Assembly: GCF_006517235.1 (NCBI RefSeq)
Contig: NZ_CP041188.1
Coordinates: 3,038,001-3,102,000, forward strand
Direction of reading: 5' to 3'
DNA length: 64,000 nt
Source of the DNA: Pseudarthrobacter sp. NIBRBAC000502772
GTDB lineage: Bacteria > Actinomycetota > Actinomycetes > Actinomycetales > Micrococcaceae
Shown here piece after piece: positions 1 through 64,000 of the stretch (position 1 is the first letter of the stretch; every line of letters starts with the position of its first letter). Below the pieces are notes generated by a model. That model worked only from the letters and a program-made list of their open reading frames with translations. It did no database searches and was not told the DNA's origin. A program made the translations under genes and the position numbers.

Positions 1-1242
1 TGGTTCGAAGCTGCCGGGATCGACGCCGACAAGCGCAACGAGATCGTAGTCAGCACACCGGACTTCTTCAGTGGGGCCGCTGGCCTGCTGGAGTCCGAAC
101 CGCTCTCCGTGTGGCAGGAGTGGCTGGCCCTGCGGGTCATCAACGGCGCCGCGCCGTACCTGTCCTCCGAGTTCGTGGATGCCAATTTTGCCTTCTACGG
201 AACAACCATCAGCGGCACGCCGCGGAACAAGGACCGCTGGAAGCGCGCCGTCGCCGTCGTCGAAGCTGCACTCGGTGAGGCCGTTGGGCAGATCTACGTC
301 TCGAAGCACTTCCCCGAAACCCACAAGGCCCGCATGCAGACCCTGGTGGCCAACCTGATCGAGGCCTACCGGCAGTCCATCACCGGTCTTGCCTGGATGG
401 GTGAGGAAACAAAAGCCGAGGCGCTGCGGAAACTGGGGGCTTTCCGCGCCAAGATCGGCTACCCCGACAAGTGGATCGATTACTCCGCGGTGGAAATCGA
501 CCCGCTGGACCTTCTGGGGAACGTGGAGCGGGCCCACAATGCCGACGTCGACCGCCACCTGGATGAGGTGGGCAAACCGGTAGACCTTAACAAGTGGCTC
601 ATGACACCGCAGACGGTCAACGCGTACTACCACCCGATGCTCAACGAGATCGTCTTCCCGGCCGCTATCCTGCAGCCACCGTTCTTCACAGCCGACGCCG
701 ACGACGCCGTCAATTACGGTGGCATTGGAGCGGTGATCGGCCACGAGATCGGCCACGGTTTTGATGACCAGGGGTCGCAGTTCGACGGCGGCGGCGCGCT
801 GCGGAACTGGTGGACCGAGGATGACCGGACCGCCTTTGAGAAGCTCACAGCCAAACTGGTGGCACAGTACGACGAGTTGTCCCCCTATGCGGCGCCGGGG
901 CACAACGTCAACGGCAAGCTGACGCTGGGGGAGAACATCGGCGACCTTGGTGGCCTGACCATCGCCTACAAGGCTTACCTGCTCAGCCTTGACGGCAAGG
1001 AACCGGAAGTGCTGGACGGACTGACGGGGCAGCAGCGGTTCTTCGCGTCCTGGGCAGCCGGCTGGCGGCAGGTGATCCGGTCGGAAGAGGCCATCAGGAG
1101 GCTCGCCACGGATCCCCACTCCCCCAACGAGTTCAGGACCAACGCCATCGCCAAGAACCTGGACGCCTTCCACCAGGCCTTTGGCGTGACCGACCAGGAT
1201 GGCATGTGGATGCCGCAGGACGCTCGCGTCAGCATCTGGTAA
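1..1242 (+). CDS. M13 family metallopeptidase (neprilysin/PepO-like), 5' end outside window
   Basis: The frame is open from the first base, so the N-terminus lies outside the window and 413 residues are visible. A zinc-binding HEIGH motif is encoded at 742-756. The third-ligand motif GENIGDLGG follows, with its Glu codon at 931. The protein ends in an aromatic tail (VSIW), as M13 peptidases usually do. Family knowledge: M13 enzymes are zinc endopeptidases that cut small peptides, and bacterial forms may be cytoplasmic or exported. The localisation cannot be judged here because the start is missing. The gene converges on the LCP gene and shares a strong hairpin with it. Confidence 0.93.
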   Translation, partial: WFEAAGIDADKRNEIVVSTPDFFSGAAGLLESEPLSVWQEWLALRVINGAAPYLSSEFVDANFAFYGTTISGTPRNKDRWKRAVAVVEAALGEAVGQIYVSKHFPETHKARMQTLVANLIEAYRQSITGLAWMGEETKAEALRKLGAFRAKIGYPDKWIDYSAVEIDPLDLLGNVERAHNADVDRHLDEVGKPVDLNKWLMTPQTVNAYYHPMLNEIVFPAAILQPPFFTADADDAVNYGGIGAVIGHEIGHGFDDQGSQFDGGGALRNWWTEDDRTAFEKLTAKLVAQYDELSPYAAPGHNVNGKLTLGENIGDLGGLTIAYKAYLLSLDGKEPEVLDGLTGQQRFFASWAAGWRQVIRSEEAIRRLATDPHSPNEFRTNAIAKNLDAFHQAFGVTDQDGMWMPQDARVSIW

Positions 1243-1251
1243 GCACCCTCC

Positions 1252-1299
1252 AGACATACAGAGAGGCGGGGCCGCCTGGCCCCGCCTCTCTGTATGTCT
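1252..1299. terminator. Bidirectional intrinsic terminator hairpin
   Basis: A perfect 22-bp inverted repeat (arms 1252-1273 and 1278-1299) encloses the 4-nt loop GCCT. It lies between the stop of the M13 peptidase (+) and the stop of the LCP gene (-), 10 bases after the first. There is no T-tract on either side, so termination would rely on stem strength. Confidence 0.85.
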
Positions 1300-1313
1300 A
1301 CTGGGTGCTGCCG

Positions 1314-2885
1314 TCAGTCCTGGACGATCAGCACGGGGTTGGCCTGCTGGCACACCGTATCGCCGGCCGTCTGGTTGACGATGTCCTCGGGCAAGGCCAC
1401 GCCCGCGCCGGCGCCGTAGGTTGCCCCGGTGGTGAAGTCCGTTCCAAGGTAGACCTGCACTCCGGCGACGCGGGGTGCCAGCTGGACCTGCGCGGCCGGA
1501 ATACCCAGCAGCGCAGCCACGTCGGCTGCGACGTCGGCGAACTCAGTACCGTAGTAGACAACGCTCTGAGCCACCGGCGCGGCTTCCAACGGCCCGGATT
1601 GGGTGAAGCCTCCGGTGATCAAGGCCTGCACGATTTCCTGTGAGCGTCCCGGGACGCCGCTGCCGTTGGCCACGGTGACCGGTTGCAGCGCCTTGTCATA
1701 CGGCGGCACCGCCGGTGTTGTTTCTGTTGGAGTGGCTGTTGTTTCCGTGGGCGCCGGGGACGGCGTTGTGGGCGCTGTTGGATCCGTGAGGTCCACGTCC
1801 TCGCGGAGGGCCGCAAACAGCTGGGACCCTGCGGGCTCCGCAATCTGCAGGCGGTTGATGTCCGTGACTGCCGGCGTGGTGGGCACGGCCACAAACGCCA
1901 CCTTGCTGATGTCGATGTCCTTAAGCCGGCTACCGATACTCACGAGCGACGGCACGGAGGCCAGCCCCTCATCCACCGTGAGGTTCTTGGTCACTACATC
2001 GGCAATGGTCAGCATTTTAGAGGGGTCGGACAGTGTGCCGTCGTCCTTGATCTTGCGCGTGAGGGAGGACAGGAATCCCTGCTGTGCCCGGATCCGGCCC
2101 AGGTCGCCGCCGTCGGCAAAGGCATGGCGGGTCCGCAGGAAGGCAAGGGCCATTTCGCCCTTAACGGCGGACGTACCCTTCGGCAGGCGCAGCCGGGAGT
2201 CAGGATCGTAGACGGCGTCACTGATGCACACGTCAACGCCGCCCACCGTGTTGGAGAGTTCCTTCACGGCGGTGAAGTCCGCCATCATGAAGTGATCGAT
2301 CTCCAGTCCAGTCAGTTTGTTGACCGTGTCCACGGCGCAGCCGATGCCGGCTTCGTTCATGGCCTCGTTGATCATGACACCGTTGCGGGCAGGAAAAGTC
2401 CGTTTGGTCTTCTGGTCGGTGCACTCCGGAATATCGACCAGTAGGTCCCGGGGGAAGCTGATGACGCTGACGCGCTTATTGTCGGCCGATACGTCCATCA
2501 GCATCATGACGTCGGACTTGCCGTAACCTGTCGAGTCGTCCACGGCGCCGTACTCCGCGTTGGCGCCGTCCCTGGTATCGGAGCCAAGGATCAGGATCTG
2601 CATCCGATCCGATTTGTCGTCCGATGGGTTCGCGCCACCGGCGTTCAGCGGCGCCGTAGTGATGTTCGACTGGAACCGTAGATACCAGTAGCCCGCGAAG
2701 CCAAGACCGCCGACCACCAGGATAGTGACCACCGCAGTGGTCACCTTCAGCCAGGCCGGCATCCGGCTCCGGGATCCGAGATGCCGGGCAACGCCGACGG
2801 CGGTAGCGTCAGCGTGGCGGGACACCGGACCGGTCCCGGCTGACGCGTCAGCTCCGTACTCGCGATTGTCGCGGCCTCGCCCCAT
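1314..2885 (-). CDS. LytR-CpsA-Psr (LCP) family cell-wall ligase with LytR_C domain
   Basis: The 523-residue protein has a short basic cytoplasmic N-terminus, one membrane segment at about residues 47-69, and then an extracytoplasmic LCP catalytic domain. That domain contains ILILGSDTRDG, the SFPRDLLVDIP region and the conserved FLRTRHAF arginines. A Pro/Thr-rich linker follows at about 375-395, then a C-terminal LytR_C domain beginning near VTVANGSGVPGR. Family knowledge: LCP proteins transfer undecaprenyl-linked polymers, in Actinobacteria mainly arabinogalactan-type or teichoic polymers, onto peptidoglycan. The start has a GGAAGG ribosome site. The exact polymer cannot be inferred. Confidence 0.93.
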   Translation of the reverse strand: MGRGRDNREYGADASAGTGPVSRHADATAVGVARHLGSRSRMPAWLKVTTAVVTILVVGGLGFAGYWYLRFQSNITTAPLNAGGANPSDDKSDRMQILILGSDTRDGANAEYGAVDDSTGYGKSDVMMLMDVSADNKRVSVISFPRDLLVDIPECTDQKTKRTFPARNGVMINEAMNEAGIGCAVDTVNKLTGLEIDHFMMADFTAVKELSNTVGGVDVCISDAVYDPDSRLRLPKGTSAVKGEMALAFLRTRHAFADGGDLGRIRAQQGFLSSLTRKIKDDGTLSDPSKMLTIADVVTKNLTVDEGLASVPSLVSIGSRLKDIDISKVAFVAVPTTPAVTDINRLQIAEPAGSQLFAALREDVDLTDPTAPTTPSPAPTETTATPTETTPAVPPYDKALQPVTVANGSGVPGRSQEIVQALITGGFTQSGPLEAAPVAQSVVYYGTEFADVAADVAALLGIPAAQVQLAPRVAGVQVYLGTDFTTGATYGAGAGVALPEDIVNQTAGDTVCQQANPVLIVQD

Positions 2886-2984
2886 GTGTGGTGTACCTTC
2901 CTCGAAAAAATTGAATCCGGCCTATTTTAGTTGCCCAGTCTGGGAACTTCCCGACGACCGGCCGGGTAAAGCGAAAAGGCAGCG

Positions 2985-3959
2985 TCAGAAGCCGAGCTTG
3001 ACCAACTGCTTCGGGTCGCGCTGCCAGTCCTTGGCCACCTTCACATGCAGGTCAAGGTAGATGCGGGCACCGAGCAGCGCCTCGATCCCCTTGCGTGCAT
3101 TGGTGCCGACTTCGCGGAGCCGTGCACCGCCCTTGCCGATGATGATGGCCTTCTGGGACGAACGTTCCACATAGAGATTAACGCGGACGTCGAGGAAGGG
3201 CCTGTCTTCGGGCCGGCCCTCACGCGGAACAATTTCATCGACGACGACGGCCAGGGAGTGGGGCAGTTCGTCGCGGACGCCTTCGAGGGCAGCTTCCCGA
3301 ATGAGCTCGGCGATCATCACGGCTTCGGGTTCGTCCGTCAGGTGACCGTCCGGATAAAGGGGCGGCGACGCCGGCATGTGGCTGATCAGGACGTCTGCGA
3401 GCGTGTCCACCTGGAAGCCGTCGGTGGCGGAGACGGGGACGATGTCCTTCCAGCCGTCCTCGCCGATGACATCCCGGCCCAGTGCTGCGACGGCGAGCAA
3501 CTGCTCGGTGAGCGCCTGCCGGTCCACTGTGTCCGCCTTGGTGACGATCGCGATGACCGGCTTGTTGCCGATGGCGGCGAGCTGGGCGGCGATGTACTTG
3601 TCGCCCGGGCCGATTTTCTCGTTGGCGGGCAGGCAGAAGCCGATCGCGTCGACCTCGGCGAGGGTGTCGGCGACGAGTTCGTTCAGCCGCTTTCCCAACA
3701 GGGTGCGGGGGCGGTGCAGGCCCGGGGTATCCACCAGGATCAGCTGGGCGTCATCGCGGTGCACGATCCCCCGGATGGTGTGGCGCGTGGTCTGCGGCTT
3801 GGCGGAGGTGATCGCCACCTTCTGGCCGACCAGTGCGTTCGTCAGGGTTGATTTTCCCGCGTTAGGCCGCCCCACGAGGACCGCAAAGCCTGCCCTATAG
3901 CCGTCGAAGTCTTTGGCGGCCGAATCCGGGTTGGCCGGACGATTACTTTTCTTGCTCAC
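2985..3959 (-). CDS. era: GTPase Era
   Basis: This 324-residue Ras-like GTPase helps mature 16S rRNA and assemble the 30S subunit. G1 is GRPNAGKS, G2 lies in the KPQTTRH region, G3 is DTPG and G4 is TKAD. The C-terminal KH domain carries IIIGKGGARLREVG and ends in the typical LVKLGF. A GTG start at 3959 is chosen because AGGGAG lies about 6 bases upstream and family members begin just ahead of the G1 loop. The frame continues open to 4172, but that extension is the shadow of the upstream gene. The start overlaps the end of the CBS-domain gene by 17 bp, which indicates translational coupling. Confidence 0.97.
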   Translation of the reverse strand: MSKKSNRPANPDSAAKDFDGYRAGFAVLVGRPNAGKSTLTNALVGQKVAITSAKPQTTRHTIRGIVHRDDAQLILVDTPGLHRPRTLLGKRLNELVADTLAEVDAIGFCLPANEKIGPGDKYIAAQLAAIGNKPVIAIVTKADTVDRQALTEQLLAVAALGRDVIGEDGWKDIVPVSATDGFQVDTLADVLISHMPASPPLYPDGHLTDEPEAVMIAELIREAALEGVRDELPHSLAVVVDEIVPREGRPEDRPFLDVRVNLYVERSSQKAIIIGKGGARLREVGTNARKGIEALLGARIYLDLHVKVAKDWQRDPKQLVKLGF

Positions 3960-5274
3960 GTGGAACTCCCTGCTGGGTTGCTTTCGCCTCGTCGAGGAGG
4001 TCTTCAAGGTCAGTGTCTGCTTTTGGTACTGCTGAGGCAATGATGTGGCTGACGCGGTTGCGGCGGCCCTCGAGCCGTTCGGCGAGCAGCGAGATGCCGC
4101 CCACCTCCACGCGGCTGCCCACAATGGGAACGCGGCCCAGGGCCTTGGCGAGCAGCCCGCCCACAGTGTCAACCTCGTCGTCGTCGAGCTCTATGTCGAA
4201 CAGTTCTCCGAGGTCGTCGATGCTCATCCGGGCGCTCACCCGGTAGGAACCGCCGCCCAGGGCCACGGCCTCGGCGCTTTCCGTGTCATACTCGTCCACG
4301 ATTTCGCCGACAATTTCCTCGATGAGGTCCTCCAGGGTGACAAGGCCGGCCGTGCCGCCGTATTCGTCGATCACGATGGCAACGTGTGTTGACTCCTTCT
4401 GCAGTTCCCGCAGCAGATCGCTCACCGGCTTGGACTCCGGGACGTACCGGACCTCGCGGGCCAAGGCTTCGACCGGGGGCGGTTCGTCGTCGGGTCCGAG
4501 CTCATGGAGCGTCGCCGCAACGTCCTTGAGGTACACGATTCCGAGGATCTGGTCCGTGTTGTCGCGGATCACCGGGATCCGTGAATAGCCCGACCGCAGG
4601 AACATTGACATGGCCCGCCTGAGGCTGGAGCCGGCGTCGATGCTGAGGATATCCGTCCGGGGCACCATCACGGCGCGCACCAGGGTGTCGCCGAAGTCAA
4701 AGACTGATTGGATCATTTCAGCTTCGGTGTCTTCGATCATGTCCGATTCGGATGCGCGGTCCACAAGTTCGCGGAATTCCTGTTCGCTGAAGAACGCGTC
4801 ATCACCTGCCGGAGCGCCGGGAGCGGCGGCACTGCCCAGCGCCACGAGCCACCCCGGGATGGGTCCAAGGACCCACGTCAGTGACCTGATCAGCGGCGCT
4901 GTGGAGCGGACGACTGCGGCCGAATGGAGCCTGCCGAGCTGCCGCGGGGAAACGCCGACGATGACGAAGCCAAGCAGGGCCATGATCCCAGTGGCGGCCA
5001 GCCCGGCCAGCCAGACGTTGTCCAGCAGGCTGTGGAGCAGGACGGCCACCGCTACGGCTGAAGCCATCTCGAACCAGACCCGCCAGAACCGTAGGGCCCG
5101 GATATGCGCCACCGGCTGGGCCAGGATGCGCTTCATGGCGTTTCCGCGGCTTTTCAGCAGGGCGTCTTCGGCGTCATGCCGGGAAAGGAACGTGAACGCG
5201 GCTTCGGCTGCGGTCAGGAGTGCTGCGGTACCGAGGAACGCCAGGGCCATGCCGACAAGGAGCAGGGGCGTCAC
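3943..5274 (-). CDS. Hemolysin-family (CNNM/CorC-type) membrane protein with CBS pair
   Basis: In 443 residues this has an N-terminal CNNM transmembrane domain (hydrophobic segments at about 1-30, 65-85, 88-110 and 130-150), a CBS pair (about 205-330, including TDILSID and IVIDEYGGTAGLVTLEDL) and a C-terminal CorC_HlyC transporter-associated domain. The 'hemolysin' name is historical; characterised members are implicated in Mg2+/Co2+ efflux, and the substrate here is unproven. It starts with GTG in a GTGA overlap with the ybeY stop. It belongs to the phoH-ybeY-CNNM-era operon that is widespread in Actinobacteria. Confidence 0.93.
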   Translation of the reverse strand: MTPLLLVGMALAFLGTAALLTAAEAAFTFLSRHDAEDALLKSRGNAMKRILAQPVAHIRALRFWRVWFEMASAVAVAVLLHSLLDNVWLAGLAATGIMALLGFVIVGVSPRQLGRLHSAAVVRSTAPLIRSLTWVLGPIPGWLVALGSAAAPGAPAGDDAFFSEQEFRELVDRASESDMIEDTEAEMIQSVFDFGDTLVRAVMVPRTDILSIDAGSSLRRAMSMFLRSGYSRIPVIRDNTDQILGIVYLKDVAATLHELGPDDEPPPVEALAREVRYVPESKPVSDLLRELQKESTHVAIVIDEYGGTAGLVTLEDLIEEIVGEIVDEYDTESAEAVALGGGSYRVSARMSIDDLGELFDIELDDDEVDTVGGLLAKALGRVPIVGSRVEVGGISLLAERLEGRRNRVSHIIASAVPKADTDLEDLLDEAKATQQGVPREQEK

Positions 5275-5744
5275 TGCGTGGTCTCGGCAGGTGCTTCTTT
5301 GCCGGTGAAGCCGGAAAGCAGCTGGCGCTGGAGGCCGAACATTTCTTCCTTTTCCTCGGGCTCTGCGTGGTCATAGCCGAGCAGGTGGAGGATCCCATGC
5401 GTGGTCAGCAGCAGCATCTCATCCTGCAGGGAGTGCCCGGCAGTGACGGCCTGCACCTGAGCCACCTGGGGGCAGACGGCGATGTCACCCAGCATCCCCT
5501 GGGGAGTGGGCCGGTCCGGCGTGCCGGGGGTCAGCTCGTCCATGGGGACCGAGAGCACATCGGTGGATCCCGGCTCGTCCATAAGCTCGATGTGGAGCTT
5601 TTCCATGGCGGGTTCATCCACCAGGAGAATGGAGAGTTCAGCCTGCGGGTGGATGTACAGCTGCTCAAAAACGTACCGGGACAGCGCTACGAGCTCCGCT
5701 TCATCAACCTGGATGCCGGATTCGTTGTTTACTTCAATGCTCAC
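5271..5744 (-). CDS. ybeY: Endoribonuclease YbeY (rRNA maturation factor)
   Basis: The 157-residue metalloendoribonuclease has the signature zinc site HGILHLLGYDH near residue 115 and the upstream DVLSVPMDE motif. Known role: 16S rRNA 3'-end maturation and ribosome quality control. The GTG start overlaps the phoH stop by 4 bp (GTGA) and its own stop overlaps the next start the same way. The whole unit is therefore translationally coupled. Confidence 0.97.
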   Translation of the reverse strand: MSIEVNNESGIQVDEAELVALSRYVFEQLYIHPQAELSILLVDEPAMEKLHIELMDEPGSTDVLSVPMDELTPGTPDRPTPQGMLGDIAVCPQVAQVQAVTAGHSLQDEMLLLTTHGILHLLGYDHAEPEEKEEMFGLQRQLLSGFTGKEAPAETTQ

Positions 5745-6826
5745 GCGCTTTCCCCCCGCTTTACCCGGCTTACCGAGTGTTTTACTTTGTTCCGCTGGAC
5801 ATCGTCCCAGAGACTGTAGGCACGCACGATGTCGCCCACAAGCCGGTGGCGGACCACGTCCGTGTCGTCCAGGAGGGTGAAGTTTACGTCCTCGATCCCC
5901 TGCAGGATCTCCTCCACGATCCGCAGCCCCGAGCGTGTGCCGAAGGGCAGGTCCACCTGGGTGACGTCTCCGGTGACCACCATTTTGGACCCGAAACCCA
6001 AACGCGTGAGGAACATCTTCATCTGTTCAGGTGTGGTGTTCTGCGCTTCGTCCAGGATGATGAAGGCGTCGTTGAGCGTGCGTCCTCGCATGTAAGCCAG
6101 CGGCGCCACTTCGATGGTCCCGGCGGCCATCAGGCGCGGGATGGACTCGGGGTCCATCATGTCGTGCAGCGCGTCGTACAGCGGGCGCAGATAGGGATCG
6201 ATCTTGTCGCTCAGGGTACCCGGCAGGAACCCCAGCCGCTCGCCGGCCTCGACTGCGGGCCGGGTCAGGATAATACGGCTGACTTCTTTCTGCTGCAGCG
6301 CCTGGACGGCCTTGGCCATCGCGAGGTACGTCTTACCCGTGCCTGCAGGGCCAATCCCGAAGATCACCGTGTTCGCATCAATCGCGTCCACGTAGTTCTT
6401 CTGGTTCAGCGTCTTGGGCCGTATGGTCTTCCCCCTGCTGGAGAGGATGTCATGGGTGAGGACGTCCACAGGGTTCTGCAATGACTGGCTGCGGAGCAAG
6501 GCGACGAGCTGGTGCAACACCGCGGGGCTGATGACTGTGCCACGGGCCACGAGGCCGCGCACTTCATGCAGCAGCCGCATGATGCGGGGAACTTCGTTGG
6601 CAGGGCCGCTGAGGGACAGTTCGTTTCCGCGGACGTGGAAGTTAACGGACGGGAACTGCTCTTCGATGTAACGCAGGGCCTCGTCATGGCTGCCGAGCGA
6701 TTGGACCATCTGATCGGAGTTGTCAAAGAGAACCACCTCCGTCCGGACACCGGGAAGTGAATGGGGGAATTCTCCGGCGGCGCGGTCAGTATTGAGCCGG
6801 CGCTTTCCGTTCGCTGATTCAGTCAT
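5741..6826 (-). CDS. phoH: PhoH family ATPase
   Basis: The 361-residue protein has a PhoH-type P-loop domain with Walker A GPAGTGKT and Walker B IILDEAQN. The N-terminal part (FHVRGNELSLSG) resembles the KH-like region seen in PhoH1 proteins. Family knowledge: PhoH is an ATPase with proposed RNA-helicase/RNase-associated roles, and the fixed linkage with ybeY and era points to RNA metabolism. It is the first gene of the minus-strand operon running to era, so the promoter should lie in 6827-7197. Confidence 0.94.
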   Translation of the reverse strand: MTESANGKRRLNTDRAAGEFPHSLPGVRTEVVLFDNSDQMVQSLGSHDEALRYIEEQFPSVNFHVRGNELSLSGPANEVPRIMRLLHEVRGLVARGTVISPAVLHQLVALLRSQSLQNPVDVLTHDILSSRGKTIRPKTLNQKNYVDAIDANTVIFGIGPAGTGKTYLAMAKAVQALQQKEVSRIILTRPAVEAGERLGFLPGTLSDKIDPYLRPLYDALHDMMDPESIPRLMAAGTIEVAPLAYMRGRTLNDAFIILDEAQNTTPEQMKMFLTRLGFGSKMVVTGDVTQVDLPFGTRSGLRIVEEILQGIEDVNFTLLDDTDVVRHRLVGDIVRAYSLWDDVQRNKVKHSVSRVKRGESA

Positions 6827-7197
6827 GGTGCTGGCCCGCAGGCCCGTGGTCCCCTCCAGTTCGAAAAATTAAGTGCGCCGGCTGCTGCGTGGGGGCTGTT
6901 GCCGAGCATGCAGGAGCCAGCGGAGTCCTTCCATCTTACGCCAGGAGGCACCTCCCGGCAGCGTCAGGCGGTCCCCGGCGAGGGTGCCCGTCACCGGCAT
7001 ACTGCGGGACGGTTGGCGTCATTAGGTATCAACTTCATATCGGGCTCATATCGTTCCCGTTGCAGTTGGGCCGGCAGCCCGGATTCGGTCCTTTTGGCGG
7101 AGCTGGCTATGCGATGCTGGAAATCACAGCCGTCCGGGGACCGGCTCACGGGGCCCAGGCCTCGCCATTTCACAGCCGGAAAGGACAGGCCACGAGA
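6827..7197. other. Divergent intergenic region phoH / GerMN lipoprotein
   Basis: This 371-bp stretch separates two divergently transcribed units and must hold their promoters. I see no convincing -35/-10 pair, RNA gene or repeat. An upstream extension of the lipoprotein frame is open through here, but it lacks any signal-peptide or domain character. Confidence 0.5.
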
Positions 7198-8154
7198 GTG
7201 CCGGAAACAGCGACCCCCCTCAGTGCCAGGCGCGTCGCGCCGCGTTTTCGTCCGCAACGTTTCCTGGGCCTGCTGCCAGCATTCCTCCTTCTCAGCGGTT
7301 GTATCGCGGACCCCAGCCCTGAGCCCAACCTGACGGCAAACTCCAGTGCTGCCGCCACCGGCTCCCCGGGGGCACCTTCCACCAGCGCGCCCCTGGAAAC
7401 CACACAGTCCTCGAATAAGGCCCCGGTCTACTGGATTGGCCGAAGCAACAGCAACGTGTTCCTATACCGGGAGTTCCGGGACGTGCCGGAGCAGGAGAAT
7501 CCAGTGACCCGCGCCCTGCGGGCCATGATGTCCGAGAAGCCGCTGGACCCGGATTTCTTCACGCCCTGGCAGGATCCCGAAAAACTCGCCTCGTCCATCT
7601 CCGGCAAGAACGTCATTACCGTCGACGTCTCGGAGGATGCCTTTAACAGCAATCTCGACGCCGACATGGCCGGCCGCGCCATTCAGCAGCTGGTCTTTAC
7701 CGCTACGGCAGCGGCCGCGAGTTCCGGCCTGATCGATTCCGGCCAGCAGATCCAGGTCAGGATCCTGGTGGATAGCCACACCGATTACGTTGCCTTCGAC
7801 CACGTCCAGCTTGGCGACCCCATGTCCCGAGCCGCCGGAATGGTGGCGCCCGTGTGGATCATCGATCCGCAGGAAGGGACTGATTTGGCCGGCGGAAGCG
7901 TCAAGATCACGGGCCGCAGCACGGTTCCGGGCGGTAAACTCCGCTGGCAGATCCTGCGGGCCGAAGCGAACGGGAACAAGGCGCCCTACCTGACCGGGGA
8001 GACCACTGCAGCTGCCGAAGCCGCCCAGTCCGGAGTCTTTACCCTTGCCCTTAGCCTGTCCTCGGGGAGTTACGAGCTCCGCGTTTCGCAGGTGGATGCG
8101 GCCGGCACCAGCCAGGAGCTGAATGTGGATACGCGGAACTTCAACGTCCGGTAA
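7198..8154 (+). CDS. GerMN and Gmad2 domain lipoprotein
   Basis: The GTG start at 7198 gives a 35-residue signal peptide ending in the lipobox LLLSGC. Longer starts would bury this signal. A low-complexity Ser/Thr/Ala linker is followed by a GerMN domain (about residues 75-205, VTRALRAMM to the QIQVRILVD region). A Gmad2 immunoglobulin-like domain follows at about 217-310 (VWIIDPQEGTDL, then SGVFTLALSL). Family knowledge: GerMN/Gmad2 are extracytoplasmic domains first seen in spore-germination proteins; in non-sporulating Actinobacteria such lipoproteins have no settled role. An AAAGGA sits 12 bases before the start. Confidence 0.85.
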   Translation: MPETATPLSARRVAPRFRPQRFLGLLPAFLLLSGCIADPSPEPNLTANSSAAATGSPGAPSTSAPLETTQSSNKAPVYWIGRSNSNVFLYREFRDVPEQENPVTRALRAMMSEKPLDPDFFTPWQDPEKLASSISGKNVITVDVSEDAFNSNLDADMAGRAIQQLVFTATAAAASSGLIDSGQQIQVRILVDSHTDYVAFDHVQLGDPMSRAAGMVAPVWIIDPQEGTDLAGGSVKITGRSTVPGGKLRWQILRAEANGNKAPYLTGETTAAAEAAQSGVFTLALSLSSGSYELRVSQVDAAGTSQELNVDTRNFNVR

Positions 8155-8175
8155 CAGCCCGCGCAGCAGTCGGCC

Positions 8176-8958
8176 TCAGGATACCGGTGCTGTCCAGCGT
8201 CCCAGTACATCACTCGCCAGAACAACCGCTGCCGGTCCGGCCGTGGATGACCTCAGGACGTGGTGTCCCAAGAGCGCCGTCACGGCGCCGGCGTCGCAAA
8301 GCCGGGTGACTTCGCGGGGACTGATTCCGCCCTCCGGACCAACGATGAGCAGAATTTCCCGGGGTCCGCCGTCAGCCTGGGTGCCCTGCCATGATTCCAG
8401 GACAGACCGGAGCGGCCGGACCGCGTCTTCGTGCAGGATTACGGCCAGATCCGCTGCCGCCACGGCCGCCGCAAGGCCTGGCGTTTCGACGGCGGCGCGC
8501 ACCTCGGGGATCCAGGCGCGGCGTGCCTGCTTGGCGGCGGCAGTGACCACGGACTGCCATTTTGCGTGGGCCTTGGCCGCGCGCTCACCCTTCCAGCGGA
8601 CAATTGATCGCTCGGACTGCCAGGGAACTACGGCATCAATCCCGAGTTCGGTTGCCGTTTCCACGGCCAGTTCATCGCGGTCCCCCTTGGCCAGGGCCTG
8701 CACCAGCACAAGCCGGATGTCGGGCCGGTCCTCCACAACGAGGGCGGAGCATTCCACGGTGAGCTCCGCGGGCGACGCCGACACAACAGTTCCCGTCAGC
8801 CGCCTTCCGGCGCCATCGGCAATGTCCACCGCCTCTCCGGGAGATAGCCGTTTTACGGTCACGGCGTGGCGTGCCTCCGGCCCTTGAAGGACAAAACGGG
8901 CACCGGGCACCAGACCGTCCAGCGACCCGGCACCGCTGAAGAAAACGGGATTGCTCAC
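8176..8958 (-). CDS. rsmE: 16S rRNA (uracil1498-N3)-methyltransferase RsmE
   Basis: The 260-residue SPOUT-class methyltransferase has an N-terminal PUA-like domain followed by the knotted catalytic domain with IVGPEGGISPREV and LGHHVLRSSTAG. Role: N3-methylation of U1498 in helix 44 of 16S rRNA. The GTG start lies 2 bp after the dnaJ stop, so it is co-transcribed with dnaJ and hrcA, as in many Actinobacteria. Confidence 0.96.
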   Translation of the reverse strand: MSNPVFFSGAGSLDGLVPGARFVLQGPEARHAVTVKRLSPGEAVDIADGAGRRLTGTVVSASPAELTVECSALVVEDRPDIRLVLVQALAKGDRDELAVETATELGIDAVVPWQSERSIVRWKGERAAKAHAKWQSVVTAAAKQARRAWIPEVRAAVETPGLAAAVAAADLAVILHEDAVRPLRSVLESWQGTQADGGPREILLIVGPEGGISPREVTRLCDAGAVTALLGHHVLRSSTAGPAAVVLASDVLGRWTAPVS

Positions 8959-8960
8959 CG

Positions 8961-10088
8961 CTACAGGTTACCGAACCGGTCCCGCAGCTTGGCAAAGACG
9001 CCGCCGCTGGCAGCCAGTTTGCCTTCCGTGAACTGCTCGCCCCGGAGCTTCGCCAGCTGCCGCAGGAGATCCTCCTGCGCGGCATCCAGCTTGGCCGGCG
9101 TCTCCACCTGCAGATGGACCATCAGGTCCCCGCGGCCGTAACCGCGCAGGTGCGTCACGCCGAGTCCACGGAGCGTGATGATCTCCCCTGACTGCGTCCC
9201 TGCCTTGACGTCGATTTCCTGCAGCCCGTCAAAGGTTTCCAGTGACAGCTCGGTGCCTAGGGCGGCGGCAGTCATCGGGATGTGCAGCGTTGCGTGCAGG
9301 TCGTCACCGTCGCGTGCGTACGTGGCGTCGTTGTTGACCCGGAGTTCCACGTACAGGTCCCCGGACGGTCCGCCGGCCGGGCCTGCTTCGCCCTGCCCGG
9401 AGAGCTGGATCCGGGTGCCCGTGGCAACACCGGCCGGCACCTTGATGGTGAGCGACCGCCGGCTGCGGATGCGGCCCTGGCCGCTGCATTCGTTGCAGGG
9501 GTCCTTGATGACCGTCCCGAAGCCTTCGCAACTGCCACAGGGGGCCGCCGTCATGACCTGGCCCAGGATGGAGCGCACCGCGCGCTGGACCTGGCCGCTG
9601 CCGCCGCAGATATCACAGCGCACAGGGTGGCTGCCGTCGCGGCAGCATGACCCGTTGCAGGTGGGGCAGGTGACGGCTGTGTCCACTTCGAGTTTCCGGT
9701 TGACGCCGAACACGGCATCGCGGAGTTCGATCCGTACACTGATCAGCGCGTCCTGGCCGCGGCGGACCCGGGAAGCGGGGCCGGAGGTGCCGCCGGCCCC
9801 GAAGAACGTGTCGAAGATGTCCTGGAACGCGAAGCCCTGGCCGGAGTATCCACCGCCGCCGAACCCGTTGTCGGTGCCGTTCTCATTGCCGGTGGTGTCA
9901 TAGATCCGGCGCTTTTGCGGGTCCGAAAGTACCTCGTAGGCATGGGTCACGGCCTTGAAGCGGTCCGATGCATCGTCCCCGGGGTTTACGTCCGGGTGGA
10001 GAGTTCGGGCCAGCTTGCGGTAGGCCTTCTTGATCTCTTCCCCGGTGGCTTCCGGCGAGACTCCGAGGACGTCGTAGTGGCTGCTCAA
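8961..10088 (-). CDS. dnaJ: Molecular chaperone DnaJ (type I)
   Basis: In 375 residues this has a J domain with the HPD tripeptide near residue 33, a Gly-rich linker, four cysteine repeats (CPTCNGSC, CDICGGSG, CGSCEGFG, CNECSGQG) and C-terminal substrate-binding domains. The first repeat ends in Cys rather than the usual Gly. Role: DnaK co-chaperone. The linkage to hrcA and absence of dnaK/grpE nearby mark it as the HrcA-linked DnaJ (often called DnaJ2 in Actinobacteria). The start is TTG, with AAGGAAGAG upstream. Confidence 0.96.
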   Translation of the reverse strand: MSSHYDVLGVSPEATGEEIKKAYRKLARTLHPDVNPGDDASDRFKAVTHAYEVLSDPQKRRIYDTTGNENGTDNGFGGGGYSGQGFAFQDIFDTFFGAGGTSGPASRVRRGQDALISVRIELRDAVFGVNRKLEVDTAVTCPTCNGSCCRDGSHPVRCDICGGSGQVQRAVRSILGQVMTAAPCGSCEGFGTVIKDPCNECSGQGRIRSRRSLTIKVPAGVATGTRIQLSGQGEAGPAGGPSGDLYVELRVNNDATYARDGDDLHATLHIPMTAAALGTELSLETFDGLQEIDVKAGTQSGEIITLRGLGVTHLRGYGRGDLMVHLQVETPAKLDAAQEDLLRQLAKLRGEQFTEGKLAASGGVFAKLRDRFGNL

Positions 10089-10165
10089 AGTTCGTATCTC
10101 TTCCTTGTTGTACTGACGGCAGGCGTGCTGCCGGCACTGCTCTTCGTGCCTGGACCGTGATGCTG

Positions 10166-11179
10166 TTACGGACCCAGAATTCTTGAAAGGTAACGGGCTA
10201 CTGCCCTGACGGCGGCCATGGTGGTGGGGTAGTCCATCCGGGTAGGGCCGAGCACACCGATCTTGGCAGTGCTGTCTGGTCCGTAGCCCGTGGCCACCAC
10301 GGAGGCTTCCGCTAGTCCGTCGTACGGGTTTTCACGCCCGATGCTGACTGCCACGCCCCTCGGATCCTGCGCCATGTCGCTCAGGAGGCGCAGCAGGACA
10401 ACCTGCTCCTCGAGCGCTTCCAGGACCGGTCCGATACTGAGCGGAAAATCCACATTGGAGCGGGCGAGGTTCGCCGTTCCGGCCATGACCATGCGTTCCT
10501 CGCGACTGCTGTGGGCGAGCGTTTCCAGCCCGTGGGCCAGGGCCTGGGCCGCCGCGCGCTGGCCTGGGCTGACGGACGAAACGACTCCGGGCAGCGAGGG
10601 GGTCAGCCGGCTCAGCGAGATGCCCGCGAGTGATCCGAGGAAGTGTGTCCGCAGCGCGGCGATAGCGTCGTCGCCGAGGTCCTGGCCGATGTCGATCACG
10701 CGCTGTTCGACCTTGCCGGTGGTGGCGATGAGGACCACCAGGACCTGCCGGGGCGCGAGCAGGACGAATTCGATGTGGCGGATGGTGGCGCGGCTCAGAT
10801 GCGGATACTGCACCACGGCGACCTGGTTGGTCAGCTGCGACAGCATCCTGACGGTCCTGTCCAGGACGTCGTCCAGATCGTCGGCGCCCTCCAGCAGCGA
10901 CTGGATGGCACGCCGTTCCGCGTGGGAAAGCGGCTTTACCGCTGAAATCTGGTCCACAAACAGCCGATAGCCTTTGTCTGTGGGGATCCGTCCGGCGCTG
11001 GTGTGCGGGGCCGTGATCAGGCCGTCGTCTTCCAAGGCCGCCATGTCGTTGCGGATGGTGGCACTGGACACGCCGAGGTGGTGGCGTTCCACGAGCGCTT
11101 TTGAACCTACTGGCTCGCGGGAGTGCACATAGTCCTCCACGATGGCGCGCAGTACTTCGAGTTTGCGCGGCTCGCTCAT
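10166..11179 (-). CDS. hrcA: Heat-inducible transcription repressor HrcA
   Basis: This 337-residue protein has an N-terminal winged helix (about 1-75, including [19 protein letters not shown]) and the HrcA C-terminal domain. Role: GroE-assisted repressor of chaperone genes that binds CIRCE operators. The ATG follows a GGAGG site. A CIRCE-like operator lies 31 bp upstream of the start, so autoregulation is expected. It is the first gene of the hrcA-dnaJ-rsmE operon. Confidence 0.96.
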
Positions 11180-11209
11180 ACTCCACCTCCATCCGTGGTC
11201 ACTGCAGGG

Positions 11210-11236
11210 TTAGCACTCGACATGCCCAAGTGCTAA
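11210..11236. promoter_or_regulatory. CIRCE operator (HrcA binding site)
   Basis: TTAGCACTC (11210-11218), a 9-bp spacer and AAGTGCTAA (11228-11236) match the CIRCE consensus TTAGCACTC-N9-GAGTGCTAA with a single mismatch in the right arm. It sits between divergent hrcA and the DUF3097 gene. Confidence 0.9.
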
Positions 11237-11326
11237 CAGTCTAATATGAGTCACCCCGTTGTTAGCATTGGTACCGCTCCGGGCGAAATTCCGGGCCAGG
11301 ATCTAGCGGCAAGGCGGAATCAATCC

Positions 11327-12175
11327 ATGCAGTACCAGAACTGGGGTCCGCAGGAGATCACCGCGCCCGTCAAGAGCGAACTGCCTGAGGTTCCCGTGGA
11401 ACGCGGCATGGTTCTTGAAGACGCCCAGTCCGGCTGGGTGGGAGCGGTGACCCGGGTGGAGAAGTCCGGCGGCATGCATGTAGTGGCCCTCGAAGACCGG
11501 CGCGGCAAGTCCCGGTCCTTCCGGCTGGGCTTCGGGTTCCTCCTGGAGGGTCAGCCCATCCGGCTCGTTCCCCCGGCGCCCCGGCAGGCCGCCCCCGTGG
11601 CCGCCGGCCGGACGGCGTCCGGCTCGGTCCGCGTTGCCGGCCAGCGTGCCCAGGTGGCCAAAGCCAGCAGAATCTGGGTGGAGGGAAAACACGACGCCGA
11701 ACTCGTGGAAAAAGTCTGGGGTGACGATCTCCGCGTAGAGGGCATCGTCGTCGAGCCTTTGCATGGCATTGATGACCTGGCGGGGGCGGTGGCCGCATTC
11801 GGTCCCGGTCCGGGACGGCGGCTGGGGGTCCTGGTGGACCACCTGGTGCCCGACTCGAAGGAGTGGCGCATCGCGGCTGCCGTGATGGCCTCCCCCGGTG
11901 CGGCCGGGAACGTCCTGATCGTCGGGCACCCTTACGTTGACGTGTGGCAGGCCATCCGGCCTGCTGTCCTGGGCATCGAACAGTGGCCGGTGGTGCCCCG
12001 CGGGCAGGACTGGAAGACCGGCATCCTGGCAGCGTTCGGCTGGCCGCACTCCACCAAGGAAGACATCGGGCTTGGCTGGCAAAAGCTGCTGGGCGCTGTC
12101 CGCAGTTACGCGGACCTGGAAGCGTCACTGCTCGGGAGAGTGGAGGAAGTCATCGACTTTCTGACGGTGCCCTGA
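11327..12175 (+). CDS. DUF3097 family protein
   Basis: The 282-residue protein belongs to an actinobacterial family of unknown function. The central part (RIWVEGKHDAELVEKVWGDDL, then VLVDHLVPDSKEWRI) looks like a TOPRIM-type fold with acidic residues after each strand. That reading is inference. The ATG at 11327 (MQYQNWGPQEI) is preferred over an earlier ATG at 11246, because family members begin at this motif and AAGGCGG lies upstream. It is divergent from hrcA across the CIRCE operator, so it may share heat control. Confidence 0.85.
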   Translation: MQYQNWGPQEITAPVKSELPEVPVERGMVLEDAQSGWVGAVTRVEKSGGMHVVALEDRRGKSRSFRLGFGFLLEGQPIRLVPPAPRQAAPVAAGRTASGSVRVAGQRAQVAKASRIWVEGKHDAELVEKVWGDDLRVEGIVVEPLHGIDDLAGAVAAFGPGPGRRLGVLVDHLVPDSKEWRIAAAVMASPGAAGNVLIVGHPYVDVWQAIRPAVLGIEQWPVVPRGQDWKTGILAAFGWPHSTKEDIGLGWQKLLGAVRSYADLEASLLGRVEEVIDFLTVP

Positions 12176-12303
12176 CACCGGATCCAGGTCTTGGCGGCGG
12201 CATTTGGTGGCTGAACCAGTATTCTTGGTACTGCGGAGGCTGCAGTTGCTTCAGTCCGGCATTCTCCAACCCAGCACCATTGCACTTTCGAAGGAAGAAA
12301 ACC

Positions 12304-12723
12304 GTGGCACAAAACGCACGCGAGCACCGGGACGACCACGGCGGCCAGGGCCGTTCCGAGTACCAGGGCGTTCCGGCTAATGCGCTGCCCCTGACGGCCA
12401 GCGAAGACCGCCAGTGGGCCACGCTGGCACACTTCGGCGGGATCCTCGGCTGCGTTCCGTCACTGCTGATCTACCTGATTTTCCGTGAGCGCGGGCCGTT
12501 CACCGCCCAGGAATCCAAGGAAGCGCTGAACTTCAGCCTGCCGCCCACCATCGCGGCGCTGGTGGCCAATCTCCTGGTGTTCATTCCGGTGATCGGAAAC
12601 ATCTTCGCCGTCATCGCCACCCTGATCTGGATTGCCCTGACCTGCTTCTCCGTGGCCGCAGGTATCCATGTCAACAAGGGCCAGCCCCACCGTTACCAGT
12701 ACAACCTGCGCTGGATCAAGTAG
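12304..12723 (+). CDS. DUF4870 / Tic20-like membrane protein
   Basis: The GTG start at 12304, after a GGAAGAAAA ribosome site, gives 139 residues. A hydrophilic N-terminal 35 residues is followed by hydrophobic segments at about 45-62, 80-100 and 100-125. The segment QWATLAHFGGILG and the ending YQYNLRWIK are typical of DUF4870. The function is not established for this family. The downstream gene converges. Confidence 0.85.
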   Translation: MAQNAREHRDDHGGQGRSEYQGVPANALPLTASEDRQWATLAHFGGILGCVPSLLIYLIFRERGPFTAQESKEALNFSLPPTIAALVANLLVFIPVIGNIFAVIATLIWIALTCFSVAAGIHVNKGQPHRYQYNLRWIK

Positions 12724-12738
12724 TCCCCACCCGCACCC

Positions 12739-13968
12739 TCAGTCCGGCAGGATCCTGCGGACCACGGCGTCGGCCAGCAGGCGGCCCTTCAGGGTCAGTA
12801 CCAGCGTGCCGTGGAAGGCAGCCGGCGGCTCCACCAGGCCGTCGGCAATGAGCCCGGCCATGGCGTGACGGCCGTGCTCGCCCAGCGTTGACGTGGCCAG
12901 TCCCGACACGAGCCGGGCCTCAAGCATCACGCGCTCCACGTCGCGGGTTTCGGCGTCGAGCGTTTCCCGCCCGGCCGCCGGTGACAGGCCCTGAGCGAGC
13001 CGTCCGGCGTAGGCCGTGGGGTGCTTGACGTTCCACCACCGCACCCCGCCCACGTGTGAATGTGCACCAGGCCCGATGCCCCACCAGTCGTCCCCGCGCC
13101 AGTACGCGAGGTTGTGCCGGCATGCCTGCTCCGGCGTCCGGGACCAGTTGCTGACCTCGTACCAGCTGAGGCCTGCAGCGCCGATCAGCTGGTCGGCGAG
13201 TTCGTATTTGTCGGCGTGGTCGTCGTCGTCGATTCCCGGGACTTCACCACGGCGGATCTGGGCTGCCAGCTTGGTGCCGTCTTCCACGATCAGCGCGTAG
13301 GCACTGATGTGGTCAGGCTGGTAGGAGAGGGCCGTCTCCAGGGAGAACCGCCAGTCCTCCAGGGACTCCCCCGGTGTCCCGTAGATCAGGTCCAGGCTCA
13401 CGGCCAGTCCGGCATCGCGCGCCCACTGCACCACCTGCGGCACGCGGCTGGGCGTGTGCGTGCGGTCCAGGACCTTCAGGACATGGGGAACGGCAGACTG
13501 CATGCCGAAGGAAACCCGGGTGAAGCCGGCATCGGCCAGAACCTGAAGGGATGCCGGGGTGACCGAGTCCGGGTTTGCTTCGGTGGTCACTTCGGCGCCG
13601 GGTTCCAGGCCCCAGTGCCCGACGGCGGCCGTCAGGATCCGTGCGAGGTCTTCCGCCGGGAGCAGCGTGGGAGTGCCGCCGCCGAAGAAGACTGTGCTCA
13701 GCGGACGGTCCGGGAGACTCGAGTGCCGCAGGACTGTGGCGGCAAAGTCGACTTCGGACACGGCCGTGGTGGCGTACGCGTCCTGTGACGCTCCGCCGCC
13801 CAGTTCGGTGGCCGTGTAGGTGTTGAAGTCGCAGTATCCGCAACGAACAGCGCAGAACGGGATGTGCACGTACAGCCCGAAAGCCCGGTCCGCGGAACCG
13901 GCCACTGCCTGGGCGGGCAGCAGACCGTCCGACGGCGCGGGGTCGCCGAGTGGAAGAATGCTAGGCAT
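12739..13968 (-). CDS. hemW: Radical SAM heme chaperone HemW
   Basis: The 409-residue protein has the radical-SAM cluster motif CAVRCGYC (CxxxCxxC) near residue 38, followed by the extra FNTYT segment typical of HemW/HemN-like proteins. The GGGTPTLL motif is also present. HemW proteins, formerly annotated as coproporphyrinogen III oxidase, bind and deliver heme. It lies 36 bp downstream of lepA on the same strand, the usual actinobacterial arrangement. Confidence 0.94.
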   Translation of the reverse strand: MPSILPLGDPAPSDGLLPAQAVAGSADRAFGLYVHIPFCAVRCGYCDFNTYTATELGGGASQDAYATTAVSEVDFAATVLRHSSLPDRPLSTVFFGGGTPTLLPAEDLARILTAAVGHWGLEPGAEVTTEANPDSVTPASLQVLADAGFTRVSFGMQSAVPHVLKVLDRTHTPSRVPQVVQWARDAGLAVSLDLIYGTPGESLEDWRFSLETALSYQPDHISAYALIVEDGTKLAAQIRRGEVPGIDDDDHADKYELADQLIGAAGLSWYEVSNWSRTPEQACRHNLAYWRGDDWWGIGPGAHSHVGGVRWWNVKHPTAYAGRLAQGLSPAAGRETLDAETRDVERVMLEARLVSGLATSTLGEHGRHAMAGLIADGLVEPPAAFHGTLVLTLKGRLLADAVVRRILPD

Positions 13969-14004
13969 TGCAGGGGCCTCCGGTGTTGCCGGCCACTGTC
14001 ATCA

Positions 14005-15858
14005 CTACTTCTTGGCCTTGTCCTTGGACTCGTCGGTGGTCAGCGCAGCGATGAAGGCTTCCTGGGGGACCTCAACGCGGCCCACCATCTTCATGCGCTT
14101 TTTGCCTTCCTTCTGCTTCTCCAGCAGCTTGCGCTTCCGGGAAATGTCGCCGCCGTAGCACTTGGCCAAAACGTCCTTGCGGATGGCGCGGATGCTTTCC
14201 CTGGCGATGATCCTGGAGCCGATGGCAGCCTGGATGGGCACTTCGAACTGCTGGCGGGGAATGAGCTCGCGCAGTTTGCCGGTCATCATCACACCGTAGG
14301 CATAGGCCTTCTCGCGGTGCGTGATGGCGGAGAAGGCATCCACCTGTTCGCCCTGGAGCATGATGTCCACCTTGACCAGGTCGGCCACCTGCTCGCCGTC
14401 GGCTTTCCAGTCCAGCGAACCGTAGCCCCGGGTCTTGGATTTGAGGATGTCAAAGAAATCGAACACGATCTCAGCGAGCGGCAGCCGGTAGCGGATTTCG
14501 ACCCTGTCCTCGGACAGGTAGTCCATGCCGCCTATAACACCGCGGCGGCTCTGGCAGAGCTCCATGATGGCGCCCACAAACTCATTCGGCGCCAAGATGG
14601 TGGCAGCCACCATCGGCTCGCGGACCTCTGCGATCTTGCCGGAAGGGTATTCGCTGGGGTTGGTCACATGGACCACCTTCTTGTCCTCCAGCGTCACTTC
14701 ATACTCCACGTTGGGGGCGGTGGAGATCAGGTCAAGATTGTATTCGCGTTCGAGCCGCTCCCTGGTGATTTCAAGGTGGAGCAGGCCGAGGAAGCCGACG
14801 CGGAAGCCGAAGCCGAGCGCGGCCGACGTTTCGGGCTCGTACACCAGGGCGGCGTCGTTGAGCATCAGCTTCTCCAGCGCATCGCGGAGCACCGGGTAGT
14901 CCGTGCCGTCCAGCGGGTACAGGCCGGAGAAGACCATCGGCTTGGCATCGGCGTAGCCGGGAAGGGAGGCCGTGGCAGGCTTGGCGAGGTTGGTGACGGT
15001 GTCGCCGACCTTGGACAGGCGGACGTCCTTCACACCGGTGATGAGGTAGCCCACTTCGCCAACCCCGAGACCCTGGGAGGGGGTGGGCTCCGGGGAGCTC
15101 ACCCCGATCTCGAGGAGTTCGTGGGTGGCCCGGGTGGACATCATCTGGATGCGTTCACGGGGGTGGAGCATGCCGTCAACCACACGGACGTAGGTAACCA
15201 CACCGCGGTACGTGTCGTAGACCGAGTCGAAGATCATGGCGCGCGCGGGGGCGTTCGGGTCCCCTACGGGGGCCGGCAGATCGCGGACGATCTTGTCCAG
15301 CAGGACCTCGACGCCCATGCCGGTCTTGCCAGAGACGCGGAGCACGTCGTCGGGGTCGCCGCCGATCAGGCTGGCCAGTTCGGCCGCGTACTTCTCAGGC
15401 TGGGCTGCCGGGAGGTCGATCTTGTTCAGTACCGGGATGATGGTGAGGTTGTTTTCCATCGCCAGGTACAGGTTCGCGAGGGTCTGGGCCTCAATGCCCT
15501 GCGCCGCGTCAACGAGCAGCACTGCGCCTTCGCAGGCCGCCAGCGAACGGGACACTTCGTAGGTGAAGTCCACGTGGCCGGGGGTGTCAATCATGTTCAG
15601 CGCGTAGCTGGTCCCGTCGAGTTCCCAGGGCATGCGGACCGCCTGGGACTTAATGGTGATACCGCGTTCGCGCTCGATGTCCATGCGATCCAGGTACTGG
15701 GCCTTCATATCGCGGGACTTAACCACCCCGGTGAACTGCAGCATGCGGTCAGCCAGGGTTGATTTACCGTGGTCAATGTGCGCGATGATGCAGAAATTCC
15801 GAATGATGGCCGGATCAGTCGCGGCGGGCACCGGGGCGGTGCGGGCCATGGGAGACAC
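14005..15858 (-). CDS. lepA: Elongation factor 4 (LepA)
   Basis: The 617-residue translational GTPase has G1 AHIDHGKS, G2 RGITIK, G3 DTPGH and G4 NKID, followed by EF-G-like domains and the LepA-specific C-terminal domain. Role: ribosome remodelling or back-translocation and 30S biogenesis. GTG at 15858 is favoured, since AAGGA lies 6 bases upstream; an in-frame ATG is at 15849. A long open frame on the opposite strand is a GC-rich shadow. Confidence 0.97.
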
Positions 15859-16020
15859 GCAGGGTCCTTACTGTTGACATTCGTGCGACCCCCGCCAGGA
15901 CGCACCGGAGGCACCCTGCGGCTGGACCGCACATTTGGAACCTCCAGTCTCCCACGTCCGGGCGCATCGTATTGCATTCAGGTCAAACCCGGCACGGTGG
16001 CCCGGCGATAGTCTTGGCCC

Positions 16021-16569
16021 ATGCCTATCAACCTCCGCTCCTTGGCCAACGCTGTCCGGACGTCCGTCAGGGTCCTGCAGAAGTTCCGTACCGGTGCAAC
16101 CCGATCTGCCGGACCGTACACGCCTGCACCGGCCCGCCAGGCGGCGCCGGTGAGGCCGGCCCCGCACGGCGTCTATCCTGGCGACTTTGCCGGCGCGGCG
16201 TCCATCCGGTACGCGCCGCAGCCCGACGGCAGTCCCGACCCCGGCGAGATTGTGTGGACTTGGGTGCCGTATGAGGAGGACCACACCCGGGGCAAAGACC
16301 GTCCGGTTCTGCTGGTGGGCAAGAGCGGACGGTACCTGCTGGGGGTAATGCTCACCAGCAGGGACCATGACCATGCCGGCAACGGATCCGGAGACTACCT
16401 GGACATCGGAACTGGCAGTTGGGACCGCCAGCAGCGGCCCAGCGAGGCAAACCTTGGACGGATCCTGCAGATCAGCCCGGACGCCATCCGGCGCGAAGGT
16501 GCAGTTCTGGACCGGAAACGCTTCGATCTGGTGGCTGCAGGCATACGGCGCCGACACGGCTGGAAATAG
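16021..16569 (+). CDS. PemK/MazF-like type II toxin family protein, solitary
   Basis: The 182-residue protein has about 75 residues of Pro/Ala-rich, weakly conserved N-terminus. The PemK-like core follows (GEIVWTWVPYEEDHTRGKDRPVLLVG region, about 78-105) and ends with a Lys/Arg-rich tail. The family includes mRNA interferases. No antitoxin-sized partner is adjacent, and the gene sits between lepA and rpsT in housekeeping context, so an active toxin role is doubtful. Confidence 0.8.
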   Translation: MPINLRSLANAVRTSVRVLQKFRTGATRSAGPYTPAPARQAAPVRPAPHGVYPGDFAGAASIRYAPQPDGSPDPGEIVWTWVPYEEDHTRGKDRPVLLVGKSGRYLLGVMLTSRDHDHAGNGSGDYLDIGTGSWDRQQRPSEANLGRILQISPDAIRREGAVLDRKRFDLVAAGIRRRHGWK

Positions 16570-16737
16570 CCCGCCAAATGGCCAGCTTCCGGGGGGTCTG
16601 CTATTCTGTATAGCTGTGTGTCCGTGCAGGTCGACGGCCACTGATGGTTGGCCGCCATAGGTATCCCCACGCCGCTCAGTCAATGGCCAATCTGAAAGCC
16701 CTCTAGACCATTTCCGCATTAAAAAGAGAGTTCACAC

Positions 16738-16998
16738 GTGGCTAATATCAAGTCCCAGAAGAAGCGCATCCTTACCAACGAGAAGGCTCGCCTGCGCAAC
16801 AACGCAGTCAAGTCTGAGCTGAAGACGGCCATCCGCGCCGTCAACACCGCCGTTGAGTCCACCGACAAGGATGCAGCTGCCGCTGCCCTGCTTGTTGCCG
16901 GCCGCAAGCTGGACAAGGCTGTCAGCAAGGGTGTTCTGCACAAGAACAACGCAGCAAACCGCAAGTCGGCCATCTCCAAGAAGGTCAACGCGCTGTAA
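16738..16998 (+). CDS. rpsT: 30S ribosomal protein S20
   Basis: The 86-residue protein starts with GTG ([20 protein letters not shown]) and shows the typical basic helical S20 composition, ending KKVNAL. It binds 16S rRNA early in assembly. It is transcribed divergently from lepA and converges on holA. An AAAGAGAG ribosome site precedes the start, and a hairpin follows 28 bp after the stop. Confidence 0.98.
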
Positions 16999-17026
16999 GG
17001 TTTCCAGTTCACCTGAACTGATGATT

Positions 17027-17055
17027 GTGGCCGGCACCCGATGGGTGCCGGCCAC
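17027..17055. terminator. Terminator hairpin between rpsT and holA
   Basis: A perfect 13-bp stem (GTGGCCGGCACCC, 17027-17039, with its complement at 17043-17055) has a 3-nt loop. It lies between the convergent rpsT and holA stops and is followed by only a few Ts. Confidence 0.8.
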
Positions 17056-17118
17056 ACATCTTTAAGCCGCCAGCGTCTCTGCGCCAGAGCCACCTACCGC
17101 AGGCGCGGTCAGCTGACG

Positions 17119-18135
17119 TCAGTGCCCGCGCACAGAGGTTGCGATGACAGTCACCGCATGTTCAACGGCATAGACGGGATCACGCGAAAGGCCCTTGACC
17201 TGGGCATCGGCCTCGGCGGTGGCCTGGATGGAGCGGACCAGACCCTCCGGGGTCCAGCGGCGCACATCGCGCTGGGCCTGCTCCACGAGCCAGGGCTGCA
17301 TGCCCAGTTCCCGAGCGATCTGCGCCGGGGATCCCTGGGCGCCGGCTACTTTGGCCACCGTCCGCAGCTTGGCTGCCAGCGCGGCAACCAGCGGAACCGG
17401 ATCAGCCCCGGTGGCCAGCGCGTGGCGAAGGGTGGACAGCGCCACTGGACCGTTTCCGGCCATGGCAGCGTCCGCGACCTTGAAGGCCGTGGCCTCGATC
17501 CGGCCACCGTAGTAGCGGTCCACCAACTCCGGGGTCACTGCTCTCGTGGCATCCGCGATCAGCTGGCTGCACGCCGCCGCGAGCTCCGAAAGGTTGGCGC
17601 CGACGGCATTAACCAGCGTCTGCACGGCGTCCGAGCTGATCTTGCGTCCGGCGGCCCTGAATTCCGTTGCCACGAAAGTGGCCTTATCCGCATCCTTCTT
17701 CAGGGGCTGGCAGTCAACTACCGGCCAACCGCCGGCCTTGACGGCATCGAGGAGCTTCTTGCCGCGGACTCCCCCGGCGTGGCGCAGGACGAGTACCGCA
17801 TCCGGCTCCGGGCGGGCCAGATAGGTCAGTGCGTCGGCCAGGAAGGCATCGTTCATGGCTTCAACGCCTTCGACTTCGATCAGTTTGCGTTCACCGAAGA
17901 GTGAGGGGCTGACTTGCATGGCGAGGGTCCCGGCTTCGTACGTTCCGGCCGTGAGGCGGCTGACTTCCACGTCGGGAAACGCCGTCCGCACTTGGGCGCG
18001 GACATGGTCCATGGCACGGATGCCTAGGTATTCCTCCGGTCCGCCCACCAGGACGATTTCGGCAGGCGTCACGTCCCGCCAGGTGGCCGTGTTCGACGCC
18101 GGAGTCCTGGTACGTGTGGTCTGGGCTGCGGCCAT
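17119..18135 (-). CDS. holA: DNA polymerase III subunit delta
   Basis: The 338-residue clamp-loader delta subunit has an N-terminal nucleotide-fold domain starting EIVLVGGPEEYLG, then the helical lid and collar domains (ARELGMQPWLVEQAQR). It opens the beta clamp during loading. The ATG follows a GGGAGGA site. Its first 67 bp overlap the annotated end of the comEC frame. This copy is intact; a second, truncated holA 5' end lies at the far end of the island (58096-58301). Confidence 0.95.
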   Translation of the reverse strand: MAAAQTTRTRTPASNTATWRDVTPAEIVLVGGPEEYLGIRAMDHVRAQVRTAFPDVEVSRLTAGTYEAGTLAMQVSPSLFGERKLIEVEGVEAMNDAFLADALTYLARPEPDAVLVLRHAGGVRGKKLLDAVKAGGWPVVDCQPLKKDADKATFVATEFRAAGRKISSDAVQTLVNAVGANLSELAAACSQLIADATRAVTPELVDRYYGGRIEATAFKVADAAMAGNGPVALSTLRHALATGADPVPLVAALAAKLRTVAKVAGAQGSPAQIARELGMQPWLVEQAQRDVRRWTPEGLVRSIQATAEADAQVKGLSRDPVYAVEHAVTVIATSVRGH

Positions 18136-18627
18136 GGTGGATTCCTCCCGGAAATTCTGGTGCAGTGTCTAAGCCTGCCACGGTGGGCCGCCGCCACCAA
18201 GCCGGGGCCACGCTGGCCTGGCCCGCGCCGGTCCGGCCAGCACCGCGCCGGACCGCACCGGGCCAACGTGGCCCCCAGCTGCCGTTCCAGGAGGTCCAAC
18301 ACCTTTTCCGTCCGGGCGTGCAATGCCAGGACCCCCCGGAACACCTGGCGCGGCCGGACGGCAAGCCACACCCCGGCAAAGGTCAGCACCGAGAGCAGCA
18401 CCATGGTCAGGAGGCCCAACGGGCCCTCGGGCCAGGGCAGCGCAGCCCCCGGCAATCCGGCCGTGATCCTCGCGGTTCCCGCGACTCCGGCGCTGAAGGT
18501 GCCTGCCACGGCGATCAGGACGGTGGCAAGCCACGGCGCAGCAACCATCAGCGGGACGGCTGCCGTTCCCAGCAATGTCACCGGTGCTACCAGCGGGGCT
18601 GCCATCAGGTTTGCAAGCAGCGAGTAC
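18032..18627. repeat. Left copy of 596-bp island-bounding direct repeat
   Basis: This copy is identical to 58198-58793 except at 18548, where T replaces C (Val to Met in the comEC frame). It spans the holA start, the holA-comEC overlap and the comEC 3' part. Beyond 18627 the sequences are unrelated. To the left of 18032 the two holA copies continue to align at about 76% for another 100 bp. Confidence 0.95.
18069..18627 (-). pseudogene. comEC: comEC 3' fragment (left copy)
   Basis: This encodes only the C-terminal roughly 185 residues of ComEC (from LLANLMAAPLVAPVTLLG on) in the same frame as the full gene at 58235-60247. Homology stops abruptly at 18627, where the fragment joins island DNA. 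It has no start region or promoter of its own and lacks most of the membrane channel, so it cannot be functional. One missense difference from the full copy is visible. Confidence 0.93.
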
Positions 18628-18666
18628 AGGCGACCGCTGCGTTCTGCACGTCCGATACTTGTTTCG

Positions 18667-18950
18667 TTAGTTGTTCAGGGCGGCAAGTGCCTTGCGCAGC
18701 GGCTGCCGGCGTCGTCTGCGACCTCTTTGACAGCCGGCGAAGCGCTGAGCTGGACCATGGTTTGCGGGTCAATGGCCTCGATGGTGGTGACTCCTGCGCC
18801 TTTGCTGCGGCGGACGACGACGTTACAGGGCAGGAGCGCGCCGATTTCAGGCTCTGCGGCGAGGGCGCGGCTGGCTAGGACGGGGTTGCAGGCACCAAGG
18901 ATGACGTAGTCGCCGACGTCATGGTTCTCCTTGGTGCAGCTCGAATGTCG
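18667..18950 (-). pseudogene. DUF302 domain protein remnant
   Basis: Reading the minus strand gives VGDYVILGACNP followed by an in-frame block (ALLPCNVVVRR, then TIEAIDPQTMVQ) that matches the C-terminal two thirds of DUF302 proteins. The N-terminal third is missing. Near the 3' end the frame shifts: one missing base turns the expected LRKALAALNN ending into a premature stop at 18675-18677. DUF302 proteins often accompany sulfur or metal stress genes. It sits directly downstream of the csoR remnant. Confidence 0.75.
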
Positions 18951-18956
18951 GACTAA

Positions 18957-19063
18957 TCAGGCGAGGGAGAGGAGGAGCTTTTCCAAGTCTTTCCTGTCCA
19001 TCGATGTGTCCTTCTGGACAATGCACTGCTCCAGGCCCGTGGCGATGATGGCGAACCCGGCCC
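18957..19063 (-). pseudogene. CsoR/RcnR-family metal- or persulfide-sensing repressor, 3' fragment
   Basis: Only the last 35 or so residues remain (RAGFAIIATGLEQCI, then DLEKLLLSLA and stop). This is the C-terminal pattern of the actinobacterial CsoR-like repressors that sit beside sulfur-detoxification genes. Upstream of about 19063 the frame is replaced by the 5'-truncated persulfide dioxygenase gene reading the other way. The two genes were presumably divergent neighbours whose facing 5' ends were deleted together. Confidence 0.7.
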
Positions 19064-20196
19064 GTGACACCATCACCATTGGCAACATCAGCATCCAGGC
19101 CCTCCACACCCCCGGGCACACCCCCGAGCACCTGTCGTTCCTGGTGACCGACGGCGCATTCAGCGACCAGCCCGGCTACCTGCTCTCCGGCGACTTCGTC
19201 TTCTCCGGTGACCTGGGCCGTCCGGACCTGCTCGACGAGGCAGCCGGCGGCATCGACACCCGCTTCGAGGGCGCCAAGCAGCTGTTCGCCAGCCTGCGGG
19301 ACAAGTTCCTGACCCTGCCGGACTACGTCCAGGTCCACCCTGCCCACGGCGCGGCCAGCGCCTGCGGCAAGGCCCTGGGCGCCATCCCCTCCTCCACCGT
19401 CGGCTACGAGCGCCTCTACGCCTGGTGGGGCCCGTACCTGGCCGCCAACGAGGAACAGGGCTTCATCGACGAACTCCTCGACGGCCAGCCCGACGCGCAC
19501 GCTTACTTCGGCCGCATGAAGCGCGAAAACCGTGAAGACCCGGCCATCATGGGCGAACGCGCCCCGCTTCAGGAACTGGACCCGGCCGACGTCGCGAAGG
19601 ACCTCGCCGAGGACACCGTCACCTTCATCGACACCCGCCACCACACCGAAGTCCACGAAGGCGCGGTCACTCGCTCACTGAACGTTCCCGCCGGCAAGTC
19701 CGTGGCCAGCTACGGCTCCTGGGTGGTCAACCCGGAAACCGACAAGAACCCTCTGGTGCTCCTGGCTTCCGACCAGGAAACCGCGCAGGACATGTGGGAC
19801 CACCTCGTCCGGGTCGGCATCGACAACGTCGCCGGCTACGTCACCACCCTTGAAGGACTCCCCACGTTCACCCCGAAGCTGATCCAACCCGCGGCCCTCG
19901 CCGGCTTCGATGCGGCCATGGTGCTGGACGTCCGCAACCGCACCGAGCACACCGCCGGGCACATCCCCGGCTCCCACCAGCTCAGCGGCGGCCGCGTCAT
20001 GTGGCACCTCGATGAGCTGCCCACCGACGGCACCATCGTGACCTACTGCCAGTCCGGGGTCCGGAACTCCGTGGCTGCCAGCGCCCTGCGCCGCGCCGGG
20101 TACGACGTCGTCGAGCTCGACGGCAGCTACGCCGCCTGGGACGCCTGGCAGCAGATGCGGGAATCCGTTTCCAGCAACTACGCAAACCAGCCCTGA
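19060..20196 (+). pseudogene. Persulfide dioxygenase-like MBL-fold / rhodanese fusion, 5'-truncated
   Basis: About 378 residues remain. The first is the C-terminal part of a metallo-beta-lactamase domain (HTPGHTPEHLSFL, then LLSGDFVFSGDLGRPDL and HPAHGAASACGK). Two rhodanese domains follow; the second has the catalytic-loop motif CQSGVR near 20047. The N-terminal roughly 110 residues with the HxHxDH metal site are absent, so dioxygenase activity should be lost, although the rhodanese part could still be made from an internal start. Intact family members oxidise persulfides and transfer sulfane sulfur. The break coincides with the csoR remnant. Confidence 0.85.
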
Positions 20197-20261
20197 AGGC
20201 CAGCGGAACGGGCGGTTGGGAACGGTACCGGCTGAGCGGTCATTCCGTAGAACCTGCTCCA

Positions 20262-20277
20262 AGGACTACTGACCCTA
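20262..20277. promoter_or_regulatory. Candidate DosR-like box upstream of SHOCT/multicopper oxidase operon
   Basis: AGGACTACTGACCCTA lies 65 bp upstream of the SHOCT gene. It matches 10 of 14 positions of the DosR core GGGACTWWAGTCCC. It is supported mainly by recurrence of the pattern at eight other intergenic sites on the island. Confidence 0.35.
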
Positions 20278-20341
20278 CTGGTCCGCAGACACAGGAACCA
20301 GAATCGAACTAAGACAGGTCGAGAGGCGAAAGGTACCAGCC

Positions 20342-20575
20342 ATGATGTGGGGATACGGACAAGGCATGGGCTGGACGTGGCTCTGGGGCCTCCTCCTGCT
20401 GATAGGGATCGCCGTGCTGGTAATACTCGCGGTTCGCCTGTTTGGCGGCGGTGTGGGCCGCGGACACGACAACTCCGCGATGGCAAAGAGCCGGGCACGG
20501 CAGATCCTCGACGAACGCTTCGCGGCCGGTGAGCTGACGGCGGATCAGCTCCGAGTCCTCGGGGATGGCCCGTAG
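20342..20575 (+). CDS. Small SHOCT-domain membrane protein
   Basis: In 77 residues there is one transmembrane helix (about 12-32), a short Gly-rich linker and a C-terminal SHOCT motif (ARQILDERFAAGELTADQL). SHOCT is a short oligomerisation or targeting motif of unknown exact role. An AAAGG site lies ahead of the ATG. Its TAG stop overlaps the likely GTG start of the multicopper oxidase (TAGTG), so the pair should be coupled. Confidence 0.85.
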   Translation: MMWGYGQGMGWTWLWGLLLLIGIAVLVILAVRLFGGGVGRGHDNSAMAKSRARQILDERFAAGELTADQLRVLGDGP

Positions 20576-22038
20576 TGCGGCCCATGAGTCGCAGGAACGC
20601 GCTCTTGCTCGCTGGTCTTGGCGTCGCAGGAACAGCGGCGGGAGGGACGGGCCTGGTGTGGACGCTGACGGCCCGGCCTTCCCCCATCGCCGGAGGCGAA
20701 CTGACGGAACCGCCTGAGCATCGGAGCATCGGCGGCCGGCTCCGGGTTCGGCTCGAAGCCGCCCCTGGACAGATTCGGCTCGGCGGCCAGTTGGCGGCGG
20801 CCCTCGGCTATAACGGGACGGTTCCTGGCCCAACCCTGCGTCTCAGGGCTGGGGACGTCGTCAACCTTGAACTCGTCAACAATTTGGATCAGGTCACGAA
20901 CCTGCATGTGCACGGCCTCCATGTGTCCCCCCAGGGCAATGGGGACAATGTCTTTGTCTCCGTCGATCCTGGCTCGTCCTTCGAGTACGAGTACCGGATT
21001 CCAGCGGACCATCCCCCTGGTGTGTATTGGTACCACCCCCACCATCACGGCCGGGTCGGTGATCAGATTTTTTCCGGTCTCTTCGGGGCGATTGTCATCG
21101 AGGATCCGGAGCCGATGGCGGCAACGCGGGAGCGGGTGTTGGTAGTTTCTGATACCGCGTTGGATGGGTTCGGGAACATCCTGCCGGCCAGGGACATGGA
21201 CCGGATGATGGGCCGCGAAGGGGAACTCCTCCTGGTGAACGGCCAAAGCAATCCGCAGTTCAGCGCCCACCCTGGGGAACGGGAAAGATGGCGCATCATC
21301 AACGCGTGCGTCTCCCGTTACTTACGGCTGCGGCTCGAAGGGCAGCAAATGCAGCTCCTCGGCATGGACCTCGGCCGCTTCCGGAACCCGGAAAAAATGG
21401 ACGAAATCGTTCTGACTCCGGGGAACCGGGCAGACCTCCTTGTTACCACAGCAACCGGGGATTCTGTCCTGCGCTCTGTTTACCAGGATCGCGGAAGCAT
21501 GCCAGCGATGATGGGTCCGCAGTTCGGACCGGCGGACCCGGGAAACGGGCCGGACGGCGCCGCACTGGCCACTCTCCACGTCTCAGGCGAACCTGCGCCA
21601 TCCTTGGCGGACATGACTGCCCCTGCGGAAATGGGAGATCTGCGCTCATCCGCCGTCGCTGCACGCCGGCAGCTGGTACTGGCCACTGGCATGGGCATGG
21701 GTGGGGCAGGCATGATGCGCTTCACCGTCAACGGCAGGAAATTCAACGACGCGAGGACGGACACCACGGTTGCTGCCGGGACTGTAGAGGAATGGACCCT
21801 GACCAACCGCAGTCCAATGGACCACCCCTTCCACCTGCACGTATGGCCCATGCAGATCATCGAGGAAAACGGCCAGGCCGTGGATTCCCTTCTCTGGCAG
21901 GACGTAGTGAACGTACCGGCGAATGGGCGGGTGACGGTACGGATTGCGTTCGAGGACTTCCGCGGGCGCTCGGTCTACCACTGCCACATTCTGGACCACG
22001 AGGACCTTGGAATGATGGGCGTCATCGAAGTACGGTGA
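20575..22038 (+). CDS. Multicopper oxidase (laccase/copper-oxidase type)
   Basis: This is a 487-residue, three-cupredoxin-type enzyme. Copper-binding blocks are LHVHGLHVSP, WYHPHHHG, HPFHLHVWP and YHCHILDHEDLGMMG; the last contains the HCH trinuclear/T1 ligands and an axial Met. An N-terminal SRRNALLLAGLG segment resembles a Tat signal, which fits export of a folded copper enzyme. A GTG at 20575 overlaps the SHOCT stop; ATG at 20584 is the alternative. Likely reactions are oxidation of Cu(I), metals or phenolics with reduction of O2; the substrate is not inferable. Confidence 0.92.
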   Translation: MRPMSRRNALLLAGLGVAGTAAGGTGLVWTLTARPSPIAGGELTEPPEHRSIGGRLRVRLEAAPGQIRLGGQLAAALGYNGTVPGPTLRLRAGDVVNLELVNNLDQVTNLHVHGLHVSPQGNGDNVFVSVDPGSSFEYEYRIPADHPPGVYWYHPHHHGRVGDQIFSGLFGAIVIEDPEPMAATRERVLVVSDTALDGFGNILPARDMDRMMGREGELLLVNGQSNPQFSAHPGERERWRIINACVSRYLRLRLEGQQMQLLGMDLGRFRNPEKMDEIVLTPGNRADLLVTTATGDSVLRSVYQDRGSMPAMMGPQFGPADPGNGPDGAALATLHVSGEPAPSLADMTAPAEMGDLRSSAVAARRQLVLATGMGMGGAGMMRFTVNGRKFNDARTDTTVAAGTVEEWTLTNRSPMDHPFHLHVWPMQIIEENGQAVDSLLWQDVVNVPANGRVTVRIAFEDFRGRSVYHCHILDHEDLGMMGVIEVR

Positions 22039-22180
22039 CAGTCCGCCAGGACTTCAGCCCGCATCTAACAAAGACGTTCACCGGTGGGAGGCGCGGATAC
22101 GGTGATGCTTTTCCGAGCCGGTTTCCTATAGATGCCGAAGGCCCACGCTGCTGCTGTCCGCAGATGCCGCTTTCAGGCGG

Positions 22181-22195
22181 GGGACCAAGGGCTCT
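22181..22195. promoter_or_regulatory. Candidate DosR-like box upstream of PLDc_N/ABC operon
   Basis: GGGACCAAGGGCTCT lies 105 bp before the PLDc_N start. It matches 10 of 14 core positions, with a weak right half-site. It is the least convincing of the nine sites. Confidence 0.25.
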
Positions 22196-22300
22196 GTCGC
22201 CAGAATGCCCCGCGGATGACGCTTTGAAGAGGATGGGATATCGGTGAAGGGGAAGAACCCATGATTGCCAACACTGCAACGAGACCGGGACCGGCGGGAA

Positions 22301-22627
22301 ATGATCAATGATTTGTCGGCTCTCCCCACCGGTGTGCTGGTGGCCGTGGGGATCCTGGTATCCGCCGCGCTGGTGCTGGACGCAATTGCCCTGATCGACC
22401 TTTACCGGCGGCCTGCCGAACTGGTTGCCTTCGCGAATAAGTGGATTTGGCTAGTGCTGATGCTCGTTTTGAACGTACTTGGCCCGGTTCTGTACCTCCT
22501 GATTGGCCGCAAGGCCGCCTCCCCGCCGGAGGGCCCGGCCACGACAGGCAGCGCTTCGAAGCAAACCGGTGCCGTTGACGTGGCCGGCAAGCTCTACGGT
22601 CCCCCGGACCAACCCTTCCGACGTTGA
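22301..22627 (+). CDS. PLDc_N-domain two-helix membrane protein
   Basis: The 108-residue protein has two hydrophobic segments (about 8-28 and 40-60) with the PLDc_N pattern ALIDLYRRPAELV and NKWIWLVLMLVLNVLGPVLY. The hydrophilic tail is not conserved. The stop overlaps the TTG start of the ABC ATPase by 4 bp (TTGA). PLDc_N proteins are commonly fused to or placed next to ABC exporters and probably act as membrane accessory subunits. The ATG at 22301 is chosen as the first one ahead of the hydrophobic segment. Confidence 0.82.
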   Translation: MINDLSALPTGVLVAVGILVSAALVLDAIALIDLYRRPAELVAFANKWIWLVLMLVLNVLGPVLYLLIGRKAASPPEGPATTGSASKQTGAVDVAGKLYGPPDQPFRR

Positions 22628-23553
22628 ACGCGGCCATCGAAGCCGTCGGGCTCACCAAGTCCTTCGGACAAAAGCGGGCCCTCGACGCGGTCAGTCTAAG
22701 CGTCGAGGAGGGCTCCATTTTTGGCTTCCTGGGCCCGAACGGTGCCGGAAAGACCACCATGCTTCGTCTCCTGAGCGGCCTGGCCAGGCCTACTTCTGGA
22801 TCGCTCCTGGTGCTGGGACACGCCATGGACTCAGCCGACAACGCAGTCCGGGCCAGGGTCGGCTTCCTCCCGGACGTTCCCGCGTTCTACAACTGGATGA
22901 CCGCCGGTGAAACCATGCGGTTTGCGGGAAGGCTGCATGGAATGAACGGCAGGCAGCTGAACGATCGGGTGGACTTGCTGCTGGACATGGCGGGACTCGG
23001 ACAGGTGGGCACGCACGTAGGGGAATACTCGCGCGGAATGCGGCAGCGCCTGGGCGTCGCCCAGGCCCTCATCAACGCTCCGGAGCTGCTGTTGCTGGAC
23101 GAACCGACGGGCGCACTTGATCCCATAGGACGCAAAGACGTCCTGGAACTGATCGCATCGTTGCGTGGCCGCACCACAGTTTTTTTCTCCACCCACATCC
23201 TCGGCGATGCCGAGCGAATCTGCGACTCGATCGCCATCCTCGATCGGGGCCAGGTGGTGGCACAGGCGCCAATCGAGGAGATGAAGGAACGCTACTCGAA
23301 GCAGAAGATCGTCGTCGAAGTCACCCGCGGCGCCGACATACTCGCTGCGGCTATCTCCCACTGCGGCTGGGCGATATCGGTCACGCACGGAGCGCACGAC
23401 GTCCTGGAAGTCGCCGTCAGTGACCTTGGAGCCGCCCAGCACGCGATCCCTGCCATGATCAGCCGCCAAGGGACAGGCCTGGCACGTCTGGAGGTCAAGG
23501 AGATGGATCTCGAAGAGGTCTTCGTGCAACTCGTCGGGGGTGGCCGGACTTGA
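22624..23553 (+). CDS. ABC transporter ATP-binding protein (NosF/CcmA-like)
   Basis: In 309 residues there are Walker A GPNGAGKTT, a signature region EYSRGMRQRLGVAQ, Walker B LLLLDEPTGALDP and an H-loop FSTHIL. The roughly 90-residue C-terminal extension is typical of exporters of the NosF/DRA class. The TTG start overlaps the PLDc_N stop and the stop overlaps the TTG start of the permease, so the three are translated as a unit. The transported substrate is unknown; the neighbouring copper oxidase makes a copper or redox role possible, but this is inference. Confidence 0.92.
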   Translation: MNAAIEAVGLTKSFGQKRALDAVSLSVEEGSIFGFLGPNGAGKTTMLRLLSGLARPTSGSLLVLGHAMDSADNAVRARVGFLPDVPAFYNWMTAGETMRFAGRLHGMNGRQLNDRVDLLLDMAGLGQVGTHVGEYSRGMRQRLGVAQALINAPELLLLDEPTGALDPIGRKDVLELIASLRGRTTVFFSTHILGDAERICDSIAILDRGQVVAQAPIEEMKERYSKQKIVVEVTRGADILAAAISHCGWAISVTHGAHDVLEVAVSDLGAAQHAIPAMISRQGTGLARLEVKEMDLEEVFVQLVGGGRT

Positions 23554-24314
23554 ACGGATACCTCGTGTTCGCCCGCAAGGAGGCTCTTGAAATAGTCCGC
23601 ACCTGGCGCATCTGGGTGTTGCCGTCGATCCTGCTCTTCTTCGCACTCACCGGGCCGCCGCTCGCGCGTTTCACTCCCGAGCTCATCAACGCCCTGGCCG
23701 GCGAGCAGCTTGGCCAGTTCAGGATACCGCCACCCACCTACCTCGACGCCTACGGGCAATGGATCAAGAACCTGTCGCAAATCGTGCTGTTCGCACTCAT
23801 CATCATCTACGGCGGACTCATCTCATCCGAAATCCGGAGCGGCACCGCTGCCTTCGTCCTCACCAAACCTCTGTCCCGGGCGGCGTTTGTCATCATCAAG
23901 GCCATCGTTCATACCGCGTTCCTGGCGTTCACCCTGACGGCAGGGACGCTCATCACCTGGGGAGTGACACTTGCCGTATTCAGGGATGCGCCCGCTTCCG
24001 CACTGTGGAAGTCCGCGCTTCTCTGGCTGGTGCTCGGCGTCTTTTTCATCATGCTCATGACGGCGTTGTCCGTGATGATCCCCGCCCCCGCGGGGGCAGC
24101 CGGTGCCGGGCTCGGTGCCTATGCGTTGTTATCGGCCGTAGCCATCTGGGAACCCCTCCGCACTTACTCCCCGGCGGGCATCACCGGCCAGGCAACGTCC
24201 CTGGCCGCCGGCACCGAAACTGCCTCACCACTGTGGACGGTGACGACGTCGGTCCTGCTTTCCATAGCTTTGGTCTTGCTGGCGGCGGCACTCTTCCGCC
24301 GCAAGGAACTGTAA
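23550..24314 (+). CDS. ABC-2 type transporter permease (NosY-like)
   Basis: The 254-residue protein has six predicted membrane segments (about 22-40, 75-97, 115-137, 150-175, 178-198 and 225-245). The conserved SSEIRSGTAAFVLTKPLSR motif is typical of ABC-2/NosY permeases. It starts with TTG in a TTGA overlap. With the ATPase it forms an exporter. It is the last gene of the plus-strand set and converges on the small genes at 24372. Confidence 0.9.
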   Translation: MNGYLVFARKEALEIVRTWRIWVLPSILLFFALTGPPLARFTPELINALAGEQLGQFRIPPPTYLDAYGQWIKNLSQIVLFALIIIYGGLISSEIRSGTAAFVLTKPLSRAAFVIIKAIVHTAFLAFTLTAGTLITWGVTLAVFRDAPASALWKSALLWLVLGVFFIMLMTALSVMIPAPAGAAGAGLGAYALLSAVAIWEPLRTYSPAGITGQATSLAAGTETASPLWTVTTSVLLSIALVLLAAALFRRKEL

Positions 24315-24371
24315 GGAACGCCCAACCGCACTGACCGCTGACTGCCGCTGCCCGAAGTCCGGGCGAACGGG

Positions 24372-24731
24372 CTAAGCATCCCAGGCGGGCCGGGACGTCC
24401 CGCCGTCGTCCGTCCCTGTCACTGGGCGTTGAACCAGCAAAGACCGGAGTTCTTTCAGCAGTTCAAGCTGCCGGCTGTTGACGGCCATGAGCCGGTCTAT
24501 CTCGGCCTTGGCCTGCACATCCGTCTCATAGTCGTGCTGGGCCATCGCAGCCGCAATAGCATCCTGCCGTTTTGCGGCAATCAGCAGTATGGCACCTTGG
24601 AGACCCGCGACCATGGACAGGAAATCCGCCGCCCGCTCGCCCCTGGTGAGACCGGCCTTGTGCTGCACATGCCATGTGGTGTGTCCCGGATTCATGAGCC
24701 CAGCGTAAAGGCAACACCTTCCGGCGGACAT
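24372..24731 (-). CDS. Short DUF1003-related protein
   Basis: It is up to 119 residues. A hydrophobic segment (AADFLSMVAGLQGAILLIA) is followed by a helical region (QHDYETDVQAKAEIDRL) that matches the last membrane helix and cytoplasmic tail of DUF1003 membrane proteins. The N-terminal helix of that family is missing. ATG at 24731 has GGAAGG 6 bases upstream; ATG at 24695 (MNPGHTTW) would be a more family-like start. Function unknown. Confidence 0.65.
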   Translation of the reverse strand: MSAGRCCLYAGLMNPGHTTWHVQHKAGLTRGERAADFLSMVAGLQGAILLIAAKRQDAIAAAMAQHDYETDVQAKAEIDRLMAVNSRQLELLKELRSLLVQRPVTGTDDGGTSRPAWDA

Positions 24732-24752
24732 CCGACACCTTCCGATAGGGCA

Positions 24753-25040
24753 TCAGTGCGGGAGTAACAACTCCCCGAGCGCAAAAATGCCTGCCGCGAT
24801 CACCATCAGCACCAAGGCTGTCACCAAAAGCACGCTGCGGTCCCTCAAGCGGAACACTGCAAGACTGCCGGTGACAATCGCGGCCACCGCCACGATGAGC
24901 AACCCAACTACGACGAACTGCCTCACCTCGATGGGAAAAAGCAGAAAAACGCTCCAATAGAACGGGTACAGGACGACGGCAGCGGCCAGCCAGAGAGCCC
25001 ACCAGCCGACCATAGTGGATGGGAGTGGTTTCGCCGCCAT
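24753..25040 (-). CDS. Small membrane protein, three hydrophobic segments
   Basis: The 95-residue protein has hydrophobic stretches at about 10-30, 40-62 and 70-90 and very few charges. A GGAGG site stands 9 bases before the ATG, which supports translation. I do not recognise a family. It is divergent from the DUF3040 gene across a candidate DosR-like site and 21 bp upstream of the DUF1003-like gene on the same strand. Confidence 0.7.
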   Translation of the reverse strand: MAAKPLPSTMVGWWALWLAAAVVLYPFYWSVFLLFPIEVRQFVVVGLLIVAVAAIVTGSLAVFRLRDRSVLLVTALVLMVIAAGIFALGELLLPH

Positions 25041-25104
25041 TTGCTCATACCTCCGCTTTCCCCTGCCTGCCGGCCACCTCCGGGGTCGAGAGCCAAACCC
25101 CCTT

Positions 25105-25120
25105 CGGGACGTTCGCCCCT
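25105..25120. promoter_or_regulatory. Candidate DosR-like box in divergent promoter of DUF3040/ctpF operon
   Basis: CGGGACGTTCGCCCCT matches 11 of 14 positions of the DosR core (GGGAC, TT, G and CCC all present). It lies 78 bp upstream of the DUF3040 start, which leads into the P-type ATPase gene, and 64 bp from the divergent membrane-protein gene. Confidence 0.5.
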
Positions 25121-25198
25121 ACCCGCGCATGGCGGCCGGCATGACACTGGATAGTGACATCAGAGGCACACGTCCAATGTACGTTCAGGAGGGTACAG

Positions 25199-25528
25199 AT
25201 GTCGCTTTCCCGGCACGAGCGTGGCCTGCTCGACGAAATTGGGCGCCAGTTGATCGAGGACGACCCGAGGCTCGCCGCGCGTTTGGGTCAACCGCCGCGG
25301 CCGGCGTCCAATGGCTGGAGCCTGGCAGGCGGGGTGCTGCTTACTTTGACCGGCTTTGTCGTCCTGATGTCGGGAGCTGTGCTGATGTCCACGGCACTCG
25401 GGGCCGCTGGCTTCATCACCATGGCAGCCGGTGGAACACTGGCATCGCGCTGGATCGGCGTTTCCCGATTCCGGTGGGTAACGCGGCCGCCCAATCCTGA
25501 GGTGCGACACAACACCCCGGTCGAATAG
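25199..25528 (+). CDS. DUF3040 family membrane protein
   Basis: The 109-residue protein starts MSLSRHERGLLDEIGRQLIEDDPRLAARL, which is the DUF3040 hallmark, followed by two hydrophobic segments (about 40-60 and 62-80). The ATG at 25199 has GGAGG 7 bases upstream. The family is common in Actinobacteria and has no known function. Its stop is immediately followed by the ATPase start, so the two are co-translated. Confidence 0.85.
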   Translation: MSLSRHERGLLDEIGRQLIEDDPRLAARLGQPPRPASNGWSLAGGVLLTLTGFVVLMSGAVLMSTALGAAGFITMAAGGTLASRWIGVSRFRWVTRPPNPEVRHNTPVE

Positions 25529-28246
25529 ATGCCGGAGATACCCCATCATGGCCTTCCGGCCCACGAAGTCGTACTCCTCCTGGAGGCCCATCCCTTCGAG
25601 GGCCTGGACCCTGACACAGTGTCCCGAAGGCGTCAGCTCTACGGACCGAACGTACTCCCGCGCTCCAAAAGGGGCGAACTGCTCCGCAAAACAGCGCGGC
25701 AGTTCAACAACCCTCTGATCTACGTGCTGCTCGCGGCCGCAGGGGTGACAACCTACCTCGGTGAACAACTCGACACCTTTGTCATCCTTGCCGTGGTGCT
25801 GGTCAATACAGTGGTCGGGCTCGTGCAGGAGGTCCGCGCCGAGGGGGCACTGGATGCGCTGCGTCACCTAGTCCAGACCCACGCAGCCGTGATAAGGGGC
25901 GGCGTGCGGCTGGAAGTTCCCTCCGAAAAGTTGGTCCCGGGAGACCTCGTCCTGCTCGAAGCTGGTGACAAGGTACCCGCGGACATTCGCCTCGTCCGCC
26001 TTTGGGGCCTCAAAGTTGACGAATCGACGTTGACCGGGGAATCCGAAGCAGTGTCCAAGGATGAAGTGGTCCTGCCCGCCGCCACACCAGTCGCGGATCG
26101 CCGAAACATGGTTTACGGAGGAACCCTCGTGACGGCCGGAAGTGGTGCCGGAATCGTGGTGGCCACCGGTGGGGAAACGGAGCTCGGCGAGATCCATCGG
26201 CTCATGGGCACCGTCCAGCCCATGGCGACTCCCCTCACCCAAAAGCTTTCACGGTTCAGTATGACGCTCACTGTTGGCATCCTGGCCCTTGCCGCCTTTG
26301 CCTTCATCGTTGGGGTGGCACGCGGCCAGCAGCCGGCGGAAATGTTCACTGCCGCCGTAGCCTTGGCGGTTGGAGCCATACCCGAGGGCCTTCCAGCCGC
26401 CGTGACGGTCACGCTCGCCATTGGGGTTCGGCGCATGGCAAGACGGCGCGCGGTGGTCCGTCGTCTTCCGGTAGTCGAAACCTTGGGCAGCACAACGGTC
26501 ATCTGCTCGGACAAGACTGGAACCTTCACAGAAAACCAGATGACGGTGCGGGCCCTCTGGACTCCCTCGGCGCAGTATGAGGTATCCGGCTCCGGCTACG
26601 GCCCGGAGGGAACAATCCGCAGGCGTGCGCCCGGCCGGGAGGATGTTCAAGCTGGCAGGTCTGAGGCCCTCGATGACGCAGCGCTCCGCTGGTGCCTGCT
26701 GGCGGGCGGGGCCTGCAACGACGCCACGGTCCACTTTGAAGGGGACGTCTGGGGCGCCCGGGGTGACCCGACCGAGGCCGCGATGCTGGTGGTGGCGGGA
26801 AAAGGCGGAGTGGATATCAAGGAATTCCTGGAACGAACACCGCGGCTGGACTCCATTCCTTTCACTTCGGAGCTGCAATATATGGCCACGCTGCACGCGG
26901 CAGAACCATGGGCGCCGGGTTCCATTGTGCTGGTCAAGGGCGGTGTCGAACGGCTGCTTGAGCTTTGCTACGGGCAGATGGACCGCGGCGGTGAAACGGT
27001 ACCGGTTGAGCCCAAAACCGTGCTGCGGGCCGCCCACGCGCTAGCTGCCACTGGGCTGAGGGTACTAGCCACGGCATTGGTGCGGTTACCACCGGAGTCC
27101 GGAGTACTCGCCGGGGCACCCATCGAACGGAACCTGGTTTTGACGGGCCTGCAGGCCATGCTCGATCCCCCGCGAAAAGCCGCCGCGGCAGCCGTTGAAG
27201 CCTGCCACGAGGCTGGCATAGCGGTGAAAATGATCACCGGGGACCATGTGGGTACGGCGGTTTCCATCGCCGCGTCGGTGGGCCTGGACGGCAATCCTGA
27301 AGACGGCACCGCCCTGCTCGGCATCGACCTGGACAACATCCCCGGCGTCGAGCTCACTGCTGCCGTGGAGAGGGCAACCGTTTTCGCTCGGGTCTCCCCG
27401 GAGCAGAAGCTCCGGCTTATAAATGCGCTGCAGGCTGGCGGACATGTCGTTGCAATGACAGGCGACGGGGTCAACGATGCGCCCGCACTTCGCCAGGCGA
27501 ACGTGGGGATCGCCATGGGCCGTTCGGGAACCGAAGTGGCCAAAGAGGCCTCGGACATTGTGCTGACCGATGACAACTTCGCCACCATCGAAGCGGCCGT
27601 CGAAGAGGGCCGCAACGTCTTCGACAACCTGACCAAATTCATCGTCTGGACATTGCCGACGAACATGGGGGAAGGCCTGGTCATCCTGGTGGCGATCCTC
27701 ATTGGCGGGACACTCCCCATCCTGCCGACCCAGATCCTGTGGATCAATATGACAACCGCAGTAGCCCTCGGCCTGATGCTTGCCTTCGAGCCGGGGGAAC
27801 CGGGACTGATGTCCCGCCCGCCCCGGAACCCGGCCCTCCCATTGCTGACCTGGGCGCTGACGCTGCGGGTACTGCTGGTCTCGGCCCTCCTGGTCGGAGG
27901 CACATGGTGGATCTTCGAATGGGAACTCGCAGGCGGTGCCTCCCTCCCTGAAGCGAGGACGTCGGCAGTCAACCTCTTCGTCACCGTGGAGTTGTTCTAC
28001 CTATTCAGCTGCCGTTCACTGACGCGGCCGGCTTGGCGGATGGGCCCGTTCAGCAACCCCTGGGTAGTGGTTGGGGTCCTCATCCAGGCTGTCGGCCAAA
28101 TCGCCATCACATACTCCCCCGTAATGAACGGGCTCTTCCACACGGCCCCCATAGGCCCGGAGGCATGGCTGCGGATCTTCGGCCTCGCACTGCTCGCGTC
28201 AATGGTGGTCGCGGTGGACAAACGATTCCGGCGTCACATCCTTTAG
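25529..28246 (+). CDS. ctpF: P2-type cation-transporting ATPase, CtpF-like
   Basis: The 905-residue ATPase has the actuator TGES, phosphorylation site DKTGTFT, nucleotide domain KGGVERL, hinge TGDGVNDAP and M4 motif PEGLP. The N-terminal cation_ATPase_N region and ten membrane segments fit type P2. In M6 the motif is ILWINMTTAVALG; the Asp that PacL/SERCA pumps have after NxxT is absent. From memory the length and the C-terminal third (LFYLFSCRSLTR) closely resemble M. tuberculosis CtpF, a DosR-regulon member reported to export Ca2+. The ion is therefore uncertain. It forms an operon with DUF3040 and the following membrane gene. Confidence 0.9.
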   Translation: MPEIPHHGLPAHEVVLLLEAHPFEGLDPDTVSRRRQLYGPNVLPRSKRGELLRKTARQFNNPLIYVLLAAAGVTTYLGEQLDTFVILAVVLVNTVVGLVQEVRAEGALDALRHLVQTHAAVIRGGVRLEVPSEKLVPGDLVLLEAGDKVPADIRLVRLWGLKVDESTLTGESEAVSKDEVVLPAATPVADRRNMVYGGTLVTAGSGAGIVVATGGETELGEIHRLMGTVQPMATPLTQKLSRFSMTLTVGILALAAFAFIVGVARGQQPAEMFTAAVALAVGAIPEGLPAAVTVTLAIGVRRMARRRAVVRRLPVVETLGSTTVICSDKTGTFTENQMTVRALWTPSAQYEVSGSGYGPEGTIRRRAPGREDVQAGRSEALDDAALRWCLLAGGACNDATVHFEGDVWGARGDPTEAAMLVVAGKGGVDIKEFLERTPRLDSIPFTSELQYMATLHAAEPWAPGSIVLVKGGVERLLELCYGQMDRGGETVPVEPKTVLRAAHALAATGLRVLATALVRLPPESGVLAGAPIERNLVLTGLQAMLDPPRKAAAAAVEACHEAGIAVKMITGDHVGTAVSIAASVGLDGNPEDGTALLGIDLDNIPGVELTAAVERATVFARVSPEQKLRLINALQAGGHVVAMTGDGVNDAPALRQANVGIAMGRSGTEVAKEASDIVLTDDNFATIEAAVEEGRNVFDNLTKFIVWTLPTNMGEGLVILVAILIGGTLPILPTQILWINMTTAVALGLMLAFEPGEPGLMSRPPRNPALPLLTWALTLRVLLVSALLVGGTWWIFEWELAGGASLPEARTSAVNLFVTVELFYLFSCRSLTRPAWRMGPFSNPWVVVGVLIQAVGQIAITYSPVMNGLFHTAPIGPEAWLRIFGLALLASMVVAVDKRFRRHIL

Positions 28247-28255
28247 GAGGAAATC

Positions 28256-28681
28256 ATGACAAGAGCCTCACTCCTGGCCCTGCTCGCCTTTGTTGCCCTG
28301 ACGTCGATCGCGGGAGGGGCAGTCATGGTGGCGTCCGCATCGCTGGGGACGGACCGGATGGGTCTTCCTCCCGAAATTTTGCTGCCACCGGAACTCCTTC
28401 AGGGGTCTCCGTTCAACTCGTACCTCGTCCCAGGGCTCCTGCTCGCTCTCGTCGTCGGCGGCTTCCACGTGGCCGGGTTCATCCTGCTCATGAAGCACCG
28501 CCGCCGGGCGCCCTTAGCCGCGGCAGTGGCCGGCTACTCTATCCTGATCTGGATTTTCGTCCAGATGGTGTTTGTCCCCTTCAACGTCCTCCAGGCAGTG
28601 TATTTCGCCGCCGGACTGGCTGAACTGGGCTTGCTGCTACTGCTGCTGGGGCTCGGTGGATCCGTGGCGGGGAGCCGCTGA
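28256..28681 (+). CDS. Four-helix membrane protein of unknown function
   Basis: The 141-residue protein has hydrophobic segments at about 5-27, 60-80, 88-110 and 112-135. An AGGAGG site sits right before the ATG, 9 bp after the ATPase stop, so it is co-transcribed with it. I do not recognise a family. Its position suggests an accessory role to the pump or the same stress response. Confidence 0.78.
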   Translation: MTRASLLALLAFVALTSIAGGAVMVASASLGTDRMGLPPEILLPPELLQGSPFNSYLVPGLLLALVVGGFHVAGFILLMKHRRRAPLAAAVAGYSILIWIFVQMVFVPFNVLQAVYFAAGLAELGLLLLLLGLGGSVAGSR

Positions 28682-28703
28682 ACCCAGGCACGGGCGCAAC
28701 TCC

Positions 28704-28719
28704 AGAGACGTTCGGCCCT
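28704..28719. promoter_or_regulatory. Candidate DosR-like box upstream of GyrI-like gene
   Basis: AGAGACGTTCGGCCCT matches 10 of 14 core positions and shares 13 of 16 bases with the site at 25105. It lies 34 bp ahead of the GyrI-like start, in the short gap after the membrane-protein gene. Confidence 0.4.
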
Positions 28720-28753
28720 GTCCGCGGAAGCGCCCATAGCGGACGCTGGAGTT

Positions 28754-29224
28754 ATGAATGCGAGAAACCCAGAACTCAGAATCGTCCACACTGTTGAACA
28801 GCCCACCGCGGTGGTCCACGAAAGAATCCCGATGGCTGACCTGACGGAATTCTTCGGCCGGGCATTCGGCACCGTGATGGCGGCGGCCCAGGCGCAGGGC
28901 GTCCAGTTGGCCGGCCCGCCTTTTGCCCTCTACCGGGGAATGCCTACTGAAACCGTCGACGTCGAAGCCGGTTTTCCCGTCAACGCCGGCTTCAGCGGGA
29001 CCGAAGGCGTGGCAAACGGCAGCCTGCCTGAAGCCGAGGCCTTTGAAGCCATCCACCTCGGACCATACGACACCTTGGGTACGACGTACGGGGCCATCCA
29101 GGAGCGCATGCGGGCGGAAGGACTGACTCCCTCCGACACAATGTGGGAGTACTACCTCAGTGACCCCGAAACGGAGCCGGACCCAGCCAAGTGGCAGACG
29201 CGCGTGGTGTGGCCCGTTGCCTGA
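28754..29224 (+). CDS. GyrI-like small-molecule-binding domain protein
   Basis: The 156-residue protein has the AraC-effector-binding/GyrI-like fold pattern: an N-terminal VEQPTAVVHERIPM strand-helix, ALYRGMP, and the C-terminal GPYDTLGTTYGAIQERM and DTMWEYYLSDPE motif. The invariant glutamate of the ligand pocket is present in the last block. Stand-alone members bind hydrophobic or cationic ligands and may sense or sequester them. There is no DNA-binding domain. Confidence 0.88.
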   Translation: MNARNPELRIVHTVEQPTAVVHERIPMADLTEFFGRAFGTVMAAAQAQGVQLAGPPFALYRGMPTETVDVEAGFPVNAGFSGTEGVANGSLPEAEAFEAIHLGPYDTLGTTYGAIQERMRAEGLTPSDTMWEYYLSDPETEPDPAKWQTRVVWPVA

Positions 29225-29298
29225 CGTTCCCTGACAGGAATTCGTTCCCGCACTGCTGTCAGAGACACCTGGACCTCAGCGCGCTTTGGCTGCGACCT

Positions 29299-31086
29299 CT
29301 ACTGGATCACGTACCGCTGCATCATGTCGTTGTCCTCGTGTTCGAGGATGTGGCAATGCCACACGTACTCTCCCTTGAACGATGATCCGATGGCCAGTGC
29401 AGCTCCCCCTGCTGCGCCCGCTCCGAAAGGTACGCGGATTCTTGTTACCTCACCGGGCAAGGCTACGACAGTGTCCTTCCAGCCCTGCTCGTTGGCAGGG
29501 GGCGGCAGTGGGCGTCCCCTCAGGAATGGTCCGACCGGCACGGAGTTGCCGTGGCCGGGCGTCACCAGGCCGGTGGCAGGATCCACAAAGCCCGTGGCCG
29601 CGAGGTAATTGTCGACATCGAAGCGCTGGCGGTTCAGCACCTGGAACTGGGTGAAGTGAAGATGGATCGGATGAGCGTCCACCGTGGTGTTGATCAGTTC
29701 CCACTGTTCGAGGGTGTCGCCCTGTACCGCTGTAATGTCGGGGCTGTGGAACGCCCGGTTGTTGAGCAGGGCCATGATGGGGACGCCACCGGAGTTTAGG
29801 ACTTCAACAAGGGTCATGCTGCGGGTGGCTGCGGTGGGAAGGCCGGCGAGCCTCGTCATGGGTTGCGTCCGCAACTGCGCCGGTAACGGCGCGGTGTAGC
29901 CGGCTTCGCCTTGCACGCTGAACTGCATAATCTCGCGCAGGGGCACCCCGCCACGCCGGACAGCGACGGGCCCGTCAGGGAACGGCGTGCGTGCGTCGTT
30001 TGTCAGGACCACCTTGGTCCCGGCAGGGAGCGCCGCGAAGTCCACGACGATGTCGGCGCGTTCGCCGGGGCCAAGGCCCAGCTTGTTGAGTCTTGCCGGA
30101 ACGTCGAGGAGTCCGCCGTCTGTCCCTATCTGAGCGAAGCCGAGTGCGTTTCCGCCGGCTACCAACTTGAAGTTGTAGAACCTGGCGTTTGACCCGTTGA
30201 AGACACGGAACCGGTATTTCCCACGGTCAACATCCAGGTTCGGCCAGCATTTCCCGTTGACGGTTGCCATGTCTCCGAAGAATTCAGGCGCCCAGGGCCG
30301 GGGGCTGCCGTCGCTCAGCGTCAGCTCCGGATTTGGCGGATAGGCGAAGGAGCCATCGGTGTTGAACATTCGGTCCTGGATGACCAGTGGCACCTCGTAC
30401 GGCGGTGGCGGGAGGTGCGTTCCGTCTCCGGTGTCAATACCGGTTCCGGCTGGTCCTGGTGTGTCCCGGAGGAGGTAGCCTCCGGCCAGTCCGGCGTAGA
30501 CGTTCAGGCGGGTGATGCCCAGTGCGTGGTCGTGGTACCAAAGTCCGGCCGGATCCTGGTTGTTGTCGTAACTGTAGGTAAACGAGCTTCCGGGCACGAA
30601 CACTTGTTCCGGACCGCCGTCGGAACCCGGCCTGGTGTTGCCGCCGTGCAGGTGGGTCGACGTCCGCGGAAAGTCCGCGTCGTTGGTACCGGGTGGAACC
30701 AGTTGCGCATCAATGGCGAACGCCAGCGGATGCCGCCCCAGCCCGTTGTGCACCGTAAGCGCAAAAGGGGTACCCCTCTCAGCGACGATGACTGGCCCAA
30801 GGTAGGTCTGCGATCCACCGGCGTCCTGGTAGGCGAAAGTGTCGGTCAGGCCCATCTGGGAATGGAAACTGTGACGTGCATTGCGCATCCACAACTCCGC
30901 ATTACCGCCGGCCCTCATATCCATGACTCCGAAGTCGGCCAAGGTGGGAAGCTGCTCGGAGAACATCGGCGGTGAACCCAGCATTGGTGCAGATGTCCGG
31001 GCTGCAAAGGCGGCATGCGGTTGCACCAGGATGCCTGCCCCGGCTGCAGCCCCGGCCTGCAGGAGTTGTCGTCTCGTGAAGAGCAT
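29299..31086 (-). CDS. CotA/bilirubin oxidase-like multicopper oxidase, Tat-exported
   Basis: The 595-residue protein has a twin-arginine signal (FTRRQLLQAG then a hydrophobic stretch ending AAFAA). The copper motifs are THLHGGN, WYHDHALGITR, HPIHLHFTQF and WHCHILEHEDNDMM. The YEVPLVIQDRMFN block is typical of CotA/bilirubin-oxidase types. It should oxidise phenolic or metal substrates outside the cell with reduction of O2 to water. It lies 35 bp downstream of the frameshifted SDR on the same strand, so the promoter is probably the divergent one at 31879-32105. Confidence 0.93.
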   Translation of the reverse strand: MLFTRRQLLQAGAAAGAGILVQPHAAFAARTSAPMLGSPPMFSEQLPTLADFGVMDMRAGGNAELWMRNARHSFHSQMGLTDTFAYQDAGGSQTYLGPVIVAERGTPFALTVHNGLGRHPLAFAIDAQLVPPGTNDADFPRTSTHLHGGNTRPGSDGGPEQVFVPGSSFTYSYDNNQDPAGLWYHDHALGITRLNVYAGLAGGYLLRDTPGPAGTGIDTGDGTHLPPPPYEVPLVIQDRMFNTDGSFAYPPNPELTLSDGSPRPWAPEFFGDMATVNGKCWPNLDVDRGKYRFRVFNGSNARFYNFKLVAGGNALGFAQIGTDGGLLDVPARLNKLGLGPGERADIVVDFAALPAGTKVVLTNDARTPFPDGPVAVRRGGVPLREIMQFSVQGEAGYTAPLPAQLRTQPMTRLAGLPTAATRSMTLVEVLNSGGVPIMALLNNRAFHSPDITAVQGDTLEQWELINTTVDAHPIHLHFTQFQVLNRQRFDVDNYLAATGFVDPATGLVTPGHGNSVPVGPFLRGRPLPPPANEQGWKDTVVALPGEVTRIRVPFGAGAAGGAALAIGSSFKGEYVWHCHILEHEDNDMMQRYVIQ

Positions 31087-31121
31087 CTCAGGCTCGTTTC
31101 TCTCGGTGGTGGGACGCTGAC

Positions 31122-32566
<1,445 letters not shown>

Positions 32567-32570
<4 letters not shown>

Positions 32571-34333
32571 ACGCAACAGTCCGGACAGCTGTACCAGCGG
32601 CGGGTTCTGCCCTACTCACTCTGCGCCGCTTGATCCTGTACGTGTTGCTGTTTGCCCTGGTGGTGATCGCCTCTATCGGGTTGAGCGGCCTCCTGGAGCG
32701 CCTGTTCAGCACGGGCGCCGTGTTGGCGTCCACAGATGTGGCCGGGCTTGCCCGTTCCCTCGCCTTCACATTGATTGGAGGTCCGCTGGCCGGGCTCCTG
32801 TGGTGGGTAGTTTGGCGCAGGCTCGACGACGCCGCGGAATGCGCGGCAGCAGGGTGGGGCCTGTACGTGACCGCGATTTATGCGGTGTCTCTCATCGTAG
32901 CCACGACTTCCCTCCTGGGAATGGCGGCGTCCTTCATCGGTCCCCAGGAACCCCGGTGGTATTCGCCGTTGTCAAACGGACTTGTCTGGGCCGCAGTATG
33001 GTTCTGGCATCGCTGGATGTGGCGGCACCCCGTCAAACATCCCGTCAATCTTGACGACGTCCCGGCTGTTGTCGGCACAGTCTTCGGACTGCTCACGGGC
33101 GCGTTTTCCGCCATCACCGCCCTGGGTGGCTTGCTTGACGTCGCCATCCGGGGCTTCACCAGCCTTACCCCAGAGGCGGAAGCGTGGTGGCAGTCTGTGC
33201 TGCGGGCGCTCGTCTGGGCCATTGGCGGAAGTATCGTGTGGTGGTGGCACTGGTTCAAGGGTGGCGGGCGCAAACTGGAAACCGCCCTGGTGGATGTTGC
33301 ACTGCTCAGCGTTGGGATCTTCGCAGCCGGAATCACGGCGCTCGGCGGGGCCGCCGTCGTGGTTTTTGTACTCCTCAGAACTGTATTCGACCGGGGCGAG
33401 TCGATGAATGAACTGCTGGCTCCCCTCGGCTCTGCTGTCGCCGCTGCAGCCGTCGGAGCATTGGTGTGGCGCTATCATCGCGTCAGCGGAACCCACCGTT
33501 CGGTGGCCACCCGCAGTGCAGGCCGGCTGGTGACGTCAGGAATTGCCCTGGCGGCAGCTGCCTCCGGCATCGGCGTCGTCATCAACGCAGCCCTTGCCAT
33601 GGCCGTTTCACCCCTGGCCGGAAGCGGCACGCGCACCCTGCTGCTGGGTGGCATCAGTTCCCTCCTTGTGGGAGGCCCCGTCTGGTGGCGGGCGTGGAAG
33701 CCGGGCCTGCAACCGCACAGCATGGATGTCATTCCTCCGGGCAGGCGGGTTTACCTCGTGGTGGTCTTCGGCATCAGTGCCGTGGTGGCGCTCGTTGCCC
33801 TGCTGGTGATTGGATACCGGCTCTTCGAGTTCATCTTGGGCGACGTGTCCGGAGGCAGCCTGCTGGACCGCATCCGGGCACCACTCGGCCTCCTAGTAGC
33901 AGCCGGCCTCGTTGCCGCCTACCACTTTGCCCTTTGGCGGCGTGATCGCGCCCACCTGGCGGCCGCGGCCCCGTCCGGCGCGCACACCATTGAGAGGGTC
34001 ACCTTGGTGACGGCATCGGATCCGGAGGCGTTGTCCACCGCAATCACCGCCGCGACCGGCGCCAAAGTCACTGTGTGGCGACGGGCCGATGCCGGCAACA
34101 GACCACTGCCGGCGGAAGCGGCCCTCCCCTCGGAACCAGGGCTCATGGAGCTGGCAGTAAGTGCCCTTTCCGGCGTCACTGCCGCCAGCGTCCTGCTGGT
34201 AATCGGTCCGGCCGCCGGCCAGGCAGCCCGGATCGAGGCAATTCCCCTGGAAACAGACAAACCCTCACGGAATTGGCGCCGGGAAGCGGCGGCGTCCCCA
34301 CCAGAAATCAGGCGAACGCAATGGGTGGAGTAG
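32567..34333 (+). CDS. DUF5671-type polytopic membrane protein
   Basis: The 588-residue protein contains repeated units of two or more hydrophobic helices followed by Trp-rich WWxxWxR-like motifs (LLWWVVWRRLDD, AAVWFWHRWMW, IVWWWHWFK, GPVWWRAWKPG). This resembles repeated DUF5671 modules. The soluble C-terminal 110 residues are unrecognised. The ATG at 32567 overlaps the upstream stop; an in-frame ATG at 32543 is possible. The function is unknown. Confidence 0.75.
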
Positions 34334-34719
34334 TGCATTTTGAAATCCCCGCAGACGATGAAGACCGCGCGAGAAAGTTCTACGAATCAGTGTTTGGCTG
34401 GACCTTCCAAGTCTTGCCGGAAATGGAGTACAGCCTGGCAATGACCACGCCGCTCGATGATCAGGGCATCCCGGCGGAGCCAGGGGCAATCAACGGCGGA
34501 ATCTTCCGCCGCGGCGACATGTTGCAGGCACCGGTGGTCACGATTGATGTCGACGACATCGATGCCGCGTTGGAACAGATTGGGCGCACGGGAGGCGAGA
34601 CGGTAAGGGGCCGGATGGAGGTTCCCGGTTCGGGCTGGAACGCCTACTTCCGGGACAGCGAAGGAAACGTGATCGGACTCTGGCAGAACGCCGGCCCGGC
34701 AGCCCGGCTTGAAGGATGA
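34321..34719 (+). CDS. VOC-superfamily (glyoxalase/bleomycin resistance-like) protein
   Basis: The 132-residue protein shows two βαβββ half-modules: VHFEIPADDEDRARKFYESVFGW at the start and VVTIDVDDIDAALEQI, then YFRDSEGNVIGLWQ at the end. A His near the N-terminus and the C-terminal Glu/Asp fit the metal-ligand pattern of VOC proteins, but no substrate can be named. The ATG at 34321 overlaps the upstream membrane gene by 13 bp. The open frame upstream of it is a shadow. Confidence 0.88.
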   Translation: MGGVVHFEIPADDEDRARKFYESVFGWTFQVLPEMEYSLAMTTPLDDQGIPAEPGAINGGIFRRGDMLQAPVVTIDVDDIDAALEQIGRTGGETVRGRMEVPGSGWNAYFRDSEGNVIGLWQNAGPAARLEG

Positions 34720-34729
34720 CGGATCCCTC

Positions 34730-34745
34730 CGTGCCTTTTGGCCCT
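34730..34745. promoter_or_regulatory. Candidate DosR-like box upstream of DUF5129/TPM gene
   Basis: CGTGCCTTTTGGCCCT matches 10 of 14 core positions and lies 35 bp upstream of the preferred start at 34780. If the alternative start at 34738 were used, the site would overlap the coding region. Confidence 0.3.
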
Positions 34746-34779
34746 GTCAAAGTCCACGTGCCCAGTGGATCCTTTCTCT

Positions 34780-36273
34780 ATGAACGCCGTAATCATCCGT
34801 GGCGGCGGAACCCCTTCGGACAGCGGGATCCGGTGGAGAAAAATCTGGCTGCTGCTGGTGTTTGGCCTGCTGCTTGGCGGCGGCCCGGCAGCCCACGCTG
34901 TCACGCCCACCGACGTCGTTGTTGAGGACCGGGCGGGAGTACTGGACCGCAACACCCTTCTCCCGGCCATCACTGCGATCGAGTTCTACGAGCCCACCAA
35001 GGTAGCTGTGTACACCTACAACGGGAATGTCGCAGACAACCTGAACGAGGAGGTTCTCAGGTTCGCCCGTGCCGAACACCCGGACTGGATTAGTCCCGAC
35101 GGCCAGAAATGGGCAGACGGGCTCTTCATCTTCGCCCTCGATCCTGTGGGCCGGCATGTGGGCACCTACATGGGCGAGGACCGCAAGGTTTCCCTGGAAC
35201 AACGCGATGACATCCAAAACGCCGCCAAGGATCTCCTGCAGGATGCCCAATGGACGGACGGGACCATCGCAGGAGTCCGGCGTGGCGCCGAACTGATCAA
35301 CCAGCCGTGGTATCGGTCAGCCGCCTTCGTGATCACCGCCTGGGTGACCGGCGCGGCCGCGGCCCTGGGGGCTGCGGCGTTGCTGATAGTGCGGGCGGTG
35401 ACCAGGGCCGCCTGCCGAAAGGAGCTGCAGCGGGGAGACCGGAGCTACGCCAGTGTCAGCACGGACCTGGACGTCACGGAACTTAACGCCGGCACCATCC
35501 CCGAGGACTCCTCCTACGGCAGCAGCGTTCTGGAGAAGCACCGCACCTTCCTGAACCGGTACAACGCCACCACCGGGCTCTCCAACCGGGTCCATGCGCT
35601 CCCACAGAAGGCGTTGAGCCGCAGATCGAATCTAAAGCTGGTAAGGGAGTATGCAGACGCGGCCGCCGAACTGGATGCCCTGGACGACGTCATAGCCGAC
35701 AGCAATGCGTTCTTGAACCGGTCGAGCACCTGGCCCACTGCATGGGACCGCCAACTTTCGCCTTTCCGGAGCGACCTCGCCGGACTTGAACAGCTGCTCA
35801 GCAAACGCCACGGAGAAGGAGACTCCGCCACTGCAGCGGCCCTGAGGTCCTTCCGCGACCACAGCCTGCACGAAATAGAGCGATGGACAGCCCAGCTCGT
35901 TGACGGGTCGATCACCCCGGAAACGGCTTTGGACCACCTTCGTGACGCCCGCACCCGCCTATCGACGCTTTTGAAGAACCATGCGGAAACCGTGATCGAC
36001 GGCTTCGCCAAAAACGAGCGTGAAGCAAAGCTCATGCGCAGGGAGATGAATAATGCGCAGGATGGCCTGGACCACCGCCCGAGGCGGAGCTACGAACCCA
36101 GCATCCTCGGAACGGTCTACCCGTCCTACTACTTCTTCTCGGTTCCTGCCTTCAACTCCGGCCTGAACACCGGCGTCGGAAGCGTCAGCTCTGCCAGGGG
36201 CGGGGGCGGCACCACAGGCTATGGCAGCAGCGGCGGAAGCTTCTCCGGTTCAGGCAGTTCGTCGAGTTTCTAG
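34780..36273 (+). CDS. DUF5129/TPM-domain membrane protein
   Basis: The 497-residue protein has a signal or anchor helix (about 17-40) and an extracytoplasmic TPM-like domain beginning VVVEDRAGVLDRNTLLPAI. A second transmembrane helix lies at about 185-210. A long helical cytoplasmic region (ELDALDDVIADSNAFL and others) follows, ending in a Gly/Ser-rich tail. TPM-domain proteins are linked to membrane stress and photosystem repair elsewhere; the role here is unknown. The ATG at 34780 is preferred because it lies closest to the signal; an upstream ATG is at 34738. Confidence 0.75.
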   Translation: MNAVIIRGGGTPSDSGIRWRKIWLLLVFGLLLGGGPAAHAVTPTDVVVEDRAGVLDRNTLLPAITAIEFYEPTKVAVYTYNGNVADNLNEEVLRFARAEHPDWISPDGQKWADGLFIFALDPVGRHVGTYMGEDRKVSLEQRDDIQNAAKDLLQDAQWTDGTIAGVRRGAELINQPWYRSAAFVITAWVTGAAAALGAAALLIVRAVTRAACRKELQRGDRSYASVSTDLDVTELNAGTIPEDSSYGSSVLEKHRTFLNRYNATTGLSNRVHALPQKALSRRSNLKLVREYADAAAELDALDDVIADSNAFLNRSSTWPTAWDRQLSPFRSDLAGLEQLLSKRHGEGDSATAAALRSFRDHSLHEIERWTAQLVDGSITPETALDHLRDARTRLSTLLKNHAETVIDGFAKNEREAKLMRREMNNAQDGLDHRPRRSYEPSILGTVYPSYYFFSVPAFNSGLNTGVGSVSSARGGGGTTGYGSSGGSFSGSGSSSSF

Positions 36274-36288
36274 GTGACTTTCGGCCCT
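36273..36288. promoter_or_regulatory. Candidate DosR-like box upstream of universal stress protein pair
   Basis: GGTGACTTTCGGCCCT matches 11 of 14 core positions and lies 64 bp upstream of the USP gene at 36353. That gene leads a unit with the tandem USP and the flavin-type oxidoreductase. Confidence 0.5.
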
Positions 36289-36352
36289 ACAGCTCCGCTG
36301 CTGTACGCCGCAGGCTGGAGAGGCAGCCAGCGCGTACTGAAGGTAATCGGTC

Positions 36353-36826
36353 ATGGAGGAGTCAGCGTCAGATAGTGCCATGTTCGTGGTGGGGGTGGAC
36401 GGGTCGGAGGCCTCGGTGGAAGCGCTCCGGCAGGCCCAGCGGCTGGCTGTCCCGCTTGGGGCAAAGGTGCTGGCCACCGCCTACTGGGAGGATCCGCAGG
36501 TTTACGCCGGATAAGTGGCGATGGGCATTGACCGCTTCGATGAACGCGTCATGATCATCCTCAAGGAAGCCCTGGAACAGGCCTTCGGGCAGGTGATTCC
36601 GCCGAACGTCATTCCACGCGTCGTCCGGGGGCATCCCAGGGACTCACTGATAGACGCCAGCCGCCACGCGGACATGATCGTTGTTGGCAGGCGCGGCCAC
36701 GGAGGATTCGGAGGCCTGCTGCTGGGGTCCGTCAGCTCAGCCTGTGTGGCCCATGCGCACTGCCCAGTCCTAGTTGTTCATAGCCCGACACAGACAAAAA
36801 GGGAGACCAGCCGTGAGAACGTCTAA
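36353..36826 (+). pseudogene. Universal stress protein interrupted by an in-frame stop
   Basis: One continuous frame encodes a 157-residue single-domain USP: an N-terminal FVVGVDGSEASVEAL strand-helix, and a C-terminal ATP-binding pattern VVGRRGHGGFGGLLLGSVS. A TAA at 36512-36514 splits it after residue 53, at a place where homologues have Tyr (TAC or TAT would restore it). No indel is needed to explain the break. A restart at ATG 36521 would give a protein lacking the first ATP-binding strands. It overlaps the next USP start. Confidence 0.9.
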
Positions 36827-37679
36827 ACCGATCGCCGTCGCCACCAACGACTCTCCGCAAAGCCAGGCAGCCGTGAAATGGGCTGCACGCCGGGCTTCCC
36901 GCGCTGGCCTGCCGCTGATCATTCTGCACGTTGTTGACGACCGCTGGGTGGCCGAACCCATCCCGTGGACCGCGATCCTGGAGGAGAAGGGCTACGAACT
37001 GCTGGAAGCCGCTGCCGGGCGCGTGAGGGGTACCGTCCCGATTGAGATCACCACGAAACTTCTGGAAGGCAGCGTCGCGGGCTCCCTGGGTAAGTACTCC
37101 ACCAAGGCGTCCATGCTTGTGGTGGGCTCCGGAGACACCCATTTGGGTGGTTCGCTCACCGACCGGGCCCTGCAGGTCGCCGCCACGGCGAAGTGTCCTG
37201 TTGCCGTCATCGGCATGCATGACCTCGAAGGCCGCAGCGGAGTCCTGGTGGGCGTGGACGGTTCGGAAGAGTCCACGCAGGCCGTCGCCTTCGCAGCTGC
37301 CGAGGCGGACAGGGAGGGCCAGGAGCTTACAGTGCTGTTCGCCTTCAGCGGCCCCAACCGCTGGGTCAGGGCAGGCCTGCCGACCAGCAGCCTTGCCGCC
37401 CTGATTGAAGAAGAGGAGCAGATCGTTCTGTCGGAGGCAGTGGCCGGTCTCCGCGAGGATTACCCGGACCTCGTGGTGCGCAAGATTCTGGAAAGCGAAA
37501 AAGAACCGGCGGAGGCGCTGGTGAAGGCAGCTGCTGATGCTCAGATGCTCGTGGTGGGAAGCCGCGGCCGGGGCGGCTTCAAACGGCTGCTGCTCGGTTC
37601 CACGGCCCACGCGGTTCTGACGCACCTGCCCTGCCCAACGGTGATCACCCCTATCCAACGCAGGAAGCACAAGAAGTAG
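36813..37679 (+). CDS. Tandem-domain universal stress protein
   Basis: The 288-residue protein has two USP domains (about 1-135 and 142-285). The second has the ATP-binding signature VVGSRGRGGFKRLLLGSTAH and an N-terminal GVDGSEESTQA. The first domain has VVGSGDTHLGGSLTDRAL in the equivalent place, lacking the full G-2x-G-9x-G pattern. The GTG start follows a GGGAG site. Two-domain USPs of this type are DosR-regulated in mycobacteria and bind ATP during growth arrest. It is followed 10 bp later by the flavin-type oxidoreductase gene. Confidence 0.93.
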   Translation: MRTSKPIAVATNDSPQSQAAVKWAARRASRAGLPLIILHVVDDRWVAEPIPWTAILEEKGYELLEAAAGRVRGTVPIEITTKLLEGSVAGSLGKYSTKASMLVVGSGDTHLGGSLTDRALQVAATAKCPVAVIGMHDLEGRSGVLVGVDGSEESTQAVAFAAAEADREGQELTVLFAFSGPNRWVRAGLPTSSLAALIEEEEQIVLSEAVAGLREDYPDLVVRKILESEKEPAEALVKAAADAQMLVVGSRGRGGFKRLLLGSTAHAVLTHLPCPTVITPIQRRKHKK

Positions 37680-37689
37680 GAGCCCCAGC

Positions 37690-38166
37690 ATGCAAGGCAA
37701 CGGCTCAGGACCGGAAACGGAAGTCCTCGACATTCATGACTGCTGGAAGTATCTCCGATCGGCTTCGGTCTGCCGGATCGCTATCACTGCGGGCGGGGGG
37801 CCTGAGGTTTTCCCGGTGAATTATGTCCCCGACTACGGGACCGTGGTGTTCCGCACCGGTCCGCGTACCAAACTGGATGCGGTTCGCGGCGGCGAACCGG
37901 TGGCCTTGGAAGCCGACGGCCTGAACACCTACGACACCATTGCATGGAGTGTCATCGTCAAGGGGACTGCCGACGTTGTGGACACCCAGGAAGCCTTCCA
38001 GGAGGCAGCAGACGCCGGGCTCTCGCCCTGGGAGACGGGCAGCAAGGACCACCTGGTGCGTGTAACGCCTACGGAGGTCAGTGGGAGGCGTTTTGTCATC
38101 AATCCCCCGTCCCGCTGGTGGCCTCCGCTGGACTCCGCCGGGCATGAACCTCCGGGCGGCGGGTGA
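37690..38166 (+). CDS. Pyridoxamine 5'-phosphate oxidase-like flavin/F420-binding protein
   Basis: The 158-residue split-barrel protein has the patterns SVCRIAITAGGGPEVFPVNY and VVFRTGPRTKLDAV, typical of the pyridoxamine-oxidase-related family found beside USPs in Actinobacteria. These proteins bind FMN or F420; actual pyridoxamine oxidase activity is unlikely at this length. It is co-transcribed with the tandem USP, so it belongs to the same stress unit. Confidence 0.88.
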   Translation: MQGNGSGPETEVLDIHDCWKYLRSASVCRIAITAGGGPEVFPVNYVPDYGTVVFRTGPRTKLDAVRGGEPVALEADGLNTYDTIAWSVIVKGTADVVDTQEAFQEAADAGLSPWETGSKDHLVRVTPTEVSGRRFVINPPSRWWPPLDSAGHEPPGGG

Positions 38167-38183
38167 GGTGACGACGCCGGCCC

Positions 38184-39217
38184 TCACCTCGTGCGGGCGG
38201 CGCTGACCGGTGCGCCGCCCACCGCAGCCGTGTTGGGTCGGCGTCGATCGTGCAGGGCGCGCAGCGCGTTCAGGATTGTGGCCAGGTCGACCAGTTCCTG
38301 GAGGAGGGCACCGGCCACAGCGGGAATGTAGCCGAATACCGCTGCAATCATCAGGCCGATGCTCAGCAGGATGCCGGTCCAGATGCTCGCCAGCGCAATC
38401 CGGACCGTGCGCTGTCCGATGTCGACGGCCAGCGCAGCTTTGGATAAGTCGTCGAGCATAATGACGACGTCGGCTGACTCGCTCGCTGCCGTTGACCCCT
38501 TGGCGCCCATGGCGATTCCGACGTCGGCGGCGGCCAGGACCGGGGCGTCGTTCACACCGTCACCCACCATCATGACCGGGCGTTTCCGCAACCCTGCGAC
38601 GATGGAGACTTTGTCACCTTGCCTGAATCCGGGAGATCCCGGCCTGTGCAGCAATTTCTTGGGCGGTGGCCCGCGAGTCGCCGGTGACAAGCAGTGTTTC
38701 CTGGACGCAGTGTTTCCTGGACGCCCAGCCGGCGCAGTGCGGCCAGTGTGTCAACCGCATTTTCCCGGAGTGGGTCGCTCATGATCAGGGCTCCCGCAAA
38801 GCGTCCGTCAACGCCAACATAGACGGCCAGTTGTCCGCCGGTCACCTCGGCCTCCTCAAACCCCGAGGCAACGGAACGCACAAAGTCAGGCTTGCCGACC
38901 ACCACCGTTTGGTTGCCGCAGGTGGCCGTGACCCCCTCGGTGGCGTGCTCAAACGCATTGCTTCCCGACAGCAGCCGGAGCCCATGGCGCCGTGCAGCCT
39001 CAACGACAGAGGAGGCAAGGACATGGGAGGAGTACTGCTCCGCCGAGGCGGCGAGCTGCAGCAGCCGGTCCTCGGTCATCAGCCCGGACGCTGCAGGGGA
39101 AACCCTGATCCCGTGCAAGGTGGGCCCGCCGTGGGTGAGCGTGCCTGTCTTGTCGAACACGGCCGTCCGCACCCGGGCAAGCTGTTCCAGTGTTCCGCCA
39201 TTTTTGATGAGAATTCC
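38184..39217 (-). pseudogene. Heavy-metal P1B-type ATPase, 5'-truncated and frameshifted
   Basis: The C-terminal half remains: phosphorylation site FDKTGTLTHGG, HP-like nucleotide region, then VGDGVNDAPVLAAADVGIAMG and the last two membrane helices. A 16-bp tandem duplication at 38691-38722 shifts the frame before the hinge. A second lesion (a deletion near 38625) is needed to rejoin the GDGVNDAP block. At about 39217 the gene is cut and joined head to head with a response-regulator gene; the metal-binding and first six membrane segments are gone. Metal specificity cannot be judged because the CPx motif is missing. Confidence 0.88.
38691..38722. repeat. 16-bp tandem duplication inside the heavy-metal ATPase
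   Basis: GCAGTGTTTCCTGGAC occurs twice in direct succession (38691-38706 and 38707-38722). Removing one copy restores a continuous ATPase frame reading ETLLVTGDSRATA, so the duplication is the cause of that frameshift. Confidence 0.95.
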
Positions 39218-40044
39218 TGCCCTCCGCCCCCCACTTGCCATCCTCGATGAGAACCTCCGGACGGCACCGGCACTGCCGTGTGCCGGGCCCTCCGGGCTGC
39301 CGACCCGTCCATCCGGTGCCTCATCCTCTCGGACACACCGCAGGAGAGCACCCTGATCGACGCAATCCTCTCCGATGCATGGGGATGCCTGTCCAAGCAG
39401 GACGACATTACCGAACAGCTGCGCTTGATCCGGCGGGTGCTGAACGGTTGCACAGCCTTCAGCGAGAAGTTCCAGCCCCTCCTCAAGCAGGGCACGCTTT
39501 CCCTGCCGGAACCACCGCCGAGTACCGAATTGTCCATTCTGACCGGTCAGGAAATGAACGTTGTCATCGGCCTCGGCAGAGGCCTGGTGAACCGCCAAAT
39601 AGCCCAGAGCCTGGGCCTGAAGGAAAAACAGTAAAAAACCTTGTCTCCAGCGCACTTGGCAAGCTCGGATTGGCCCGCAGGACCCAGGCCGCAGTTCTCG
39701 TCACCACCGTCACGACCCCGGAGCAACGGGTCACGACGGCACCCTACGGGCACAACCGGACACCGGAAGCGCTCTCCAGGGTCACCGCGAAACTGCTCGA
39801 CTGCACCAAAGAAAGCACCACACCGGTTGATGACGCCGCACGTGCCAAGGCCGCCAGCGCCTCGTCCTCCGCCCTCACCAGAACCCGGGCCACGCGGAAG
39901 CCCCACCTAAAACCAGCAGTAAACACCCGGGGTACGGCCGCCACAGTGGGCAGCTTACCTATCACCAGCGAGGGGCAGTATCCGCTGATTTCTCCTGGCC
40001 AGCCGTACCACGGGACAGCCAGCCGGAGGGTCTTTGTCCCCTAG
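39218..40044 (+). pseudogene. DosR/DevR-type (NarL family) response regulator, truncated and frameshifted
   Basis: The receiver domain begins only at about the phospho-acceptor strand (LAILDENL), so its first third is missing. One C is lacking near 39247 (NLPDGTGTAVCRA expected). The receiver continues through LILSD and CLSKQDD. A LuxR-type helix-turn-helix follows; within it one A is missing from the A-run near 39623, which creates a stop in place of KTVKNLVSSALGKLG. The recognition-helix pattern K-x-x-K-N-x-V-S and the RRTQAAV ending match DosR/DevR. Homology fades after about 39715, where a divergent tail runs to 40044. It is joined head to head with the heavy-metal ATPase remnant. Confidence 0.85.
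40027..40042. promoter_or_regulatory. Candidate DosR-like box upstream of SPW-repeat gene
   Basis: AGGGTCTTTGTCCCCT is a visible dyad (AGGG with CCCT) 110 bp upstream of the SPW gene. It fits the island pattern RGGGNCNTTNGNCCCY except at one position. Confidence 0.35.
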
Positions 40045-40152
40045 AGGTGCCTGACGGCAGAGCGTTGACTGGGAGTGCGGGAGAGGCCACCGGCCCGCCG
40101 GACGGCCCCCTCCCGCTCCTTCCGGAACAACTAATTATGGAGAGTGGTACTC

Positions 40153-40509
40153 GTGAAAAAATGGAATCGATGGCAGGACTGGGTAACCGTCGCTGCCGGA
40201 ATCTTCGCCGCCGTCTCCGTCCTGTGGACGGGGCAGGAAGGCATGTCCACGACACTAATGGTCATCTTCGGCGCACTCCTGGTCGCCAGCGGACTCGTAA
40301 ACCTCGCCATGCCCGGCACACCGGTCATGGAATGGGTGCAGGCAGCCCTCGCCGCCGGGCTCATCCTCTCCCCATGGATAGGGTCCTACGCTGCTACTAC
40401 CGGAGCCGCCTGGATCTCCTGGATAACCGGAGCAGTGGCGCTCATCGTCACCGCAGCCGCCATCAAGCCCAGCACCGAAGGCCATCACCGCATCCGCATC
40501 TCGCACTAG
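40153..40509 (+). CDS. SPW-repeat membrane protein
   Basis: The 118-residue protein has four hydrophobic segments in two SPW-type repeats (WQDWVTVAAGIFAAVSVLW and EWVQAALAAGLILSPWIGSY). The GTG at 40153 has GGAGAG 8 bases upstream; a GTG at 40144 is also in frame. SPW proteins are small membrane proteins of unknown function, common in Actinobacteria and Mycobacteria. Confidence 0.85.
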   Translation: MKKWNRWQDWVTVAAGIFAAVSVLWTGQEGMSTTLMVIFGALLVASGLVNLAMPGTPVMEWVQAALAAGLILSPWIGSYAATTGAAWISWITGAVALIVTAAAIKPSTEGHHRIRISH

Positions 40510-40914
40510 CCGAACGCGTCCGTCGCAGGAAACAGATCCGCCCGGCCGCCAAGGCACCGGGGCGGAGGCCATAAGAAATCCCGCTCCCCGCAGACGGACA
40601 CTGACATCTACACAGGGACTCTGTGATTTCGAGGTGGACATCGGTTAGCCCAGGCACGCTGCGCCGCTGCTCTGGCAATACCTCCCGTCGCTGCCGGAGC
40701 AGCAGAGCGAGAGGGTACACCAGCTGCCGTACAACCTGTCGCGGCCAACGAAGGCCTCCGCGCCGGGTGAGCTCCTCCGGCCCGTACACCACCAGACCAA
40801 ATGCGACTTCCCGCCCCCCGGACGGCTCGCCCGCAGGTCACGAAGCACCCTCTATCTTGAGAACTGTTCCAACCAGCTCGCCAGTATCCGCCGACATCAC
40901 CGAAGGAGCATCAC
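40510..40914. other. Intergenic stretch without recognisable gene
   Basis: These 405 bp lie between the SPW and SDR genes. Open frames here have no family character or ribosome sites. The last 20 bases hold the GAAGGAG site of the SDR gene. A single GGGACT half-site occurs at 40615 but has no matching right half. Confidence 0.5.
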
Positions 40915-41661
40915 ATGGAACGAGTCATCGACAAAGTAGCGCTGGTCAGCGGGGGTGCACGCGGAATTGGAGCCGCGGTCGCATCGCGGCTCCATGGCGA
41001 AGGGGCGAAGGTCGTCCTAGGCGACATCCTGGACGAAGAGGGAAAAGAAACCGCGGAGCGCATCGGCTCTGGCGCGCTCTATGTTCACCTCGACGTGACC
41101 AGCCCGCAGGACTGGGAGAGTGCGGTGAGCGCCGCCGTCGAGACGTTCGGAGGTCTGAACATCCTGGTGAACAATGCCGGCATTGTGAACTTCGCCTCAA
41201 TCGAGGACTACACCTTGGAGCAATGGAATACCGTGATTGCCGTGAACCTGACCGGCACCTTCAACGGGATCAAGGCTGCAATCCCTGCCCTGAAGCAGTC
41301 CAAAGGCGGGTCGATAGTCAATATTTCCTCGATTGCCGGCATCCGCGGCTATGAGCAGATCCCCGGATACACGGCCTCGAAGTTCGGAGTGCGTGGACTT
41401 ACCAAGAGCGCCGCGCTGGACCTGGGACACTATGGCATCAGGGTCAACTCCGTCCATCCCGGAGTCATCTCCACCCCGATGACGGCCGACACACCGATGG
41501 ACATGAGCCACGTGACACTCGGCCGCATAGGCCATCCCGGAGAAGTGGCGGACCTCGTCCTATACCTGTCTTCCAACGAAGCTTCGTTCGTTACCGGAGC
41601 CGAGTTCGTCATCGACGGTGGTGACACCGCGGGGACGGTAACCCCGCACGAGGAGACGTAG
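40915..41661 (+). CDS. Short-chain dehydrogenase/reductase (classical SDR)
   Basis: The 248-residue protein has the cofactor motif GGARGIG (TGxxxGIG type, here SGGARGIG), NNAGIVNF, the catalytic Ser in VNISSIAG, and YTASK. The Asp after the second strand (GDILDEEG) suggests NAD(H) rather than NADP(H) preference. The ending INSTEAD of a long tail is typical of hydroxysteroid or alcohol SDRs; the substrate is unknown. It is the intact paralogue of the frameshifted SDR at 31122-31878. GAAGGAG precedes the ATG, and a single-domain USP follows 64 bp later. Confidence 0.93.
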   Translation: MERVIDKVALVSGGARGIGAAVASRLHGEGAKVVLGDILDEEGKETAERIGSGALYVHLDVTSPQDWESAVSAAVETFGGLNILVNNAGIVNFASIEDYTLEQWNTVIAVNLTGTFNGIKAAIPALKQSKGGSIVNISSIAGIRGYEQIPGYTASKFGVRGLTKSAALDLGHYGIRVNSVHPGVISTPMTADTPMDMSHVTLGRIGHPGEVADLVLYLSSNEASFVTGAEFVIDGGDTAGTVTPHEET

Positions 41662-41725
41662 CGGGCGTTCACCGGCGACGTGTGAGGCCAAGGATGCTCA
41701 GTGAGGCTAGTGAAAGGAAAGACAA

Positions 41726-42181
41726 ATGACCAGCACCGCTTCGTTCTTGATTGTGGTTGGTTTTGACGGTTCCAAACATTCTCAGACCGCACTGAAATGG
41801 GCCGTGGACGAGGCCCGCCAGCGCGACGGCCAGCTCCGCCTGATCACGGCCTGGAACAAGCCGCCGATGGCGTGGTATCCGGCCGTGCTGGAAACGGCGG
41901 CAGGTGAAATCGCCGCCGAAGAGTCCCCGGAGCAAGTCGCACGGACGCTCCAGGCTGAGGCACTGAAGTCCGCTGCAGATGGAGGTGTGGCTGCCACAGG
42001 GCAGCTCGTTAACGGTGGTTCACCTGCTTCGGCCATACTCGACGCTGCCAAGGACGCGGATCTTATCGTCGTCGGCTCCAGGGGTCATGGGGGATTTCCG
42101 GGGTTGCACCTGGGCTCGGTCTCCACCCAGGTCGTCAACCACGCACAATGTCCTGTCCTGGTGGTCCGCTCCAAGGCGTGA
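41726..42181 (+). CDS. Universal stress protein, single domain
   Basis: The 151-residue UspA-type protein has GFDGSKHSQTALKWA at the N-terminus and the ATP-binding signature VVGSRGHGGFPGLHLGSVS near residue 113. A GAAAGGAAAG site precedes the ATG. A fragment nearly identical at DNA level to its last third occurs at the right island edge (57941-58092). Confidence 0.94.
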   Translation: MTSTASFLIVVGFDGSKHSQTALKWAVDEARQRDGQLRLITAWNKPPMAWYPAVLETAAGEIAAEESPEQVARTLQAEALKSAADGGVAATGQLVNGGSPASAILDAAKDADLIVVGSRGHGGFPGLHLGSVSTQVVNHAQCPVLVVRSKA

Positions 42182-42610
42182 TTTCGCTAAAGCTTCACTT
42201 TACGGGGCCTGATAACCATGACCCTTCCAGCCGCCACGACAGGCCACCACCAGCCACGAGGCGGCGACTACCTCCAGACGACACAACCAGGAGGGAATGC
42301 AGCGGCGCGCTGCCTTGCCACGGCAAAGCCGGATTTGGTCTGCCTGTCCTGGTCTCGGGCCCCAAAGACAGCGAAACATTGCACTGGTAAGCGAAACACT
42401 GTCCTGGTAGATGGGACGGTGGTACGTCCGGTCCCGATCACTCCTTCTGAACAATGTGCTGGGCGATCTGGGAGGCTCCCGGTTCAAAGGAAGTGGAACG
42501 TGCCGGGCACTGCACGCAAGTGTCTGCCCGAACCTACTGGCTGGGAAATTAGGTCGGCACGGCGTACGTTGCATGTCGGACAACCTCTATAAGGAAAGGG
42601 ATGCATCTTA
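42182..42610. other. Intergenic stretch without recognisable gene
   Basis: These 429 bp contain a 124-codon open frame (42218-42592) that has no ribosome site, odd composition and no family character, so I do not call it. A short imperfect direct repeat (AGCGAAACAYTG) occurs twice near 42369-42401. A plausible -10 (TATAAG) and AAGGAAAGGG lie just before the DUF4193 relic. Confidence 0.45.
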
Positions 42611-42913
42611 GTGGCAACTGATTACGACGAGCTCCGCAGCGAAGTCAAGGAATCGCAGAACGACTCCCTCGAGGCCCTCACGTCAGCCAGCGCACCTGAT
42701 GCCAACAGCGTGGTGCGTGAGCTGGACGCAGCGGTTGACATGGACAATGTCGGGATCCCCGGCGGAGAGTTTGTCGCCGATGAATTTGATCGTCCAGGTC
42801 GTTCCCCAACGTAACGACGAGTTCACCTGCTACTCCTGCTTCCTGGCCGCCACCGCTCCCAAATGGCGCGGGAGAAAGACGGTCACGCCTACTGCATCGA
42901 GTGCGAGGGCTGA
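42611..42913 (+). pseudogene. DUF4193 zinc-ribbon-like protein, two frameshifts
   Basis: It starts with GTG (MATDYDELR), the standard DUF4193 opening. An extra T near 42786 shifts the frame so that translation ends at 42814. The next frame resumes IVQVVPQRNDEFTCYSC. About 62 bp later a missing base shifts it again, and the third frame gives the HRSQMAREKDGHAYCIECEG ending with stop at 42911. Both CxxC pairs are thus preserved but split over frames. Intact DUF4193 is a conserved actinobacterial protein of about 100 residues; a functional copy is presumably elsewhere. Confidence 0.85.
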
Positions 42914-43355
42914 ATTCAAGAACCGCAAACCGGCAACTCCGTGGGAGAAGCTGGTGGGGACCGGTTCTGCCCCGGCAGGAGCCTCACACGTCAGGTCGCC
43001 GGTGAGCGGGAGGGCGCAACGCTTCGGGGTAGGTGCGTACTATGGGCGTGAGTCCGGCAGCTTCCATCGCTTCGGTGGCGGATAGAGGTACCAGGCGATG
43101 GTTGCCGCCCGCGAACTTTGCATGGTCCTGCGGTTGTGCACCCGGCAAGAGAGCGCCCGCCGGCCGGAAGGGCTTTGTACTCTATTGCGCGCAGCCGCGG
43201 CGGATGATGTTCCTCCATAGTGCTCCTTCGGTCCGGCTTTTCCGGGGAGCCAGGGATACGGCTTTCCCGACCGGTGGGCACATGCTGACAGCCTGCGCGG
43301 GGACGTGCCCAGGAAGTCCGCATGCTTGGGTGACCCTCACCGTCCTACGGAGGCG
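42914..43355. other. Intergenic stretch without recognisable gene
   Basis: These 442 bp lie between the DUF4193 relic and the 3' end of a convergent USP gene. Open frames exist on both strands but none shows a ribosome site or a family pattern. It may be decayed coding sequence. Confidence 0.45.
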
Positions 43356-44228
43356 TCAGTCCTCGTCGTGCTTGATGTCGCGCAGCCGGGTGACGATGGT
43401 CGGGCAGGGCGCGTGCAGCAGGACGGCGTGGGCCGTGGAGCCCAGTACCAGCCGGGAAAATGCTCCGCGTCCGCGGCTGCCGATCACCAGCAGCCGGGCC
43501 TCCCGTGCGGCGTCGACCAGGGCCTGGGCAGGTTCGGTATCGGTTTCGAGCCGCTGATGGATCACCAGATCCGGGTACCTGTCCCGTAGACCCGCCACCG
43601 ATTCGGCGAGGACCACCCTGTCCTCCTCGACGATGGTCTCGGCCAGCCCGCTGCCCGGCAGTTCGTTCTCGACCCACCTGGCCGGGCCATGGACGGCCAG
43701 GACCGCCGTCAGCTCATCGCCTGCACTGTCAGCCTCGGCGGCGGCGAAGGACACGGCTTGCAGTGACTCCTCGGATCCGTCCACCCCGACCAGCACCCCG
43801 TGGCGGCCCGTGTCCGGCGTTGGCGGGACGACGGCGACCGGGCTGTCCGAGGCGGAGACAACCTGCAAGGCGCGGTCGGTCAGTGGCCCGCCGTCCAGCC
43901 AGTGCCGGTCATGCGCACCGACCACCAGCATGGAGGCTTCCTTGGATGCTTCCCTGAGGGCCGCCCCCGCGCTCCCGTGCCGCAGCTGGATCTCCACTTC
44001 AACGCCGGGGGCCTGGGCACGGGCGCTGGCCTGCACCTTCTGCAGCAGTTTCATCCCCGCATCCCGGACGAGGTCCTGGTACTGGAACTCTGGGGACACC
44101 CAGCGGTCATCCACGGCATAAACGGCGATGACCGGCAGCCTGGACCGCGACGCGCGCCGGAGCGCCCACGCCAGGGCGGTCTCGCTTCGCTCCGACCCGT
44201 TGATACCGACGACGATTGGCTTGTTCAT
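43356..44228 (-). CDS. Tandem-domain universal stress protein
   Basis: The 290-residue protein has two USP domains. The first opens VVGINGSERSETALAWALRRA and has VVGAHDRHWLDGGPLTDRAL in place of a full ATP loop. The second opens GVDGSEESLQAV and has the complete VIGSRGRGAFSRLVLGSTAH signature. It is a paralogue of the gene at 36813-37679 with the same domain asymmetry. The promoter should lie in 44229-44400, where a strong DosR-like dyad is present. Confidence 0.93.
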   Translation of the reverse strand: MNKPIVVGINGSERSETALAWALRRASRSRLPVIAVYAVDDRWVSPEFQYQDLVRDAGMKLLQKVQASARAQAPGVEVEIQLRHGSAGAALREASKEASMLVVGAHDRHWLDGGPLTDRALQVVSASDSPVAVVPPTPDTGRHGVLVGVDGSEESLQAVSFAAAEADSAGDELTAVLAVHGPARWVENELPGSGLAETIVEEDRVVLAESVAGLRDRYPDLVIHQRLETDTEPAQALVDAAREARLLVIGSRGRGAFSRLVLGSTAHAVLLHAPCPTIVTRLRDIKHDED

Positions 44229-44596
44229 TCTGGATCCCGATCTTCTCCCGTGTGTGCGGTGCCTTCCGTGTGCACCACCGTGCAGCAGCGTTACCCACGG
44301 TCTGCTGACGCTTCAGTGTGCGCTGGCAGTAAAGCCGCCGTCAGGGCCTTAAGCCCCTCATTCCCGGGTGGTGGCCGGTACCCGGCTGCCCCTTGAAAAC
44401 CGGGGGTCAGTCTCAAACCCGGACCCAAGAGACGCCGTCTATCTCTCTTGCCTGCCTCCCAAGGAAACAGCGGCTCGCCGGACTAGCCGCCGCACGGGCC
44501 CGCGGCCGGAACGGCGGCCGACGGCTGCTACTGGTCCCTGGCAGATACTCGCAACGCCATCGTTCACGACACAGAATCGCCCGTCATGCTCAGCGC
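44229..44596. other. Promoter-side intergenic region of the USP gene
   Basis: This 368-bp stretch holds the DosR-like dyad at 44343-44358. Apart from that I see no gene, RNA or repeat. A small minus-strand ORF begins beyond it, so the region upstream of the USP gene is not shared with a divergent gene. Confidence 0.5.
44343..44358. promoter_or_regulatory. Candidate DosR-like box upstream of USP gene
   Basis: AGGGCCTTAAGCCCCT is the most symmetric site on the island and matches 12 of 14 positions of GGGACTWWAGTCCC (differences at positions 4 and 11 are complementary to each other in the dyad sense). It lies 115 bp upstream of the USP start at 44228. Confidence 0.55.
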
Positions 44597-44815
44597 TCAA
44601 ACTGCAGGCTGAGCCTCACGGCCGAATGCCAGAGCCTCGTCCCGCAGACCATTCAAGATTTCGACGTTGCGCAAAACGATGTCAGCCTCGTAGTTGAAAG
44701 CAACTCCCAGCCGTCTCACCCGCTCCATTACCTCGTCGTCGGCCAACTGCTCCAGCCACGCCACAATCTGCCGCCTTTGCGGGGAACCGTCGATCTTGCT
44801 GATCATGTCAGCCAA
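44597..44815 (-). CDS. Small protein of unknown function
   Basis: This encodes 72 residues with a TTG start and a weak GGA-type ribosome site. The sequence is amphipathic and helical (IVAWLEQLADDEVMERVRRLG, shown here only as a helix signature) with acidic-basic patterning like a genuine protein rather than a GC shadow. No family recognised. Confidence 0.4.
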   Translation of the reverse strand: MADMISKIDGSPQRRQIVAWLEQLADDEVMERVRRLGVAFNYEADIVLRNVEILNGLRDEALAFGREAQPAV

Positions 44816-45146
44816 ATCTATCCGTACTGACGCCGCCCCGAGACGCAGTTGATAGCACGGGCCCAGGTCGCATCGTGCTCACTCAACCAACAAGCGTCCG
44901 TCTGACGGACGAGCAATCGGGCGCATGGATGATCCTCGCGTGAGACGCGGGCTCAAGTTCGGTCACGATTACCCGTGTCCGGCGGAGGCCGCCGTCAACA
45001 AGTGCGCCGCCAATTGTCTCCCGAAATGTAGTCGCCCGGGAGTCCGAGTGGACAGACTCGAATGGTCACCGCGGCGTCGTCTCGATCGGGCGAAATTCGC
45101 CGCCCCACCGAACGTGCATCGTCTTGCCGACTCCCGGGGAGTCAGT
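44816..45146. other. Intergenic stretch without recognisable gene
   Basis: These 331 bp precede the hypothetical gene at 45147. An upstream extension of that frame is open from 44925, but a GGGGAG site 5 bases before ATG 45147 supports the shorter start. Nothing else is recognisable. Confidence 0.45.
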
Positions 45147-45743
45147 ATGAAACTGAGCCTCAAGAAGATCACCACGGACCGCTCGCTGCAGCGACGCTGG
45201 GCACTCTCCGACGCCGAACCGGTCATCTCCTACCTCCCGCCCGACACCGAATTCTCACCCGCCGATCTGCGCATCTGGTGGAACGAAGGGGCTGGGGATC
45301 CGGCAAAAGACCACACGCTCCATATCTACGCGTGGCCGTTTGAGCGGGACAACCACATCTCGGCCCATTGGATCAACGGCTACAACCAACACCCCATACC
45401 GCATTGGATCCAAGAACTCTCTGACGTCGTCCACGAAGATCTGATCGCCAACGCCACGAGCGCCAACACCGGAGCCGAGGACGCTCCCCCACTTCCCTCA
45501 CAACGCTATTCTCACGAGCCTTTCGCGCCGGCAAGTACTCAGTGCCAGTTCGCCTCCAAATACGGACTGGTAAAAGTCCATGGCCTCCCGCGCATTGTCC
45601 TCGAAACCCAGGTAGGGATTGAGTCTGGTGGTCATCTTCAGTGTGTCCTCTCGTGCCTGTCGATACCCGGACTTCCCGTGGATCCGGTGGGCGCCCGGCT
45701 TGGAACACTTCATATGTTGCCCGAGTCCTGCGGGACTGCATAG
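45147..45743 (+). CDS. Hypothetical protein, probably a chimeric or truncated frame
   Basis: The ATG at 45147 with GGGGAG upstream opens a 198-codon frame. The first 125 or so residues (WALSDAEPVISYLPPDTEF, LHIYAWPFERDNHIS) look like a real soluble protein, but I recognise no family. After about 45533 the frame runs antisense through a fragment of a PhnB-like gene, so the natural C-terminus is probably lost and the rest is read-through. Confidence 0.5.
   Translation: MKLSLKKITTDRSLQRRWALSDAEPVISYLPPDTEFSPADLRIWWNEGAGDPAKDHTLHIYAWPFERDNHISAHWINGYNQHPIPHWIQELSDVVHEDLIANATSANTGAEDAPPLPSQRYSHEPFAPASTQCQFASKYGLVKVHGLPRIVLETQVGIESGGHLQCVLSCLSIPGLPVDPVGARLGTLHMLPESCGTA
45534..45635 (-). pseudogene. 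PhnB-like VOC protein, 5' fragment
   Basis: ATG at 45635 opens MTTRLNPYLGFEDNAREAM then FYQSVFGGELALST, the standard N-terminal 34 residues of PhnB-type VOC proteins. After about 45534 the homology stops and the frame continues into unrelated DNA to a stop at 45498. The remaining roughly 100 residues are missing. It lies 129 bp downstream of the LysR gene on the same strand. Confidence 0.75.
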
Positions 45744-45764
45744 GGGCGGGGATGGCCTTCGGCC

Positions 45765-46742
45765 TCAGCTCCAGAGCGCAACGTGAACTTTGGATCCCCG
45801 TCGTTCAAGTCCCCGCGAGCCGCCCGGTGCGACCATAGCGGCTGTTGCATCCGATGTGGTGACAAAGCGCTGCAGCGCCGTTGCCTTGGAGGTTGTCCTG
45901 CCGTGGTCCAGCGTGCTCGCCCACCACAGGCCGGACACCGGAGTTCCGACCACGGGTACGCGCACCAGGACTCCGGTTTGGAGTTCCGCCCGCACAATAT
46001 GCCCCAACGCGACCGTCAGGCCCTCTCCCGCCCTGACGGCGGCGAGCGCGTCGGTTTCGCTGCTTAGCCGGATCACGTCGGGCGCTACGCCCATCGAAGA
46101 CAGCCACCGCCCTTCATCCGTCTCCGCCTGGATGCCGGAGGGGCCCGCGAACCACGGGCAGTCCAGCAACCGTGCCAGTGGCACCGGCCCGTGCAGCCCT
46201 GCCAGGGGATGCGATCCCGCCACCACAAAGACCCGCTGATACCTCAGGAAGGGGACCATCTCCAGTCCGACGTCGGCACCTGCGCCTGCTTGTTGCGCGG
46301 GCCTGGCCCCGAGGGCTATGTCGTAGGCGCGGTCACGGAGCAGCGACGCTATGTCTGCGGCGGATTCGACGACGACATCGACAAAGGCTCCGGGGACGCG
46401 TCTGGTGAATAGGTCAAGCAGCCGTCCGGCCGCATGTTCAGCGAACGGAGCTGTTGCTACGATTCTCAGTAACCCGGCGTCGGTGGTTGCGTGGGCGACT
46501 TCCCACCGGGCCTGGTCAGCCAGGCCGACGATTTCCTGGGCGTAGTCCGCCAGCGCGCGGCCACCAGGCGTCAGGGCAATGCCTCCTGCGGCGCGGACGA
46601 AGAGGGGATCGCCGAGGTCCCGCCGGAGCGCAGCCAGGGCCGAGGAGACTGCCGGCTCGCTGACGGCCAGAGCCGCCGCGGCAGCGTGAAGAGACCCCAG
46701 TCTGGCCACGAGCGCAAAGGCCCGCAGCTGGCTCAAAGTCAT
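45765..46742 (-). CDS. LysR family transcriptional regulator, divergent from cox genes
   Basis: The 325-residue protein has an N-terminal winged helix-turn-helix (LSQLRAFALVARLGSLHAAA then AVSEPAVSSALAALRRDLG) and a substrate-binding domain. ATG at 46742 is used; a GTG two codons earlier is an alternative. It is divergent from coxM with 119 bp between starts, the classical position for a LysR activator of the neighbouring operon. The inducer is unknown. Confidence 0.92.
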   Translation of the reverse strand: MTLSQLRAFALVARLGSLHAAAAALAVSEPAVSSALAALRRDLGDPLFVRAAGGIALTPGGRALADYAQEIVGLADQARWEVAHATTDAGLLRIVATAPFAEHAAGRLLDLFTRRVPGAFVDVVVESAADIASLLRDRAYDIALGARPAQQAGAGADVGLEMVPFLRYQRVFVVAGSHPLAGLHGPVPLARLLDCPWFAGPSGIQAETDEGRWLSSMGVAPDVIRLSSETDALAAVRAGEGLTVALGHIVRAELQTGVLVRVPVVGTPVSGLWWASTLDHGRTTSKATALQRFVTTSDATAAMVAPGGSRGLERRGSKVHVALWS

Positions 46743-46861
46743 CGACACAGCTTCATAACCCTTCCCTTATGACGATATTGACACTCCCCTCGGGCCGGGG
46801 CAAGACTGACCTCAAAACGGCGCCTCGCAGCTTTCCGGCGCCATGGAGTGAGGTAGGGAAA

Positions 46862-47740
46862 ATGCAGATTCCGGCTCCTTTTGACTACGTGCGGGCCAGC
46901 ACGGTGGACGATGCGCTTGAACTTCTTGCACGGCACGGACCCGAGTCGCGGGTGGTCGCCGGTGGCCACAGCCTGCTGCCCATGATGAAACTCCGCCTGG
47001 CCCGGCCGGAATGGCTGATCGACATCAATGACCTGTTCGAACTCGACTTCATCCTCCTCGACGGGGAGTACCTGCGGGTGGGCGCGCTGACGCGCCATAC
47101 GGCCCTCCTCGAATCAGCCGAAGTGGCCCGCCTGTTCCCGATCATTTCGGACGCCGAAGCGGTCATCGCGGATCCTGTGGTGCGCAACCGCGGGACCATT
47201 GGCGGTTCGCTGTGCCAGGCGGACCCGGCCGAAGACCTTTCCACGGTCTGCGACGTCCTGCGCGCCGTGGCGGTTGTCCGCGGACCCGGCGGCGAGCGCC
47301 TCGTCGACATGACGGACTTCCACCGCGGCCCCTATGAAACGGCGGTGGCCCCGGACGAGTTGCTGTGCGAAGTCCGGTTCGCGGTTCGTCCGAGCTCGGG
47401 AAGCGCCTACGAAAAGGTGGAACGCAGGGTTGGCGACTGGGCCGTCGCCGCAGCCGGGGCGGCCATCTCGCTGGCGGACGACGGTACCGTCGATGCCGCC
47501 GCCATCGGTCTCACGGCGTTGGGCCTCGACGGAACCGTCGCGGAAGCCGAGGCCGTGCTCCTGGGGCAGCAACCCCGCGAGGAGCTATTCGTCGAGGCCG
47601 GCCGGCTGGCAGCCCTTGCATGTGATCCCGTCGCGGACCAGCGCGGACAGATTGACTACAAGCGGCACCTGGCCGACGAGCTCACCCGCAGAGTCCTGCG
47701 GCAGGCATGCGCCCGGGCTGCCGGAACACAGGAAGGTTGA
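46862..47740 (+). CDS. coxM: Aerobic CO dehydrogenase medium subunit (FAD-binding)
   Basis: The 292-residue FAD subunit of the molybdenum hydroxylase has the two flavin motifs VVAGGHSLLPMMKLR near residue 32 and TIGGSLCQADP near 110. A CO_deh_flav_C domain is at about 175-280. It passes electrons from the iron-sulfur subunit to the respiratory quinone side. ATG 46862 follows GAGGTAGGGAA; earlier starts would add an unconserved leader. It is first in the M-S-L order typical of form I CO dehydrogenase operons. Confidence 0.95.
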   Translation: MQIPAPFDYVRASTVDDALELLARHGPESRVVAGGHSLLPMMKLRLARPEWLIDINDLFELDFILLDGEYLRVGALTRHTALLESAEVARLFPIISDAEAVIADPVVRNRGTIGGSLCQADPAEDLSTVCDVLRAVAVVRGPGGERLVDMTDFHRGPYETAVAPDELLCEVRFAVRPSSGSAYEKVERRVGDWAVAAAGAAISLADDGTVDAAAIGLTALGLDGTVAEAEAVLLGQQPREELFVEAGRLAALACDPVADQRGQIDYKRHLADELTRRVLRQACARAAGTQEG

Positions 47741-47745
47741 GCTCC

Positions 47746-48297
47746 ATGCAAATCAGCATGACCGTGAACGGAAACGAAGTAGTCACCGACATCGAACCGC
47801 GCGTGCTGCTGGTTCATTACATCCGCGAAGTCCTGGGCCTTACGGGCACGCACTGGGGGTGCGACACCACCAACTGCGGAACGTGCGTGGTCCTGATGGA
47901 CGGCCAGCCAGTGAAGTCGTGCACCGTGCTCGCGGCGATGGCGGCAGGGCACGACATCCGCACCGTCGAAGGACTCGCCACTGCGGGCACTCTCGATCCC
48001 GTTCAGCAGGGGTTCATGGAGGAGCACGGGCTGCAGTGCGGCTTCTGCACCCCCGGCATGATGCTCACGGCCCGCGCCCTGCTGGACAAGAACCCGCATC
48101 CGGATGACAGCGAAATCCGGAAGGCCATTTCCGGGCAGATCTGCCGCTGCACCGGATATGCCACGATTGTCCGCTCAGTGCAATGGGCTGCCGCCCACCC
48201 TGCAGGGGCGGCTCCTGACACGGTAGCAACAGACGAAGTCATCGACGGCACGGACACGGTGATCCCGGACATCGCAGACACAGAGGTGAAGGCATGA
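47746..48297 (+). CDS. coxS: Aerobic CO dehydrogenase small subunit (2x 2Fe-2S)
   Basis: The 183-residue protein has a plant-type ferredoxin domain with cysteines at 39, 44, 47 and 59 ([11 protein letters not shown]) and a helical domain with the second cluster ([10 protein letters not shown] and QICRCTGY). It carries electrons from the Mo site to FAD. The acidic C-terminal extension after residue 145 is not conserved. The ATG lies 5 bp after coxM, and the stop overlaps the coxL start by 4 bp (ATGA). Confidence 0.96.
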
Positions 48298-50687
48298 CTG
48301 TCATCCACGATCGGCCCGGCAATCCGGCAGCGGGCGACGCCGATCGCCCGATCGGGTACGGACGCATCCAGCGTAAGGAAGACCCGCGGTTCGTAGGCGG
48401 GAAGGGCCGCTACGTCGACGACATCGTGTTGCCCGGCATGCTGCACGGCGCCATCCTGCGCGCCCCGGTGGCCCATGCCCGGCTGGTCTCCATAGACACA
48501 ACCAATGCGCTGGCCCACCCCAAGGTGCACGCCGTGATCACGGGCAAGGACCTGCTGGCCCTCAACCTCGCCTGGGCGCCCACGCTTTCCGCGGACGTGC
48601 AGGCAGTGCTCGTCACCGACAAAGTGCGCTTCCAGGGGCAGGAAGTCGCTTTCGTCGTCGCGGAGGACCGTTACGCCGCCCGCGACGCCCTGGAGCTGAT
48701 CGACGTCGAGTATGACATGCTGCCCCCGGTCATCGACGCGCGCAAAGCCCTGGACTCGGACGCCCCCGTGATCCGGGATGACCTCACGGGCCGGACGGAC
48801 AACCGGATTTTCGACTGGGAGATAGGAGATGAGGCGGAAACCGAGGCGGTCTTCGCCGCAGCCGACGTCGTAGTGACACAGGAGATCGTTTACCCCCGTG
48901 TCCATCCGGCACCCATGGAGACGTGCGGCGCCGTCGCAGATTTTGAGGCCGTCTCCGGAAAACTGACGCTCTATGAGACAACCCAGGCCCCGCACGCGCA
49001 CCGCACGCTGTTCGCGATCGTCGCAGGCATCCCCGAACACAAGATTCGCATCGTCTCCCCTGATATCGGCGGCGGGTTCGGCAACAAGGTGGGCATCTAT
49101 CCCGGCTACATCCTCGCCGTCGTGGGTTCGATCGTGACCGGAAAGCCGGTGAAGTGGGTGGAGGACCGCTCCGAGAACCTGATGTCGACGTCGTTCGCCC
49201 GGGACTACATCATGCAGGGCGAAATCGCCGCCACCAAAGAAGGCAAGATCCTTGCCGTGCGGACGTCCGTGCTAGCGGACCACGGCGCGTTCAACGCAAC
49301 TGCGCAGCCCACCAAGACCCCCGCCGGCTTCTTCTCGATCTTCACCGGTAGTTACGACCTGAAGGCCGCGTACTGCAAGGTCACGGGCGTCTACACTAAC
49401 AAGGCTCCGGGCGGCGTTGCGTATGCATGCTCATTCCGGGTTACGGAGGCCGTTTACCTGGTGGAACGCATGGTGGACATCCTGGCCCGGAAACTGGCCA
49501 TGGACCCGGCGGAACTCCGGCTGAAGAACTTCATCAAACCGGAACAGTTCCCCTACGCGAACAAGACCGGCTGGGTCTATGACTCCGGCAACTACGAACC
49601 CGCCATGCGACTGTCCATGAAGATGGCAGGTTACGAGGAGCTTCGGCGGGAACAAGCCCAAAAACGCGAACGCGGCGAACTGATGGGCATCGGAGTCGCT
49701 TTCTTCACCGAAACCGTCGGCGCGGGCCCCCGCAAGCACTTCGACATCGTGGGCCTGGGCATGGCTGACGGCGCCGAACTGCGTGTCCACCCGACCGGCA
49801 AGGCCGTGGTGCGGCTCTCCGTGCAGAGCCAGGGTCAGGGCCACGAGACTACGTTCGCGCAGATCGTTGCGGAAGAGCTCGGCATTCCGCCGGAGGACAT
49901 CGACGTCGTACACGGCGACACGGACCAGACACCGTTCGGCCTCGGCACCTACGGCAGCAGGTCGACGCCGGTAAGCGGCGGCGCCGTCGCCCTCGTCGCA
50001 CGCAAGGTGCGGGAAAAGGCGAAATTCATTGCCGCCGCCATGCTCGAAACCCGCCCGGAGGACCTGGAATGGGAGAAGGGACGCTGGTTCGTCAAGGGCG
50101 ATCCCAGCGTGGGGAAAACCATCTCCGAGATTGCCATGGGCGCCCACGGCACGATAGCGCTGCCCGAAGGAATCGACGGCAACCTCGACGCCGAGATCAC
50201 CTACGATCCTCCCAACCTGACGTTCCCCTTCGGCGCCTACATCTGTGTGGTGGACATCGATCCGGGAACGGGCCACGTCAAGGTGCGGCGCTTCATCGCG
50301 GTGGATGACTGCGGAACCCGGATCAACCCGATGATCATCGAAGGCCAGGTGCACGGAGGCCTGGCTGACGGCGTCGGCATGGCGCTCATGGAAATCATCG
50401 AGTTCGACGAGGCAGGCAACTGCCTCGGCGGGTCGTTCATGGACTACCTGATCCCGACGGCAATGGAAGTCCCCGACTGGGAGACCGGCTTCACTGTAAC
50501 GCCATCGCCGCACCACCCCATCGGCGCCAAGGGTATTGGAGAGTCCGCCACGGTCGGCTCGCCCCCGGCCATCGTGAACGCCATCGTCGACGCCCTGGCA
50601 CCATACGGGGTGGTCCACATGGACATGCCGTGCACGCCGGCCCGGGTCTGGGAGGCCATGCAGGGCCGGCCCAGGCCTCCGATCTGA
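48294..50687 (+). CDS. coxL: Form I aerobic CO dehydrogenase large subunit (Mo-Cu catalytic)
   Basis: The 797-residue molybdopterin-cytosine-dinucleotide enzyme oxidises CO to CO2 with water. The active-site loop reads VAYACSFR, with the copper-ligating Cys at residue 379 (codon 49428). This fits the form I signature AYxCSFR and not the form II motif AYRGAGR. Further form I hallmarks are [19 protein letters not shown] and [13 protein letters not shown]. The C-terminal [18 protein letters not shown] block holds the conserved catalytic Glu. Oligotropha CoxL has Arg before the Cys where this protein has Ala. The enzyme probably scavenges trace CO for energy. Confidence 0.97.
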
Positions 50688-50688
50688 C

Positions 50689-51594
50689 ATGCAAGCCATG
50701 GGAGAATCCCTCACGGCGAGGGCAACGGAACTCACCAGCCTGCGGGAGCCGTTCGTCCGCGCCACTGTGGTTCGGGCACAGCGGCCCACGAGTGCCCACG
50801 CCGGCGACACCGCCCTGATCCTTTCCAACGGTGAAATGGACGGCTTCGTGGGCGGCAATTGCGTCGAAGCCTCGGTGCGGGAATACAGCCTAAAGGCACT
50901 CACGGCCCAGGAGCCGCTGCTGCTTCGCGTTGTGCCTGGCGTGCCGTCCCACCGGAGCGAGGAAGGTGCCGTCGAGGTCTCGAATCCCTGTCTCAGCGGG
51001 GGCGCGGTCGAGATCTTCCTGGAACCGCATATCCCGGCACCGCGGGTCCTGGTGGTCGGCACCACCCCGGTTGCCCAGGCCCTGGCATCCCTCGGCGCCG
51101 GAGTGGGCCTGCAGATGGAACTGACGGACGGGCAGGCCGCGGACCCGCGGCCCGACGACGCCGCCCTGATTGTCGCCTCGCACGGCAGGGAGGAAGAAAG
51201 CGCCCTCGAAGGTGCCCTGCGTGCCGGAGTGCCGTATGTCGCGCTTGTTGCAAGCGAGGTGCGGGGCACGGCCGTTCTGGCCTCCCTGGATGTGGACGAC
51301 GCACAGCGCTCCCGTGTCTTCAGCCCCGCGGGCCTGAACTTGGGAGCGCGCACGCCCGGCGAGATCGCGTTGTCCATCCTCGCCCAGCTCATTGCCGAAC
51401 GGGCCAAGGGTCGACACGCAGTTCCGGCCGACGCCCAACCTGCGGCTGCCATTGACCCGGTGTGCGGCATGACAGTGGCAGCCGTTGAGTCGACGCTTCA
51501 CTTGGAGCACGGCGGCACCACTATCTACTTTTGTTCCCGGGGATGCTACGAGGCGTTCCGTAAAGATCCGGAGCGTTATGCCGGCACCCGCTGA
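50689..51594 (+). CDS. XdhC/CoxI-family maturation protein fused to a YHS domain
   Basis: In 301 residues this has an N-terminal XdhC_CoxI domain (GDTALILSNGEMDGFVGGNCVE), a Rossmann-like XdhC_C domain (RVLVVGTTPVAQALASLG, SPAGLNLGARTPGE) and a C-terminal YHS domain (IDPVCGMTV, then YFCSRGCYEAFRKDPERY) at about 255-301. XdhC proteins insert or sulfurate the molybdenum cofactor of hydroxylases. YHS domains bind metals, often copper or zinc, so a role in loading the copper of the Mo-Cu site is possible but is inference. It starts 1 bp after the coxL stop. Confidence 0.9.
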   Translation: MQAMGESLTARATELTSLREPFVRATVVRAQRPTSAHAGDTALILSNGEMDGFVGGNCVEASVREYSLKALTAQEPLLLRVVPGVPSHRSEEGAVEVSNPCLSGGAVEIFLEPHIPAPRVLVVGTTPVAQALASLGAGVGLQMELTDGQAADPRPDDAALIVASHGREEESALEGALRAGVPYVALVASEVRGTAVLASLDVDDAQRSRVFSPAGLNLGARTPGEIALSILAQLIAERAKGRHAVPADAQPAAAIDPVCGMTVAAVESTLHLEHGGTTIYFCSRGCYEAFRKDPERYAGTR

Positions 51595-52246
51595 GTCCCA
51601 GACTCGTCAAGCCCTCAGCCCTGACCCGCTAACGTCTGGCCCCCGAACCAACAAGCCCCGGATCGCCGGGCTGGTCCTCGCCGCGGGCGGGTCCCGCCGC
51701 CTGGGGCGCCCCAAGCAACTCCTCCCCTACGGAGACGGAGTGCTGCTCGACGCCGTACTGGCCACCGCACGGGCCTGCGGCTTCGCCCAACTGGTGTTGG
51801 CGGTGGGCGGATCGAGCGAAGAGGTGCTGAAAAGTGTGAACACCGCCGGCTGCGATGTCGCCGTCAACCCGGACTTCGGCACCGGTTGCGGATCGTCAAT
51901 AGCCGCCGCCCTGCCGGCGCTTCATTCCGACACAGATGTCGTGGTCCTGTTGCTCGGGGACCAGCCAGGGGTCATGGCCGAGAACGTGCACCGCCTGCTG
52001 GCGGGACGCGGCCAGGCCGGAATCGCCGTTTGCCGCTACGACGACGGCATCGGCCATCCGTTTGCGTTCGCCCGGTCCGCCCTGCCCGCGCTCGCCGCAC
52101 TCCACGGCGACAAGGCGGTGTGGAAGTTGCTCGAGGAGCGCGCGTCGGAGGTGACCGAGGTGGCCGTGCCCGGCGGCATTCCCCTGGACATCAACACCGA
52201 TGACGACTACGAACGGGTGCTCGACACGCTTCGGGGCGCACCATGA
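51578..52246 (+). CDS. MobA-like molybdenum cofactor nucleotidyltransferase (MocA type)
   Basis: The 222-residue NTP-transferase has AGLVLAAGGSRRLGRPKQLL near residue 30 and a catalytic DQPG motif. It should convert molybdopterin to the cytosine dinucleotide form that CoxL uses. The ATG at 51578 overlaps the XdhC-YHS stop by 17 bp and has GGAG upstream. The stop overlaps the AAA ATPase start (ATGA), so the whole cluster is translationally linked. Confidence 0.92.
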   Translation: MPAPAESQTRQALSPDPLTSGPRTNKPRIAGLVLAAGGSRRLGRPKQLLPYGDGVLLDAVLATARACGFAQLVLAVGGSSEEVLKSVNTAGCDVAVNPDFGTGCGSSIAAALPALHSDTDVVVLLLGDQPGVMAENVHRLLAGRGQAGIAVCRYDDGIGHPFAFARSALPALAALHGDKAVWKLLEERASEVTEVAVPGGIPLDINTDDDYERVLDTLRGAP

Positions 52247-53166
52247 GCAGCGCTGCGCGCAGCGGCGCGGAAGAAGATGTGCAGCAGCTGGTTCCGGACG
52301 TTCCCTCACTAATGGCTGCACTGGACGACGGCGACTACCTCGCCGACGTCGGACTGGCGACGGCGCTGTTCCTGGCTGTGCGTTTGCCCCAGCCCATCCT
52401 GCTGGAAGGCGAAGCGGGGGTAGGCAAGACGGAGGCTGCGAAGGCGCTGGCCCGTGTGCTCAACACTCCGCTGTTCCGGCTGCAGTGCTACGAGGGGATT
52501 GACGCAGGTGAAGCGCTCTACGAATGGAACCACCAGCGCCAGATGCTTGGTATCCGGCTGGCAGAGGTCCGCGATGCAGCCCTGAACGAGTCGGACCTTT
52601 TCGGGCCGCAGTACCTGCTGCGCCGGCCGCTGCTCCAGGCGATCGAGCATCCGGGACCGCGCCCGGCCGTGCTGCTGCTGGACGAGATCGACAGGGCTGA
52701 CGCCGAATTCGAGGCGTTCACCTTCGAATTGCTGGCAGAGGCCGCAGTGACCATCCCGGAACTGGGCACCATCCGGGCCACGCATCCGCCCGTTGTGGTT
52801 CTGACGTCCAACCGGACAAGGGACCTGCACGACGCGCTCACGCGCCGCTGCCTGTACCACTGGATCGACTATCCCGCGCCGGCGCGGATTGCCGAGATCG
52901 TGCGGCGCCGTGTCCCAGGAAGCGCCGGTCCCCTGGCACAGGAGGCAGCGTCCGCCATCACGAAGATGCGGTCACTGGACATGGCCAAGCCGCCCGGAAT
53001 CGCCGAAGCCATCGACTGGGTGTCCGCGTTGTCCGTGCTCGGCATCACGCACATCGATGCGCCCACCGTGGAGAAGACCTGGGGCTCGATCGTCAAGAAC
53101 CGGGACGACCTGGAGCTCGTGGGAGCTCGTGGCGCGGCCTGGCTGGTCGGGGACGGCCGTGGCTGA
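52243..53166 (+). CDS. coxD: MoxR-type AAA+ ATPase (CoxD)
   Basis: The 307-residue protein has Walker A GEAGVGKTE near residue 55, Walker B LLLDEIDRAD, sensor 1 TSNRTRDL and the DALTRRC arginine finger region. In Oligotropha, CoxD is an AAA+ ATPase needed for sulfuration and copper insertion in the CoxL active site. It overlaps the VWA gene by 8 bp; MoxR ATPases usually work with such VWA partners. Confidence 0.93.
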   Translation: MSSAARSGAEEDVQQLVPDVPSLMAALDDGDYLADVGLATALFLAVRLPQPILLEGEAGVGKTEAAKALARVLNTPLFRLQCYEGIDAGEALYEWNHQRQMLGIRLAEVRDAALNESDLFGPQYLLRRPLLQAIEHPGPRPAVLLLDEIDRADAEFEAFTFELLAEAAVTIPELGTIRATHPPVVVLTSNRTRDLHDALTRRCLYHWIDYPAPARIAEIVRRRVPGSAGPLAQEAASAITKMRSLDMAKPPGIAEAIDWVSALSVLGITHIDAPTVEKTWGSIVKNRDDLELVGARGAAWLVGDGRG

Positions 53167-54370
53167 TTTCAGCGCCCCTATGAGCCCGCCCGGAGTGGAG
53201 GCGGCTTCCCTGGCCGCCGGACTTGTCACGGCACTGCGACGTGCCGGCCTTTCGACTTCCCCGGACCGCGCCGTCCGGCTGGCTGAAGCCCTCCGCCTTG
53301 TCCCGCCTATCGCCCGCGAACCGCTGTACTGGACGTGCCGCGTGGTGCTGGTGTCCTCCCGGGAACAGTTGCCGGTCTTCGACGCGGTGTTCGCCGCCGT
53401 GTTTGACGGCCGGATTGATCCTGCCGACAGCCGGGGCGAATCCAACGCACCGCCGGCCATCGGCTCCGAGGCCCGGCTCCGCCCGTCCCCGCCGACCCGC
53501 CTGCCGGGTGCGCCGGACACTCTCCACAAAGCCCCGCCGCCCGCTCCGCTTCCCGGCAAGGAAGACTCCGGCGACCGCACCGGTCCCGAGCGCGACGCCA
53601 TCCTTGCCATGGCATCGGCCGAGGAACGGCTACACGAGACGTCCTTTGCGGATCTCTCGCCTGACGAGGTGGTCCAGGTTCGCCGGCTCGTGCGGGAAAT
53701 AGTACTCTCGACGCCGGCCCGCCGGAGCCGCAGGACCCGGAAGTCTGCGCACAGCAGTGCACGGCTGGACATCCGGCGCACCGTACGCGCAGCACAGCGG
53801 ACCGGCTCCGAAGCCACGAAGCTCGTGTATGCCCATCGCCAGCCACGTCCGCGGAAACTGGTACTGCTGTGCGACGTTTCCGGGTCCATGGAGCCCTACA
53901 CGAGGGTATTCCTGGAGCTGCTGCAGACTGCTGTGGCCGGAGCCCGGGCTGAGGCATTCGTGTTCTCCACCCGCCTGACGCGGCTGACGCGGCAACTGGC
54001 AGGGCGGAATCCCGACCAGGCGCTGGCCCGGGCCGCCGCAAGCGCACCGGACTGGGCGGGAGGGACAAGGATCGCCGAGAGCCTGCGTAGGTTCGTTGAC
54101 GCGCACGGACGCCGCGGCCTCGCCAGGGGTGCGGTGGTGGTTGTGTTCTCCGACGGCTGGGCACAGGACGATCCGGACCTGGTGGCCGCGCAAATGGCGC
54201 GCCTGAAGCGGCTGGCCTACAGGATTGTCTGGGTGAATCCGAGGAAGGCAGCCGTGAACTACCAGCCGCTGGTGGGCGGCATGGCAGCGGCGCTCCCCTA
54301 CTGCGATGCCTTTGTCAGCGGCCACAGCTATGCGGCCCTGGCGAAAGTGGCGGACGCGGTCAGGGCCTGA
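53159..54370 (+). CDS. coxE: VWA-domain protein CoxE
   Basis: The 403-residue protein has an N-terminal helical region, a Pro-rich segment (about 95-140) and a C-terminal VWA_CoxE domain with MIDAS motif CDVSGSMEPY near residue 240. The conserved VVVFSDGWAQDDPD block follows. It starts with GTG inside the end of the AAA gene. It acts with the MoxR ATPase in metal-centre assembly of CO dehydrogenase (family knowledge). Confidence 0.92.
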   Translation: MADFSAPMSPPGVEAASLAAGLVTALRRAGLSTSPDRAVRLAEALRLVPPIAREPLYWTCRVVLVSSREQLPVFDAVFAAVFDGRIDPADSRGESNAPPAIGSEARLRPSPPTRLPGAPDTLHKAPPPAPLPGKEDSGDRTGPERDAILAMASAEERLHETSFADLSPDEVVQVRRLVREIVLSTPARRSRRTRKSAHSSARLDIRRTVRAAQRTGSEATKLVYAHRQPRPRKLVLLCDVSGSMEPYTRVFLELLQTAVAGARAEAFVFSTRLTRLTRQLAGRNPDQALARAAASAPDWAGGTRIAESLRRFVDAHGRRGLARGAVVVVFSDGWAQDDPDLVAAQMARLKRLAYRIVWVNPRKAAVNYQPLVGGMAAALPYCDAFVSGHSYAALAKVADAVRA

Positions 54371-54405
54371 CGCGGGACAATACAAGAGAGGCAGAGGAAC
54401 AGCTC

Positions 54406-55137
54406 ATGAAAATAGACAGCGCTTTCTCCGTAGTGGCACCGATCGACACGGTCTGGGATACCCTGATGGACTTCCAGCGCGTGGCTGGCTGTGTTCCGGG
54501 GGCGCAGATCCTGAACAAGCATTCCGACGACGCCTACCAGGTGGGGATGAAGGTGAAGCTGGGACCGGTTTCCATGCAGTACAAGGGGCAGATGACCGTC
54601 GTTGAACGGAACGCCGAGGAGCACCGCGCCGTGTTCCAGGGCCGGGCTCAGGAAACCCGCGGCCAAGGTACGGCCGAAGCCACTGTGACCTTGCGCCTGG
54701 CTGAGGCGGAGGGTTCTACGCGCGGAACCGTCAGTGCCGATCTGGCACTGTCCGGCAAGGCAGCCGCAATGGGGAAGGGTGTCATTGGCGGCGTCACCGA
54801 GCAAATGATGGCGCTGTTCGCCGCTAACCTGCAGACACTGTTGGCGGAACCTGCTGGGGAAGCAGCGCCCGAGGCTGTACAGGAGGTGCCGCCGGCAGAA
54901 CAGCCGCCGGTACCTGGTCCAGGGACACCTGTTCCGGCGGTATCCGCACCGTTGTCGCCGTCTGCGCGGTCGTCAGCTTCGTTGCCCGACAACAGCCTCA
55001 ATGCACTTTCCCTGGCTAAGGGAATGGTCACCGATCAACTCAGCAGCCCCGGCAAACTCGTTGTGCTGGTGGCCGCCGTGGCCTTTTGTGCCTATCGGCT
55101 GGGCCGACGGGCCGGGCTGCGCTCGGGCCGGCCCTGA
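54406..55137 (+). CDS. coxG: CoxG-family SRPBCC protein with C-terminal membrane anchor
   Basis: The 243-residue protein has a START-like/SRPBCC domain at 1-150 (FSVVAPIDTVWDTLMDFQRVAGCVPG, given here in part, and YKGQMTVVERN). A Pro-rich linker and a hydrophobic C-terminal helix (about 210-232) followed by RRAG complete it. CoxG is implicated in attaching CO dehydrogenase to the membrane and coupling it to quinones. The anchor helix fits that role. It has a GAGGAAC-type ribosome site. Confidence 0.92.
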   Translation: MKIDSAFSVVAPIDTVWDTLMDFQRVAGCVPGAQILNKHSDDAYQVGMKVKLGPVSMQYKGQMTVVERNAEEHRAVFQGRAQETRGQGTAEATVTLRLAEAEGSTRGTVSADLALSGKAAAMGKGVIGGVTEQMMALFAANLQTLLAEPAGEAAPEAVQEVPPAEQPPVPGPGTPVPAVSAPLSPSARSSASLPDNSLNALSLAKGMVTDQLSSPGKLVVLVAAVAFCAYRLGRRAGLRSGRP

Positions 55138-55161
55138 GCCGGCGTTGGAGGATAGAGGAAA

Positions 55162-56328
<1,167 letters not shown>

Positions 56329-56374
56329 GCAACCCGGCAACCAGCTGCGTAACCCGCATCGCATGGGTTAGGCC

Positions 56375-57302
56375 TCACGCGTGCGTCTCGTTGATCCTCC
56401 GAGCCAGGTTCTCGAAGTTGCTCAGCGTGGTCTGCGCGAGCTTCTCGACCTTGGCGGGGTTGCGGCGCAGGATCTCCGCCGGACGCCAGTGATCGAACTT
56501 GCCATCCAACGCCTCCAACCTCAGGATCAGCCGGTCCGGATGTTTAGGCAGGTCACCCACCTTGTGCGAGGTGCCAAAGGCCTCGTTGTACAGATCGAGG
56601 TAGCCGCCCGCGGTGAACAGGTCTTCGATGTCGCTGTGCTTCTGCTCCAGCACGGATCCGACGAACACGACCCGCTTGCCGGCGATCTTGTTCACCTTGA
56701 TCACGGAGATAACGACCGATCACGTCGAGGTACGCCAGGTCCGACGGGCCCTCGACCAGCAGATTCCGCTCCCCGATGAAGAGGTTCTGCGAGAGATCGT
56801 AGCCGAGGGCGGCCTGCAGGGGGAACGCGCTGTCCTCGCCGCGGTCCTCCACCACGCGCTCGATCTCCTCGACCATGAACGGCGAATGCGTTGTGTAGAC
56901 GACCTGCCCGACCGGGGCGAGTCGCTTGTTGATGAAGCGCAGGAAGTCACACTGCGCCTTCGCGTGGAGCGTCAGCGCGGGCTCATCGAGCAGGATCACC
57001 ACGTCGTCGCGGTCCTCGAACTCGCTGAAGGCCGCGAGGAAGGAGAAGAACCACTGGTACCCCGAAGACCGGAGTGAGAAGTTGTTCGTGAAATCGTGCT
57101 TGCGATCCTCGACGCGGAAGTTGAGGTAGCGCACGATGCTCGTCTGGCCGTTCGAAGCTGCAACGGTCTCCGGTTCGATCTCCACCTTGATCCGCAGTTC
57201 GGGATTCGTGCTCCAGTACTCGGCCATCTCGCGGGATAGGTCACTGGACACGGCCTCGAGTTCCGCGGTGCGCGACTCGAACTCTGCCCAGCCACGGTGC
57301 AT
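56375..57302 (-). pseudogene. OLD-family ATP-dependent endonuclease remnant
   Basis: Two frames together encode the middle and end of an OLD-type AAA ATPase/TOPRIM nuclease. One frame has VVILLDEPALTLHAKAQCDF (Walker B and signature-like), YTTHSPFM and the TOPRIM start LLVEGPSDLAYLDVI. The other frame has IAGKRVVFVGSVLEQKHSD and DIEDLFTAGGYLDLYNEAFG. They join near 56700 with part of the TOPRIM domain deleted. The N-terminal Walker A region is missing beyond 57302. Such genes often belong to defence or accessory modules. Confidence 0.85.
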
Positions 57303-57329
57303 ATGATTCCCAAGGGGTCAAGATCCAGC

Positions 57330-57940
57330 CCACGATCCTATGGTTCCTGGTTGAGCTGCAGGACAGCCTTGGTAGGGCCCGACCCTGACGGCCATCACGG
57401 AACACTGTCCCGTCACTGCGCCGGATCTGTCCGGAGATGACCACTGGCCCCGTCTCGCAGCGATTGCCCCACGGCGCGGCAGCCGGTCCGCCCTGGGGTC
57501 CAGCCGGCTATGGAAGGTCAGGGCAGGGCGGGGCTGAACCTGACCTCCAGCCGGACGCACCACTTCTCTCACGAAGGGATCCGTACCGCCGAAGTCTTCG
57601 CCGCCCGGGTGTCTAGGGTACTTGGGCCCGCGGTGCGTACGCTTCGCCCGGCTGAATGACACCGTCCAGGACCTGCACGGCGCCCTCAAACACAGGACAG
57701 TCATCGACACAGCCCTGGGCGTGGTGATTCGCGATCCTGCGTCGCGCTGCCAGGACCAGAAACGTCAAACTGCGGGATGTCGCATCATCGATCGTCGCTT
57801 CAGTCTCCGGAGAAGCCACCGCCAGGGTCCACTTCGATCCCTGCGATTCACTCACACTCAAAGGACTAAAGCCTCTGAAAGCCAGCCACCGCGGCTCGAA
57901 GCTGGAGCCACAAAACCCGACCAGCTCGTCAACACTCATT
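57330..57940 (+). pseudogene. GAF-ANTAR regulator remnant, four or more lesions
   Basis: Successive frames give GAF-domain text (TLTAITEHCPVTAPDLSGDD, HWPRLAAIAPRRGSRSALG), then RAGLNLTSSRTHHFSHEGIR and AEVFAARVSRVLGPAVR. The ANTAR domain follows (LNDTVQDLHGALKHRTVID, TALGVVI; then ILRRAARTRNVKLRDVASS, IVASVSGEATARVHFDP). Frame changes fall near 57380, 57497, 57635 and 57729; at the last about ten ANTAR residues are also missing. Intact proteins of this type are RNA-binding antiterminators with a sensory GAF domain, frequent in Arthrobacter. No single open frame survives. Confidence 0.75.
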
Positions 57941-58092
57941 CGCCGGCGTCGGTAATACTCGACGCTGCCAGGGACGCGGATCTTATTGTCGTCGGCTCCC
58001 GGGGTCACGGGGGGGTTCCCGGTTTGCACCTAGGCTCGGTCTCGACCCGGCCGTCAACCACGCACAATGTCCTGTCTTTGTGGTCCACTCCA
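57941..58092 (+). pseudogene. Universal stress protein 3' fragment
   Basis: This encodes ASVILDAARDADLIVVGSRG then HGGVPGLHLGSVST, closely matching the last third of the USP at 41726-42181, also at DNA level. One base is missing near 58050, which puts the final VNHAQCPVFVVHS block out of frame. It ends where the truncated holA copy begins. Confidence 0.85.
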
Positions 58093-58095
58093 TGG

Positions 58096-58301
58096 CTGGC
58101 CTCGTAGCTTCCGGCGGTGAGGCGGGTGATTTCCACGTCAGGCGACGTTGCCCGGACTTGTGCCCTGACACGGTCCATCGCCCGGATCCCGAGATACTCC
58201 TCCGGTCCGCCCACCAGGACGATTTCGGCAGGCGTCACGTCCCGCCAGGTGGCCGTGTTCGACGCCGGAGTCCTGGTACGTGTGGTCTGGGCTGCGGCCA
58301 T
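58096..58301 (-). pseudogene. holA: holA 5' fragment (right copy)
   Basis: This encodes the first 69 residues or so of DNA polymerase III delta, then runs into the USP fragment at about 58096. From 58198 on it is identical to the intact gene at 17119-18135. Between 58097 and 58197, 24 of 101 bases differ (about 76% identity), mostly with conservative protein changes. This part therefore came from a different lineage rather than from a recent copy of the resident gene. Confidence 0.92.
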
Positions 58302-58793
58302 GGTGGATTCCTCCCGGAAATTCTGGTGCAGTGTCTAAGCCTGCCACGGTGGGCCGCCGCCACCAAGCCGGGGCCACGCTGGCCTGGCCCGCGCCGGTCC
58401 GGCCAGCACCGCGCCGGACCGCACCGGGCCAACGTGGCCCCCAGCTGCCGTTCCAGGAGGTCCAACACCTTTTCCGTCCGGGCGTGCAATGCCAGGACCC
58501 CCCGGAACACCTGGCGCGGCCGGACGGCAAGCCACACCCCGGCAAAGGTCAGCACCGAGAGCAGCACCATGGTCAGGAGGCCCAACGGGCCCTCGGGCCA
58601 GGGCAGCGCAGCCCCCGGCAATCCGGCCGTGATCCTCGCGGTTCCCGCGACTCCGGCGCTGAAGGTGCCTGCCACGGCGATCAGGACGGTGGCAAGCCAC
58701 GGCGCAGCAACCACCAGCGGGACGGCTGCCGTTCCCAGCAATGTCACCGGTGCTACCAGCGGGGCTGCCATCAGGTTTGCAAGCAGCGAGTAC
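58198..58793. repeat. Right copy of 596-bp island-bounding direct repeat
   Basis: It matches 18032-18627 with one mismatch and has a constant offset of 40,166 bp. Here it continues into the complete comEC gene, so this side is the original chromosomal comEC context. Confidence 0.95.
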
Positions 58794-60247
58794 GTGGAGA
58801 ACTGGGGCTGCAGGAGCACAATCACCGGGCCGCAGAGCAGCTGCGCGGAGAGCGGGACGGCCCAGGCAGCGGCTGCCCAGCGTGGAATCACTGCCGGGGT
58901 CCAGTCGATCATCCGGCGGCCCAGGACGATGATGCCCAGGGTCGCGAGTACCGACAAGAGGAACCCAAAGCTGGTACCGAGGCCGGGGTCGATCAGGAGC
59001 AGGCCCATCACCGCGAGGCAGAGGAAACTGAGTCCACGGCCTGTCCGGCCACCTGCCAGCGATGCCACGGCGATTGAACCCATCAGCGCGGCGCGCAGGA
59101 CGCTGGCGTCCGGGCCCACCAGCACCACAAACATTGCCAGGCCGGTCAAAGCCAGTCCTGCCGCAGGGAGCCGGGGCAGGCGCAGGCTGCGGGCAGCGAT
59201 CAGCAGGGCACCCAGGACCAGGCTGCAGTTGGCCCCGCTGACTGCCGTCAGGTGGGTCATGCCCACCGTTTTCATCGCCGCATTGAGCCCTTCATCCAAG
59301 GCGCTGGTGTCTCCGGTGACCATGCCCGGGAGCAGACCGGCTGGATCGGCGGCAAGGAAAGACGAAGCGGAGACATACCGGACACGCAGGTCCTTCGCTA
59401 CGAGCTGCCAGGCCGGGGCGTCGGCATCATCCATTCCGGCGCTGCTGCCGGTCCCGGAGCCGGCACGGGGTGGCAGGGAGGCTGACAGGACAGCCGTTTC
59501 CTGCTGGCCTGCGTCCGGCGGCTTCAGCTTGCCGGCGGTCCGGACCACCTGGCCGGGCACCAGGTCTCCCCAGCCCTTGCCGCCCATGACCACCACCGGG
59601 GCACGGGTACGGATGACCCGGCTGCTGACGGTGACCTGCTCCGTCTGCGCCGTGACCGACCAGCGTTCGGGCGGCCCCGAAGTTCCCGGGACGGTCATGG
59701 CGCGCGGGGATCCGGTGACCTCCAGAATGGCCACCACAGAGTGGCCCGCGGCGACAGCTTCGGCAAACGGCCCGTCGTGGCGTTGGGACGACGAGACAGC
59801 CGAATGGGCAGCAGCGGTGGCGGCCAGCAGCAAGGCAACCGCGAGCGTCATCGGAAAGCTCCGCCGGCCTGCCACCAACGCCCTGCCCTTCGAGGCCCGG
59901 ATCAACAGGCAGGTGGCCAAAAGTACCAAGCCGCAGCAGAGCCCCACCAGCGCCACAGGGGCAAGCCAGACGCCAGCGACGGCGGCACCCCAGACGAGGA
60001 GGGCGGGCAGTGCCAGCCTGACGTCGGTGCGCCGGCGCGGCGCATCCGCTGGTGAACTCGATGGCTCCTGGCCCCGGAGTTTCGTCCCGACGCGTGCACC
60101 CAGCCTGCGGACACTCAGCCCCGCGGCCTGGACTGCGGCGGGCGTATCCACGGCGGGCGTATCCACGGAAGCCGGGAATGCTGCTGGAGCCCTCTGGCCC
60201 TGCACGGCTGAGTCAACAAAGCGGCTCCACTGGCTGCGCCTGGCCAC
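58235..60247 (-). CDS. comEC: ComEC/Rec2 family DNA-uptake channel protein
   Basis: The 670-residue polytopic protein has an N-terminal hydrophobic cluster (about 75-135), a DUF4131-like extracytoplasmic region and the Competence domain with HLTAVSGANCSLVLGALL and DASVLRAALMGSIA. A further set of membrane helices runs to about residue 605. The C-terminal beta-lactamase domain of long ComEC proteins is absent, as in many Actinobacteria. The last 65 residues are Arg/Pro/Gly-rich and overlap holA, which looks like read-through rather than a domain. It starts 2 bp after the comEA stop. Role: passage of single-stranded DNA across the membrane. Confidence 0.92.
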   Translation of the reverse strand: MARRSQWSRFVDSAVQGQRAPAAFPASVDTPAVDTPAAVQAAGLSVRRLGARVGTKLRGQEPSSSPADAPRRRTDVRLALPALLVWGAAVAGVWLAPVALVGLCCGLVLLATCLLIRASKGRALVAGRRSFPMTLAVALLLAATAAAHSAVSSSQRHDGPFAEAVAAGHSVVAILEVTGSPRAMTVPGTSGPPERWSVTAQTEQVTVSSRVIRTRAPVVVMGGKGWGDLVPGQVVRTAGKLKPPDAGQQETAVLSASLPPRAGSGTGSSAGMDDADAPAWQLVAKDLRVRYVSASSFLAADPAGLLPGMVTGDTSALDEGLNAAMKTVGMTHLTAVSGANCSLVLGALLIAARSLRLPRLPAAGLALTGLAMFVVLVGPDASVLRAALMGSIAVASLAGGRTGRGLSFLCLAVMGLLLIDPGLGTSFGFLLSVLATLGIIVLGRRMIDWTPAVIPRWAAAAWAVPLSAQLLCGPVIVLLQPQFSTYSLLANLMAAPLVAPVTLLGTAAVPLVVAAPWLATVLIAVAGTFSAGVAGTARITAGLPGAALPWPEGPLGLLTMVLLSVLTFAGVWLAVRPRQVFRGVLALHARTEKVLDLLERQLGATLARCGPARCWPDRRGPGQRGPGLVAAAHRGRLRHCTRISGRNPPWPQPRPHVPGLRRRTRPPGGT
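60137..60166. repeat. 2 x 15-bp tandem repeat in comEC
   Basis: GGCGGGCGTATCCAC occurs twice in direct succession. It encodes a repeated VDTPA in the N-terminal cytoplasmic stretch of ComEC and keeps the frame. Confidence 0.9.
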
Positions 60248-60248
60248 C

Positions 60249-61139
60249 TCAGATGCCTACCAGGGGAAGGAGTGTTTCGAGCATCTTGGGACCCACGCCA
60301 TCCACGGCGTCGAGCTCCTCGACCGTTGCGAAGGGGCCGTGTTCCTTGCGCCACTCCACAATCCGCTGAGCCAGCACGGGCCCAACCTTCGGCAGGGCGT
60401 CCAGCTCTTCGACGCTGGCTGTATTGAGGTTGACCTTTTCTCCTGCTGAAGCGGTCCCACCACCGCCGGTCCCCTCCCCCGCTTCCCCGGGCATGCCGGA
60501 CGAACCGGCGGGGACTTCTTCGCCGGCCTGGGGAACGTAGAGCTTCTGACCGTCCGCCAGCATGGCAGCAAGGTTGAGGCGGTTCAGGTCTGCTGTGGGC
60601 GTGCCTCCGCCTGCCGCCGCGACTGCTTCGTGAACCCGGCTGCCAGCGGGCAACTGCACAACCCCGGGCACGGCGACAGCCCCGGCAACGTGAATGATAA
60701 CGGTGCCGGCCTGTGGACTTTCCGACGCCAGCCCAGGCGGCCCGGCGCCGTGCGGCTCCGGGCCTTCGGTTCCTTCCCGAGCAGGCATGCTGCCTTGAGC
60801 GGAGACGTCACTGAGTGGCCTGACTTCTGGCTGACCGGCGGCCACCTGTGACCAGAACCAGGCGCCGCCCAGCACCGCGACTACGGCGATGAGCAGGGCG
60901 ACCCGCAGGCCCACCCGCCATCTCAGCGCCGGTCCTGTCCGGCCTGTTCCGGCAGCGGACTCATCCGCAGCCCCCGGAGCGGCGTCGTCACCGGATAGGT
61001 GGGTACCGCCGTCGTACTCAAAGACCTTTTCGCCTCTGCCGGTGAGCAGAAGCCCCGGGCCGGCTCCGAGCGTGGACTGCAGCCGGTCCCGGGCATGCCG
61101 GGCCCCCTGGCGTGCTGCTCCAGCGTCCCGGCGTGACAT
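60249..61139 (-). CDS. comEA: ComEA family helix-hairpin-helix DNA-binding protein
   Basis: In 296 residues this has an N-terminal cytoplasmic stretch, a membrane helix (about 77-97), a linker, an SLBB domain (VIIHVAGAVAVPGVVQLP) and a Gly-rich spacer. Two C-terminal helix-hairpin-helix motifs follow (NLNTASVEELDALPKVGPVLA and ELDAVDGVGPKMLETLLPLVG, in part). It should bind incoming DNA outside the membrane and hand it to ComEC. It is co-transcribed with comEC. Confidence 0.95.
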   Translation of the reverse strand: MSRRDAGAARQGARHARDRLQSTLGAGPGLLLTGRGEKVFEYDGGTHLSGDDAAPGAADESAAGTGRTGPALRWRVGLRVALLIAVVAVLGGAWFWSQVAAGQPEVRPLSDVSAQGSMPAREGTEGPEPHGAGPPGLASESPQAGTVIIHVAGAVAVPGVVQLPAGSRVHEAVAAAGGGTPTADLNRLNLAAMLADGQKLYVPQAGEEVPAGSSGMPGEAGEGTGGGGTASAGEKVNLNTASVEELDALPKVGPVLAQRIVEWRKEHGPFATVEELDAVDGVGPKMLETLLPLVGI

Positions 61140-61170
61140 GCTCCCAACGCTAGGGAAGCAGGGCCGCGGG

Positions 61171-61222
61171 TGACAGTCCCGGCTACACCTATGTGGAAAC
61201 TGCTAGGCGTAAAACCGCGGGG
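61171..61222. repeat. Left imperfect direct repeat flanking the SnoaL-like gene
   Basis: The core CACCTATGTGGAAAC at 61186-61200 is followed by TGCTAGGCGTAAAACCGCGGGG. The same core with a diverged continuation occurs at 61782-61817. The flanks share TGACAG at both left ends. Confidence 0.8.
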
Positions 61223-61345
61223 AAGGTCCAGCTTCGGGACTCGAGCCACCGCCCCGCTGGAAGATTCAGGAGGCCAGTGACCGGCGGGCATGAAGCCGCT
61301 AGGATTCGCTTACCGTAGAAGCCCTATGAGTTAGTTGGTGGGACA

Positions 61346-61768
61346 ATGCAGCTTGACGAGGTCATCGACCAGTTTCATCAGGCGCTAAATCAGTTTGCTA
61401 AAGGCAACCCGGAACCCGTCAAGGCCATTTTCTCCCACAGCAGAGATGTCTCCCTTGCTAATCCCTGGGGCCCTCCGGTGGTCGGCTGGGAGCGAGTATC
61501 AGGGGCCCTCGATTCAGCGGCGGCACGATTCAAATCTGGACGCGTCACGGCTTTTGATGCCCTCACCAAGCACGTCACAACCGATCTCGCCTGCTTCCTG
61601 GACATAGAACACTGGCAGGCCAAGGTGGGAGGAGCCGACAAAATATCAGCATTTGAGCTACGGGTTACGAGCATCTATCGCCTCGAAGGCGACACCTGGG
61701 CACTCGTGCACCGGCACGCAGACCCGATCACCACACCGCAGCCCCCGGACGCCGTCTTGAGAAAATGA
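61346..61768 (+). CDS. SnoaL/NTF2-like protein
   Basis: The 140-residue protein has the NTF2-like cone-fold pattern of YybH/SnoaL-like families: an N-terminal helix FHQALNQFAKGNPEPVKAIF, the WGPPVVGWERVSGALDSAAA block, and C-terminal strands VTSIYRLEGDTWALVHRHAD. Members range from enzymes to binding proteins; the role here is unknown. It is the only plus-strand gene between comEA and degV and lies between two imperfect direct repeats. Confidence 0.88.
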   Translation: MQLDEVIDQFHQALNQFAKGNPEPVKAIFSHSRDVSLANPWGPPVVGWERVSGALDSAAARFKSGRVTAFDALTKHVTTDLACFLDIEHWQAKVGGADKISAFELRVTSIYRLEGDTWALVHRHADPITTPQPPDAVLRK

Positions 61769-61817
61769 CAGCGGGGAAACGCACCTATGTGGAAACCACT
61801 AGGCGGAAACTGCGGGG
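61766..61817. repeat. Right imperfect direct repeat flanking the SnoaL-like gene
   Basis: This is the counterpart of 61171-61222, with the core CACCTATGTGGAAAC at 61782-61796. It includes the SnoaL-like stop codon at its left end and the degV stop codon (61799-61801, read on the minus strand) inside it. Confidence 0.8.
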
Positions 61818-62818
61818 GGCTCCGGCTCCGAGTTCCGCACAGTTGGGCCGCTCTCCCCCACGATCACCGCGAGCACGCCGAGCCCGGCGTGAGCTGCCAG
61901 GACGGCGGGCAGGGAGCTGATCTGGGCCGGCGGACAGCTTGGCAAGGCGGCGGACAGCCTGGCTGCCAGCGCTTCTGCCTCGACCGGATTCCCGAAGTGG
62001 TGGACGGCGAGGCGGGCCTGGCCGTGGGGGCGCGATGCGGCGTCCGCGGCGGCCAGTTCCTCGAGGCGGGCAACAGCTTTGGCTGCTGATCTGACCTTTT
62101 CCAGCGGCACGATCTTGCCGTCGTCGACGGCCAGGATGGGTTTGATGGCGAACATGGTCCCCAGCAGCGAGGCGGCCGCGCCGATCCGCCCGCCCCTGCG
62201 GAGCTGTTCCAGGCTGGGCACGTAGAAATAGACCTTGGTCCGCGCGAACTGCGCCGCCGCCGCGGCGGCTACGGCTGTGGTGTCGCTGCCTGCCGCGGCT
62301 GCTGCCACCGCGGCCTGCACGCCCATGCCCAGTGCCATGCCCACGGTGCCAGAGTCGAGGACTTCCACGGGGATGCTCACCCGGGTGGCCGCGAGCCGCG
62401 CCGCGTCCGCCGTTCCGGACAAACCGCCGGAAATGTGGATGGAGACCACGCCCTCGTAGCCCAGCCGTTCGGCGGCCAGGAAGGCTTGTTCAAACTGTCC
62501 CGGTGACGGGCGGGACGTCTTGACCGACGTGCCGCTGGCGAGTGCCAGGGCAATGGTTTCGGTGATATCGTCTTCGCCCTCGCCGTAAATTTCCGCGCCA
62601 ACCATAACGGGCATCGGGATGACAGTCAGGCGCGCGTCCCCTGCACAGGCATGCACCCAGTCGGCCGGCAGTGCAGAGGCAGAATCGGTCACCACCGCGG
62701 TACGGACGACGACGGCGGGCGGGGTGGAGGGTACTGACACACCGGCGCGCGGTGCGGGACGGAGGGCAGCCAAACGCTCCCGGAGCCAGAGCCACGCAGC
62801 GGCGTCACGGTCGGGCAA
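61799..62818 (-). CDS. DegV family fatty-acid-binding protein
   Basis: The 339-residue protein has the DegV N-terminal motif VVTDSASALPADW near residue 42, the TSRPSPGQF loop and the HISGGLSGTADAA block. The C-terminal lobe contains LRRGGRIGAAASLLG. DegV/FakB proteins bind a fatty acid for phosphorylation by a FakA kinase. No fakA is next to it. About 40 N-terminal residues precede the domain; a later start is possible. Confidence 0.93.
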   Translation of the reverse strand: MPDRDAAAWLWLRERLAALRPAPRAGVSVPSTPPAVVVRTAVVTDSASALPADWVHACAGDARLTVIPMPVMVGAEIYGEGEDDITETIALALASGTSVKTSRPSPGQFEQAFLAAERLGYEGVVSIHISGGLSGTADAARLAATRVSIPVEVLDSGTVGMALGMGVQAAVAAAAAGSDTTAVAAAAAAQFARTKVYFYVPSLEQLRRGGRIGAAASLLGTMFAIKPILAVDDGKIVPLEKVRSAAKAVARLEELAAADAASRPHGQARLAVHHFGNPVEAEALAARLSAALPSCPPAQISSLPAVLAAHAGLGVLAVIVGESGPTVRNSEPEPPAVSA

Positions 62819-62838
62819 GGGTGCCTCCTGGTTTAGGG

Positions 62839-62866
62839 CCGGCCGCCGGTTGGGCCCGGCGGCCGG
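62839..62866. terminator. Hairpin downstream of leuS
   Basis: A perfect 11-bp GC-rich stem (CCGGCCGCCGG with its complement) has the loop TTGGGC. It lies 10 bp after the leuS stop and before degV on the minus strand. There is no T-run, so it may act as a weak terminator or attenuate read-through into degV. Confidence 0.6.
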
Positions 62867-62875
62867 TGCCCCGGA

Positions 62876-64000
62876 CTAGGCCGGGACGATGTTGACCAGT
62901 TTAGGCGCTCGCACGATCACCGTGCGGATGCCGCGGCCGTCGAGCGCGCGCTGGACGTTTTCGCTGGCCAGCGCCAGTTCCCGCAGTTCGTCCTCGCCGA
63001 TCCCCGGCGAGACTTCAAGGCGGTCACGGACCTTGCCCTGGACCTGGACCACCGCGGTGACGGTCTCCTGGACCAGCAGCGCTTCGTCGTGCATCGGCCA
63101 GCCGGCGTTCGCCACGGACGCCGGGTGACCCAGGACGTTCCACATGTCCTCCGCGGTGTACGGCGCGAAGAGGCTCAGGATGACGGCAACGGCTTCCGCC
63201 GCCTCGCGGACGGCGGGATCGGCCCCGCCGGCGCCGGCATCTATAGCCTTGCGGGTCGCGTTGACCAGCTCCATCAGCTTGGCCACCACCACGTTGAACT
63301 TGTTGGTGTCCAACAGCGCGGCGGCGTCGGCGATGGTGCGGTGCGTGACGGAACGCAACGCGCGGTTACCGGCGGTGACGTCGGCACCGGGCTCGCTGGT
63401 GACGTCCTGCGCCAGGCGCCAGGCACGGGCCAGGAACTTTGCGGAGCCCGACGGCGAAACGTCCGCCCAGTCGACGTCGTCCTCCGGCGGGGACGCGAAG
63501 ATCATGGTCAGGCGCACGGCGTCCACGCCGAACTTGTCCAGCTGCTCGCTGAGGTCAACGCCGTTGCCCAGCGACTTGCTCATGGCCTTGCCCCCGTTGA
63601 GGACCTGGCCCTGGTTCAGGAGCGCGCTGAAGGGTTCGTCGGCGTCGATCATGCCGAGGTCGTGGATGACCTTGGTGAAGAAGCGGGCGTACAGCAGGTG
63701 CAGGATGGCGTGCTCCACGCCGCCCACGTACTGGCCGACCGGCATCCACTCATTGATCTTCGCCGGGTCGAACGGGCCCTCGGTGTACTGCGGGGAAACA
63801 AACCGCAGGAAGTACCAGGACGAATCCACGAAGGTGTCCATGGTGTCGGTATCGCGCTTTGCCGGCCCGTGGCAGTTGGGGCAGTCAACGTTGACCCAGC
63901 CCTCGGCGGCGGCCAGGGGGGACGTACCCTTCGGGGACAGGTCCTCGCCGCGCAGGTCCGCAGGCAGCCTGACAGGCAGCTGCTCGTCCGGAACCGGAAC
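62876..64000 (-). CDS. leuS: Leucyl-tRNA synthetase, C-terminal part (5' end outside window)
   Basis: The frame is open to the window edge, giving the last 374 residues. The class I signature [10 protein letters not shown] is present near codon 63575, with [10 protein letters not shown] ahead of it and the anticodon-binding domain behind. The [20 protein letters not shown] region (20 residues) marks the zinc-containing segment before the catalytic end. It charges tRNA-Leu. degV follows downstream on the same strand. Confidence 0.97.

Follow-up and report, generated by a model that had tools for sequence, protein, structure and literature searches.

The question raised by this locus was whether a series of repeated dyads in front of stress genes represents the operators of a DosR-type regulon in a soil actinomycete. 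The window analysed was a 64,000-nt stretch of the Pseudarthrobacter sp. NIBRBAC000502772 genome (NZ_CP041188.1, positions 3,038,001 to 3,102,000). The initial annotation had placed nine GGG-N8-CCC-type dyads between 20262 and 44358 and had read them as an island-borne DosR-like regulon. Each of the nine was found at its position, and about 35–115 bases separated the last base of the 14-mer from the following start, with several of the starts being uncertain. The DosR-type reading was supported by the boxes themselves, a regulator relic, an intact DosR, a DosS/T-type kinase, a CtpF-like ATPase and the island. The nine sites are very probably (at a probability of roughly 0.87) operators of a DosR/OsdR-type regulator, and the window genes a satellite part of a DosR regulon, with the control acting in trans.

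An island location in a Micrococcaceae genome, as had been proposed, was borne out: the genes lie within 39.5 kb of DNA inserted where comEC meets holA. The left direct repeat (17932..18627, + strand), consisting of the 3' part of comEC and the 5' part of holA, was 696 bp long and 96.6% identical to the right direct repeat (58098..58793, + strand). The comEC-holA junction was uninterrupted in 8 of 10 relatives, and the other two had small inserts there. The insertion carried a form I CO dehydrogenase operon. No integrase or conjugation genes were found among the part of the island ORFs scanned with Pfam, and scanning the window for tRNA genes and Rfam families gave no matches. The LysR gene beside the right part of the island was unusable as a site marker because it had no match in 8 congeners.

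The boxes were scored with a weight matrix trained on the dosR neighbourhoods of 20 other genomes and seeded with the published DosR/OsdR core; window sequence was used neither for the training nor as the seed. Box AGGACTACTGACCC (20262..20275; score 11.4; CAGAAT at +23, i.e., 23 bases after the box) was located in the promoter of a 77-aa ORF and multicopper oxidase 1 (20656..22038, +; Cu-oxidase domains; ORF 20575-22038). Box GGGACCAAGGGCTC (22181..22194; score 13.2; GACGCT at +23) preceded a PLDc_N membrane protein (22301..22627, +; PF13396; ORF 22265-22627) and a NosFY-like pair of ABC ATPase and ABC-2 permease (22624..24314, +; PF00005, PF12679). Box GGGACGTTCGCCCC (25106..25119; score 13.9) preceded a DUF3040 protein (25154..25528, +; PF11239, E=1e-19) and a CtpF-like cation-transporting P-type ATPase (25529..28246, +; PF00122, PF00689, PF00690), and possibly serves a minus-strand ORF at 24753 too; GACACT stood at +23 in the plus orientation and no such element in the minus orientation picked by the gene caller. 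The CtpF-like ATPase, which had been named among the island genes before, was confirmed, and its orthologues adjoined dosR at a distance of 2.1–3.0 kb in 12/12 other congeners having one (60 searched).

Box GAGACGTTCGGCCC (28705..28718; score 14.8; GACGCT at +23) belonged to the promoter of a GyrI-like small-molecule-binding protein (28754..29224, +; PF06445). Box GGGGCTTTGGACCC (31975..31988; score 16.7; without xAxxxT at +23) preceded a 160-aa ORF and a DUF5671 membrane protein (32507..34333, +), with the minus-strand genes of a short-chain dehydrogenase (31122..31814; PF13561) and multicopper oxidase 2 (29299..31086) as further possible targets. A weaker second box (32057..32070; score 9.8) was common to the paralogous promoter (score 9.3) in cluster 2 of the same genome, to which the block 32055-34343 was 97.0% identical. 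Box GTGCCTTTTGGCCC (34731..34744; score 13.7; GATCCT at +23) was assigned to a DUF5129 protein (34738..36273, +; PF17173, E=8e-149). Box GTGACTTTCGGCCC (36274..36287; score 14.6; CAGGCT element) preceded a broken universal stress protein (USP) gene (36386..36781, +; USP profile match with one in-frame TAA), a tandem USP (36774..37679, +; PF00582, two stretches) and a pyridoxamine-phosphate-oxidase-like protein (37690..38166, +; PF12900). A broken P-type ATPase (38184..39217, −) was also present, whose likeness to an intact copy in the same genome stopped at 39217. Box GGGTCTTTGTCCCC (40028..40041; score 15.0; TTGACT at +23, not xAxxxT) preceded an SPW-domain membrane protein (40153..40509, +; PF03779). 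The island also encoded a short-chain dehydrogenase (40915..41661, +) and a USP (41726..42181, +; PF00582). Box GGGGCTTAAGGCCC (44344..44357, minus-strand reading; score 17.0; CACACT at +23) belonged to the promoter of a minus-strand tandem USP (43356..44228; PF00582, two stretches). Beyond 20262..44358, three more sites scored at least 11 in the window: one within a gene (4861) and two intergenic sites beside a USP fragment, at 57616..57629 (inside the insertion; score 14.5) and 57862..57875 (score 12.5).

One doubt about such sites is that the dyads arose by chance in GC-rich DNA, or belong to a shared repeat that was duplicated along with the genes. The literal consensus first proposed, RGGGNCNTTNGNCCCY, did not hold, occurring no more often in the window than expected by chance (37 vs 40.2 expected at ≤2 mismatches), and cluster 2 contains paralogues of some island segments, which speaks for copying. 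The bare core with one mismatch was no denser in the island than elsewhere in the window (2.49 vs 2.93 per kb). However, the nine best matrix sites of the island intergenic DNA were exactly the nine noted before (scores 11.4–17.0). At a score of at least 11, there were 9 sites in 6.0 kb of island intergenic DNA, and 51.0 kb of control intergenic DNA from the same genome had 0 sites even at a score of at least 9. Dinucleotide-shuffled island intergenic DNA (200 shuffles), a control suggested in the initial annotation, had a mean of 0.23 sites at ≥11 (maximum 2), and none of 200 column-permuted matrices attained 9 sites there (maximum 2). The nine sites also differ in sequence, and 8/9 lie outside every listed block shared with cluster 2; just 36274 and the weak box at 32057 lie inside one. 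Together with the boxes upstream of dosR in other genomes (below), these controls contradict chance or copying, whose probability is negligible.

A genome-wide scan for the literal consensus bore out the clustering of boxes near USP matches but not an enrichment in total number. At ≤1 mismatch, 80 matches were listed (48+32); the total was not enriched because the reversed control pattern yielded more (98+97). It is the clustering that stands out: seven distinct places were located within about 120 bp upstream of USP matches, of which five lay beyond the window (for the place at genome position 3775138, the gene is broken and the distance refers to an estimate of its start). Boxes also occurred in at least two more clusters of this genome, and palindromic GGGNC-N4-GNCCC boxes were enriched upstream of dosR, USP and related genes. 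Dyad enumeration on the clusters outside the window gave GGT-N6-ACC (20 vs 3.3) and GAC-N6-CCC (22 vs 6.5) as the top pair. Both are sub-patterns of the box, and GGT-N6-ACC was absent from the window island. Three other approaches were set aside. A matrix from 25 distinct published S. coelicolor sites was not discriminating (island sites at ≥7: 10 vs 6.4 expected), palindromic EM on the clusters outside the window converged on the start-codon signal, and masked N runs and shared ancestry dominated the result when dyads were enumerated in short loci of relatives. In their central bases, the S. coelicolor sites differ from the boxes here.

A relic of a DosR-type regulator, as noticed initially, was confirmed at 39210..39723 (+). 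It is broken, with its tblastn pieces split among three frames and a stop codon inside, and the best solved match of its main piece was DevR (E=1.1e-7). An intact dosR homologue was present in the genome at 3784027-3784710, about 0.7 Mb from the window, adjacent to a kinase gene within a paralogous cluster that bears a box of the same type as those in the window. The intact protein had receiver and GerE domains (Pfam PF00072, PF00196), and its best solved relative was M. tuberculosis DevR (3c3w, E=3.2e-62), followed by VraR (3.1e-31); the nearest named dosR was that of Pseudarthrobacter sp. HLT1-5 (93%). Alignment with DevR showed that the equivalent of Asp54, the phospho-acceptor of DosR/DevR, was kept. 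The equivalents of Lys179, Lys182 and Asn183, named as DNA-contact residues (PMC4082495), were kept as well. The GAF-A domain of the adjacent kinase matched DosT/DevS at E of about 1e-50, with equivalents of His149 (proximal) and Tyr171 (distal), and the residue aligned with Glu87 was Gly, the one that DosT has there; HisKA_3 and HATPase domains were also found. These residues and domains point to a DosS/DosT-type haem GAF kinase, which would be predicted to bind haem. The idea of a regulon borne by the island held for the genes and boxes, and failed for the working regulator, which lies elsewhere, and for the regulon as a whole, which is not confined to the island.

The boxes could also be used by another NarL/LuxR-type regulator of the genome, in place of the DosR homologue. 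NarL-family regulators can have GC-rich dyads in common, and 19 GerE-domain matches were found in the genome. Against this, boxes were more than four times rarer in congeners without DosR, with 2.56 per genome in 45 DosR-positive vs 0.56 in 16 DosR-negative congeners (p=1.1e-5); the reversed control pattern gave p=0.54 in the same 61 congeners. One DosR-negative congener (90% complete) was an exception, with 4 boxes. For the strict pattern RGGGACYTTCGGCCCY (≤1 mismatch) in 149 family genomes, the numbers were 1.94 (50 DosR-positive) vs 0.71 (99 DosR-negative), with p=2e-8, uncorrected for genome size; its reversed control gave 2.40 vs 1.90 (p=0.05). The p-values from relatives are too small because their promoters share ancestry. 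A box was found within about 350 bp upstream of dosR itself in 25/28 non-training genomes vs 3/313 control genes of the Pseudarthrobacter genome under study. In a wider survey of the dosR upstream region, covering 77/80 loci (3 were omitted for short or off-register flanks), boxes were found in 15/16 Micrococcaceae loci and 35/61 other loci. The register of the boxes, moreover, equals that of the OsdR/DevR box (PMC5069765). Use of the boxes by a regulator other than DosR is accordingly very unlikely.

Control by the intact DosR would act on promoters with a preferred spacing. An xAxxxT hexamer was found 23 bases after the box in 7/9 window sites, the exceptions being 31975 and 40028; this count includes 25106, oriented by hand, and the gene-caller orientation alone gives 6/8. 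In two sets of oriented sites of relatives, xAxxxT stood at +23 in 24/51 and 36/46, against averages of 1.3 and 0.85 at offsets other than 22–24. The hexamer was at +23 in 9/20 Micrococcaceae sites of the wider survey; outside this family, +23 was not the top offset, which was 35 (10/41). Several Micromonospora dosR promoters had TAGAAA near +23/24. Judged from the sequence, an xAxxxT at +23 would put the box centre at −42.5, presumably the position of a class II activator. Passages from two DosR papers gave no −42.5 position.

From these data, the following mechanism may be proposed. The haem GAF kinase would phosphorylate the DosR homologue encoded beside it, probably when O2 is lost or when NO or CO binds. 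Phospho-DosR would bind the GGGNCNWWNGNCCC box centred at about −42.5, covering the −35 position, and would activate transcription from the −10-like xAxxxT element. The island's own dosR has decayed; therefore, control would be exerted in trans by the intact copy 0.7 Mb away. In this scheme we infer haem binding by the kinase, DNA binding by DosR, the direction of regulation, the signal and a role in low-oxygen survival; the window genes would presumably respond to hypoxia or NO, and the label 'dormancy' is equally presumptive.

The decay of the local regulator also suits another explanation, in which the boxes are remains no longer bound by the distant DosR and the genes are silent or otherwise controlled. 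One island USP and one P-type ATPase are likewise broken, and over its long piece the relic reached no more than about 38% identity with any of the best-scoring dosR genes tried. However, the matrix derived from other genomes still ranks all nine promoters highest, the −10-like element is kept in most of them, and the intact cluster bears the same box type. In five aligned USP promoters, including that of 36274 with its CAGGCT, the box and the −10-like element were the conserved blocks and the spacer varied. Loss of function of the boxes is thus improbable, and control in trans by the intact DosR is preferred.

Most of what is known about DosR control of dormancy comes from mycobacteria, with a Streptomyces study besides (PMC5069765). 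Within the literature collection searched, no paper joined 'Micrococcaceae' with 'DosR', and the matches for Arthrobacter and DosR with hypoxia or universal stress protein concerned other subjects, as judged from their titles and the opening of their abstracts. The present locus offers a concrete, testable candidate DosR regulon in Arthrobacter-group soil bacteria, and the promoter rule (box, 23 bases, xAxxxT) could help target prediction elsewhere. It also provides natural experiments, namely two gene blocks of 97% identity, of which a single one is preceded by a strong box, and a regulon piece deprived of its local regulator. More tentatively, and with odds somewhat against it, the element may be a 'persistence island': a 39.5-kb element recombined in at comEC-holA, with a ready-wired DosR promoter set and the form I CO dehydrogenase operon, whose own regulator is gone and whose genes are under the trans control of the haem-sensing DosR of the host. 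If so, regulator-less satellites would be a way for DosR regulons to spread and grow among soil Actinomycetes, and low-oxygen sensing would be linked to stress proteins and CO scavenging.

The system resembles OsdR/OsdK of S. coelicolor in the box register (AGGGCCGATCGGCCCT; SCO0167 site AGGGACCTTCGGCCCC), in a regulator that adjoins its kinase, and in sites that gather near the regulator gene and precede USP, pyridoxamine-oxidase and dehydrogenase genes (PMC5069765). It differs in the box centre, which is mostly A/T (TT, AA, TA) and not GATC, in the location of part of the regulon on an inserted island whose regulator copy is dead, and in a gene content that includes DUF5671, DUF5129, GyrI-like and SPW proteins. 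The proteins annotated here included no nitrate reductase. In M. tuberculosis, the DosR box is GGGACTWWAGTCCC, and its targets include USPs and a CtpF-type ATPase. With DosR/DevR-DosS/DosT of that species, the present system shares a regulator and a haem GAF kinase close by sequence, the box register, and USP and CtpF-type ATPase genes behind boxes. Unlike in M. tuberculosis, the regulator gene was found to adjoin one kinase gene, whose product carries the DosT-like Gly in place of Glu87, and the host belongs to a free-living soil lineage.

The nine dyads that the initial annotation had read as DosR-type boxes (20262–44358) were found at their positions in the window, which covers bases 3038001–3102000 of one 4.80-Mb contig. 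The literal dyad pattern proposed for them occurred in the window at chance density (37 found vs. 40.2 expected), and at up to one mismatch it had fewer matches genome-wide than the reversed control pattern. Among the 80 genome hits listed at up to one mismatch, universal stress protein (USP) matches with a pattern site within about 120 bp upstream lay at seven distinct places, five of them outside the window. The peculiarity of these sites is their location, not their number.

An independent matrix was seeded with exact matches to the published DosR/OsdR core, GGGNC-N4-GNCCC, in intergenic DNA (defined by a simple codon-usage gene caller) within 10 kb on either side of dosR in 20 training genomes, taken from the 49 others in which a DosR match was found. 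These neighbourhoods held 36 exact cores in 78.8 kb, whereas 30 shuffles averaged 7.3 and never exceeded 13; intergenic DNA held 1 in 51 kb of the own control and 3 in 6.0 kb of the island. With one mismatch allowed, the bare core was no denser in the island, at 2.49 per kb, than in the remainder of the window, at 2.93 per kb. The palindromic matrix grown from the relatives' core matches (85 sites) was then applied to the window, and its nine top intergenic island sites were exactly the nine dyads, with scores of 11.4–17.0. No matrix site scoring 9 or more was present in own control intergenic DNA; in all DNA, coding included, the island had 9 sites of at least 11 vs. 4 in 380 kb of control. 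Equal site density in shuffled DNA, which would have spoken for chance, was not seen, as the island intergenic DNA never gave more than 2 sites in any of 200 shuffles, and 0 of 200 column-permuted matrices reached nine. A matrix built from S. coelicolor sites was also tried and failed to discriminate in the Pseudarthrobacter genome; the box centre there is mostly A/T (TT, AA, TA), not GATC.

The initial annotation had made its reading depend on an intact DosR homologue, and one was present 0.7 Mb away from the island, at genome 3784027–3784710. Among its solved relatives the closest was DevR, the M. tuberculosis DosR (E = 3.2e-62; next VraR, 3.1e-31), the DNA-contact residues of DevR were kept, and the nearest named relative came from Pseudarthrobacter sp. 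HLT1-5 (93%). A kinase gene convergent to dosR (genome 3784714–3786501) encoded a GAF-A domain with matches to DosT and DevS (E about 1e-50). This domain retained the haem histidine as well as the tyrosine that discriminates between ligands, with Gly at the position of DosS Glu87, as in DosT. Boxes lay upstream of both genes. The DosR-type relic claimed for the island (39210–39723) was confirmed as pieces in three frames, the main piece having DevR as its best solved match (E = 1.1e-7).

Boxes and regulator occurred together across genomes. In 61 genus genomes, the strict palindrome AGGGNCNWWNGNCCCT averaged 2.56 per genome in 45 DosR-positive members (own genome included; 2.55 without it) vs. 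0.56 in 16 DosR-negative ones (p = 1.1e-5), and its reversed control showed no difference (p = 0.54). An exception was the DosR-negative congener genome G202, 90% complete, with 4 boxes. A second, literature-derived pattern, scanned over 149 family genomes and counted raw with genome size not factored in, averaged 1.94 in 50 DosR-positive vs. 0.71 in 99 DosR-negative genomes (p = 2e-8); its reversed control, equally raw, gave 2.40 vs. 1.90 (p = 0.05). Among 28 genomes outside the training set, 25 had a box in the roughly 350 bp preceding dosR, as did 16 of the 18 remaining genomes (the own genome and 17 used for training), compared with 3 of 313 own control genes. A CtpF-like ATPase (at least 72% identity) was present in 13 of the 61 genus genomes, all 13 DosR-positive, and in the 12 of these other than the own genome ctpF and dosR were 2.1–3.0 kb apart. 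In three close congeners (L110–L112), much of the window's DUF5671/GyrI-like/DUF5129/USP/tandem USP/PNPOx (pyridoxamine-phosphate-oxidase-like) block lay on one side of dosR, with a P-type ATPase and a gene of 533–546 codons in between, and boxes preceded the operons. In the relatives' stretches L087–L097, a variant box near GGGACYAATGGCTCTGC, resembling the 22181 site, repeated downstream of ctpF in most loci.

With boxes oriented by the downstream gene and offsets counted from the end of the 14-mer, the hexamer xAxxxT stood at +23 in 24 of the 51 sites from the dosR surroundings of 20 relatives and in 36 of 46 sites of 16 congener clusters, counts that are not independent events because the relatives share ancestry. 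Offset 24 had 12 and 7, respectively, and offsets outside 22–24 averaged 1.3 and 0.85 (maxima 5 and 3). The hexamer was found at +23 in seven of the nine window sites (31975 and 40028 lacked it); the 25106 site was oriented by hand towards CtpF, and gene-caller orientations alone gave 6 of 8. Caller-oriented own sites outside the window gave 5 of 8. Taking the hexamer as the -10 element would place the box at -49 to -36 and its centre at -42.5, a usual position for class II activators. This promoter rule may be valid beyond the family. Alignment of five USP promoters showed that the box block and a CAGGCT block were conserved and the spacer was variable. Several Micromonospora/Actinoplanes dosR genes (L137–L192, Micromonosporaceae among others) carried a GGGACCTTCGGCCC-like box some 50 bp before the gene, with a TAGAAA-like sequence after the box near +23/24.

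The 39.5-kb island was flanked by a 696-bp direct repeat (17932–18627 and 58098–58793; 96.6% identical overall), with a comEC 3' fragment adjoining holA at the left and the long comEC frame at the right. The long comEC match directly adjoined holA in 8 of 10 congeners. In the other two genomes, G204 and G162, only the last 45–50 comEC residues lay beside holA and the long match was 3.3 and 1.8 kb further; at the G162 junction the comEC end was again duplicated, as a 362-bp direct repeat (84.5%). Given these inserts and the displaced comEC, the junction looks like a recurrent insertion site, a possible hotspot. The small inserts, of about 3.3 kb in G204 (locus L209) and 1.8 kb in G162 (locus L210), had no site of 10 or more and no match to the island genes searched. 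The simplest account of the island's origin would be single-crossover integration of circular DNA bearing a comEC-holA junction. At its left end lay an MBL/rhodanese protein gene (18931–20196), which in the congener stretches compared was without the window's other genes nearby except one short match.

Parts of the island had paralogues in the own cluster at genome 3.77–3.79 Mb, with 97.0% identity over 2.3 kb and 81% over 3.0 kb. The 97.0% block (window 32055–34343; genome 3772729–3775017) had differing upstream DNA and began 80 bases after the first base of the strong 31975 box; upstream of its chromosomal counterpart there was no site of 10 or more, just a 9.3. The two gene copies therefore differ in the strong box and offer a natural promoter comparison. 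In each of the two own paralogous operons the leading USP appeared broken, by an internal stop in one (window 36386–36781) and with the second half only in frame in the other (L001:10139–10678); the counterparts in three close congeners had 144–153 aa. A further USP fragment (57622–58107) abutted the right direct repeat with two strong boxes beside it, and over 57922–58096 it shared 85% identity with the end of the window USP at 41726–42181.

The same island carried an aerobic CO dehydrogenase operon (46769–56328; coxL 48294–50687) with FAD, 2Fe-2S and molybdenum subunits and XdhC-type, AAA and CoxG genes. The CoxL large subunit contained AYACSFR, the form I CO dehydrogenase motif, and its best solved match was CoxL 8uem. 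The operon start lacked any matrix box scoring 8 or more.

At the sequence level there is support for the components, the sites and the wiring of a putative DosR system. Most likely, the haem kinase would sense loss of O2 (or NO/CO) and phosphorylate DosR, which would bind the boxes that overlie the -35 region in promoters on the island and elsewhere on the chromosome. Expression of USPs, ion pumps, copper oxidases and small membrane proteins would be driven from these promoters. For haem binding, the signal, DNA binding and the direction of control, this model draws on the systems of mycobacteria and Streptomyces (PMC5069765, PMC4082495). A DosR/OsdR-type regulon as a kind is already known; here it occurs in a family with no such study among the best literature matches listed, and the points that seem undescribed in the literature searched are a satellite island with no intact regulator of its own, the favoured spacing between box and hexamer, and the CO dehydrogenase operon alongside.
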